Translations under genes and position numbers: made by a program | In this document: positions 1 to 64,000 of the stretch, in pieces | Position numbering within the stretch: position 1 is the first letter of the stretch | Layout of the letters: every line of letters starts with the position of its first letter | Source of the DNA: Fomitopsis serialis | Taxonomy: Eukaryota; Basidiomycota; Agaricomycetes; Polyporales; Fomitopsidaceae | Assembly (NCBI RefSeq): GCF_022376445.1 | Contig: NW_025955012.1 | Span: forward strand, 62,001 to 126,000 | Direction: 5' to 3' | Length of the DNA: 64,000 nt | Notes under the pieces: generated by a model | Told to the model about the DNA's origin: nothing | Database searches by the model: none | Seen by the model: the letters and a program-made list of their open reading frames with translations, nothing else

Positions 1-763
1 AGTTCAAAGTTGTTGACTCCAGAAGGGGACTCGAATAATCTTGCGCGTCGCAGGTCAAGTCGAGCCCACATGTCGTCCAAGGTCCCCTCTCGGCCTCGTT
101 CAGGCCCGCGATCATCCACATCTCGCAGCAATCGTTCAGATGGCGACTTTGGTACAAAATTGCGGCTGCTGATAGTCGAGGTATGTTCATCCAAATTGTG
201 TACCTTACCAGGACTTCGCTTAGTGATGTGGACAGGACAATGACATCAATCGGATGATTCTCGCCAAGCGACTGTCCTTGGATGGGCATAACGTTGTCAA
301 TACAACCAATGGCCAAGAAGGTCTCGACATGTTGCAGTCCGACTTCGAGTTTGATGCGGTGCTCATGGATATCCAGTAAGAAACACTATACTCCGCATTT
401 GGTATACCTGTTCATGAATTTCGCAGAATGCCCCTTCTGAATGGCTTCGAAGCCACGGAACGCATCCGCGGACTGGAACACTCGAGGGTGAACAGTCTTC
501 ACAGGACTTCGCACAAGATCAATGGTCGAATACCCATTTTCGCCGTGTCTGCTTCCTTGTTCGAGGACCAGCAGGAGGAGCTCTTCAACCTCGGGTTTGA
601 CGGTTGGATATTGAAACCAATCGACTTCAAGCGCCTGAGGGTCATCCTCCGCGGCGTCGTTGACACGGTGCAGCGAGCAAAGGACGTCTACCAACCAAAT
701 TGTAATTGGGAAGTCGGCGGGTGGCTACGAAAGCTCGACAAAGTCCGCGAGGACGACCTGTAA
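1..763 (+). CDS. Hybrid histidine kinase, C-terminal receiver domain (5' partial)
   Basis: This is the last part of a two-component hybrid histidine kinase; the sensor and kinase domains lie upstream of the window. The reading frame is open from base 1. Removing introns at 181-235 and 376-426 joins three exons into one receiver domain. It starts with LRLLIVEDNDINR (acidic pocket), has the phospho-acceptor Asp in VLMDIQMP, the switch serine in FAVSASLFE and the conserved Lys in ILKPID. A short tail follows and ends at TAA 761-763. Receivers of this type take a phosphate from the kinase core and pass it on to an HPt protein in the fungal stress (HOG-type) relay. The class of kinase cannot be told from this fragment. 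Confidence 0.88.
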
Positions 764-1760
764 TCGCAACCCTCTTCTCGTCAACCCTCATCTTGGGTCT
801 TGTCGCTTGTCCATAACATACCGCAAACACAAAGCAACCGTGATTTCTTACGCTGTGTACACAACATTTCATACTGTATCAGTAAACATTCCTCGCATCT
901 GTAGCCGTACGCAGAGATACACGAGAGCCTGCCATCGTCGTTCGTCTAGATACTGTACATCACAATATTGTATTCGTCAGCTTTGACCGCACCGCACTGG
1001 TACGATTACGTCGTCATGCCGTGGTGGTCTATGCACTCTGGTATCATACATAGGCCGCGCCCTTTTATATAGCCACTCCTCTGCTGCGCTCCCCCAACCG
1101 TTGTGCAGTACTAGTAGCAGTGTCAATAAATAATGCCTCTGATCGTGCAGCAAATCTACTACAACGCCGCGACCGTCATGGGCCCCTTCACTTGTCTGTG
1201 TCGGCAGCGGCGGCTGACCATGGTGATATACATATGACAAGTATATGAACTGCACTCCGTGTCTTCTCATTTCAGTATGAAGATACTGTGCCCTGAAATA
1301 TTCGGTCATTCGTAGTGCTCTCGCTCCGCACGTCGGCCTCATGGCGGTAGAAGGCGCCACCGCCACGGATCCCAAAGTCTATGTTGTTCGGTACTTACAA
1401 GTTACATCCATCGCCTGACATCCCACGGAAGACCGCGGAACCTTTAATTCAAGCATTGCTACACTGGACCCTGTTGCTACTGCGCCGCTCAGCGCCTTAC
1501 GATTCAGACCGGGTGGTCCTCGCTACACTCATCTAGCCTGAGGCTACTACATAGGCATTATGTTCCTGATATCCGTGCAGAGGCTCTTCAGATGTCGAGC
1601 CCTGGCTTTACTTCCTCCCAGTGGCTGCAGGGACGTTGCGTTGTCTGTGCTTCTTGCTAGGAGGATGCAATGCCACCTAGGACACCACAATCAGAAGCCC
1701 CTCAGTACTACGGCTATAGTGCCGTTCACTGGCGATCGCTCCAAGCACGACGACAATCGA
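764..1760. other. Intergenic, no gene seen
   Basis: This holds the 3' flank of the histidine kinase and the 5' flank of the NYN gene. Short frames on both strands have no recognisable motif. A frame open from 1560 runs into the NYN start at 1761, so a longer NYN amino terminus is possible but looks unlike protein. Confidence 0.6.
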
Positions 1761-3006
1761 ATGACGGGGGCAAACGGTTCGCCGCGCTCTAGTGTCGTTG
1801 TATTCTGGGACTGGGGTACGCCGTTTCTATGGCGTTAGCTGAGCGGCCTTGATCGCAAACATCACAGAGAACTGCCCGATTCCGGAGCCGAAATATTCGA
1901 TGGCACGTCTGTCTGCCCTGCGTCAATTAGCACATAAATTTGGTCGCAATGTCACGTTCAGAGTGTACATGGATCGTGCGCAGCTCACTGCACCCCGGGC
2001 TACGGCCATGCGCTCGAGATTGTACTCGGCAGGAATTGAGCTGGTCGACTGCCCTCATGACGGGTTGAAAGAGGTAGTGGACAAGGCTATCACTGGTATG
2101 CTATGTATCTTACTGGAATGTGTATACGACCAGCTCACAGGTAGTAACAACAGTCGACATGTTCGAATATGCACTCGACAATCCCGCCCCGAGCACCTTG
2201 ATGCTCATCTCCGGAGATCGTGGCTATGCGCCCATGCTCTCCAGGCTATCGCTGCGAGGCTACACGGTAGTTATCATCACCCCAGTCACTGCCCAGGCGG
2301 GCTTGCGCCTCGCTCAGTGTCACGCAGTCTATGAATGGTCAGACCAACTCACGCTGTTGGAGGTGAGTATTTTTGCTTCTCTACTCCGGGGTGGATACAC
2401 AACGGATTGAATCCGTCATCGAACTAGAGTCAAGATTATGCGAATCCTACCCAGCCGTCAGGAACAATGGCAGCACAAAGTCCACCTGTGAGTACTTGTG
2501 CGTTTCGAGTAGTAGACAGCTGAGATGAATGCTCATGCATGCTTCGCTCAATAGACGATAAGTGTGTCGGGCTCGAAATCGCTGCCTACCAGCAGGACAC
2601 TACCTGAGGAGAACTCCTTTTTCTCAGCCGCCGCGAAGCCGGTCTCTGACGCACAATCGGCGCAGAAAAGCACACAGAGCTCCAAATCGGATACAGCCAT
2701 ATTGAAGTCGCCCAAGAAGGCGAACATCCCCGCGAGCCTATCGCCGTGGAATCGCAGTTCCAGACACTGGTGGATATCTTGAGAACGAAGCGGAAGGAGG
2801 GCGTTCTCTACATCTCTTACTCGGAATTGGGCCAGATGCTCTTGAAGCAACAGCCTGACGTCTACAAGGAAGCAGGAGTTTCGGGGATGAAGAAATACAC
2901 TACTCTTGCGCAGGACGACAAGATCATCGTCTTCAAGAGTGACAAGTCTGGACCTGTCGAGATCGGCAGTAACCGATTTGTCGGATTACATTCACGACTA
3001 TTATGA
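1761..3006 (+). CDS. NYN-domain nuclease-like protein with LOTUS-like C-terminal domain
   Basis: This is a predicted RNA-binding or RNA-cleaving protein of the NYN (PIN-like) superfamily. The start at 1761 leads after ten residues into VVVFWDWENCPIP. Introns at 1816-1867 and 2096-2153 restore the domain through DCPHDG, KAITVDMFEYALDNP and LMLISGDRGY, so the acidic metal-binding positions are present. After a polar linker, residues near 2746-2960 (QFQTLVDIL, LGQMLLKQQ, GVSGMKKYTTLA) resemble an OST-HTH/LOTUS winged helix, as in limkain-type proteins. Two more introns (2363-2428 and 2489-2555) are likely. The linker and the C-terminal domain are in different frames. The change needs one extra base near 2740, where no intron fits, so a missing base is suspected. 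The exact 3' end is uncertain. Confidence 0.75.
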
Positions 3007-3296
3007 TCACCAAGCAGCCGAGCAGTGAGTATTGCTTCAACCACTGCTTCACCGCGGAGTCTTGCCAGACCTCGGAGGTACGGCGACCTCGGGCAGGGAC
3101 ACTCCACCGATAGTACATGGCGTCGAGGTATCATATCGGCGTAGGAAGGACTACTTACTGGCACTTTGTATTAGCACACACTCTCATCTGGAAAACTGGA
3201 CCATCATGATGGCTACGCGCAGACCATAACGTCTAGATAATTACCGGATAGATCACATGATAACAATAGGAGCAGGGATCAACAAGCATGTACATC

Positions 3297-10333
<7,037 letters not shown>

Positions 10334-12337
10334 CTTGCCTGGCAGACGAAACACTTGAAGGACGTGGTGGAGGAAGAAGTGACACAACAACGACTCAGAC
10401 CAAGGGTCTATGTACCGTGACAAGCGCGCGCGGTAATTCCGGATTTGACGGCATTTGGCATCTCGATCTGTCAAATGCCGTGTTGGTGAAATACGCACTG
10501 CATCTCCATCAAGAAGGCCGTCGTACCTTGCGAGTCGTCGACACCATGCGGTCCCTGCGCTTCGAGCGACTCACATCGTCGGTACCGCCGCCCGCCGCGT
10601 GCAGCTATCTGACCCCTCAGAGTCACATACAGGGTTCGCTATAAGTTCATTAGATTGATTGCATTCGGCCCTCGGTGATTAGGGAGTCATTTGACGGTAG
10701 CATATGGCCACATCGAAGGTGCGGTCGTGGATTACGAGCTATTGCGAATCAAATGTCGAACCAGATTGAACCCCGCGTGTGACGGACGACACATCGAGTC
10801 AGTAACGTGAGTTCCAATGCCCGTTCCACTTGTCGGACAACTTGGTGTGTATTCGTCGACACAACGACATAGCGCACTGTTTTACATCGACAGCGTGCGA
10901 AGGCCAGATAGGAGTCAGGCTGCTGACACCATGTCCGTCGCCGCCGCAGCCAGCTTTCCCTTTTTTTTTTTTTCGCAGCCGGTATGCTCAGGTCTGGCTC
11001 AGGCTGCCGCGATAACACTCGCATGGGTCTACACAACATCCCACGGTCATTCGGTGTACGAGCTGATTGGCAGAACATCCGGACTTACCCCCCCATAAGT
11101 CCGCTCACGTGCCACAGCAGTAACTGGAGACTCACCCGACCGAGAGAGGTCCCTGCAAACCGTCACCATCTCGTCCGTCGAACTCTGAGCCATACTCTAC
11201 AAAAACTGGAGATGACAGAAACTATTCAAAAGATTTCAACTCACCGACGCGCAGTGTCAATGACAACTGGCAGCATGGTAGTGGCCACTGGGGGTGACCA
11301 GTGGGCCCCTGCCAGCCACTACGCTCCGAATGCGCATCTAGACTCTTCGTGCCCTCATGATCTTTCTACTTCGTAGCAATACGGTTATTGGAATCTCGAC
11401 ACGATGCCGTGTCGATCCTATCGTGTTCTGTCACGGAAATGGCACACGATGTAAGCTATCCGGCGCTGGAGACAGGGCATGTTTCTTCAGCGCGTTTGGT
11501 TCCCATCCTCGTCTCGGCCGGGACCGCACCTCCTATAGTGTCTTGCTTTCTTACGACCACGAGTGTGCGGGTTTGGACCATAATGAAGGTGAGCTCACTC
11601 GTGTTAAAGCAAACTGGCGACCTCACTGCTTTGTTCGTAGGAACGTGGCTCTGGCACACGTACACGAGCTCAGCATGTAGAGCTCGCTGCAGGATTCGCG
11701 CATGCTACTCGCAGTTTACCCATCGGCGGACAAAGGAGCGTTGAGTATGTAAGCTCAAGAGGGTGATGGCGAGGGTACTTGGCGCAGTACCGGGAGCCTG
11801 AACATACCACTTATATACGCAGTTGATACCCAGAGCCACGCTCGAGTCATCATTATTCTCTTCTCACTGACGCTATCTTTGTCGACAGGAATAACATCAG
11901 GCCGAGCACCTTTAACTTGGTCGCTGCTGCACACGTTTGGCGTCGGTGACTCGTGGCTGGCGGCATAAGCGCTTGCTTATTGTTGCCTCAGGAAGGCTCG
12001 CAACTATCGTGACATTGCTGTGATTCCTTTGATTCCCGCATTTCCTGCTCTTTTGTCTGTCAGCCACCGTCCTCACTACGATCGTTTCATTCCTTTTTGT
12101 CTTTGCGGCCGCGGCCACGCAGCCATCACCCACGCGTCCCAGAAAGGCAAGTTTCCCCAAATATATACTGAACCTTCCCTTCGAACGTTGACCGGAGCTA
12201 TCCAGAATCATCTTGGTTGCATCCCGAACTGTCTGAGTTCGATGGGCCTGGGAACGTGTAATTGTGTAGCAGATTATCATAAGGTGGCCTTTGTCTGTTG
12301 GTCTCGTAACTTGGACGCTTTGCCCCTGTGCTGGGCT
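10334..12337. other. Intergenic, about 2 kb, no gene supported
   Basis: This is the upstream flank of the ABC transporter and of the unknown gene at 12338. A run of 13 T lies at 10961-10973. Several frames of 60-145 codons are present on both strands (for example 11388-11744 plus). None shows a family motif, a consistent exon chain or protein-like composition. A degraded gene between 11.1 and 11.75 kb cannot be excluded. Confidence 0.5.
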
Positions 12338-14053
12338 ATGATCTCGCCGCCCACCCTCCTTCTGAGTCCCTGTCAGGTCTTGACGACTGAACAGGCAGAC
12401 AGTAGAGTCCAAGCAGTGATCGATATCTACCGCCAGAGTGAGTGGCCGTTGTCTCTGTGACATGGTGGTCCGGCTGAAGTGCAACATGAAGGAGAGGAGA
12501 CGTCTTGGACATTGCCAACGATTGAGCGGCGTCGGACCAACGTCGCGTACTCGGATTTGCGTCGCCGTGTGGAGGTTGTGGAAGGAACTTTGATCAAGAT
12601 CTGCATGTTCTTCGACGATGGCGTGGTGCACAATGTCGTTGCGATCGTGAGTGTCTATCGCGTTCCGTAGAATTGAGCTTGACATCTCCGTCATCAGGTA
12701 GTCTGCGCTCACCAGCAACGAGAGCTGTACGCAGCGTCCCACGACGATGAAGCATCCACTCATTACTTCCTGCCTCGTACGGTCATGGAATCCATGTCGG
12801 CCTACCTCGACAGCGTGATCAGTAAGCTCTGCTATGCCCTCATGTGGATCCAGTCTGGTGAGGGCAAGCACCACGTCCGCACCGTGAACGAAGCCATTCG
12901 TGACATGCACCTGTCGCTGAGACGCTACAACTGCCAGCACGTCTGCAACCCCGATGCCACTCCCTCCGCGCACCCCTCCGCGCCCTCGTTTGGCGCCCAC
13001 GCGCTTCCCGTCCTGCCCGACTGTCGCGAGCTCTGCGAGCCGCGCTTCGGGATCGAGGACTGGCCGCAGAACTTTGACCACCTGCGGCAGATCGACATCA
13101 ACGCAGCCCCGGACTGGACGGTCCGGGACAGGAACTGGGTGCCCATGTCCGTGCCGCTGGAGCAGTATCTCGCTCAAAGCAGAGAGCTCCGGAGGCGACA
13201 AAGCGCACCTTACAACCGTACCACATCTCCATTACAGAGGTTCCTCGCCTCGTCTTCTCGGGATTCGACTGTCGATATCCCGCCCACCTCGTGCCGTCGC
13301 CCGCCAGTGGCTTCCACATCGACGGACACGGGCTATGTCTCGGCGCTGCCTGACGCGTTGGCCGATGGCATGTCGTATGGTCGGTCCAGCTCGTCTTCGA
13401 CGGCTACGTCGGACACGAGGAAGCGGCGTCGACACGCGGATGACCTTCCGGTGACGCGATCTCTGAAACGAACGTTTCGCCTCGCCATCCGAAGAGGATG
13501 CGTCGCTACCATTCCTGTCCTAACGGCGTACCTACGCTCAAACAACCGGTGCGACGCAGGTTCACGACGCCAACCCTGCTGAGCACGACGTGTGTCGCGC
13601 TCTCGGAGGAGGCCATGGACGTCGATCACCATCCGGACGCTCCTCTGGTCCTGCTGAATGCGAGGCACCCGGGTTACTTGATGACTCCAGTGATGAATCA
13701 AGCATGTCGGCTTCATTGGTCCTGGACGAGTTGACGCTATGCAGCGTGACTCGGTCGTTGAACCAGAGGGGAGCCGGTGGCGGTCTAGTGTCGAGATTGA
13801 CAGTTCGGCAGACGGTCGTGGTCCGGGGCCGTCAACTTGGCTTCGGAGGTTGTGGAGGATCTTTGGCTGGAGGGATGATGCTATCGAGGCATACGTTGAC
13901 ATGATACGTGAGTGGCTACCATTGAGTCCTTCGAGTCGTCGTGTGCCTTACCCGGCATTTGTAGATGGCTGTCATCAGCCCCGTATGTTCAAGCGCGCAG
14001 CTGACCCTCTTGTCCCGCGCTGCGTGTCACTAAAGTCACTATACTCGGCGTAG
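12338..14053 (+). CDS. Unrecognised, probably lineage-specific protein
   Basis: I do not recognise this gene. A frame from ATG 12338 continues through a likely intron at 12419-12479-region signals (GTGAGT just after IDIYRQ, acceptor just before QHEGEETSW). It then crosses a clean phase-0 intron at 12647-12697 into a long exon with VVCAHQQREL and SAYLDSVISKLCYAL. The middle is rich in Pro, Ser and Arg with basic clusters such as RKRRRHADD, which suggests a disordered, possibly nuclear protein. Protein-like sequence then moves through all three frames in turn (near 13440, 13650 and 13735), always as if one base were missing. It ends with WLRRLWRIFGW and a stop at 14051-14053. A long frame on the opposite strand (11912-13201) looks like a shadow. 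Confidence 0.45.
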
Positions 14054-14788
14054 TCGATCAGGGACGGGGCAGTCGATGCCCTTTTCCCGGAGGAAGCACA
14101 CGTCGCGTTCTCAAGATAACGGAGTTGTGGGCAAAGGGTAGGCTCATAGCTCCTGGACGCGCCCTACGCCCTGGCGTCCTTGCCTTCAAGCTGTCGTCTC
14201 ACCTACAAGCCGTCGAGGCGCCAGTCTACGATGGACTGATGCATGTACATATTCATCTCCGACCATATTTGCTGTAGGCTACTGTTGTATGTACTCATGA
14301 TCAAATATGCACTAATGCTATGGTTGACTATGTCCGTCGGAGGGGTCATCGGTTGACGCGCGCAATTTGACATCCGCATCGCGGAATGTCCGGATTGTGT
14401 TTTGACTGGCGGTTGTGTCGACGGAGTGACTTACGCAGCGCTATACTGAGTGGTACCAGCGCACATACTGAAGGGCGCTGACACGGAAGGAGTATGGACT
14501 GATGATTATTCGTTATACAGGAAGGTAATTGCTCGTGCTGACTACTGCTACTTGTGACATTGTTGAATGAAATTGTTGTTATGCAGACAGAATAGTGATC
14601 ACAGTGGAGTATTCGCTAGGCTCGATGCATCGTAATGTTCGACGCATATTATGAAATATAATGAATGGAGGGTGGGCTTTGGTATCTCGTTGGCTATCCA
14701 GCTTGCGCCACCATTTGTTCCACTTTGCGGCTTGAGTTGCTACAAGCGTTATAACATCAGCAGCGAATAAGTGTGAATCACTTCATGC
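14054..14788. other. Intergenic, no gene seen
   Basis: This lies between the 3' ends of two convergent genes. It is AT-richer than its surroundings and has no frame with recognisable content. Confidence 0.6.
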
Positions 14789-16868
14789 TCACCCATGAGT
14801 GGGCAACCGGGACTGAAGGCCGACATCGTCGTGGTAATCTTCGCCAGAGCGCGACAACCTGGCGTGTCGTTTCAACGATCTGCAGTTCGTCTCCGGAGAG
14901 GGAAGTCCGATTTGCACGGTCGCAGATGCCCAAAGGCCTCGTAACCGGACCATTTCAGCGACCAGAGCTCGGCTGACGGTTGTCCACAAGATCTATGCCG
15001 CATTCGGTGTGTCAACACTTCGTTCACACGGAAGCAGAGCCCGATGACTTACGGCGAATATGGGGTTGACGAACGCAACTTGGGTAGGGTTTATAGCGTC
15101 AAGCGCTGCGGTGACGCTCATGGCACATCATAGTCCTTATTCGAGATCGAGACGTCCCTACGCGGAAGCTCTCGTGCAGCTGAACGAGGCCACGCAGCGA
15201 GTGTTGGACCAGGAGCAGTTTGCTGGCGGTCTGCTGATCGGGCGCTGCCCCCACGGGCGCGAGCGAGTGAATGAAGCCGTCTACCAGGCCATCAAGGTTC
15301 ACGAACTCCGTGCGAACTGCTTGCATCCGCCGCGGCTGGATCGTGCAGCAGTACGAGGATGGCGCGTCATCAGGAAGGGAGACAAATTGTTAAAGCGTGC
15401 GAGATACGACGGCGTAGCAATACTTACTAGACGACCATTGCATGGAGAGCATCGTCGATCGCCCGACGAGCGTCGCGGCTTTGGCGTACAGAGCCGGGCG
15501 GACGCACCTCCGCGGTCGTTCTGGGGATTTCCGCGTATGAAGTCGTCTACGGTGCGCGATCCTCGTATGTGCGGCGGGAAGCGGCCCTTCAAGGCAGTCA
15601 GCCAAAGACCGCAGCTGAGGCCGAGGAAAGCTCACACTTGCGTAGTCGTCTGCTTCCATAGGCCAGGGCGTGTCGATCGGCGGGCCGGTGGAGGCGCTGA
15701 ACGCGACGGGGTTTTGCAGGCAAAGGACCACGTCTGGTCGAGCATGTAGACTGCCAGAACGCGCGGATGCGCTCGCCCTCTTCTATGGCGTCGTTCGGCG
15801 GAGATAGATCGAACTCCATCGCGTGAAAGGACCCCGACCGCTGCTGATCCTGCATCGTCCGAATACTGTACAGGCGAGAGCTCAGAGTCAACGCGACCGC
15901 GGCGTTGCAGTAGTGCTGACCCTCCAACATACGGCCAGTGGCGAAGTGGTAGTTCGCCAGTAGAACGTTGGCCTGGATGGTGTGTATGATCGTGCTGGCG
16001 GGCATGTTCACGAGGGGGGTCTTGAGAGCCTGGACGGCGCGTGAAAGATACAGTGGTTCGTAACCCGCATCGCCTCTGCGCTCGATAAGCGTACACCCCA
16101 GAGACAGACCGCGTTCGTAAGCGCTGGGGAGAGCGGTGCCATCTGTGCTGCAGAGGACTGTATCGTCATCTGCATCATTGAGAAGAAACGCGTGCGGTGC
16201 AGGAAAAATGCGATTTGATCTGCGTGGACGAGGAACGCGTTGACGCTATGGCCCGGGTTAATTTTGAGCGCCAAATGCGAACGAGTAAAGACCAACGAAC
16301 ATCATTCGCACTGCTCCTGGGGAAGGATCAGGCATTGCATGAAGCGGTGCCGCTGGACTGCCCGAGGAACGTCGTACATATGCATTTGACAGTTCCGCAA
16401 CCCTAGTATCGCTTCGTGGCTGTGTATAAGAGGCAGAGCCTTCTGAGGCTGCGAGCGCTTCAGCAATAACAGTGGAAACGAGATGCAGGGATTACTGACA
16501 AGGGGACGTAGGCGATGACACAGGGGAGTCACCGGGCGCAATGGGGGTTGAACCTCGTCCGGACTGTTCTAATTCTTGTACCCGTTCTTGAAGGCGAGCG
16601 ATCTCTTCTTCTAGGACTTGCTTGCGGCTCGGTCGCGGACCGTCAAGGTATTCGCACTCTGCCTCCCTATGGGAGCGGATGCACGGCCCACAAATCGGTC
16701 TTCCTCCGTCGCATTTCTGGGGTAGAGCCATTATAAGTTGTGATGATGAACGGGTACTAGAATGCTACGCACATGCTTGCGCCGTTTGCAGTTGAGGCAT
16801 GCGGAACCACGGGGAGCTCTGCGCGATTTGACGTTGGATGGGCCTGCCTCTGCGGATTGAGAAGACAT
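14789..16868 (-). CDS. Zn2Cys6 transcription factor with fungal-specific middle domain, frame-disrupted
   Basis: The ATG at 16866-16868 opens a Gal4-type binuclear zinc cluster. Splicing a phase-0 intron gives C-x2-C-x6-C-x6-C-x2-C-x8-C across the ACLNCKRRK and KCDGGRPICGPC pieces, then a coiled coil (LEEEIARLQERVQELE). Downstream are hallmarks of the fungal transcription factor domain: FLVHADQIAFFLHRTRFF, TNAVCLWGVRLSS, IIHTIQANVLLANYHFATG, NDAIEEGERIRAFW, VYMLDQTWSF, IDTPWPME, EFVNLDGLVDGFIHSLAP and NPTQVAFVNP. Single-base frame changes fall at about 16072, 15753, 15709, 15497 and 15122. Each is explained by one missing base, mostly in a G or C run. The order and completeness of the domains argue for a real gene read with errors, or a very young pseudogene. 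The target genes are unknown. Confidence 0.7.
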
Positions 16869-18881
16869 TAAGGTAAGGAAGAGTCGACTCTGTGCTCTAG
16901 AGTGGGAATGACGCAGCATCCCATGTCTTAAAGGACCGCAGCGGGTGGTTTGCGCAGTGAGGCATCAGGTCAGATCTATACATCGGAGTTGTGCCATACA
17001 CTCCGTAGCCGTGCACAGCAGGGCGTAAGGTATGAAGGTAGCACATGGTGAGGAGCCCAGAGTCGGGATCGCGCAGTCCTAAACGTGCACGAAGTCGATG
17101 CTGCGGCGCTCATTGGATGCAAGCCCTTTGAGTTATCCGGAATCCTTGTAATATCTTGTCATGCCCAGCCTCCTGCCGGTGCCCGCACGTCAATAACAAC
17201 CGCTCCGCATAGAATCTCTTTAAGGTGTGCTGGAAGCCGGATCTAATACCTAAGGTTTGTTAGCGAACTTTCGTTGCATACCAAACTCGACTGGCGGCCG
17301 CAGCGGCTGTTCGTACGCTAAGCGGCTCGGGTGTGGTAGTCCTTAGACATCGAGCTCGAGAGGGCCCGCGTGCAAGACCGTGACATCGCGAGACGACAGC
17401 GTAATTGATCCTCTTGCTACCGCAAGCCAGATATGCTGTTGACTGTCTGCGCGCACGCGGCACCGCACGCGTCGCGAGTCACAGCATTGTTTGCGCTTGT
17501 ATTGCTACAGCCTCTTCGCCGCTCGTTTTGGAACCTATCCTCTTCCTCTACTTAGATCTGTGCATCATACCCGACTGCAAGTCTGCACCCTCGGACAAAA
17601 ATGAGCTTCTACTCATCCTTGCTCAGGCGAGTAAATTCAGCCCAAGAGCTGCTGCTCGAAGCCTCAGATGGCACTGATCCACGCTGCACACCTCCGCGTA
17701 GCGCGACGCGCAGCGGTGATGCAAACTGCCACCGTCCTTCCGAGTTGGTCATCCTGAATCGAACCAAAAAAGGAATCGTTGCAATTACTCACTGCTCTTA
17801 TAGATCCACCGTGGGCGTAGAGCTGTGCCTGTAGGCTAGACGACCTCGCAACGACACTGCGAAACTGTCGGTGACAGTGCCAATCAGTATGTTGGGCGTT
17901 TCAGCGAGAAACGCTGTCTCTAGACGCAGCACGACGTACCAGGGAAGCGACATGGTCTATCACGGAAGTGGACAACATCCGAACGGCTCCGCAGCACTGC
18001 TGCTGCTCCTCGACGCGGACTCATAGATCGATCACCATGATGATCCTTCGTCCCTCGATCGCGCAGTCCACCTGCCCACATATGGTGTGTGTTTCGGTTC
18101 AGTGTGCTGCGGATGATTACCTAGACCAGCCAATAAGGAAAGATGACGAAGCAGTGGGTCCACAAGGTCACTCTAACGCATCAGTACCAAGTTCGAACTT
18201 CTGACTGCACTCAGGCTATCGAAGCATCTCAGCGCTCGTCTCCGCAGCACCCACTGGGTCACCGGAGAGGCGGCTCCGTTCGCGCCGTGCCATACCAAGG
18301 CCATGTTCTCAGACGTTACGGACCTTTTGTGTTATCCAAGCAAGCCTGCGGCACAGTTCCCCGTCAGCAAGACCGCCCTAGACACTCGGGCGTTGACGTG
18401 AGACCGTCCGTGGTGCGAGTAGACGCGTTGAGTGGCATCGTTCCCTGAGAATTGCCTAGAACACTTAAATTGAGACGACAGAGTATCCTTGCAGATGCCG
18501 CCATATTCGAGACTCGGTACAACAGCAGACTTACTGTTGAATGAAGCTCGGAGCCGGAAGGCCAGCACTACTAAAGAACAAGACCCATATACCGTCCTGA
18601 TCGGGACGCTTATGATTGAGCGACTATGCAACTCAGATCGAGGGAATGGCAGAGAGCCAGCTTTGTGAACTGGTTGTAACAGTATACATCAAGACTGATT
18701 TACATAGAGATCGAGAGCAGTGCGTAACGACGTCTGCGGCTTCTTTCCATTCGTTGTTATAGCCGTTTCATTCGAAATCTCCAATGCACCTTTCTTCCGT
18801 TTCATTTGGAACCTTCAATGCACCTTTTTGCTACTTCAAGCCCGTCCATGGGAGCAAAGCGCTCCAGTCGCCGGGCCAACG
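16869..18881. other. Intergenic, about 2 kb, no gene supported
   Basis: This holds the upstream flank of the zinc-cluster gene and the 3' flank of the first F-box gene. Frames at 17405-17677 and 18143-18448 lack motifs and exon partners. I see no repeat or RNA gene here. Confidence 0.5.
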
Positions 18882-20609
18882 TTACATCCTCCCGTTCCAA
18901 TGCTCGATCTTTGGATGGTCCAGCAACGTCCCATCATCATCGACACACTCCAACACCAGCTCGTCCACAAAGTCCATGACACGTTCATCGTCAAGCATCA
19001 CGCTTGCAGGATCTCTGCCGTCACATGGAACCATCCCCGAGTCGGACTCAGAGACGGCCGTGCAGGTTATGTTGCGCAAGGGATAGCCGCGTTTGGCCCG
19101 TTTGATCGTTGCCCCCAAGGCACAGACGGGCATCCATGGTTTGAAGCTTTGAATGTGTTTTGCAACGCGCAAGCGTTTCAAGCCAGGCAGGAGCATGGGT
19201 TGGTTATCCACCAGAAGCGTGATAGCGTCTTTTTCCGACTTCACGCCCTCCGAGTCGCCGACTGAGATGGTGAGGGACTCAACAGCAGGTGCGGATTCGA
19301 AGAGCGTGCGAATGATGCTCTGCGAGAGGGAGCCGATCCTCAGGCGAAGGATTTCCACTGTCGAGAGATCGAAGCGCTGGTCGAGGAATTCCACCACTGC
19401 TTCGAGCATGCCGTTTTCCTCGGTCCGCGAAAGTGCTAGTTCTGTGCGAAACGTAAAGGAGTTCAGGGTGTCGTGGCATTCGAAGCAGAATCCCGACCAG
19501 AGAGAGGCGTTGGCCCAGAGGCCCAATTCCTTGACAGAACCTATGCGAGAGAAAAAGGGCGCATCGGGTAGCTTGAGGAGTAATAGGTCACTCCATGCCG
19601 CTGTGGGTACACCGTCGGGCGATTCGCAACTAAGCGCAACTGACCGGCTAGGGATGATTTGTTGCAGAATGCATACAAGGACGAGCCAATCGCAATCCGT
19701 CAAATCGACGACCCGTAGGCTAGGAAGAGAGACTTTCCGGGATCCGAGGGGCAAGTCGCTTGGTCCAACTCCCTGTATAACGAGTTGTTCCAGTTGCGGG
19801 GAGCTCCCTAGGAAGTCCAGAAACTCTTCAAAGGAGAGCTTGCCATACATGGGCGGATATTTTACGAAGAGGTGGGTGATATGGGGAAAATGGGTTTGGG
19901 GCCACGGCAGATAGTACCAATCAACGAATAGACGCATGAGAGGCACCATGCCGTCAAAAAGACGCGGAGTGTCTATGGTCGGCCCGTAGTAGTCGCTGTC
20001 AACTGTCAGATGGAGGCCTTCGAGGACGGGCGCAGGTTGACTGAACAGTCTCAAGTGCATCATATTAGACCCCCCCTCCTCGATGGAGTCGAAGTCGGAG
20101 ACGAAGCGTAGTCGTTGAACGCGGTGCATGTGTGGCTCGATATGAGGTATCAAATGTTCCGCGTGTATGAAGGATACCTTGAGGGGTAGCATGGCACTAC
20201 GTCGAAGGATCTCCTTGAAGCTGTCCGATGTCGTCTCTGGATACACCTCGATATTTGACCAGAACGACGGGGTGGTGAGGATGCACCATCTCCAGTGTCG
20301 GCATACCAGCTGCATGTTGTACAGAATGCGGAAACAGTACCAGACAATGTATCCATCTGGCCTGTCATCATAGTGTGACGTTTTCGTTATCGAGTTGAAT
20401 ATGCAAGACACAAAAATCTTGTGTAGTAGCTCTGGCGGTAGACGGTTTGGATTGGCGCGGCTATGTGAATCGATCGGTACAGTCCCGCCTTCTGCAGTTC
20501 CTGGTATGCCGGAATGAGCGACTGGTGCACTGGAGTCTCTGCACTAATGTCAAGTTCAGAAGTCTCGAGCGATGAGAACGAGTACCCACCTTGTGGTGCG
20601 AACCTCCAT
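18882..20609 (-). CDS. F-box/LRR-like protein 1 of the local family
   Basis: This is a candidate substrate receptor of an SCF ubiquitin ligase. A short first exon from the ATG at 20607-20609 (MEVRTT) is joined by an intron at 20539-20589 to a long open exon. The F-box core reads NRLPPELLHKIF, followed by LVCRHWRWCILTTPSFWSNI, the usual F-box end in this family. The remainder is a diverged leucine-rich array with motifs repeated in the neighbours, such as APVLEGLHL, FPHITHLFV, FLDFLGSSPQLE and KRAKRGYPLR. It closes with RVMDFVDELVLE and the terminal HWNGRM. It is closest to the broken copy at 32.2-33.8 kb. The first exon is less sure than the rest. Confidence 0.8.
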
Positions 20610-21048
20610 TATGCACCGTCTCTAACGTGCTACGGGGCTGAGGGAGTCTCCGAGGTGTGTTCAGGTACAGATGGCTCAGCTGGCGACAATTTGGAATGGC
20701 TTCAGGAGTAAGTTCGAGTTGAGATAGTGGGTGCAACAGTTACAACACTGTAACTGTACGGCGTCGACGCTGGCGTCGACTGGGCCTCGAAGTTCGTGTA
20801 CTTGTCAAGTCTCGATCGAGACGCGTCAGACCCAAGTGACGATGGTCGTCAGTCAAGATCTGTCACGTGGTTTATGAGCGTATTCACTGAATTTGGCACA
20901 AGCCAGGCCCGAATATTAATCGGTCCTCGAACTGTATACATGTCTTGTTGACTGTATACTAACTCAGAGTCTCAGACTGAGATGATAGAGGGAACTGAGA
21001 CATATATTGCAGACCAAAAAGTGGAAGCTACTACGCCAACTCGGAGCT
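20610..21048. other. Spacer between two F-box genes
   Basis: This 439-base stretch holds the 5' flank of one F-box gene and the 3' flank of the next. It has short inverted stretches (for example GGCGTCGACGCTGGCGTCGAC near 20760) but no gene. Confidence 0.5.
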
Positions 21049-22883
21049 TCACAGATTTCTCCATATTTGACCATTCCATCCTCGTACGTCCGGAACATCG
21101 TATGTGTGCTCCTCTACATACGAAAAATGCACGAAGTCCGGAGGCTGGAAACGAGAAGCATCGATGTCCGAGAGGTCGTGCTTGCCAAAATCTCGGGAGA
21201 CGGGTCGCATGTCGGAGTCCTGATTCCCGCCATAGACTTCCGCACAGATCAGCTCGCGCAGCCAGCAACCGTGGAGATCCCGGCTCATAGCGATTTGTTG
21301 AATTCGCTCCCACTCTAGAGGGACATCTTTGTTACAAACAAAGTTCAAGGATTTGATAGACGGTAATTGTCCCGGCGCAGGGCTCTCCGGCGTCCGGTAT
21401 AGGAAGGAAGGGCCGTGGTTCAGAGACTTCTTGTCGTGGACACGGAAGGTGCAATATTGAACGTTTCGCATGGCGTGAAGGATTTTGCGCACAGGTCGCG
21501 CAGTGTGTGACGTCCAAGAGAAGTGGCCGATGTCCACATAGAGCCGCAACACAGCTTCCAGTTGAAGAAAATGAGGTAATGATGATGTCAATGCGCCTAC
21601 GATATCTTCTAGGGCCCAGGAGGGCGGCAACATTATGTTGAAAGTCAGAGAGCCTGTGTCACTACGACACGAGAACGTGAACCGACCGCTCTGTTGGATC
21701 CAGATAGAGAAATCCGTCGGGGAACGAGCATGCGCTGCAAATGCGCAGTCTTTAAGAATGGCTTCGATGTAGATGCTGGCCTGTGTCTCGTGTACACTTT
21801 TCATTTCAATGGCCACGCCACTCGCGGGAACAACATGGTGCAACACACATGCGAGTGTCCGCAAGTGGCAACGTCGTATGACGACAGTATGCAGACGAGG
21901 GAGGTGTGCGCGCCGTGTACTCGGCCCTGGAAAGTCGACGATGTGCGACTCTGGTCCGGCGTCGACGAGGATGATCTCTTCCAGCTTCGGTGACCTGTCG
22001 AGGAAGTTCAAGAAGGCCTCTGACGACGTGGAGTCACTATCCTCAGGTGCGCCTGCTACATACAAGTGGGCCAACTCGGGAAGCCCAGGCGTACGCCACG
22101 GGTGAGCTCGGCGCAGCGAGAGGTGCGTGAGGTGCGGTGCGAACCCACTGAAAAATGACAACGGAATATAGGTATCAATGTCGTCGGCCAACATCAGACG
22201 GAAGCGCTCGAGAATAGGAGCTTGCTGATCCATGAAGTCTGTGTAAGACGCATCTTGGACGCCAAGTCCGGAGTCGAAATCCGACGCAATATCGAGGAAT
22301 TGAACTCGGTCCATATGTTGGCATAAGATGTCGCCCAGCTGATCCGCGTTGAGAAATGTAACATCAAGAGGAGTGTTTCCGGATCGTTCGGTGAACGCGT
22401 CGATTTCCTGGTATGAAGTATTCTCGTCTGCAAAGATCCTCGACCATAACCTCGGAAACGGTCTGACGATGTTCCTCCAGAGGCTGCAGACCAACTGGAG
22501 TGACTGCAGAGTATGAATTGGAGGTTTCGGCTCGACACGGTAGTGACAGCCTTCGAATTTGTCGATCGCAAGCCCCGGCGGGCTGTCCGTCAGGACAGCG
22601 AGGAATATGGCACGGAGGAGCTCGGGTGGTAAACGATGGAGTGGCACACTGGCGTTGCGCAACGTTTTGACCGTGGATGCTGCCGCAGAAAGCTGATGAG
22701 CAATTGTATCCATTGCATCAGGCTGCCAACTGAAAGGTGCTGTGGTCGGTAAAAATGGTCTAGACGCACATTCATTATGACTCACTCTTTGCCGGGTTCT
22801 ATTTCGGAAGCCAACTTCTGTATCATCGAGGCGAAATGGTGCATCGACATCATTTTCGACGATGATTGCTGCACCTGATCCAT
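21049..22883 (-). CDS. F-box/LRR-like protein 2 of the local family
   Basis: This gene is intact. The ATG at 22881-22883 starts a small first exon (MDQVQQSSSKMMSMHHF). A 56-nt phase-2 intron (22730-22785) joins it to DWQPDAMDTIAHQLSAAAST, an amphipathic N-terminal helix, and then the F-box LHRLPPELLRAIFLAV. The hydrophobic WRNIVRPFPRLWSRIF segment follows, then diverged leucine-rich repeats (APILERFRLML, LPELAHLYV, FLNFLDRSPKLEEIILVDA). The C-terminus PDVRGWNGQIW carries the same W-[DN]-G signature as its relatives but extends four residues further. It is the most diverged member of the cluster. A role in recruiting substrates to SCF is inferred from family knowledge only. Confidence 0.85.
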
Positions 22884-23459
22884 TGGAGAGAACAGTGGCT
22901 CAGTATCGGTGTTGTCCCTTTTAGTGCTGTGTCTAACGACGCATGAGTTCGATATTTATGTCAAGCAGCAGAGCACATAGCCTACCTCTTCACTGGGACG
23001 AGAAAGATGTCAAGAGTCACCAGTCGTTGTGCACGGAAGGCTGTTACGTACGCTTGCCAGAAGTGTTAAATCGTAGCAAAAGTGTGTCAAGGCAGTCGCG
23101 ACTCACAAGTATTCACTCGTAGGACTATGATGTCGGCGGCGGGAAGCAAGCGGGAAGTGCGACTTGAACGTTTGAACACGCGTCGTCGCCAACTGACACG
23201 AAGCAAACGCGGCCACGTGCTACTCGGCGTTCTTCCAAATCCAAGTTGTGACACTTCGTCGAGGAGGCTCCATGGTACTACTCCACGAGTCCTCCCAGGA
23301 CAGAGTGTCATTGACTGTGACAACCAGGCGTGCTGCATAAGACATACTTCGATAAAAGCAGATGCGTAGATTTCTCTTGACAGAAAGATATACAAGTGCT
23401 TACGGTATACGGTATCTCCAATATTTCGCAAGGTCCCAGACACAGACGAACCAGATGAT
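22884..23459. other. Intergenic, no gene seen
   Basis: This is the 5' flank of F-box gene 2 and the 3' flank of the Dug3-like gene. Short frames lack motifs. Confidence 0.55.
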
Positions 23460-24535
23460 CTAGAAGGCGACTGCAACAGGCACTTCCTGAAGCTGCATCC
23501 TTGCATCAACCATGACGCAGTGGTTCTTCGGGATGAGCTGCCAGTCATGCTCCTTGTACGTGCTCGGCTCGCTCGCAACGATTACATGCTCCCATGCTCG
23601 CTCTCGGGCTTCGCACCGTCCCTATCCACGCCCTCGTCCGGATGATCGGGATACTTCCTGTTCAGCGTCACGCCAGCCTTCGTCGAGTAGTACAGCGACG
23701 GCGGATGTTCGGTAGCGTGGTTCCGGAAGCGGATGGCCAGGAGCTGCGTACCATCCGTGACAGCGAGGTTCAAGCTCGACGCGTCAATGCCCTTTCCCTG
23801 CTTCGCCATCACGCGTTTCTGCACCTCAATGACCTTCGCGATCGCCTGTTCGAGGGCCGCCTTGACCACCGTGAGGGGCTGCGACGTCTCCCACGCCTTG
23901 GCGCCCCCGCTCCGCTCGAGGAATGTGAAGAATAGCGCGGCGAGGGTCTCCGAGTCGGTCGTACCCTTCACCTGCGCGCTCGCTTCGTCGGAGAGCTCGA
24001 GGGAGAGCTCGCGGCGGGCCTCGGCGAAGTGCGCGACAGACCCGTTGTGCATGAAGAGCCAGCGCCCGAACTGGAACGGGTGGCAGTTCGATTCCGTAAT
24101 CGCGGTGGAGCCGGAGGCCGCGCGGATGTGCGCGAAGACGCAGTGCGTGGACGTGTTGGCGCAGATGGAGGCGAAGATTGGGTCTGTCGTGGGAAGGCGG
24201 AGGACTTTGTAGAGGGCTGGGTGGGGCCCGTCGCACTCTCCGTAGTCTGCGCGAGCCTTCGAGTACCTGCGTATCCCGACACTGAGCATTTTCATAAAGA
24301 GTATAGAGTAAGAGAGAATGTACCAGCCTACGCCAAGTCCGTCCATGTTGTATGGGCTGTTTCGCAGGTTAGACTCGGCCTTCGTCGCAGCCTTGGTTAG
24401 GTCTGGCTCATATTCCGCGAGATGGGGGAGGTAGCGGTCGTGAACCTGCTTCGCCAGACTGTGCTTCGGCACGATGAGCACGTCCTCGAGCAAGCAAGGC
24501 TCGGTGGTCGAGATGTACGTGAACCAGCGGCACAT
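23460..24535 (-). CDS. Class II glutamine amidotransferase, Dug3-like
   Basis: This is a predicted Ntn-type glutamine amidotransferase. In yeast, Dug3 with Dug2 forms a cytosolic complex that cleaves glutathione at the gamma-glutamyl bond. The protein begins MCRWFTYIS, so removal of Met exposes the catalytic Cys2. Conserved blocks are SPYNMDGLGVGWY, HCVFAHIRAASG and ESNCHPFQFGRWLFMHNGS, and near the end SLNLAVTDGTQLLAIRFRNH. The start frame stops at 23582, but the expected C-terminus (HVIVASEPSTYKEHDW through IPKNHCVMVD) continues in the next frame to TAG 23460-23462. The switch is at CCC 23591-23593 and fits one missing base. No intron is needed. The enzyme is otherwise of family length. Confidence 0.85.
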
Positions 24536-25501
24536 TGCGATGTATGTCCCGGTGCAAGTGAGCGAGGCTCTGATAGTCCACAGTCAATACCACGCTCGTT
24601 AAATAAGACTGGAGCTGCCGCGCGCCCTGAATTTTGCCGTTAGAGCCTCGCTGTCACGACGTCATGTTGGCTAGCTATCGCCAGGGTGAGCGTCCGGACG
24701 GTATGAAAAGCGACGTATCTGGAGTAAGTTCGCTCATGTGGACATCCTCATGGCATCGTCGCTGGCGAATAGAGGACGCCGAAGGTGTCTGGAATCGAAT
24801 GGTGTCTCGCGCAGCAAGTCACTCCGCGGCTTGCCTGGCGATTTGGTAGGTCATTGGAGATTAATGGCCGTTCCGAGTTCAGAGATCAAAGTCATGGCGC
24901 ACAGAGACATGTTCATTCCCTGTTCTTGCCGTGTAACGACGCGACATGCATCCAGACCCGAAGCGAAGAGAGTTCTACTTATGAGGCAGTAAGCAGTACG
25001 TAGCAAGTCGAGTTCCTTGCATTGGCGCCCACCGCTTCGTGCTACCAGCGCCTCCTGCTCCTGCTCCTTTCGGCAACCCCCGGCTACGCCGCGCAAAATC
25101 TCCCATTCCTCGCCAATCCACACAACACAGGGCGGCATTCGTCAAGGTGAGCACAATTCCCTCGAGTCTATGCACAGACGGTGGGCGACAGATGTCCGGG
25201 ATGCTTGCTGGGTGGTTTCGGACTTGGTAGGGATTGGGGAAGGGATGGATTGGACGGGGTGCAGTGGGATGAGGTCGGATGGCGCTTGTCAGGGGAGGGT
25301 GGGTTCGAGCTGCTGGAAGCGAGGTTGCCTGTGGGATGGAGCTGATTGCACCTCAGGACGGATGGAAACTGTTCCTTGGGACGGTTGTGCACCGCCGTTT
25401 GTCTGCAATCCTCCAGCGTACTACACCCGCACGACCACCGTCCATGCCCAAACTGCTGTATTCCTGCGTATTGACATTTTTCTGCGTTAGACTAGGTAGC
25501 A
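24536..25501. other. Divergent promoter region of the Dug3-like gene and uL23
   Basis: This 966-base stretch separates two divergently transcribed housekeeping-type genes. It should hold both promoters. CT-rich stretches precede the uL23 start, as is common for fungal ribosomal protein genes. Overlapping frames such as 25017-25490 show no family motif. Confidence 0.55.
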
Positions 25502-26200
25502 ATGGCCCCCACGAAGAGCACCAAGGGTAAGCAGACCGCGAAGGGTAAGTGCACGTTCGACTGGGTCTATGAGTCCTGCGTTACTAACACGTTGGCACAG
25601 CGTCCTCGAAGGATGCCAAAGCCAAGGCAGCGAAGAAGGCGGCGCTGCACGGTACGCACGCACATGCCCCGCGCAAAGTGCGCCACTCCGTCTCGTTCCA
25701 CCGCCCGAAGACCCTCCGTCTCCCCCGCGACCCCAAGTACCCGCGCAAGTCGATTCCCCATGTGCCGCGGATGGACCAATTCAGGACGATTGTCTCGTGC
25801 GTGATAACGTTCTTGCCGTGCAGGGCAAGGAAGCTGATAGGGTTTGGCAGGCCGCTGAACACGGAGAGTGCGATGAAGCAGATTGAGGAGCACAACACGC
25901 TTGTGTTCATTGTTGACCTCCGGTCAAACAAGCGTCAAATCAAGGACGCGGTGAAGAAGCTGTACGACGTGCAGGCCGCAAAAATCAACACCCTCATCCG
26001 GTACGTCGTACTGGGTTTATGTTCGATGAATATTGCTGACATTCTTGTCTTGCAGGCCTGATGGCAAGAAAAAGGCGTACGTCCGCCTGACGGCGGACCA
26101 CGATGCCTTGGATGTTGCCAACAAGGTTTGTTCGAGCTTTTCAGGCTGCTGGTGATAAATACTGACGGAAGTCCACTTTTGACAGATTGGCTTCATTTAA
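25502..26200 (+). CDS. RPL25: Large ribosomal subunit protein uL23 (RPL25/L23a)
   Basis: This is cytosolic 60S protein uL23, which sits at the polypeptide exit tunnel and docks SRP and nascent-chain factors. Five exons are cleanly definable, with introns at 25545-25600, 25797-25850, 26001-26055 and 26126-26185. They give the basic N-terminal tail [14 protein letters not shown] with KAKAAKKAA, then [58 protein letters not shown] and the very conserved end [23 protein letters not shown] before TAA. The last exon codes only IGFI. All parts expected for the eukaryotic L23a form are present. Confidence 0.96.
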
Positions 26201-27017
26201 ATCCCACCATGGCGTCCTGCCTCCTCTCCTGTCGGGCTGTGTGCGCCGCTGCTTTGCTGCCTGTCCGCGTCTTCCTCGCATCGAACCGGTGTTATCATGT
26301 CGTGTATGCATACCTCCATGCCTACGTACGAAACCAGCTATGCTATACTTACCATGAGAAAGTGAAATCTTCTGGGTGTGTATGAGATCATCGGCTTCGG
26401 CTTTGTGGCGAAATGGAAGCGTTCGAGGCCTGCTGGCCGGTGAAAGCGCGGCTGGGAATCGGCAGCGAACGACCTCGTGGATACTACTTAGATCGCCCTG
26501 TCCACACGCGTACGAGAGCGGTTGCCAACACCGAGCCGCAACGAAACGCGCGACTCGCGTGTAGCTTGCGTGTGGCTGCGCAGCGAGTGTCCTCAGGCCT
26601 CTCCGGGCGCCTTGCGACGGATGCATCCAGAAATCGAGCTGCCCCGAGTCCCCCGCTGGCAGCGACGAGCATCCATCTGAACACTCGCAACAGACGTACG
26701 GGAAGGTTGATTGGGGGTTGATTAGTGCGGCCGTGCGATCCGCCGGAGACTGAGGCAGGACTGAGCCGCGGAAACGCCTTGGCGGCAAAATAAAGACAAA
26801 GGGTAGCGGCGCGCGTCTCGGACTTCTGCCCCAGGCGTAAGTTATTCCTCCTTGTCCTCCTCGTCCTCGCACAGGCCTTCGCCTTCGCCCGTCCCTGCCC
26901 ACCATAGCAGCACCACGCTCCTTCTACCTGGCGGACGCTTTCAAGGCAGTGTCGCGCCGTCCCCGCTCACCCGCAGCATAGCAACACCGCTCTCGCCCGT
27001 AACCACGCGCCCGACCA
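26201..27017. other. Intergenic, no gene supported
   Basis: This is the 3' flank of uL23 and the promoter side of the mucin-like gene. A 254-codon frame on the minus strand (26141-26905) overlaps the uL23 end and shows only Arg/Gly/Pro-rich sequence without motifs. Confidence 0.5.
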
Positions 27018-30000
27018 ATGTTTTCTGTCTTCTCCTCTCGTCTGCTCGTCCTTCGCCTCTTCGTCTTCGCGCTCGTCCTGCAGATCTCTTATGCTCATGC
27101 CTTCACGCACTCCTCCTGGAAGTCCTCTCATGCCCGTCGCTCCTTGCTCCACAAAATCCAGGACAAGATCTCTGGTCTCGACCCCCGCCAGGATCATGGT
27201 CTTTTTGGCAGTGGAGGTAGCACCGCTCGTGAGTCGTCCTATTCTTCGCGAATGTTCATCTGTGCCCCCTCTTTTCGCTGTGCTCCCTCTTTACGACCTC
27301 TGCGTCGTCGCGCCGCCTGTGGCGACCGATCGTTCTTCACGTCGATCTTTCCTGCCACGTTGTGCGCGGCCCACCGACGAGTTACGCGTATGCACGACCT
27401 GCGCAGCACGATCTTCGTGTCACATACAATGCGGAGTGTATGATCTTGTGCGCTGCGGACGTGGGGTTTGGCTGTCCCCGAGTGACAGAACCTGCTGCAC
27501 CCGTAGCAGCAGGACACATCCGGTATCCATGGGCTCGAAACCCTCCTCTGGCTCCTATTGTGCTCCTTACGGACATGGAACATGCCCCATTCGGTCCGCT
27601 GTGGTTGCAGAGGGTTCGCTCGGTGGGCGCTTACTAGGCATGTTCGAGTGCGCACTGCCCCCGGTGGGTAACAGCGGGAGTGTTTGGTTAACCAATTTAC
27701 CTTTCGGCATGATCCAAGACAACGTTTGCGCGTTGTGCCAGGACCGAGGAGGCTTGAACCGTAACTTGTAGGATCTGGCCTTCTTGTCGGGATGGTCTTC
27801 GCCCGAACAGTCTGGATAGAATATGCTGTCTCTCATAGCCGGCCTACCTCATTTGATCAAGGCTCCCTCCCCAATTATCAGGGGTCTTGCTATGCCTTCA
27901 CCACGAGTGCCTGATGTTGGGCAGGGAGGTCAGATCAGCATTCCAGAAAATGTGGTTGTTTCGGGAGAACCGGTCGCCTGACGTCGCTCGGGCGAATGTA
28001 GGGTTTGCACTGGGAAAGGCCAGGTATGAGTGACCTTGTCCTGTGAGCTATACCTCGTCGCATCATGGGCAGGAATACTCCTCGCTAGTGTGCTATGCCA
28101 GGGGACGGTCAGGTCTGTTGCCCAATGCGAGGGATTCGCTTTCGCGTTCTGTGATCGTTACCTCTGCTCTGAGATGATTTACTGACCTTACGCTTGTCTC
28201 GTTAGCATCTAATCCAGGAAACGGCGGGCTTTGTCTCCCGTCCCTAGGACTGACGGACGGTTGTTCCAGCTCATCTGGGACAACCGCCTTGGTCCCCGCG
28301 ACGTCGACGTCTGTTGGGTCGTCTTCCGCGTCGAGTTCGAGCTCTTCCTCGTCCGCCTCCTCGTCCGCGTCGTCCTCGTCCACGTCGTCTTCTTCCGCCT
28401 CATCGACATCCGCACCCTCGTCAAGCGACCCGGCGTCGTCCTCGAGTGCAAGCTCGTCAGGCGGCTGCGTAAACCTTCTTGGCATCGAAATTGGCTGCTC
28501 GTCGAGCTCCGACAGTGCATCGTCCACCGTCGCTGCGTCGTCCACCCCCAGCGCAACGGACTCGAGTACCGCAAGCGCGTCGCCCAGCTCGTCTGCGACC
28601 GTCGCGTCAACCACCGACTCGGGCAGCGCGGGCAGCACCTCCGCGTCCACGCCTGCGAGCAGCTCAGCTGACCCTACCAGCACATCGAGCGGTGGTGGGA
28701 TTTGTATCCTCGGTCTGGGTGATGGTTGCTCGTCGAGCGACAGCGCGTCGTCGACTGCACCCGCTTCCACGGCCAGCGCGACTGACTCCTCTAGCGCGGC
28801 GGATTCGACATCCGCCACCGACTCTTCGAGCGCAGCCAGCTCGCCCACTGCGACCGACTCATCCAGCTCTGCTAGCGCCTCGTCCAGTGGAGGCATCTGT
28901 CTTCTCGGTCTCGGTGATGGTTGCTCTACGAGCGACAGCGCGTCGTCTACCGCTTCGTCAACCGCCACGGATTCGTCTTCGGCTCCTTCGACTACCACGG
29001 ACCCGTCTTCTGCTTCATCGACTGCGACTGACTCCACCAGCGGCTCGGCCACGACGACGGACTCTGCCAGCGCAACATCCGCGAGTTCGTCCTCGTCCGG
29101 CCTCTGTCTCCTCGGGCTGGGCGACTGCTCGTCCTCAACCGATTCGGCCTCCTCTACTGCCTCCTCGTCCGGCTCCGTGAGCGTATCCGCCACTTCTACT
29201 GACTCGGGCAGCGCGTCGAGCTCGGCGACTGATTCGGCGAGTTCTACGTCGGGCTCGACGACGGACTCGTTGAGCTCGACCGCGACCTCCACGGGCTCGG
29301 CCAGCGCGACATCCTCGAGTGCGACCTCGTCTGGTCTCTGTATCCTCGGTATTGGCGATGGCTGTTCCTCAAGCGCTACCGCGACGAGCTCAGGCAACAT
29401 CTCTTCCACGGCCACGAGCTCCGCGTCGACTACGACGGGTGTTGGGAACGCGACGACGACGATCTCGAGTGTGACCACTATCACGACGGTGTCGGGGAAC
29501 CAGACGATCACTTCTACGTCGACCAGTGCTATTACTACTGTAACGTCGCTCAATGGCACCAGCTCTGCGTGAGTGTCTTCCTTTTACTGATAAGCGCGGT
29601 ACTCGGATACTGAATACACATACACAGCACCTCGACCATTACCTCGAGCGCGAACGCCACGTCCACGGCGAACAGCACGATTACAAGCTCAGCAAGCGCG
29701 AACATGACCAGCTCTGCGATCATCAGCTTCCCGTCGCAGAACACCTCGACGTCGTTGTCGTTCACGTCGCTTTCGACGTTCACGTCGACGACTTCGTACT
29801 CGCGCATCACGCCCTCCGCCAACTCGGACTCGTTCCTCACCCAGTCTACGCTCATCCTCGCGTCGCAGTCGTCCTCGAGCGCCACGCCGACGAGCAGCAT
29901 GACCGATCCTGACCAGCCTACCTCGACTGTGTCGATCCCGAGCAGTGTGTCTGCGTCTGCGAGCCCGTCTACGGCGGCCCTGCCGACTAATTTGCCGGTC

Positions 30001-30927
30001 CGTATATACCCCTCGTCGCAGGCAGAGCCAACGGCGATTGGCAGCGACTACACGCTCGTCAGCTTGCTGTACAAGTCGTCGCTTAACTGGGTCACCGTCG
30101 CGAACAACACCGAGTCGTCGGCACAGATCTTCCAGTATATGCCAGTGGTCGTGGAGTATGCGCTCAACCTGTCGTGTGAGTATCATGCCTTGGTGTCCGG
30201 TGGCTGAAACGAACTCATATGGACTGTGATTGTAGCGTCGCAAGTCCAGCAGTACGCCTTGCAGCCGTGGCAACCGTCCACTTACACAGGTCCCCAGGAT
30301 GAAGATCAACTTCTGACCGTTTGGCTGGCTTATATTCCGTCGCAGAATGTCACCAACCTCGCGGAACAGATCAAGGTGTCCACGTCGCCCTTCTACACTG
30401 CGCTCATCAGCCCGTACAGCACCCTCGCGGAACAAGTAGACCCGTCATTCGCCGTCAATTCCGTCACTATCCCTAACGGAGACAACGGGAGTAGCGGTGG
30501 CACCGGTTCGAGCAGTAGTAATGCTGCCAGCTCCAGTGGCTCGTCCTCGTCGAACACCCGCAAGGATGCGATCATCGGCGTAGTCACCTCCCTTGGTGCC
30601 GTCACGCTCATTGCACTCGCGTTCTTGTCCGTCCGCGCGATCAAGAAGCGCAGGGAGCTCGCGCACCAGCGCTTGAACGAACCTGCGGACATGTACGACG
30701 GCTCGCGCCCTGATGGCCAGGAGTTCGACCGGGACAGTATTGGTGGCCAACGCCGGCGTAGCTTCTATTTCGCTGCGGACTCGCTGCGCGGGTTCTCCGA
30801 GGTCGCCAACACCGCAGCGACGTTTGACCAGCCCTCATCGCCTGATAGTGCCATGCGCGAGCGCAGGGGTGTCATGGCGGGAGCGATCTCGACGCCGATC
30901 CTGAGGGAGAACACGATGAACTGGTAA
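27018..30927 (+). CDS. Signalling-mucin-like single-pass membrane protein (Msb2/Hkr1-type)
   Basis: This is a predicted surface sensor. The first exon encodes a signal peptide (MFSVFSSRLLVLRLFVFALV then LQISYAHA) and ends at a GTGAGT at 27239. The next clear exon starts at 28206 in matching phase, so the intron would be 967 nt. A Ser/Thr-rich mucin region follows with six Cys-containing repeats (28.2-29.4 kb). After introns at 29569-29627 and 30176-30235 comes a folded juxtamembrane domain (YTLVSLLYKSSLNWVTVAN, SSAQIFQYMPVVVEYALN, LLTVWLAYIPS). This resembles the Hkr1-Msb2 homology region of yeast osmosensing mucins. One TM helix (IIGVVTSLGAVTLIALAFLS), a KKRRE stop-transfer and a tail of about 90 residues ending NTMNW complete it. 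A link to the HOG or filamentation MAPK route is inferred. Confidence 0.75.
28219..29375 (+). repeat. Six Cys-containing repeats separated by Ser/Thr linkers
   Basis: Within the mucin-like gene a short unit recurs six times at intervals of roughly 180 to 240 bases: GLCLPSLGLTDGCSSSS (about 28226), GCVNLLGIEIGCSSSS (28462), GICILGLGDGCSSSD (28697), GICLLGLGDGCSTSD (28890), GLCLLGLGDCSSSTD (29098) and GLCILGIGDGCSSSAT (29333). Each has two Cys about seven to ten residues apart in a Gly/Leu-rich loop, then a Ser run. The linkers are Ser/Thr/Ala with frequent DSASST. I do not know a named domain for this unit. Confidence 0.85.
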
Positions 30928-32208
30928 CCGGGTAGCAGACAGAGGAATCCTGGGTCGTCGTGACGATCTGCAGAACTGTTGCTTCTCTTTCTTTCGTCCT
31001 TGCTCATTGCGCGCGCTGTGTCTTGCGCCGAAGACGGTCCAATATACCAGAGCCACCACTGTGTCAGTTATTGGTGACTTATTCCAGCTTGTTTTCCGTT
31101 ACTTGTGTGACTTGGGCCTGTTGATGTGAATGGGAATGATGTATGTGTAAACGGTAGATCGACTACGACGCTCCTGTATCACGTCCGGCGGCTTTTAGAT
31201 CGGGCCGGGCAGTGCTTGGGAGGTGCGTGTCTCGGGCAGTCTTCTTTGCATCGTCGCACGTATGTACCTCCCTCTGCTCCACGGACTTCTCTTTCGTCTT
31301 AAGCTTGTGGATCCTTTTTTTCCCTATTTATCATAGTCAGACTCAGCGGATTCCTCGCGTCTTGCTGTCGTCTCTTAATCGTCATGTTGTCATTCTCTCG
31401 CGCTGGCTGCCCCTGTAAATGATTCTTGTGCTATGTTTTAGTGGTAGCTTGGCTCGACTAAAATGTGTGATAGTGGCGAGTACACGTTAGCCGTCATATA
31501 TCCATATGCAGGCGATCGCGCCATTATGCTCACTTTAGGTCGTTCCGAAGTGATTTAGAACGCTGAGTTGTAGTGCTAGCTACTGTACTGCAGTCTGACG
31601 AGACAGTGGAGCAGGCTGGCAGGTCTGTCATCCTTTATGTAATGCTCGACTAACCCTGCTCATGGAATCCTGGACTAGTCGGAGGTGGGACATGGCATAG
31701 TCGGTCTGTGCCATCGGAAGTAAGGATCGCGACTCGGAGTAGCCTGTACTAAAGGTGATGCTCATGGGTTTTACTCCATGTTGCAGTCGTGTCTTTTCTC
31801 TCCTCGCCGCTCGATGCCATTACATACATGTAACTCTTTGGCGTGCATGAACATCAGAATCAAGATTGACCAATTCGCGTTGCGCTCGTTCTATCATGTG
31901 ACCGCGTTTGGGACAGCATTTCAAATTGGCGCGTCACGGTGTTGCGCCTGGCTGTGGCGCCTGGCCTGCGTCCACGACCACCTCACATTGCATTGGATCC
32001 GTGCGGTCTCGTCCTCTGCAGCTCTTCTCCTTTGTCTGCGTTCTAACGACCCGCCACTGGAAGGCGCTGTGTGCGATGGAAGGTGTCGGTGGTATCAATA
32101 CGATGCGAGTGTATCCGTTCTCTGTGCTCCATGCGTAGACCTAACTTTTGCATGTATACTCAGATGCTACCCTCTGCCTGTTGGTCGTTGTGTTGGTGAC
32201 CAAGCTTC
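30928..32208. other. Intergenic, about 1.3 kb, no gene supported
   Basis: This holds the 3' flank of the mucin-like gene and the region before the broken F-box copy. A frame open from 31778 leads into the F-box part, but its upstream half has no protein-like pattern, so the true first exon of that copy was not found. Confidence 0.5.
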
Positions 32209-33824
32209 CAAATGCGACGTGGCGTTGACGAAGCGGAATGGCTACGACTTTCTTAACCGCTTGCCGCCGGAACTCCTGCACGAGATTTTCGTGCTTTGTA
32301 TGTCTTACTCGGCGAAAGAAAAGCCGCGCTATATTCAAGGACCAGACAAGAATCTCGTATGTCGCGCGCTGGATCTTCTCTACTCCATGCAGTCGGTGTG
32401 CCGATATTGGCGGCGGGTCTTCCTCAATACCCCATCATTCTGGTCGAATATCGAGGTATACTGCGATACGACGTCAAGCAAACTCGAGTAACTCCTGCGA
32501 CGTAGTGCCCCCATGCCACTCAAGATATCTTTGATGGATGCTGAACACCTGCTGTCCCACCTCGAACAACACATGCATCGCGTACAGCGGCTCTGTCTCA
32601 CCTTTCTTGTCGGCCGCGTGGAGAAGGTAGACACTCTGTTGAGTGTACCGTTGTTTGCGACACCCGCACCTGTCCTCGAAGGTCTTCATCTGACCTTCGA
32701 TGCGAATACGAACCTGGGCAACCACGCATTCGTTCCGCGCCTTTTCGATAACACCGCACGCCTTACCCGTGCCTATTTCAAGCGGTGCTTGCCGTGGCCA
32801 CACAACACCTTTCCGCACCTCACTCATATCTTCGTCGGTTGCGCGTACGCCGCCTACAACAATCCCCCGATCGCGGAGGTTTTGGATTTCTTGGAGGGTT
32901 CTCCGAATCTAGAAGAAGTCGTCCTAGACGGAGTCAAAGTCGGAGATCTCCCTCCGTCGCAATCGTCCCGGATAGTCTCCCTACCTTGTCTGCGAAGTGT
33001 TGTCTTGGACAACTGCGAATCCCTCCTTGAATGTTTTATCGGACATGTCATCCCTTCCGAAACTGTCGCGCTGCGCTGCGACTGGTTCGATGATGCACCG
33101 AAAGGCGCTACATGGCGCTTCGACATCCTCCAATCCGGTGCGCCATTCTTCTCTCGAATCAGCCCGGTCAAGGAGTTGAGTTTCTGGACCACGGATTACG
33201 TGTGCGGGGAATTCTGCTTCGCATGTCGCGACCTCGTCGGTTGTGTTACGTTCAACGCGGTTCTGGGTTACTCGCTGACCATAGGACGACGATGATGACA
33301 TCCTCGAAGCAGTCCTAGAGTATCTTGCCCAAAGATTCGATCTCTCCACGGTCGACAAGCTTCGCCTTCAGGTCGCCCGCGTTCTGGATAGGTCTTACGA
33401 CGCCCTTTACGCGCTTCTCCTCGCCACTCCCACCGCCGCGTCGCTCACCGTGTTCGTGTTCGAAGACGTAGATGAAGAAGGCTTGATCTGGCTTCTAGCA
33501 GACGACGACCCTCCACTCCTGCCTCAATTAAAGCACGTCCGCGTCGCCAAACACAATGAAACGTTCCTTCTGTGGACGCCTACATCCGTCTTGGACGTAG
33601 CGATGGAACGGGCCGAGCTTGGCTACCCACTGCGCAGCTTGACATGTACGGCCATCTCGTCCGAGCCAGAGATGGTTCCACTCTACGGGTGGGATCCCGA
33701 GAGCGTGACGCTTGACGGTGACCGTGTGATGGACTATGTAGACGAGCTGGTGCTTGACCGCATGGATGATGACCGCAGATTTCTGGACCGTCCCGAGCCT
33801 GTGAACTGGAACGGTAGAATGTAG
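32209..33824 (+). pseudogene. F-box/LRR-like protein 3, broken copy
   Basis: This is a close relative of F-box gene 1 on the opposite strand. The F-box NRLPPELLHEIF and VCRYWRRVFLNTPSFWSNIE are intact. A TAA at 32489-32491 stands where gene 1 has the Glu of its SFKEILRRSA segment, with the same frame continuing on both sides (LLRRSAPMPLKIS follows). A second break lies at about 33284 (ATAGGAC), where the frame changes by one extra base or two missing ones, just before DDDDILEAVLEYLAQRFDLS. The rest runs to RVMDYVDELVLD and the terminal NWNGRM. Two unlike lesions make this the best pseudogene candidate of the window. No clear N-terminal exon was found. Confidence 0.75.
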
Positions 33825-34146
33825 TGTCTCCAACTACAACCCATTGTACGTTACCTTGCGTTCTTTTCTAACTGCAATGCTACCCGTCTCCGCTGCATAC
33901 ACGCCACGATCGCTGTGCACTACAGGTGTCTTTACGAAAGCAGAAATTGCGACTAATTCGTATAAATACCCAATCTACAGTGGAAGATTAGATGAATGAT
34001 ATATACACTACAATCGTCATATCCCAATAGCTACTGAACATGCTTCCCCACGTCCCCTACCATTGTTCGTATACTAGCATAGTTACACAAACCCTCCGAG
34101 AGCAACTTCTATTCATGCTCGATGCACAGCGTCCCCTTCATTGTTC
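33825..34146. other. 3' spacer between convergent F-box genes
   Basis: This 322-base stretch joins the 3' ends of F-box copies 3 and 4. It is AT-rich in the middle and holds no gene. Confidence 0.55.
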
Positions 34147-35925
34147 CTACAGCATACCGTCCCAGCCATGGATTACAGGCGGTATCATCGGAGACGACCC
34201 AACTGCCCGCAATTCAACCTTATCAACGAAGTCCATTACGCGTTGCCGTCCGATTTTCATTGTCTCTGGATTCCAAAGGACGAATGTCGGGACGTATTGG
34301 CCAATCTTGAGTCCCGTGCAAGTCAGCTCTTGGAGCCGGTATCCCCGCTTCGCTCGTCCGATCGCCACGCCCATGGCCCAGAATGGCTTCCACCACTTAG
34401 GAAGCTCTCCGACGAAGTGGAGAGATTTCAGTTTGGGCAACGGGACGCCGAGGACTCTAGATTCTAGACAGGCGCGCCAGTACTTCTTGTCCAAGCTAGG
34501 GTCGATCCAGATTGTGCACGATTGAACCGCAAGCATAGATTGCAGCATGCCTTGAACGGCGGGCGACCATATAGGAGCAAAGTCGTGTATCTTGAGTCGG
34601 AAGTCCGTGACGCTGTGGAGAGGCAAAATTTGCGGGAGCTCCGCCACGAGAGCCGATGCCAGCGTGCCGCAGACAGGCTCGGGTAGGCTGCAGTCCAACA
34701 CCATGTCGATCTTCAACATAGCCAGGGGGCCTTCGCACGTGAAGCAAATTTGGCCGTCATTGAACCAGAGGGACAGCCGAGCCATGTCATCGACGTGCTG
34801 CAAGAACGCTGCACCCGGCGCGAGGATAGCAAGTAGCTCGCGTGATAGTGTCAACTGTTGCAGTTCGACAATTTCGATCTCGACATGGGTTGAGGGGACG
34901 ACGTGTCGCAGGACGCAAGCGATGACCTGCCAACGGCACACGTCGAATACGAGAGTGCGGAGGTGGCTCAAGGTTACGCAACGAGACAGCGGAAAACTAG
35001 GAAGGAGTTCTGGGAGAATGCACGGCCCCGCTTCTTCCAAAACGATTGCTTCTAGCTTCGGCGAGCCTTCCAGGAAGTCGAGGAAATCTTCAAGCGACGA
35101 CGGGCTGAACGTATACTGCATACTGAGATACAGATGGGTGAGGTTTGGAAACCGGTTCGTCGAACAGAGATAGTGCCGGCTGAGGGAGAGACGCGAGAGC
35201 CGGGGAGCGTGGCCTTGAAACAATTTAGGCATCATGATGAGGTAGGGGTCATCTTCGTGCGTGGAGACGTGCAAGCCGTTCAAAAACGGGGCGGGTTGGA
35301 AAAGGAGCGAGAACCGCCGTGAGAGTTGCATGTTCTGCGTGGAGCTTTTCTCGAACGTAACCTCCAGCCTTTGCATCCGATGCATGTGCGGCCCGATATA
35401 CTTCACCAGGTGGTCGGCACGGAATACAGATACCTGTAGCGGGACGACACCGGCCCTCTGCAGCAGCTCGTGGAGTGCAGCCGTTGGCGTCCGCTGGGTG
35501 AGCTCTATCTCGGACCAAAGCACGGGGAAGGATATTGCTATCTGCCGCCAGAGTCGACAGACAGTTTGGATTGCATGTTTCCCTCTACTCGGGTGATTCC
35601 GTTGCGATTGTCGTGGACAGTCCATGACAACGCGCGAGAAGATCATGCACAAGATTTCGGAGGGAAGGCGGTTGATAGGAGCCAGAATATTGCGCGTGTG
35701 TTCGACGCATAACATGGCACGTCGGAGTTGGTCTGCAACACTGTCCAAGATAGCTCGGTGGCCGCTGGGAATCGATGTCATTGGTAACCATTTCGCCTTG
35801 GTGGTGGAAGCAACCCACCTGAAGAGCTCGCCCGCAGACCTGTCGACGCTGGCGGCAAGCATAAGAACTTCGGCAGCCGTCTTGCTGAAGAATTCTAGAC
35901 TCGGTGGTATGGAGGCGTCCATCAT
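34147..35925 (-). CDS. F-box/LRR-like protein 4 of the local family
   Basis: This is an intact single-exon gene. I chose the tandem ATG at 35920-35925 (MMDASIPPSLEFFSKTAAEV) because the amphipathic start resembles those of the neighbours; the frame is open upstream to 36069, so a longer form is possible. The F-box is NRLPSEILCMIFSRVV, with AIQTVCRLWRQIAISFPVLW after it. The leucine-rich part carries the family blocks APFLNGLHV, KLFQGHAPRLSRLSL, FPNLTHLYLS, FLDFLEGSPKLEAIVLEEAG and LKSLHFVGELPKWWKPFWAM. It ends RVMDFVDKVELR and HGWDGML. It pairs with genes 5 and 6 as one subgroup. A role as SCF substrate adaptor is inferred from the F-box. Confidence 0.88.
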   Translation of the reverse strand: MMDASIPPSLEFFSKTAAEVLMLAASVDRSAGELFRWVASTTKAKWLPMTSIPSGHRAILDSVADQLRRAMLCVEHTRNILAPINRLPSEILCMIFSRVVMDCPRQSQRNHPSRGKHAIQTVCRLWRQIAISFPVLWSEIELTQRTPTAALHELLQRAGVVPLQVSVFRADHLVKYIGPHMHRMQRLEVTFEKSSTQNMQLSRRFSLLFQPAPFLNGLHVSTHEDDPYLIMMPKLFQGHAPRLSRLSLSRHYLCSTNRFPNLTHLYLSMQYTFSPSSLEDFLDFLEGSPKLEAIVLEEAGPCILPELLPSFPLSRCVTLSHLRTLVFDVCRWQVIACVLRHVVPSTHVEIEIVELQQLTLSRELLAILAPGAAFLQHVDDMARLSLWFNDGQICFTCEGPLAMLKIDMVLDCSLPEPVCGTLASALVAELPQILPLHSVTDFRLKIHDFAPIWSPAVQGMLQSMLAVQSCTIWIDPSLDKKYWRACLESRVLGVPLPKLKSLHFVGELPKWWKPFWAMGVAIGRAKRGYRLQELTCTGLKIGQYVPTFVLWNPETMKIGRQRVMDFVDKVELRAVGSSPMIPPVIHGWDGML

Positions 35926-36876
35926 GTGGGTATGCAAACGTACTAGAGGCAGGGTAGCGGCCTGGCACCGATCCATGGGACGTGCACTATATATGCTGGT
36001 GGCCATTGGCGCTGCGTAGTGACAAACCTCCGTGTAAGGCAATCGAAGCAAAGATGGAAGTGAAGCCACAAGTAACCGTACCGCCTTTGTCTTTCACGGT
36101 GGCTTTGGCCGCATCGTGGCCCTGCATGCTGCAGCACGACGCTTAGTACCGTCCAGCCAATGGTTGCTTGGTTGCTTAGCAACATCGAGAACAATGCTGC
36201 ACAGATATGGTAGTTTTCAGCTGTGACGATCACTTGTCTTTGTCTTTGCATAGCAGTGTCCAACCGGGTGGTTCGTGGAAGCGTGTGGCGGCGTTACACG
36301 CCGCGGCCACACTGCTGATCCCGATGATGCCGATCTGTGGCTGCAGCTGGCGCTCAGTGTGGTCCGAATCCTACCGCCTGCCACATCGATTCGGACGCAG
36401 CCACATACACGAAACAGAGGACCTGTGCCAATCTGCACTCTCCAGCGCATCTTCCCTTGAATTCGCCGCTGTAATGTGAAATTCTTCGTCACAGATTTGA
36501 CAATAGATAAAATTCTAGGTCCGTCAGAGGACTTGTCTGTCTCAAGGCGGCCTGTGATGCAAAGTTCACAACTGCTGTCAACTTCTCATCCAAATTATGC
36601 TAGCGATGGGGTTACGGCATCAATTGAAGTAGGTGAGGTCTCATTTCTATTCTGCGCATCTACGAGATTGTCGTGAAGCTGGATTATCAAATGTGGCCAC
36701 CGGCCACATATGCTTTGACTCGGACAGGTGCAGCGCTTTGACCGCACCTTGTCGCCATTCTTTGTCTACTCGTGACCACAGTACACATATATAGGTTCTG
36801 CTTTTTCCAACACGTCTCTTCCTGGACATCGCCACTGTTCCTCTTGTGTTGTTCTGTCTCCCCTACTTCCAGCGCA
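35926..36876. other. Divergent promoter region of F-box genes 4 and 5
   Basis: The two genes point away from each other, so this stretch of about 950 bases should carry both promoters. A TATATATAGG element at about 36786-36795 lies 80-90 bases before the gene 5 ATG. ACTATATATGC near 35986 sits at a similar distance before gene 4. No other gene was seen. Confidence 0.5.
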
Positions 36877-38704
36877 ATGTCATCTCCACAGCCTGAGCTG
36901 CAATCGCGTGTCGCCGACATCGACGAACTTGCATCCGATATCAACCGGATGGTTTCTGCCTTCTTACAAACAAGCAGTCGTGGCCCTCCTCGGTTGGTCC
37001 CAATCTCCCTCCATACCTATCCCTTTCCTCACATTGCGCCTAGGTTCGGGGTGACACCACTCGACCATGTCGCTGCCCGACTCAACGACACGATCGTTCA
37101 CGTTTCCCTTCTGCATAATCAATCATCTCACATCAACCAGCTGCCCGTCGAGATCCTTCGGGCTATCTTCATGCACCTCATCCCCGACCATCTAGACCGC
37201 TCGCACGCACCGCGGCCGAACGTCACTATGTGCGCCGTCCAAAGGGTCTGCCGATGGTGGAGAGCTGTCATCTTCGAGGACCCTAGTTTCTGGTCGAATA
37301 TCGAAGTCCGGGGCAAGCTCACTCCCTCGGCCTTTCAAACGCTAATTGGGCGCAGTAAATCCTTCCCCTCGACATATCATTCTTCGGCGCCGAGCACCTT
37401 GTGGAACATCTGGACGCAAACATTTCTCGGGTCCGAAGGCTCCAGCTGCTCGTGCACGAGCCGAAAGAGTGGCTCTTGAATAGAGATATATTGCCGCTCA
37501 TGGATCCCGACGTTCTGCAACGTTCATTCTTCTGCCAACCCGCGCCGATCCTCGAGGGTCTACAGATCTTCATCGGTCCTGCGTGGGCATACAGGACCCC
37601 TTAACCGATCTGTTTCAAGGGCAAGCGCCTCAGCTCCGCGATCTATGCTGCATCGGCAATCCTCTTCACGCCACCAACAAGTTCCAGAACCTTACCCGTC
37701 TGTTCCTGTGGATGGCCTATCCCGACGTCCCTGTAGTTAGCTCCGCAACGCTCGACTTTTTGGAGGGCTCTCCCAGCCTTGAAGAGCTGGCTTTGCATCA
37801 TACTGGACCGCATTTCGTGGAGGATCTACACACCTTCGCCGACCGACGTGTGTCGATGCCACGGCTCAAGAAGATCACTCTGCTGCAATCCTGTTTTGAG
37901 AACACGGCGCAACTCTTCCGCAATATCGTCCCAGCTCAACACGCAGTGATCCAAGTCGACCAGAACTGGGCACATATCTTGCCCCACATCTTCCTCCGCA
38001 TATTCACGAAGGACGCTGGTTTTCTGCAGAACGTCACCAACGTGACTGACCTCTCCGTCTGGGCTGGCAGTCAACTGTGTTTCAAATGCGTCTCGGCCAC
38101 GGGATCACTCACATTCAACCTCGAGTTGAAGGAGAAGAAAGAGAAGAAACCGGTCTTGCCTGACGGCCGCCGCATCCCGCACTGGCACCATCACCTCTCC
38201 GTACCTTTTATAGAGATGCTGCCACGAACATTCAACTTGGAGCACGTCGACACTTTCAAGATCGACGCCGACGTATGTGCAGGGTTGCCGTCGCTAACGG
38301 TTCTAGCTCTCTTCCATTCTATGCCCGCCGTCCAGTCGTGCGCGATTCGGCTCCATTCGCACCTTCCGTTGAAGTCCTGGAGCAAGACTCTGTCGAAGAA
38401 GTCCGTTACGTTCCCTGCCTTGGCGTCCCTCGAGTACGTCGGCACCTTCCCCGAGACCGAGCGACTCAAGCTCTTCGATGTGGCCATCCGCCGAGCGCGA
38501 CGTGGCTCCCCATTGCGCGAGCTCAAGTTGACTAACATCCCTGCCCAATGGGCGGATCTTAGCGAATGCACTCGCGTTGATGTAGAATCCGTCAAGGTCG
38601 GTAGTCACCGCCTTCTGGACTTCGTCGATTCTGTACAGGTGAGAGCTGCTGAAGAGTCCCCCATGGCGCCACCGATGTTCACGCACTGGGACGGTAACAT
38701 CTGA
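36877..38704 (+). CDS. F-box/LRR-like protein 5, two single-base frame breaks
   Basis: The start ATG at 36877 gives MSSPQPELQSRVADIDELAS, an amphipathic lead-in like that of gene 6, then the F-box INQLPVEILRAIFMHLIP and VQRVCRWWRAVIFEDPSFWS. The protein pattern then changes frame at CCCC 37365-37368 (SFP continues as LDISFFGAEHLVEHLDANIS) and again at CCCC 37597-37600 (before LTDLFQGQAPQLRDL). Both fit one missing base in a C run. The rest is open: FLEGSPSLEELALHHTGP, LASLEYVGTFPETERL, RRARRGSPLREL, RLLDFVDSVQVR and the terminal HWDGNI. The gene is otherwise complete, so I list it as coding with suspected sequence errors. Confidence 0.78.
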
Positions 38705-39391
38705 TTCTTTGGATATGCACGAGTTGCTCGTTCTATGAAGGAGACCCATCTACTGTACATGTACTAGTATGCTTCCGTTATCGGTCATGTACATAAAAAC
38801 TCTTTGCGACTCGTACGACTCGTCTTACTCCCAACATTCCGGTCACGTTCATGTATATCGTACTCAGGCTCTGGCGTCCTATTCTTCACCTATCAAGCGC
38901 GAGTGCGTGTCGAGCATCTCGGTCGGAGCAAGTAGTAAGTCCCCAACATGTCCCGATGAAACCAGCGGTTCTGGCCCGCCCATCGACGGCTGCGATGCAC
39001 GGAGGTGGTCGATTTCTTGCTCCATATCGCGAATGTCTCGGGTGTTGAACCGAAATCATACGGTTTGCACTGTTGACGCGAACCAATTCTATAACGATGC
39101 GCAGTGAGCCTCACCGACACCGCGGAGGCAATAAGTTGAAGTTGCTGAGGAGGAGGAGATTCCATGTAGTCACCACGTTCGAGCGCCGTAGGGCTCGCCA
39201 TGCGTTGAGGAGTGCCCAGCTACGCTCGCCCAGCCACCGAACTTGATTTGCTTTGACACGGACGCCACCGCTTTGGCCACAATGTCTGGGCGTCATGGCC
39301 ACCGAGCTATAAACAACATATATAAGCGCCTCAGGAGTCGTACCCCTTGACCACTGAATCCTCCTGCTCATCGTCGATTACATTCAGCCGC
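38705..39391. other. Spacer between F-box genes 5 and 6
   Basis: This 687-base stretch is the 3' flank of gene 5 and the promoter of gene 6. A TATATAAGCG element lies at about 39318, some 75 bases before the gene 6 ATG. No gene was seen. Confidence 0.55.
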
Positions 39392-41315
39392 AATGGAGCA
39401 ACTTGAAACACCAACCATTTCCACAATCGCGTTGCGGGTGTCCGACATCGCCGATAGCTTGATTGCTAGAAATGTTCGTCTGTCCCGGTGAGAGCATCTG
39501 GATTTGAGCGTATGAACCGTCACTGACCTTGATGCGCTTGTGACCAGCGAGGAGAGCGCCACTCTTGCCCATGCCCTTGGCCAATTGCATCTGGCAGTTA
39601 CAGGCCTTCGCTGCGCTCGAAATATATCCCATGGCATCCATCGTCTCCCGCTGAAGGTCCTGCAACGGATCTTCACCTTGGCCGTCTACGACAAGTTCCC
39701 GATGAACCGGCCGTCATACCAATCGCCAGCGCAGCTCACCATGTGTTCGATCCTGACGGTGTGCCGCTCGTGGAGGCAATCGGTCTATAACTGTCCCGAG
39801 TTCTGGACGACCATCCAGGTGTGCAAGAAGACTACCTCACGCGGCCTCTGGGGCCTCATTGCGCGCAGCAACTCTCTTCCGATCAATTTGGCACTCTCTG
39901 GCTCGGACCACCTCGTTCGGTATCTCGACGCGAGACACGATTCACCCGGGCCCCCGATACGGATACGGAATCTCCAACTATTTGTGCGGCCACCGTCCGG
40001 CTGTAACGACTCGCCTCGGGCGCCATGCGTTTGCGGGGACGTTCAAGACACGCAGCTGCTGCAGCGTCCCTTCTTCCATCAGCCGGCTCCGCTCCTCGAA
40101 GGCCTGCAGCTGTTCGTAGGTGGTCCCTCCATCTCCTCCCAGCCTCTCCCAAGGCTATTCAAAGGCTCCGCCCCTCGCCTTTCTCGTCTGGTCTGCATCG
40201 GCCTCTCGCCACACATCAACAACCGCTTCGCAAGTCTGACGCACCTGTATCTCTACGAGGGGACTGCGGCGTTCGGCGACACCCCGGACTCGGAGCTGCC
40301 GCACGACGCGCCGTTCCTGGCGTCGTTCCTCGACTTCCTGGAGGGCTCGCAGAACCTCGAGGAGCTCGTGCTCGTGCACGATTCTTGCAGGCGCCGCGGA
40401 TGCCGGCGCTGTCGGGACGAGCCGCCGGCGCTGGCGGGGCGGCGCGTGCATCTGCCGCGCCTGCAGCGGATCACGTTCGACGAGGAGGCTTGGCTGGGCG
40501 CGGGACGTCTCCTCCGGTACGTCGTCCCCGCGCGGAGGGCGACCGTGCAGTCCGACTGCTCGAAGATACGGTCGGTGATTGGCAATGGACACTCCATGTA
40601 CGACTTCCTGCCCGTGCTCACGAGGGACGCGGGCTTCCTGGCGCACCTCAGCGGAATCACGAAGGTGGCGCTCTGGCTGACGAAGAACCAGCACTGCTTG
40701 ATGTGCAGCGGCCCCGATTGCGCGCTGACGCTCAACCTCGTGCACGGGTTGATCCCGCTTGAGATGCACGTAGTCCAGACGCACTTTTTGACAGTGGCGC
40801 GTGCGTTCCCCACGGAGTTCGTGCGCGCGGTCGTGCGGGCGCTGGACCTGCGGGGCGTCGTGGACCTGAGCGTGCAGATCGGCGGGGTGTCCCTCCTCGT
40901 CGCCGACGCGCGGGATTTGTTTGCTGCCATGCCCAAGGTGCGGACCTGCACTGTCGGGTTTGACGCGCGCGTGCACAGGAGCTTTTGGAGCAGGTGCCTC
41001 TCGAAGGCGGACGCACCCTTCCCGGAGCTGAAAACGCTGCACTTCGTGGGCGACCTGCCTGCGGGGTGGAAGCCATGGGAGGTCCTGGGTCTCGTCATCC
41101 GGCGGGCCATGCGTGGTCGTCGCTTGGAGGGGGTGAAGTTCACCGCGGTTGCGAGCGATGACTCGGAGCCTGAATTCGTAAAATGGAACGCGGATGTGCT
41201 GCGAGTGGGCGGGAGACGGGTGCTTGACTATGTCGGCTCGCTGGAGTTCGGGCGGGTAGGAGTCTCGCCGATGGACGCTCCCGAGGTTGATTCTTGGGAT
41301 GGAAGTTTGCTGTAG
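39392..41315 (+). CDS. F-box/LRR-like protein 6 of the local family
   Basis: This gene is intact. The ATG at 39392 starts MEQLETPTISTIALRVSDIA. A 60-nt phase-2 intron (39488-39547) joins RLS to REESATLAHALGQLHLAV. The F-box-like core is HRLPLKVLQRIFTLAV, followed by SILTVCRSWRQSVYNCPEFW. Later blocks match genes 4 and 5: APLLEGLQLFVGG, RLFKGSAPRLSRLVCIG, FLDFLEGSQNLEELVLVHDS, LKTLHFVGDLPAGWKPWEVL and RRAMRGRRLEGV. A Cys-rich insert (CRRRGCRRCRDE) lies in the middle. It ends RVLDYVGSLEF and DSWDGSLL. Its 3' half is markedly GC-rich, which produces long shadow frames on the minus strand. Confidence 0.9.
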
Positions 41316-43050
41316 GCGGTAGATTAATATGAAGATCATGTCTGTCGGCGTGTCTGGGATTACAGTAGATGTTCGGGGAGATTTAATGACTCTAACGTAC
41401 TTACCTGCTCCGATGTGTCCTCAGCCTATAGTGGGTCCATCTCGTTTGAGCTGCACCGCCCAATGATACGGTCATTGATACCTAGCAAGAGACCATCGGT
41501 CATCCCCTTCCGAGTTGTATCGTGCCATTCTGAGCCTGAGTAGGCGCCCGAGTACTGAGTCGCGATGTGAGTGGACCAAGCAGCTTGACTGAGGTGGGAT
41601 CTCCACGGACGCGTGCATCCTGTGTACATGGGGGTTTCGTGAGTATACTGGGGAGACTCTGAGCGACCAAGTACTTGCATCTAATCGTCGACTGCGAACG
41701 CAAGGCCTCAGGAACCATGCTTGTCACTGGGCGGTCAAGCGCAGTCTGAGATGCTGTGCGGGGCTATCAGGCAATACTTACGAGGCTACAATGTTTCTGA
41801 GCACGGGTGCAATCAGAGATCAAGTACTACAGGGTGAGAACGACTCGTCACTCATAAGTACGTACCTGTGGCGGTCGGATGAACGGCGGTAACCGGGTGC
41901 GATTGAGTAGACCGTGGGGGTCCTGCACAACAATGCTAAGTACCGAAGTGTGCCTCATGGACGTCGGGATGTTATCGCGCAGAGCATTCATACTATGGGA
42001 TCGCTCACTGTTCATCCGAACTCTGCTCCTCTCTCGGATATGCGTGGGACCTGAGGAATGAAGATGTTTTGCTGGTTGAACCTCGATGCGAATGGCCTGA
42101 GAGGCGTTGGGACATTTGAGATTCTGTATGTCAACCAACTGTCGAACGTACGCGCTCGTGCGGGTCCGCAGTTCGGATTTATTGCCATGTGTACGGCATT
42201 CGCCACGGTTCTACCATTTGAACGAGCAAAGTAAGAGACGCGCATGAATAAGTGAGCAGGAAATCAGACATACCGAACATGTTAGTAACACTGCTATACG
42301 TAGAGCGTTACAAAGGTTGCTGTAGTGTATACGTACAGGTGTTCTTATACTGACTCGGATGATCATATAGTGCACGATGTCTCGAACCAGCTTCGTGCGA
42401 TCTCGATCACATCGTCATCACTTTCCATTCGGGGAAGCTGTTTGCCCCTTTCGGTCCGATCGGAATCTGCTCACCGGCCTCACCGGCCAACCTTTCCCAA
42501 TATAATACTTATATTCTTTCAAGCTTGCTTGTATTTCGTCAGGTGACAGTATACGAAAGGTCGAAGCGTTTCTGCGCAGTGTAGAAATGGTTGTGTTTTG
42601 CGCAGACCGGAACTGTATTTGTGAGAAACAAGACTGGGTGATGTCCGGCGGCAACGTCAGGCCGGGTTTGACTCTCGGTCCCTGAAATGTTCAGTGGTTA
42701 CTGTTCTGGCAGACGGCTCGGCCTGCATGATGCGGGCGTCGCGATATGCAGCCAGTTGTGTACCGCGAACGCGGTGCGGAGGATGGAGGAGGAGGAGCCT
42801 CGGAGGAGGCACGCGAGGAGTTACGCGGTCGTGTGCGGGGAAAGGGAGAAGACTCAAAAGAGGCTAGAAGACGGCCTGTGCCGGGCGGCAGATGCTATTT
42901 TTAGGGGACGATTTGCTAGAGGAGCACGCTCATCAGGCAGCCGTCCCAACATGGCGCGGAGCAGTGCGCAGCTGCCATATCATGTACATAGACCTCACAG
43001 CCCTGCCACGTCCCGCCCACGTCCTCGCCCCATGCCCGCCCGCTAGTCGC
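41316..43050. other. Intergenic, about 1.7 kb, no gene supported
   Basis: This holds the 3' flank of F-box gene 6 and the promoter of the XPT1-like gene. A frame open from 42892 runs into the XPT1-like start but its first 53 codons lack pattern. I see no repeat or RNA gene. Confidence 0.5.
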
Positions 43051-45704
43051 ATGGTCAAGTACGTCCCAGCCTACTTTCTCCGGCGGCGGTTCGTGCTGGC
43101 CACGGCCTTCGCCGCCTCCCTCCTTGTTCTCTTCATCTATCTCCACCGCGCGTTCGAGGACCTCGACGACGAGCTCGGCCTCACCGCGCGCCTCGAGTCG
43201 ACGTCCTACATCCCATTCGAAATCGCCCCGCTCCCGCCACCGCCACGCACGCCATTGCTGCCTGTCCGCGATCTGCGCGCGTCATGCCTCGACGCCCACT
43301 TCAGTCTTGGCGATGATTGTCTTGGCGACCAGGTTGATCCGCTCGACGTGCTCTGGACGTGGGTCAACGGCTCCGACTTCCTCCTCCAGGAGGCCAAGGA
43401 GCACGCCCAGTCCCAGTACGACCAAAACGACCCATACAGGCCTGTGAAGTCGGGCACTCAGGCACGCCTGTATCGGTGCGTAGGCTTGGCCGCCTTGTGT
43501 AGCTGTGCTGACGCACCGTTTCGTGCTCAGCGATCATGACGAGCTCAAATACTCAATGCGATCGGTCGTCAACAACTTCAAATCGCCCGGGTCTCGGTAC
43601 CGACTACTGACCACCGACTTCGCCGTGCCCGATCAGTACGCCAATAGAACCAATCTCACAACACCGGAAGTATGGCGACTCGGCCAGCTGCCGCAATGGC
43701 TCGACTGCGACAAACGTGTCGGGGCTGGACGGTGGAGCGATGGGGACATGGAGCTCATTGTTACGCACCACGCGCAGTTCTTCAGGCCGTACGGTGGTAC
43801 GGTTTTCAACAGGTACGTCGCTCGGACATGTACGGTACGCTCGAGGATGACGTTGTCCCCAAGTCTTGCTATCGAATCGCAGCTCGGACATGTTCCGGAC
43901 ATGTCAAATTACTTGTGAGCACTTCTGTACCATTATGCTGCCTATTGCTCAACCGCTTCTGGCAGCGTCTACATGGTGAGTGCTCCTCTGATTTCGTTCC
44001 GGCGTGATTTCTTCCTTCAACTTCGAAAGTCGGTGTCAAAGCTCTCTAGTGATCAGTGAGACAATCATCAGTGTCCAAGGCAGAGTGGCTGTAACGCACC
44101 ATTATTGCCAGTCTCTGATGAGCTCTCGCCTCTCAACCGACTTTTCTCTAAACCCACTAATGTGATGCGCATCCTGGTCTTAAAACTGATCACATTGTTC
44201 TACATCTAGAACGACGACCTCTTCATGCTAAATCCCGTCACCCCCGCAACATTCTACACATCCGCATACGGCATCGTCCTCCACCTGCAGCCCGATCTCC
44301 TCGTCAAGCCCGACCGACCGACGACCAGAGTGATGGGCGAATGGCGCTCCCTCGGCGAGAGCAACTGGCTCCTCAGTGCGTCTCAATACATCGTCCTTCG
44401 CTCACATCCTCATCGTCCATCCACGTAGGCAATCGCTTCGGGGCGCGTTCCCGACCGTACGTAGCGCACGAAGCGAAGCCCGCGGGGATGCACCTCCTGC
44501 ACGAGCTGCACACGATCTGGCCGCAGGTCTTCGCGTCCTCGGCCCTGCACAAGTTCCGGGAGACCGTGAAGGGCGACGGGGACGTAAACACGATGTTCAT
44601 GAGCACCCACTTCGTCGTGGAGCGCGCGCGTGAGGCGCTTCTGTGGGCGTGGGTCGTCGGCGCGATCGGCGGGCCGGACGACGAGTGGGGCGCGGTGGAA
44701 GCGCAGCGGGCGTGGCTGGAGGTCGGGGGCGGGTTTTGGGAGAGTTTGGCCGCGGTGGATGAGCTGGTCGTGACGAGCGGGTATCGGGAGACGTTGGAGA
44801 CGGAGAGGGTGCGGGCGACGATGGTCGCGCATGGGTACGAGCCGGACTATCTGACGTCGTATATCTTCTGTGCGTGCCGTTGGCTCTTGTCTTTTGTTCG
44901 ACACTCACTCTCTGGACGACGATAGCCTCCCTCGACGGGTTCCCGTACTTGAACCTGGGGCCCACCGGCAAGCCCAGCTTCCCATCGGTCAAGCCAGACA
45001 CGGCGGAGATGGCACTCCCCCGGTGTCGACTGTCCTACTCGCAGTGCTTCACGGTGGACAGGACCCTTGGGGACGGGTCCAAGGCGAGCGAGGTGTTCAA
45101 ACATCTCGCGTTCCGGGATCCGCGGTGCGGCGATTGCGGTGCGTTGATCCTCCCCCGTCTTTACGCCATCCCGGCTGATGTGTCACCACAGTGATCAGCG
45201 CACTCGTCAAGGCGAGCGGCAAGCTCGGCGTGTCGGCGTTCCTGCCGCCTGCGGAGCGGGTTGTCCAGACGACGCCTCCGCTGGACTCGGATGTGGGCAG
45301 GGACGTCCCGCACCTGCCGCTCGTGGATGACTGGCAGAAGGGCGACTTTTCGCTCACGGGGGTCATGGCGAGCAGCCAGGAGACGAACGTGAGGCAATGG
45401 ACGCTGCAGCTCCTGCACCGATATCGCTACGTGCTCGGTAAGTTCTATCATTTCGCCCCGAAGCATTGTGCACTAGTGCTAATGGTGATCCCCGCGCGCA
45501 GGCTCGACGCCGATGTCGTTCGAGCGGATCGTGTCCGGGATGCAAGTAGCGGCCGTCATCAACCGGATCGAGCGCGCGGACAACGTCGCGCTCCTCTGCA
45601 TGAACGACGACGTGTCGCGGCCGAACCAAGATGCGGAGGTCAACCGCGTGCTCCGGAGGTGGTTCGAGCGGCGGTGGGGCCGTGCGGCGGCGTGGGAGAG
45701 GTAG
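43051..45704 (+). CDS. Stealth-family xylosylphosphotransferase, XPT1-like
   Basis: This is a predicted Golgi type II membrane enzyme. In Cryptococcus, Xpt1 moves xylose-phosphate from UDP-xylose onto mannose of protein-linked glycans; that role here is inferred by family. The start 43051 gives MVKYVPAYFLRRR, then one TM helix (FVLATAFAASLLVLFIYL). Stealth blocks follow in order: CR1 DVLWTWVNGSDF, CR2 DHDELKYSMRSVVNN with LPQWLDCDKR, CR3 LAIESQLGHVPDMSNYF joined to VYMNDDLFML, and CR4 ALLCMNDDV. Nine exons fit, with introns at 43476-43530, 43813-43863, 43915-43965, 43976-44209, 44376-44428, 44870-44925, 45139-45191 and 45438-45501. Exon 4 is only 10 nt. The frame is unbroken. Confidence 0.88.
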
Positions 45705-46410
45705 CAATCAGCTGGCGGGGTGTGTGACATCCGGCAGGTCCTCCGCCCCGCGAGTCAGCTGAGCGATGCCCAAGGAGTCGAGTAAGCTAGTCTAGTAGGG
45801 TGGGCAGGATAGCTGGCGTTGACGTTGGTAGTCGATAAGTTATTGTATTTCTAGCGTCTGTCTCGGTCGATGCGATGTTGTTGCCTCTCGTTGCTTTGTT
45901 TGTTTGCCTTTGTAGACATGTATCGGTTGCTGGGGTGTATCGTAATGTAGTGCTACTAATCGATTTGGATACCCAAGCGCTCGTGTTGCAGGCTGGTGGC
46001 GCATCTCCCGGTGGGCGTTGAATGCATGTGGTGACGAATTAGGAAGGCGGAGGCTTTGAATCCTAACATAGACAAATAGGATCTGCCACAGGCGCGCTTG
46101 CGGAGAGACCATGGGTCGTTCCCTCCGTTCTCTTCCAAGTGCAGTACACATTCTATGAGCTCGATGCGCCTGTCAAATGCGGTTATGTTTGTCTGCTTTC
46201 TGTTAACTTTTGACTCGCATACAAGATGATGTCGCTCGCCTGCCTCCGAGCTTGTCCCTCCCAATCAAAAGTAGAAATCTGCAGAAATTCACGGTCGAAT
46301 CCCTCAGAAATTGTGTGGCTTAAATGGTCTGTATGCCGTTACGGCGATGCTACAGCAAGTGAGTGGTGGCTTTCAAGCTCCTTCTACGGTATACAGAATT
46401 CGGGGGTACA
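45705..46410. other. Convergent 3' spacer
   Basis: This lies between the stop of the XPT1-like gene and the stop of the GFA gene on the other strand. It holds 3' untranslated sequence only, as far as can be seen. Confidence 0.6.
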
Positions 46411-47032
46411 TCAAGCGGTCGGAGGCATGGCTGGCAAGGTATCGAACACCAATTCGGGAGGGGCCATCGGCTTCTCCCAATCTGCGCAGAAGGCTACTTA
46501 TCAGCATCTCTTTCGAAATAGAGCGCACAGGAGATATGTACCATGCGCGTTCTGCCAGAAGATCTCAATCCCGGGCGCGAAGTTGTTCGCGAACAACGCG
46601 AGCTTGACGGCGTAGATGGTGGGAGTCGCGTCGGATTCGACCCACAGCGGGGTGCCGCAGTCCCCGCAGAAGTGCCGGGTGACTTGCTTGCCGGAGAGGC
46701 TCGTGTCCGTCGGTTGCTTGTACGACTTTGGTTGACCTTGGACGACTTGCAGGTTCTCCCGGTCTACTTTACCTGCGTACGCGAATACTGCGCGAAGGAT
46801 AGGATGATTAAGGTCCGTCAAGTTGTCGCTTGCTTGAGAAATGGATATACGTACAGCTTCCGGAGAATAACTGGCAGTCCTTGCAGTGACAGATACCTGC
46901 TTTGGTATCCTCGTTGATTTCACCGTGGATGCGCAGTTTCACCGCCCCGCAGTGACAGCTTCCTGTGTACAAGATGGATTCAACACGAGAAGAAGAAGTT
47001 CACCCCTGGTGCGGACCTTCGGTATCTTTCAT
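46411..47032 (-). CDS. GFA/CENP-V family zinc protein
   Basis: This is a small zinc-binding protein of the glutathione-dependent formaldehyde-activating (Gfa, CENP-V/Mss4-like) family. Members in fungi are poorly defined, and the formaldehyde activity should not be assumed. The ATG at 47030-47032 starts MKDTEGPHQ. A 45-nt intron leads to GCHCGAVKLRIHGE, then CHCKDCQLFSGS. A second intron leads to FAYAGKVDRENLQVVQGQ and HFCGDCGTPLWVESD, and a third intron replaces a poor read-through end with NAHDWEKPMAPP, which matches the usual family end. The zinc ligands CHC, CxxC and CGDC are all present. Length is normal for the family. Confidence 0.85.
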
Positions 47033-47892
47033 CGTGAGATGTGGATGGAAAGACTCAACGGTGCATCTGCCGCTGGGCGTCTGCGGCGCTCATAACTGAC
47101 ATCTACATCTACATTGCATCTACTTAGGACAGCCTCCATCCACGGTATCACCCGGGGCTGTCAAAATCGGTCCACATAGGGCGTTTGCATGGGCATACGC
47201 TAATTGTGACCTCGCATTGGAACAACATGAGAGATCGCTGGACCATCATCGTGACTACAATTTCCAAGAGGCATTCTCGGAGTGGAACGATGTACTCGAC
47301 GTTGTTCAATTAACGGACCGTCAGCATGAGGCATCATAGCATAGAAAAGCGTCTGCGGACACGGGCAATCATGGGTTCTCTCGCACTCGTCTCGGCGAAG
47401 TCCCGAGAGTCACAACATCCAGCGTCGACGCTTCGAGCCAGTGAGTCTGCAGTCCTCCTGTTGCAGCTACAGCCTGTGTCCACAGTTCTCTTCTAGGTGA
47501 TGGCCAGAGCGATGTGCCGTTGCGTACCTGCTTGACCTCGCGCAGCGCTACGATTCTGAGCTTGCCGTCAACGCCCAGTCAGGTAGGCCGTGCTTAGGTG
47601 TCTCCACGGTTGCGGTACCTCTGACCGCTTATACTTAGGAGAGTTCTGTTGTATCGGTATATGTGCGGTCTCGGATCAAAATCCTTTCATAGCTTGGTAC
47701 CATGTGGAGTTCGCGGTCAGCATCCGGCGAAGCGTGCAGCACTGTTCTCTGTTGTAGAAGAATAACTGATGTTTCAGTCAACTCGTTGTGATCTCCGACT
47801 TTCGCGATGGCCTGGTCCAGTGTCAACTATGAGCCTTGAACACAGGCGCACGTGGAGGGTCCGGCGCGTGGCGCGAAAGGCCTGATCTCGGA
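47033..47892. other. Intergenic, ends at the retrotransposon insertion site
   Basis: No gene is supported. The 5-base target sequence TCGGA at 47888-47892 directly precedes the left LTR. Confidence 0.6.
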
Positions 47893-48307
47893 TGTAAGGA
47901 GTGACTAGTTGTTACTAGTCCTCGATAGAACGATATTGAATCATTTAGTATGTTCACGACCTCTATGGCATGTTATCGAAGGCTATGGAATATTCGAGAG
48001 TACTCGTGAAGATACAGAGTAGCTTACCAATGCGAGGATCGCTGCGAGTATATAGGAAGGGCCGAAACACTCGCAGACGACACGCTTTGCTGGTCAAACG
48101 TCTACCCCCTCTCGTCTCGCCTCTTGCCTCTCTCTTGTACCATCTACTGTACACCTGTACCCGTAGATAGTACAATCCAACTCCTTTCTCCCCTTTCTCC
48201 CTTCTCTCGCCCTCCTCGTCGGCCTGATCACCCGTCGAGCCCCTTACCTAAGCAAACCGCGTGAGGACTGAACCCTTTCGTACAAGGCGTAAACTCGTCT
48301 TGTTACA
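47893..48307 (+). repeat. Left (5') LTR
   Basis: This 415-base direct repeat starts TGTAAGGAGTGAC and ends CTTGTTACA. It holds a perfect 7-base inverted repeat (GACTAGT, loop TGTT, ACTAGTC) at 47903-47920. A TATA-like TATATAGG at about 48040 is the probable promoter of the element RNA, and a CT-rich tract follows at about 48100-48220. Confidence 0.95.
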
Positions 48308-48754
48308 ATTTGGTGGACATTCAGCTCCCTCACCTTGCTTCGGTCCCCCTGAGTCTCGGCGTGACGACGTCGTCGACTCTCCGTGCTACCTTCGCTTTGG
48401 TACGCACTGCTTGCTGCGCGCCCTTGCTGCCGCACAAGCCCCGCTCGTCTCGTGTCGCGCTACACATTCGAGCTCGGTGTACCCCGACACCGCCCTCTGC
48501 AGCTGCCCCCCCTTGTACGCAGCCCGTCGCGTACCCCTTGCCGGCCTTTCCTCCCCTCTCCCCTTTGCCAGCGCGCCGCTTTCTTGCACGTGCTTGTCGG
48601 TGCGACGCACTCCCGCTCCCGACCTCCCCTTGGCTCGGACCGTGCGATCCTCAGCGGTCTCGCACTCCTCGCCACCCACACCACGACTCGCGACGCCTGT
48701 GTTCAAACGTTCACACCGCCTGTCGTCACGCGTCCCGCACGCAGTTCCGCCAGC

Positions 48755-50788
48755 ATGGCACCGCCTTCCACAACTGGCACAGCTCCTCCTGCTCGCCAAC
48801 GCACAACGTCCTCGGTGAGTCCGTCTTCTTCTGAAGGGACGGTACGATGTCGATCTCCTGGCGTCGTGCCTGTAGTTCGCCACCAGGACGGTGTGGCTGG
48901 CAAAACCCCGATCGACACCCGTACCTCGACCCTGCGCCGTACACGTGAGGCATCCGCTCGCGCCACCAACCTTCAAGCCACCCCGCAGATCGTGCGTTCA
49001 ACTTACGATCTACCCACACCACTCGAGTCGGCTAGTGGATTGATGCCCCCGATCGCAGTCCAGTCGCGCAGAGCGAATCCACTGGCACCGTATTTACAGC
49101 CACCTGCAACGTCCTCGGTGAGTCCACCCTCTTCTGAGGGGACGGTACACTGGCACTCGCTCCCGCGTTTTCGGGCAGATCGTAGCTTGGACATTTCTGG
49201 CACGTCATGCGACATCCCAATCCGCAAACGGAGCCACACGCCGTCAGCTTCGCCCCATACGAACGATGCCACACGTCGCGGGTTCCCGGGACCTAGGCTT
49301 CAACCTCAAAGCTCAGCCCGGGTTAACAGCCACTCGAACTGCATCACCTCTACCCCGATGCTTTCGGCGCACACTGTCGCCGACCATCCATTCGTGTTGC
49401 GGGATAAGACTTCGCTTCGCCCGTCTTCAGGACAAGGTGACGCTCGACAGCTCCTAGATGTTTCAGATGTCTGCAACAAGGTACCTTCAGTTATGCAACA
49501 TCAGTTCGACACTGCACGACAGCAGGGCAACACCCTACGTCCTTCGGTGCTGGTGTCTCAGCGTGCTAGTGCCGCTGGACAGCTTGATCCTGAGTGCTTG
49601 CGCCATGAACATCCTGCTGAAGTGAAGGTACGCTCACCGCGTGTGCCATTTGCATCGCCTCCAGATGAAGAAGCTTTACCCGCATGGCCGACCATGGCTC
49701 TGCCTCCACGTCCACATGCTGCTATGTCCGCCACGCCTCGCCGCCCGCCACCAATGACGAGAGCATCCGCGAGTCGTAGGTTCGCTCCAGCCCCGGATTT
49801 ACTAGCCTCTGAAGTAAATCAATTCACTCCGCAGCCTCCCGTCTCAGTACTGGCCCGCTCTGCCACACGATCTGCGAATCAGTCAACTTCCACTGGTCAG
49901 CATCCCTTCGTCAGACTCAAACCTAGCGACCTGCCTGAATTCTCCGGCAGCGATGATGAAGACGTCGACGACTGGATTGGTCAGATCTCGCACATCGCGT
50001 GTTACGCTAACATCAACGATGGTACGATCTTGCGGTCTCTTCCGCTGATACTACGTGGAGCAGCGTTCAAGTGGCTCCACACACTTTCGCTAACTGATCT
50101 GGCAGCCTTGCAAACGTGGGCGGATTGGCAAGTGGCATTACGACGCGAGTTCCGGAAGGCTAACTATGATATTAGCAAATCTGAACAGCTTCGCGCGCGT
50201 CGGTGGCGGCAAGGCGAGGCTTTCTCGCAATACTTCGCCGACCGACGCAAGCTTCAGAAGATCGTCTTCGGTGAGAATGCAGCCGATCAAGTGTTGATCA
50301 GTGATCTCTTACTAGGTGTCCCAACTAACATGCACGCGCTCATCAATACGAGTATGGGATACCCCGCAGGTTCCACAATAACTATCGCAGATTTCAAGCG
50401 TCTCATTGTAGACATCGAACATAGCCTCGGGAGTCAGTACGGACATCTACTGTCGTCGCCGACTGCTCCGCCTTCCAATGGCTTGACATTTGCTAACCCT
50501 TGCACTGGTCATCTCTATGTGGAGGAAGATTCCTCGGACGAAGACGAAGCAGACGAGTCTTCGGACGAGGATGAAACAGGCCACACAAGTGAAAATGGCT
50601 CACGGGCTGATGTCCACGATGACCTCGACTATGAGGGTTCGTCAGCATGTTCGGAAGGTGCTGGTGCTGATGATCTCGGTCATAGCGATGTTGACTCGCG
50701 CTCGGAAATCGTTGGGTCCGATGGCGAGTTGGATGCGCGTTCCGATGATTACCATAGCATGTATGATGAAAACGAAGAGTCAGCATGA
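48755..50788 (+). CDS. gag: Retrotransposon Gag protein
   Basis: This is the capsid-type protein of the element. The frame is open from 48383, but the first in-frame ATG is at 48755 (MAPPSTTGTAPPARQRTTSS), giving 677 residues. The N-terminal half is a disordered Ser/Pro-rich region with two copies of a SSVSPxSSEGTV unit. The Gag fold follows at about residues 385-565: LPEFSGSDDEDVDDWIGQI, LPLILRGAAFKWLHTL, WADWQVALRREFRKANYDIS and RWRQGEAFSQYFADRRKLQ, as in Retrotrans_gag. The C-terminus is very acidic (SSDEDEADESSDEDETG) and has no CCHC zinc knuckle. It ends NEESA with TGA at 50786-50788. Confidence 0.9.
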   Translation: MAPPSTTGTAPPARQRTTSSVSPSSSEGTVRCRSPGVVPVVRHQDGVAGKTPIDTRTSTLRRTREASARATNLQATPQIVRSTYDLPTPLESASGLMPPIAVQSRRANPLAPYLQPPATSSVSPPSSEGTVHWHSLPRFRADRSLDISGTSCDIPIRKRSHTPSASPHTNDATRRGFPGPRLQPQSSARVNSHSNCITSTPMLSAHTVADHPFVLRDKTSLRPSSGQGDARQLLDVSDVCNKVPSVMQHQFDTARQQGNTLRPSVLVSQRASAAGQLDPECLRHEHPAEVKVRSPRVPFASPPDEEALPAWPTMALPPRPHAAMSATPRRPPPMTRASASRRFAPAPDLLASEVNQFTPQPPVSVLARSATRSANQSTSTGQHPFVRLKPSDLPEFSGSDDEDVDDWIGQISHIACYANINDGTILRSLPLILRGAAFKWLHTLSLTDLAALQTWADWQVALRREFRKANYDISKSEQLRARRWRQGEAFSQYFADRRKLQKIVFGENAADQVLISDLLLGVPTNMHALINTSMGYPAGSTITIADFKRLIVDIEHSLGSQYGHLLSSPTAPPSNGLTFANPCTGHLYVEEDSSDEDEADESSDEDETGHTSENGSRADVHDDLDYEGSSACSEGAGADDLGHSDVDSRSEIVGSDGELDARSDDYHSMYDENEESA

Positions 50789-50863
50789 TCTATGTTCATT
50801 CTCCCATTCATTGAATTGTCGAGGTTCCGTGACTTCGAGTGACTCGGGGACCTCGTCTCATTC

Positions 50864-50876
50864 AAGGGGGAAGTAA
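50864..50876 (+). other. Polypurine tract
   Basis: AAGGGGGAAGTAA lies directly before the right LTR. This is the position and composition expected of the plus-strand primer for reverse transcription. Confidence 0.75.
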
Positions 50877-50877
50877 T

Positions 50878-51292
50878 TGTAAGGAGTGACTAGTTGTTAC
50901 TAGTCCTCGATAGAACGATATTGAATCATTTAGTATGTTCACGACCTCTATGGCATGTTATCGAAGGCTATGGAATATTCGAGAGTACTCGTGAAGATAC
51001 AGAGTAGCTTACCAATGCGAGGATCGCTGCGAGTATATAGGAAGGGCCGAAACACTCGCAGACGACACGCTTTGCTGGTCAAACGTCTACCCCCTCTCGT
51101 CTCGCCTCTTGCCTCTCTCTTGTACCATCTACTGTACACCTGTACCCGTAGATAGTACAATCCAACTCCTTTCTCCCCTTTCTCCCTTCTCTCGCCCTCC
51201 TCGTCGGCCTGATCACCCGTCGAGCCCCTTACCTAAGCAAACCGCGTGAGGACTGAACCCTTTCGTACAAGGCGTAAACTCGTCTTGTTACA
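50878..51292 (+). repeat. Right (3') LTR
   Basis: This 415-base copy matches the left LTR at every position I compared, with the same TG and CA ends. It is followed by the target duplication TCGGA (51293-51297). Confidence 0.95.
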
Positions 51293-52119
51293 TCGGACTA
51301 GCGGGTAACCGTACTAGCTCGTCCCCGAACAACACTGAGTCGCATCGGCGTGCATCGTCAGCGGACAACTGCGAGATTCCACAGTATGAGAAATGGTGAG
51401 TGACCCTCAAGACTCTTGCCTCAGTTAACATCCAGATACCTCCAGGTAAGACTACGATACTCTTGTGAACGTGCATGATCTCAGACTGAACACTGCCCGT
51501 GGCAATCCATCCAGGGCCCGGGTTGATCATGGATTGATAGGTATCAGGTCCATCGTTACGACACCACCGCTGGCACGGCCTTGAACTTTTGCGTATAGTA
51601 TCATCTTAAATATTGAATCTTGTCCGAGGCAAGGACCATGACGTGGAGACGAACGAGCATATATGCATATGTCTGACACCCCATGACCCTCCGTTGCCTC
51701 TGCGTATGAAAGACTGAGAGTACTCGCGCTGGCACATTGGCACATTGGTGAGTCTACTCTACTGGAGGCCTTGGCATCGTGTGATCACCACTTACTGGTC
51801 CAGCTTATGTATCTCTGCTCAGTGGTACCAACACATTAGTTGCAATCACTGTGTGTAGTGCATCATCCCTGCCGCAAATACTCTTGTCATGTTGAAAACT
51901 GCAATGAATTCAGTAGGTGGCATTGGCCGTTCCACTCAGTGATTCAACCCTTTAATTCAAGGAGCTGTTAGGGTGATACACACCTTCATGTTGGCAATCA
52001 ACGAAGAGAGCCTGTGTGCTACTTGGGCAGGGGCCCGCAGTGTATATCATATACAGGGTACGTGGAGGCTTGTTGTCGGCCTCATTGGCAGGGCTACATT
52101 GATAATCCCTGCCTGCCAG
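51293..52119. other. Flank between the retrotransposon and the Ser/Thr membrane-protein gene
   Basis: No gene is firmly supported. The missing first exon of the downstream membrane protein should lie here or upstream of the element. A likely 3' splice site ends at 52119 (CCTGCCTGCCAG). Confidence 0.45.
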
Positions 52120-53281
52120 GCAATCGGACACACCAGGCACAACTACAGTAACGTATGCAGCTTCATCGTATATATCGAATGCTGGATCATCGAGTGGCAT
52201 ATCTACGAGCAGCAGCGATACCACTTCTTCCCTCAGGCTTTCCCCAACAACCACTGTAAATTCCACTACTGGTACCCAACCATCCTTTGCCCTACCAAGT
52301 GCGGAGTCCGTCACTACTCAGCCACCCGCTTCCTCCACAGTCGCAGAGTCCGTCATCACTCAAGCACCCCCTGCCTTCACAAGTGCAGAGTCCGTCACTA
52401 CTCAGCCATCGCCTCCCTCAAAAGCCAATGTGGACTCTGTCAGAACTACGACACCATCCCTGCCCTCATCAGCAGTCACGAATTTCCCTTCACATAGCAG
52501 TCTACCTTCATCCTACCGGACCTCCATGATGCCGACAACTACTTATACCACTGCCAGAATATCAGTGCCAGTGGCGTCAGGGAATACGCCGACACACGCT
52601 CGAAGGTCATCCTCGATGATCATCGGGACCGCCGTTGGCGGCAGCGCTGCTGCAGCCCTTGTTCTGCTCCTCTTCATCTTGTGCCGTCGGTATGGTGGGC
52701 GCACTCAAAGCCCAAGAGCGTTTGTTGATTCTGCAGACCACGGAGTGGGCTGCAGACAAGTCGAACCGGTACCTGTCGTGCAGGCCGATACCAGTGTCGA
52801 CCCGTCACCCACTCGCAAGCCACGGATGTCTTTGAAGACCGCACCACATGGCGACCCTCCCGTCGACACGGAGCAGCCGCATACCACAGCACCACAGTCT
52901 CTGCAGCCTCCTGGCGGGGGTTTGACACCTCGAGCTGACAGCATTGTGACCTTGGAGCCACAAATCACCGTTGGCGAGGACGTACATCTCGTCACAGAGC
53001 GGGACACCCTGGCTCGTCAGATACGGGACGGCGAGCAGCACGTCGCGGAACTCCGGGCCTTACAACCATCGGCGGAAGGGCACGAAGACGTGGTCCCGCC
53101 TGCTGATGGTCCAGAGCTCATTCCACTAGTTGGCAGCGCCGCCTTATCGTCGGGTGGCAACACGATGATCAGGCAATTAGAGACATTGCAAATGGAAGTT
53201 GCAAGGCTGAGAGTGCGAATGATGGAGGCGGAGAACAATGGTGCGGAGGAGCCACCGCCGGCGTATGAAGAGGACGGGTAA
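52120..53281 (+). CDS. Ser/Thr-rich single-pass membrane protein (5' end not found)
   Basis: This looks like a fungal surface protein of the type with a Ser/Thr-rich ectodomain, one TM helix and a disordered tail. The frame is open from just after TAA 52103-52105. The outside part has four related units (AESVTTQPPASS, AESVITQAPPAF, AESVTTQPSPPS, VDSVRTTTPSLP). The TM helix is MIIGTAVGGSAAAALVLLLF, followed by CRRYGGR. The tail contains a short coiled coil (IRQLETLQMEVARLRVRMME) and a PPPAYEEDG end, which has a PPxY motif of the kind bound by WW domains. No signal peptide is in frame, so a spliced first exon must lie upstream; the retrotransposon ends about 830 bases before this exon. Function is unknown. 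Confidence 0.6.
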
Positions 53282-53577
53282 GGGGCGATAGGCATGGCAG
53301 GTTTCGAGTGCTTCTGGTGTCCTCTCCACGACCTCTCCACGACGGACGTCGAATTGTGCTTGCGTACATACCAGCATGCATCGGGGGTAGCGGGGGCGAT
53401 ACCGAGAACGCAGTGTGCATACACTCACCTTGTCGCATTTCAAATTGTATAAGTTATGCTATCACAGCAGGGACTGGGCGCGCGATGCGGACAGCGATCC
53501 TTGCCTGCAAGGCAGGTCTGCCTGTCACTGGAATTGAAGTCTAGCATTGACCCGATGTGCCGACCAAAAGAACAGAA

Positions 53578-54683
53578 TCACGGCGACACGGCTTCTCCGT
53601 GCCCACTGTCCTGCCGCCACTTGCTGAGCCAGCTATGGTCGCCCTCCTCCTTGCCCAGCGCCTGCTCCACGTTAGCCAAACTCCGCGCGAGCCAGCCCTT
53701 CTCCTTCGCGTCGACCTTCACCCAGCCCCTGCCGTCCTGCGGGAGCTCCATCTCCTTCGGGTCTGTGTTCGTCAAAAGCTCCTTGAGCTGTGGGACCATC
53801 TGGCGCGCGACCGTGAGCGACTGGGAGGTGCGGTGCTTGAGGCACGCGGCGGTGAACATCGCGCAGGAGATGAGGTCAGACGAGATGGGCGGGAGCTTGT
53901 ATACGCCGAAGAGCGCGGCAAGGGTGATGGTGTCCTTCAGCGGGTACTCGTCGTGGAGGGCGTGAAGAAGCCGCCTGGCAGCGCGGGGCGAGGCGAGGTC
54001 AAAGCCGTATTTTGAGTGGTCGGCGAAGACGTTGAGAGCGAGGTCGGGGCACTTCAGTTCCTCACAGCGGCCTACGCTAAGGCGTCAGCATTACTTCAGG
54101 GATGATTGATTTGGCTACTCACGAGCGAATAGCTCTGCGTTCTGTATGTTGAAGGAACGCCTCGGCTTCGAGTCCCTCCATTTCGGGAACAGCTGCACCA
54201 CCGCCTCCATCTGCTCCCTCGTCGTCGCAAGCCCAAACAGATGCTGCCATGCTGAGTTGCGGACTGGAGGCAACACCTCTTTCGGGTTACGGCCTACCCT
54301 CAATGTCACGAATTTGAGCAATGCTTTGAAACGTTTCCGCCGTTCCTCGGGGTCCAGCTTGCGCGAGGGCGTGACGGCGTCGAGCGGAACGCCGGGCGTT
54401 GTGACCACCTCCTCCACCGCATCCTTGCTGCTCGCAAACAGGTCCCCAGAGGACTCGCCTTCTGAGAAATCACCGAAAAGGTCGCCCTGTTCCGGTAGAT
54501 GTGCCTTTTGCTTCTTGAAGGCTGGTGTTTGCCCGGCCGGTCAGTCGGTGGCACGGTACATGTGATCTATCACGTACCTATGGGAGTCTGGTGAATCTCC
54601 CGCCTCATGCATGCTCTACGAGCAAACGCGTGTGCGAGACTGGGTCGGCATCCTTGCTTGAGGTGGATGAGAATGCTCGCCAT
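53578..54683 (-). CDS. Probable mitochondrial protein of unknown function
   Basis: I do not recognise the family with certainty. The ATG at 54681-54683 opens a classic mitochondrial presequence (MASILIHLKQGCRPSLAHAF then ARRACMRRE), rich in Arg and Ser and without acidic residues at first. Introns at 54522-54577 and 54072-54122 join it to a helical protein: RRKRFKALLKFVTLRVGR, MEAVVQLFPKWRD, PDLALNVFADHSKYGFDLA and KEKGWLARSLANVEQAL. The helix-turn-helix spacing suggests a TPR/PPR-like solenoid, as in some mitoribosome or mitochondrial RNA factors. That is a guess. The frame is unbroken and ends at TGA 53578-53580. Confidence 0.7.
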
Positions 54684-55419
54684 CTGCGCAGAGAGTGCGA
54701 TCTAGTCATCTACTTCTACGCTCGACTTGGTGGCAGAGGAGCGTCTGCGCCCCGCCACCGCAGCCAAAGCGTCGCAAACAACGACTTCGAGTACGCTGTG
54801 AATTTTCGCGCGTCCTTCGAGCGTCCTCCTTGTCTCTCGACCGCCGACCATCTTCCACTCTACTTGCTTCGTTTTTTCTTTCAAAACTCTTCATAGCCAG
54901 ACTCAAGTACGAACACCCGTTCGGGTTTATGTCGTCGTCGCGCCCGAGGCTCAAGGCATAGTGAACAGCTGAAGACCTAGTCTGTTGGAATTCGTGAGTC
55001 TTGTTTCCATATTTCTTCTGTGATGAGCTTTATGCTGTGCACCAGTCGGAGTTCACGACGACAATCTCCCAGTTCCTCTTTTTACGCTTGAGGAACCTGA
55101 ATACGCACCCCTTCGCTGTTGATGCAGATCAACGATATGCTAATGTGCCTTCCTCTCCAGGTGTCTCTACGGTTGTTCAGAGATTGATCCTCATCACTTC
55201 TACGTGTACGACTAGTATAAACCTGAAAGTACAGTATCTGTGTATACCTCCTTGAGGTTCTTGCAATGCATAGCTTCGTCTGTCGCCTAACTGAGTTCAT
55301 GTGCATGGCGAGTCCGTCCTGTCTGGTGGTAGTACCACGAGGGATGGCTGCATTATGCAGTCTTAAAGTTACAATTCCTGCTAAAATGCCCATGCAGGCT
55401 ACAGCGATGGATATCTATA
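54684..55419. other. Intergenic, no gene seen
   Basis: This is the 5' flank of the mitochondrial-protein gene and the 3' flank of the P450. No motif-bearing frame was found. Confidence 0.55.
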
Positions 55420-57984
55420 TTACACTATGTGTTCTGATACAATGCGTCGTCGAATATTCAACGGCATCTGGTTTCCCATGTGTGGTTCTGACTTGACCGC
55501 TGGACGAGTGACGACGCTGCAAACCAACACCTCTCAATACTGCATTATAATCGAGATAAAATAGGACCACGTACTTGACCTTCTTCTCGATCTCCACCGT
55601 CGGGTCAATGGAGAAGTCTACGTCGTGCAACAGGACATACAAGAAGATCTTAATCCTGTCAACTCCCATGAGTTCCGTATGCGAGGAGGACAAGGCGGAT
55701 GGACTCACTCGTTGATGGCAAAGCGGAATCCAATGCATGCCCGGTTCCCATTAACAGGGTTCCCGTTCCCGAACGTCAGCATGTTGCCCCACAGCCCCGG
55801 CGCGCCCGCCTTCTTCTGCCCTCTCCCAGGCTTCCCCTCTCGCCTCACCTTCTCGTCCTCGCCCTCGTCCTCGTCGTCGGACCGATCCTCCCCCTTCTCG
55901 CCAGCAAGGAGCCACCGCTCCGGCCGGAACACCTCCGCGTCCTCGCCCCACACCTCCCTGCTCTTGTTCATCGCCTGGATCGAGACCGTGATCATGTCGC
56001 CCTTCCGCATGCGAATCGCATCGCACGTGCGCCCATGGCGGTCGAAAAATGGCCGCGAGACAGGCACGACGTCGTCGACGCCCACAACGCGCATCGTCGA
56101 CGTAACAGGCGCGTGCAGCCGGAGCGACTCGCGCACGACCGCGTCGAGGTACGGCTGGTCCAGGATCGCCGCGATCGTGTCTGCGGGAGGCGGGGACCCC
56201 GATACGAGGGACCCGACGGGCAGGGGGATCACAGCCAGCTCGCGCCGGAGCCGGGCCTGGACGTTCGGTGCGCGCGCGAGGGCGTAGAGCGTCCACGTCA
56301 GCGCGGAGGAGGACGTCTCGTGCCCCGCAGAGAGGAACGTTGAGATCTGGCAGAGCGTCTCCTCCAGGGAGAGCCGCTGCGATGGGACGGAGGAGAGGTT
56401 CGAGCGGATGAGGACGCTCAGCAGGTCTCGCCCGTCCGTCGTGTGCTCGGTCGCTGGCTGCTGCTTGAGGTGCGCGTCCGCACCGCGGAGAGTGGCGGCT
56501 TGCTCTTTGGTCGCCTCTGCGTGCCGCTGTTCGATCAGAGACAGCCCGATGCGGCGCATCGTCTCGCGTGCTTCGCGCTGGGCTGCACTTTCCCTGCTCT
56601 GTAGACAGGACAGGTAGACATAGTCAGCTCAAACGCAGTGGAGTAGCGGGAGGCTTCACTGACAAATCTCCGTAATCCGGGGAACCACGCCTGGAGCACC
56701 GTGATGACCCTGAATTTGCGCGCTGCGCTAAATATGACACCGAACGCACGGGCAAGCTCGTTCTCGGTCTCGCCCCCCTTCTCTTCGCCCCTCCTTGCCG
56801 CGGATGTCAGGGAATTGAACTCGTAACCAAAGCCAGCCTCGCCGATGACATCGAGAGTTGCACGGGCAAGCCACGCAAGCACATCCACTCGCGTGGGCCC
56901 GTCATCGGATGTCGAGACGGCTGCGCTATCCGGCTGAGCTGTGGAAGCACTTCTGTTCTGCCTGCGAGCAGTGGTCTTCCCAGGAACGAAAGACGAGAAT
57001 GGATTCGGAAGGGCTGACGTGGTCGTCGCGAAGGCGCGAGCACGCAAGTCGTCCTTGGCAGCCCGGCCCGGCTGCGGCGGTGCGACATAGAAGGGGTCTG
57101 AAGGAGCAGCCCGGCTTTGTGAACAAGAGGCTATATCAAGCCAGATGTCGCGAAGCTAGGGCACCGAGTCCGTTATTATGGTCAGGACGAGGACGGTGCA
57201 AGATGCATACCTCCACGGCCTTCACCCAGAATATGGGGCTGAGCGATTTGATGTGCGCCGACGTGAATGCTGGGCTCTGTCGTCAAAAATGAGTGTCTCG
57301 CTGCCAAGATATATCAAGACCGAAGACCATAAGATGTACTCCGCGCAGAAACTGTGTATTACAAAATATCTGCCCCGTTTCCACAACTGGGCAGTCGTGG
57401 CGTGTACGGGGCACGTGATCGTGAATTCGATCGAGTGCTGGCAGATGTACCTGCACATCGCGATGCAGTGTTTTGACGGTGGCAGGTGTCACTTACCAGT
57501 ATCCTGCGCTACAATTGTACGAGGTATATTTTCGCGGGTTAGCGATAGTCCGTACCCAGAATGTGCAAGGCGGTCGCACCTGTCTCCGATGATCTTCACC
57601 CTCGACGGTGAGCAGCCCGTGTTCGCCCGCCGCCATGTTGGACAGGTTATCCCGCACGAAGTCGGGCTTTGGATAGTCGTAGCCGCGCCCCAGAATGTGG
57701 GCGACAGCGACCGGGTCCGTAGTCATGAGCCGAACGCCGCCCATGAAGCCGCGGTAGACAAAGGTGCTGCCGTGCTGCTCCTGCCAACGGGCGATGAGGT
57801 TAGTGTTCTCCTGGTCGTGCATCTCCCGAAGGTTTCCCATGAAGAATGACGGGGACGCTGGGCCTCGGAGGTGGCGCAACGGTGAGAGGACCTGCCGGAG
57901 CAAGAGTAGCAGAAAGGTGGACAGCACATAGAGTACGAGTGCGGCACCGAGGAGGACGCATGCTAGGAGGAGGCCATAGAGCAT
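55420..57984 (-). CDS. Cytochrome P450 monooxygenase
   Basis: This is an ER-bound haem monooxygenase. The likely start is ATG 57982-57984 (MLYGLLLACVLLGAALVLYV), the membrane anchor; the frame is open further upstream but lacks an earlier in-frame ATG. Hallmarks are RGPASPSFFMGNLREMH, the C-helix region GEDHRRQ-RRIL-SPAF, the I-helix AGHETSSSALTW, the ExxR motif VVRESLRLH, FRPERW, and the haem loop FGNGNPVNGNRACIGFRF with the Cys ligand. An unusual acidic insert (DDEDEGEDEK) precedes the haem loop. The end PHMGNQMPLNIRRRIVSEHI needs two short introns near 55490-55690. A 12-nt exon (57497-57508, RRIL) lies between two introns. The substrate and CYP family are unknown. Confidence 0.88.
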
Positions 57985-59030
57985 CGCAGGGGTGACTGGG
58001 ACGGCGCTGGGAGAGGGAAAGGCTGATGGACCTGGGGGCTTGGCGAAGGAGGCCGGCTGCACACGTTCTCATGGGCTGGCAGTGTTTATACTTTTGAGGA
58101 TCCCCGAACAGGCGCAGTGATATAACGAGTAGGGCGCCCAAGACCAGTTGGGGCCAGGAACAGATGCGGAATAGATAGGACAGGGAAGTCGAAGAGATAT
58201 GCCAGCAGAGAGACACCGCCAGCTGCTCGCAGAGCAGATGGTCGCGGATGACAGACTGAGACAGGGTCAATGTCTCTCCACCAGCACTCAGCAGCCGTGG
58301 GAAGATCCTCTCCTGCCGCATCGGGCTCGGCTACGTCGGGCACCATCGCGTGGCATGCGCGCTCCGAGCTGCCCGGCCCATCAGCCGGAATCCCCGTATC
58401 TTCTCCTGGGATCTTGATCAGATTTGCTTCGACATTCCCAGATCTATGATGCCCTTCATTGACCATGGTCTCTTACAGCCCGCTCCTCTCCGCCCGGTCA
58501 CACAGAGCGACTACGGTAATTCTAAATACTCCAGGGCAACGAAACCCCCAGAAAACTGTACTCCGAGAACAGGCAGTCCACGACCGGCACCTGTCCTTGA
58601 ACTTCGCTTGGACCGCAGCGCGGCAAACCGGGGAACGAGCTCAAACCCTCGGCGGCGTGCGATTTCATTTCGACGACCTCAATCGATGATCACGATGTGG
58701 CATCCTCCACGACTGCCTCGACAAAAGCCCACGGGTGGATCGTGGGTGGAATCCTGTAACGATGAGATTTAGTAACAGCTACGTACTTGCCAGTGAGGCA
58801 GAAGCATATGAGGTATCTACCTTACTCCGTTGACCAACGCGCCTTTCTACGCCGCTTGATTCACCAAAGGTAGGGCACTGACTTCTTCAGCTGGAGCGCC
58901 AACTCGGAGAGAACACCGCTGTTGAGTCCACCGGCCCATCGTCACGGTGGTGAGATGGAATGCCTGGTTCGTTGCGCTTCATACGGACGTTGCACCGCAT
59001 AGAACCGATGCAAGCTCGTTTCACCGATGA
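57985..59030. other. P450 upstream flank, no firm gene
   Basis: This is the promoter side of the P450. A plus-strand frame at 58459-58689 (with REQAVHDRHLSLNFAWTAA) looks somewhat protein-like and could be an exon of the uncertain gene that follows, but no splice chain could be fixed. Confidence 0.4.
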
Positions 59031-59471
59031 CCACCAGCATCGGACTTCAATCAGTATACCCGAGTTGACCGAGGGAAGCGCAGCGGTGGACTCGGACGTG
59101 GATGTCATCTGCTCTATCATGTAGATGACTGGAGTTCCGGTGCTCGGTACCGGTACCAAACCGGGACACTCAAGTTTCCTCAGCAATACAAGTTGCGTGA
59201 ATACTTCTGCGACAGGCTGAGCGCCGAGCTCTGCGAACTTGAAATAAGGAACGCAAGCAGGCTGCCCTCCCTCGATGAACGTCGACCAACGGATGCAGAA
59301 ATAGCCAACCTTATGAGCCTGTCCCGGCTGCCAGAATATGATCCGCAGGAGCAGCACACGCAGCGCCACGGAGATTTTCACGCGATCGTTGAACGAATCA
59401 CTAAGGGCGACGCCCATGCCGGGGATCTCGGTCATATCATCAACTCCATCCACAATCTTGCCGTTGCATGA
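59031..59471 (+). CDS. Uncertain plus-strand coding segment
   Basis: The plus frame is open for 147 codons from just after TGA 59028-59030, with a possible 3' splice site CCACCAG at 59037. It encodes polar, helix-prone sequence (YKLREYFCDRLSAELCELE, RRPTDAEIANLMSLSRLPEY and DFHAIVERITKGDAHAGDL). I recognise no family. A minus-strand frame of 188 codons (58887-59453) covers the same bases but has less protein-like composition. It may be an exon of a gene starting near 58.45 kb, or a relic. Confidence 0.3.
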   Translation, partial: PPASDFNQYTRVDRGKRSGGLGRGCHLLYHVDDWSSGARYRYQTGTLKFPQQYKLREYFCDRLSAELCELEIRNASRLPSLDERRPTDAEIANLMSLSRLPEYDPQEQHTQRHGDFHAIVERITKGDAHAGDLGHIINSIHNLAVA

Positions 59472-60674
59472 TTGCTAAATTGAAAGGCGTCAGCAAGGTG
59501 TTGCTCAAGGCTCTCGCTGACGTGGCTTCAATTGAAAATACAAGACCACCCTTGCCGCCAAGTGCCGCAGACCGGCAACACTGTTAGTACTAGCAGCGGC
59601 ATCACAGGCAAATAGAATCCACAAAAACCGCTTGCGCTCGCGCAGTGGCTGGGCTACCCAAGGAAGCCCAAGCATGTCATAACGTCCGGAACGTGCGTGC
59701 TCGGCCTTGTATCCAGTTTTGAGACTCGATGGATCTGACCGGCGAGCAACCCTCGTGCATAGATCTGATCATACACACGTCATCCAGGCAGAGGTGCAGG
59801 GAAGCTTGCCCACCTACGAACGGATATATTAGCCCGAGACGCACGGACGACCCGAGGGATTGGCCACGAACCATTCTGCGCCCTCGACGAGGACGTCGTT
59901 CGCATCGCATACTGTCGGCACACCGCTGAAGAGTTGCAAGGAAAACATACTTCCCTGTGGTGGGCTGCCGGGAGCGCTCGACAGCTACAACTTGCGAAGG
60001 AGCCGGATCAAGGCCTGGGTGGTGTGGATAATTACTGCCTTAGGTTTTATTGTGGGGCGACGAAAAGGCAGGGATGGGTACCTGAGTGCATAGAAGGCCG
60101 ATCAGCGAGGTCGTTGACGAGCCACAAGTGGAAATGGAGGTACTTGTTTCGACGGAGTATCTGCAGAACATGGGCATGGATAATCAGTCGTCGGCGGTCA
60201 TTGTTCTGCGTTCATATCAACGATGCGCGGTAGGCGGTGTTGCATTTGTCCTGGGCTTCTCGGCGATGTAGATCATCTAGGAACGAAAGATAGCGCAGCT
60301 GCACAGCGTGTCTCGAGTGTCTCGTAATTCCAGAGGCGAAGTAACGGGATTACACAATGCTGAAAGGCATGGAACAGGTAGGGTAGCCCAGTAGAAATCG
60401 TCTTAGCTTCGATGACGAAACATAGATCCACAGCCGACCGCTGGGCTCAGCCGAAGGCGAGTAAGTTAATTGGATAGACAGTTGGGCAGGCGAGAAGATA
60501 AAACGTTGACATGCCGCCGGGCAGGTACATGGTGAGATCCCCCGGTCAATCGGCAGTCAGATCCTCGCGTCCCTCTGCGGCCGCCCCGTTCCGGTTATTG
60601 ACATCGGCCAAGCAAGCGCACAGACGGCTTCACGGCAGTGGATCCTCTGAAGCCTGCACTGGTCATGATGTTTC
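59472..60674. other. Intergenic, about 1.2 kb, no gene supported
   Basis: This is the 3' flank of the Usb1 gene plus unassigned sequence. Frames near 59860-60270 on the plus strand carry no motif. Confidence 0.5.
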
Positions 60675-62135
60675 CTACTCTCCGGACAAGGTCCATTTGA
60701 AGACGTCCTTTCCGATCTTGACATGGACCTCGCGAGCATCGAACGTCCCCACATGCCGCGCCCGCAACATCTCGCCGAACTCGTCGTTCAGGGAATGTAC
60801 CAACGATGGTGGGAAGCGAGGAATAGTTGGGAATATGTTGGGGCTCGATTCTGCTGCGGTCTTTCCGCTGTTAGACTCAGGATGCGTCGGATCCGTTGAC
60901 ATGGATGCAGAAAGTGGCCCGGGAGATGGTGTCGCCGCTGCAGACGGAGATGTTGAATTTTCCGTGGTTGTGGCAGAAGGGTAGGTGCCATGCAATAGGG
61001 CCCAAGCGAAGGAGGCGTGAAAGCGGGGCTCAGTATAGAATTCTTTCTGTTTGAGGGACCGTAGCGCGGGGATGAGACCATCCGACAAAATTTTCAGCTG
61101 ATCCGATCGAATTCATCAGACATCGACAAGTAAGAGAGGTCAGGGAGACACGCACTTGGTCATGACCCGCGCCAATCTCGACCGCGAGGAACGTGCGGGT
61201 CCGCTCATCATTCGTGAGCTCTGAGAAGGACGCAAGCGATGCGGGAAAGCTAAAGAAAGGTGCAGAGCAGTGAGCACAGTTGCATGGTCTGATACCGAAA
61301 GACAGACAATGGAAATATCTGCGCGGGCCAATATGGGCGTGAAATATCATTGCACAGATTTCTGATGTCAGACGTCCCCATATTCATTCTGTGGTACTGT
61401 GGGTGCTATGAGGATCATCATCGCTCAACGTCGGATCGCCCGTTACACCCTCTACCAGCCTGTCAGAGAATATGGGCAACGAGATAACATATGTGCGACT
61501 GTACGCTAACCAACTTCGCACATCCGCCAGCTGCATGACTGTATGTCTGTGACAGGGAAACTTGTCTAGCATAGAGGCTGTCGAACATACGTACGCTAGG
61601 TGCGACTTCGCGATCGCTTTGACCGCACGCTTCAAGTCTTCGCGCTGATACGCTCGGAGGTACACCGGTCGTGTGAGCGATATGTGAAGCTCGACATCCA
61701 GAACATGATCGTCTTCATGATCCACCGAATGCGGTTGAATGTTGCCCGTTTGCGGCAACTCTGGTAGACCTATTGAATGCAAAGACGGCACCGCTCTCTT
61801 TGCAGATGCAAAGGCCTTCGACAGTAGCTTGTGAAGTGGGGACCTTCGTTCCACGATCAAAGGGAGGTAGACATACGCTGCGTATTGGCCTTCAACGTGA
61901 GGAGAGGTACGGACCCTGCCCTGGTGGAGCGCCGGGTCGTCAATGGGGACCCCCGGCCGCAAGGATTCAGGCAGACTCGGCAGCTTTCTAAACAGACTGA
62001 TCTCAGCGCAAATACAACAACAGAGGCAGATCAAGCGCGTGTGCCTCACCTTCTCTTTGCTGGCGGCGGGGAGCTTTCTGACGCTTCTCCCTCGTCCGAG
62101 CTTCCGTATTGAGTAAGTTCGCCGAGTCGCTGCAT
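60675..62135 (-). CDS. USB1: U6 snRNA phosphodiesterase Usb1
   Basis: This is a nuclear 3'-5' exoribonuclease of the 2H phosphodiesterase family that trims and seals the U6 snRNA 3' end. The ATG at 62133-62135 gives MQRLGELTQYGSSDEGEASE and a basic patch PPPAKRRK across the first intron. Exon 2 has QYAAYVYLPL and the first catalytic motif HISLTRPVYLRAYQREDLK. A 345-nt intron (61250-61594) joins SHLA to FPASLASFSELTNDERTRTF and LAVEIGAGHDQ. After another intron, LKILSDGLIPAL leads to the second motif RFHASFAWALLHG. It ends VKIGKDVFKWTLSGE with stop 60675-60677. Both HxS motifs are intact. A Ser/Thr/Pro-rich insert of about 40 residues follows the second motif. Confidence 0.9.
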
Positions 62136-62473
62136 GGTTATGCCACTTCACACGGATGTGGCACACCTCTGACAACAAATACGAGTCGTCAGTAGCGCAG
62201 CAGTACGTTGGAGGCGAACGCAACAACTTGAACTCGGAGTGCGCAAGCCTGACTCGGAATCTTGATCGATCTCGTGACCGTGTCTGCGACGCGTCCGCCG
62301 TCCCGGTCCCGTCTGCTGCGCGGGCGCCTCGCTGAGGGTCACCTTGCGCACCCACGGTGGTCAGCTGCCGCATTCGACATCCCGAAGGTCATCTGCATCG
62401 AAATAGTACATGATGCCTTGTACGTCTCCTCCTTGCCCTCATCTTTGACAGCGCATTCATCGACTGCGCAGGA
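62136..62473. promoter_or_regulatory. Divergent promoter region of USB1 and the CoA-ligase-like gene
   Basis: The 338 bases between the two outward-facing start codons should carry both promoters. I see no clear TATA element. Confidence 0.4.
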
Positions 62474-64000
62474 ATGAGCGAAATTCTGGCCCCGGGTGGG
62501 CCTCTGCCTGCAATCCCGGATGACTTGACGCTCGTGCAGTTCATGCTCGACTATCGGCATCCTGCGCGGCCCTCTGTTGCTCCGCCGAATGCCTGGTTGA
62601 TTGAGGATGCGACGGGAAAGAGAGTCACTGTGGACGAGGTATGGTCGAGCCACCGTAATCAGCTACCTGCGAGAGCTCAACGTGCACTGCACCTTGACAG
62701 GTACGCGATCGCGTACAGGCACTGGCCAACGCCTTTAAGCTCCGATGGGACATTGGTGCGCTCGAACGATACTTGTCTCGGGCTCTGCTCAACTGAGCTT
62801 GCAGAGGATAATGACGTGATCTGCATATTCAGCCCGAATCACATTGGTATGGCTACAGATGCTACAGTGTGTTCGATGGTTGCTGAATAGCAATACCCCT
62901 AGACTATCCAATAGCCATATGGTATGACCTCCATATGCTTGCTCATGGTAGACATTGATCGACGTCTCGCAGGGCGGCGCATCGATTAGGAGCCACACTA
63001 ACGTGAGTGCCTTGCTGTACTCGTAGTACCGGTGAATGACCGCCCAATAGCACGTCAAACCCCACTTTCACCGTGGAAGAGCTGAAGTACCAACTCACCA
63101 TGACCAAGGCTAAAGCGATCATTGTGCACCCCTCAAACCTGCTTGTTGCCCTGGAGGCTGCCCGTGCGGTAGGCATACCCGCTGAGCGCATCGTCCTCTT
63201 CGATGTATCCGGCATCGCGATCGGCTCGCAGTGGACGATCAACGAGTTCATCGGTGAAGGGGTGACTAAGCCGCTGAGCTTCGTGGAATGTCGGTTGAAG
63301 CCAGGCGAAGCGAGGACGAAGTTGGCATTCTTGAGCTTGTCGAGTGGGACGACGGGGAAGCCCAAGGTAAGTTTGGTTCTGAGGAACATATCGTCGAGCG
63401 CTTATGTATCCGTAGGCCGTCTGCATACCTCACATTTCTCCAATAGCAAATGTGATCATGATGGCGCATTCCGCCAATCTGCAGACGGCGCCTCTGGAGA
63501 GAAGGTCATATAGGCCTGGAGACGTTGGGATGGCTTGTACGTGATGTCAATTCAGTCTGCCTTCATGTATGATTGATGATTTGTGCAGTATTGCCTTTCT
63601 ACCGTGAGTTACACCTCCTTGAGTCGCGCTCACCAGCTAACGTGGAGTACGTCTGTAGATATATACGGTCTGGTGGTTGTGATGCACTTTGCAATCTTCT
63701 ACGGGGTATGATCAGACTCCTCTCCCCTAGCGCGGCAATCTAAGGATTGCTCGCAGATGTCGCTGGTCGTGATACCCATATTCAATCTCGTCGACATGCT
63801 GAAGAGTATAGAGCGCCATAGGATCAACTACATCCCGTAGGCTTAGCATCACCATCTCCACTGCCACCGGCTCACTATTCATAATAATCAGGGTAGTACC
63901 GCCAATCGTAGTCCTTCTATGCAAGGTAAGTCTCGCTGAAACATTCAGGACATGTGACCAACATATTTCCCGTCCAGCATCCGGACGTCTTGAAGTACGA
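62474..64000 (+). CDS. AMP-binding enzyme, 4-coumarate-CoA-ligase-like (3' partial)
   Basis: This adenylate-forming acyl-CoA synthetase is cut by the window end. The start 62474 gives MSEILAPGGPLPAIPDDLTL. Short introns follow. After splicing, QALANAFKLRWDI joins EDNDVICIFSPNHI, then DYPIAIWAAHRLGATLT and TSNPTFTVEELKYQL. The AMP-binding core motif is LSLSSGTTGKPK, split from AVCIPHISPIANV by an intron at about 63367. Then come LPFYHIYGLVVVMHF and LVDMLKSIERHRINYI. The order matches plant 4CL and fungal 4CL-like or peroxisomal acyl-CoA ligases. The substrate cannot be told, and the C-terminal lid domain is outside the window. Confidence 0.85.

What the first reader, a model, noticed from the sequence alone, without database searches (positions are those of the whole stretch)
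18882..41315. Cluster of six F-box/LRR paralogs sharing a C-terminal W-[DN]-G tail
All six end with a short tail of W, Asp or Asn, then Gly (HWNGRM, RGWNGQI, NWNGRM, HGWDGML, HWDGNI, DSWDGSLL). In five of them it is preceded by about R-[VL]-[ML]-D-[FY]-V. The LRR body varies much more than this tail. Strong constraint on an extreme C-terminus in a fast-changing F-box family suggests a shared contact, for example with a common partner or as a structural cap. I know of no description of this tail.
Basis: partly seen in the sequence, partly recalled or inferred. Interest (0 to 1): 0.75.

Follow-up and report, generated by a model that had tools for sequence, protein, structure and literature searches.

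The report
Fungal F-box/LRR cluster with conserved tail
Six related fungal genes, probably for protein-degradation adaptors, share a short tryptophan-glycine tail that marks their branch of a large family and most likely closes off the end of the protein's repeat domain, an undescribed but modest detail.

Summary
The six genes and their W-[DN]-G ends are real; the window is Fomitopsis serialis. C and E are broken in this haplotype but open in the second; A is the reverse.

Two searches without the tail found 6 non-self relatives at E<1e-50, including Daedalea and Fibroporia proteins. All 6 carry the tail. With the six paralogs they form one clade against 7 outgroup rows (100/100). Of 50 more distant hits 1 has a tail match, as does 1 of 26 other F-box frames of this genome. 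The last 97-100 residues of the six gave no Pfam match better than E 0.05.

"The LRR body varies much more than this tail" is not supported: 24 other columns are invariant, and the best short tail windows rank in the top 7-16%. The Trp lies 23 or 25 residues after an invariant Asp in 11 of 12 members, while 0-7 residues follow the motif. That favours a structural cap over a free C-terminal signal. Predicted order is moderate and uneven (pLDDT 78-82 in D, 61 in A).

The parts
18882..20543 (-). Gene A: F-box/LRR frame, 553 aa stop to stop, open in the window; its copy in the second haplotype contig is broken
18885..18899 (-). tail of A, WNGRM
21049..22899 (-). Gene B: F-box/LRR frame, 616 aa stop to stop, most divergent member; open in both haplotypes
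21052..21078 (-). tail of B, WNGQIWRNL
31724..33824 (+). Gene C: F-box/LRR, broken in the window (in-frame stop and frame break), open in the second haplotype; true start not determined
33807..33821 (+). tail of C, WNGRM
34147..36093 (-). Gene D: F-box/LRR, the only one of the six returned as a database protein (P0001, 553 aa model)
34150..34164 (-). tail of D, WDGML
36742..38704 (+). Gene E: F-box/LRR, broken frame in the window (36742-37479 and 37484-38704), open in the second haplotype
38687..38701 (+). tail of E, WDGNI
39516..41315 (+). Gene F: F-box/LRR frame, 599 aa stop to stop, open in both haplotypes
41295..41312 (+). tail of F, WDGSLL

Best explanation
The cluster is a small, old subfamily of F-box/LRR proteins, probably substrate adaptors of SCF ubiquitin ligases. 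Its last element, P-x-[IV]-x-x-W-[DNS]-G-x-[VILM], is a clade-specific cap: after the last LRR strand and a variable loop, an extended segment returns to the solenoid, Trp covers the exposed hydrophobic end, and the [DN]-G turn folds the next aliphatic residue back. Shown: homology, clade-wide retention, fixed spacing, an LRR-like predicted fold. Inferred: that Trp packs on the solenoid end and that the proteins are SCF adaptors.
For: The tail is in 12 of 12 members of a clade with 100/100 support. Trp is 23 or 25 residues after the invariant Asp527 in 11 of 12, although the linker residues between are poorly conserved. The residues after W-x-G-x-aliphatic vary from 0 to 7, so the end is kept in place but not in length. 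In the model of D the tail has pLDDT 82 (541-550) and 78 (551-554), not the values below 50 given to the N-terminal stretch. Trp is enriched in the last 20 residues of 50 distant F-box/LRR hits (40 of 1000 against 442 of 26417, OR 2.45) and W-[DN] in their last 60 (16 of 3000 against 26 of 24417, OR 5.0), often right after a likely last strand. This suggests that Trp closure of the solenoid end recurs in the superfamily. Fold matches are LRR proteins including COI1, Skp2 and TIR1.
Against: In gene A the last ten residues reach only pLDDT 61 and the ten before 64. The alignments for both models held 12 sequences. DSSP gives the tail no strand. B has a distance of 30 and an insertion. The W-[DN] enrichment is not significant in 26 other F-box frames of this genome (6 of 1560 against 27 of 12943, p 0.16), and related proteins are not independent.
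Confidence: 0.5

Rival explanations
1. Substrate plug: the Trp tail protrudes and enters a pocket of a target protein, as the last residue of FBXL3 (Trp428) enters the FAD pocket of CRY2.
For: Precedent in an F-box/LRR protein (PMC9845712, passages). A conserved Trp after a variable linker is what such a plug would look like. The FBXL3-CRY2 entry 4i6j is among the fold matches (rank 14).
Against: In FBXL3 the Trp is the last residue; here it is 5-12 residues from the end in 12 of 12 and the end length varies. The six paralogs are otherwise only about 25-51% identical to A, so one shared substrate is not the simplest expectation. The tail is predicted at least partly ordered.
Confidence: 0.15
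2. SCF-core clamp: the tail returns to the F-box/Skp1 interface and stabilises it, as the C-terminal tail of Skp2 does.
For: Skp2 precedent (PMC7729025, passages). Skp1 would be a partner common to all paralogs, which fits conservation across divergent bodies.
Against: The last strand is about 15 residues from the Trp in D; that linker looks too short to span a solenoid of this size back to the F-box (inference). [quoted passage not shown]
Confidence: 0.12
3. Recognition by a clade-specific partner or regulator through an exposed W-[DN]-G motif.
For: Restricted to one clade; the linker before it is variable.
Against: Fixed spacing to the last strand and moderate predicted order; no partner was tested.
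Confidence: 0.13
4. Plain inheritance: W and G are simply two of about 26 slow sites of an LRR protein family and have no distinct role.
For: 24 other columns are equally invariant and the tail windows are not exceptional.
Against: They stand at the end of the chain after a poorly conserved linker, in lineages with long branches (about 0.3-1.6 changes per column on terminal branches of the own genes); an unneeded tail would be expected to erode.
Confidence: 0.1

Closest known systems
Skp2 / FBXL-type F-box/LRR adaptors
   Same: N-terminal F-box followed by an LRR solenoid; Skp2 also has a functional C-terminal tail
   Different: No sequence match to Skp2 among PDB chains (only FBXL17, E 0.009, residues 37-117); the W-[DN]-G tail is not described in the passages seen
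FBXL3 C-terminal Trp tail
   Same: conserved Trp at the end of an F-box/LRR protein
   Different: there it is the very last residue and enters a substrate's cofactor pocket; here W is followed by [DNS]-G-x-aliphatic and up to 7 more residues
Plant COI1/TIR1 F-box/LRR receptors
   Same: best Foldseek matches (COI1 3ogk E 1.4e-07, TIR1 2p1m E 2.7e-05)
   Different: TM-scores are low (0.19-0.25 for these rows) and sequence identity about 10%; no hormone pocket was examined
Other F-box/LRR proteins of mushroom-forming fungi
   Same: F-box plus LRR; Trp often near the C-terminus, for example P0008, P0026 and P0030
   Different: they fall outside the clade in the tree for the rows tested, and 1 of 50 has W[DNS]G in the last 15 residues

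Membership tests
F-box/LRR (FBXL-like) proteins | N-terminal F-box | tested here: met
   PF12937: D 25.6 and E 35.6 bits over the 24.3 cut-off; F 24.1, A 22.3 and B 20.5 just under it; 9 of 12 alignment members match at E<=1, P0003, P0005 and P0006 lacking that region in the database models
F-box/LRR (FBXL-like) proteins | LRR solenoid after the F-box | tested here: met
F-box/LRR (FBXL-like) proteins | binds Skp1 and acts in an SCF ligase | not testable with these tools
   needs protein-binding and ubiquitylation assays
FBXL3-type terminal Trp plug | Trp is the last residue | tested here: not met
   W is 5 to 12 residues from the end in 12 of 12 members
Skp2-type tail | tail returns to the F-box/Skp1 interface | not testable with these tools
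   no coordinates of the model were available
Named Pfam domain at the C-terminus | a curated model covers the tail | tested here: not met
   last 97-100 residues of six members: only DUF6628 at E 0.05 in 1 of 6 with E up to 10; positions of the weak matches of members 2-12 were not shown

The most novel reading that the evidence does not exclude
The W-[DN]-G tail is an undescribed docking or closure element that evolved repeatedly at the ends of F-box/LRR proteins of mushroom-forming fungi; in this clade it lets bodies diversify to recognise different substrates while one invariant end contact (own solenoid or a shared partner) is kept.
Probability: 0.2. Interest if true: 0.5.

Novelty: new member of a known kind. 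Interest (0 to 1): 0.3.

Why it matters
F-box genes are numerous in mushroom-forming fungi (210 were annotated in Flammulina filiformis; PMC7567395, passages), and in the passages read no substrate is named for them. A clade-defining tail gives a simple marker for ortholog calling and a testable hypothesis on how these divergent LRR solenoids are closed. It does not reveal a new kind of system.

Tried and rejected
Each search scored only about 8000 candidates, and one search missed P0005, which searches had found, so the relatives listed are not complete.

Considered and rejected: a C-terminal carboxylate signal (degron or PDZ type), because the length after the motif varies; homology of the tail with the WDG of P0026 or L036, because there it follows a different context (a strand directly, or a Gly-rich acidic end); strong selection inferred from alleles, because there are too few differences (D: 2 silent; F: 5 silent and 3 changing).

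One search, a first look at C-termini of 18 loci, read some loci on the wrong strand; it was replaced. The 26 control frames contain two ending in WD-repeat sequence and several close paralogs. They are 20 of the 53 stretches asked for plus 6 earlier loci, out of 148 F-box-like matches. One duplicate, P0048, was dropped from 51 distant hits. Paper searches found nothing. Searches gave listings, and I saw no paper there on this tail. This is no proof of absence from print. Fold-search absences are not used.

Full report
What is there. The window belongs to Fomitopsis serialis: gene D is identical over the queried residues 130-560 to the database protein B0H18DRAFT_1017134 of that species, and the contig of that record has the same length, 256457, as contig C468 on which the window lies. 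Six homologous frames lie at 18882-20543(-), 21049-22899(-), 31724-33824(+), 34147-36093(-), 36742-38704(+) and 39516-41315(+), here A to F. All end in W-[DN]-G-x-[MIL] with 0, 4, 0, 0, 0 and 1 further residues. Gene C has an in-frame stop and a frame break and E has frame breaks in the window. A second haplotype contig, C177, 98.2-99.4% identical over the aligned blocks, has open copies of C (686 aa stop to stop) and E (654 aa), whereas its copy of A is in pieces (446 and 119 aa). Whether these are allelic pseudogenes or assembly errors is not known.

Tail-free searches. Residues 130-560 of D found 17 proteins. Seven have E<1e-50: D itself and P0002-P0007; the ten others have E>=1e-9. A profile of the six paralogs without their last 80 residues found 53 proteins; the same seven have E<=3e-88 and the next has 4e-40. 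All seven, thus 6 of 6 non-self relatives, end with W[DNS]G. Of the 51 other hits one duplicate was dropped; 1 of the remaining 50, P0026 of Pluteus cervinus, has W[DNS]G within the last 15 residues. Of 26 other F-box frames of the same genome 1 does (L036). The C-terminal 97 residues of D and 99 of A each hit 10 places in the whole genome, which are five of the cluster's genes in both haplotypes; B was not reached. In a tree of 19 rows the 12 tail-bearing proteins form one side of a branch with support 100/100 against 7 outgroup rows; the own six do not group apart from the relatives (D groups with P0002-P0006, starred, while B and P0007 branch near the base), though several forks are unresolved and B has a long branch.

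How constrained is it? On the alignment of 12 W550 and G552 are invariant, as are 24 other ungapped columns, including D527 in the segment R-[VL]-[ML]-D-[FY]-V. More columns are invariant among the rows that have them, because three database models lack the F-box. Sliding windows show the tail as above average but not exceptional (best 5 columns: top 7-12%; 8 columns: top 14-16%; 12 columns: top 34-40%). What holds is an isolated pair of invariant residues after the poorly conserved columns 536-544, at a distance of 23 (4 members) or 25 (7 members) from D527; B, with an insertion, has 30.

Wider context. In the 50 distant F-box/LRR hits Trp is 2.45 times as frequent in the last 20 residues as before them (40 of 1000 against 442 of 26417, Fisher p 1.7e-6), and W-[DN] is five times as frequent in the last 60 (16 of 3000 against 26 of 24417, p 4e-6). 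Several stand right after what looks like the last strand (ELVAELDWDG, QTVPTVDWDG, SAVTDVRWDG). In the 26 other F-box frames of this genome the Trp excess is weaker (16 of 520 against 246 of 13983, p 0.04) and that of W-[DN] is not significant (p 0.16). The proteins are related to each other, so p-values are too small. This still suggests that a Trp near the end of the solenoid is a recurrent feature, of which the cluster has its own version.

Mechanism. I favour a structural cap (0.5). The fixed distance from the last strand, the freedom of the residues after the motif, the turn-prone [DN]-G pair (general knowledge) and the wider enrichment of Trp at solenoid ends fit it. Known precedents allow rivals. 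The tail of Skp2 returns to the Skp1 interface (PMC7729025, passages). The last residue of FBXL3, Trp428, enters the FAD pocket of CRY2 (PMC9845712, passages). The FBXL3-type feature, Trp as last residue, is not met here. The linker looks short for a Skp2-type return (inference).

Novelty. No Pfam match better than E 0.05 was found for the last 97-100 residues of the six, no PDB chain matched the end of D, and eight literature searches gave no description of the tail that I saw (listings; none found). The proteins are members of a known kind with a clade-specific end. Interest is modest.

Noticed in passing
31724-33824 and 36742-38704; L039 and L040: C and E are broken in the window haplotype and open in contig C177, while A is the reverse: reciprocal allele-specific breaks in one gene cluster, or assembly errors.
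   Followed up: partly
18882-41315: Of the six genes only D came back as a database protein, though A, B and F were themselves in the query alignments; the others may be unannotated or annotated at lengths outside the searched range.
   Followed up: no
L036 (G000:C125:8792-12820): An F-box frame outside the family (618 aa) ends in a Gly-rich FWGYGGMWDGGFF, a second WDG end of a different kind in the same genome.
   Followed up: no
P0013, P0015, P0033: Three distant hits, two of them from Cytidiella melzeri, share another Trp-rich end, about ICTT-x-x-x-VH-x-YWPSW in P0015 and P0033 and a looser version in P0013; a F. serialis frame (L030) ends similarly with VCATESDMWPAWD.
   Followed up: no
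48365-50788: An 807-aa frame with a weak, below cut-off match to Retrotrans_gag (E 0.00099).
   Followed up: no
23585-24583 (-) and 25588-26058 (+): A class-II glutamine-amidotransferase-like gene and a ribosomal protein L23 gene lie inside the F-box cluster.
   Followed up: partly
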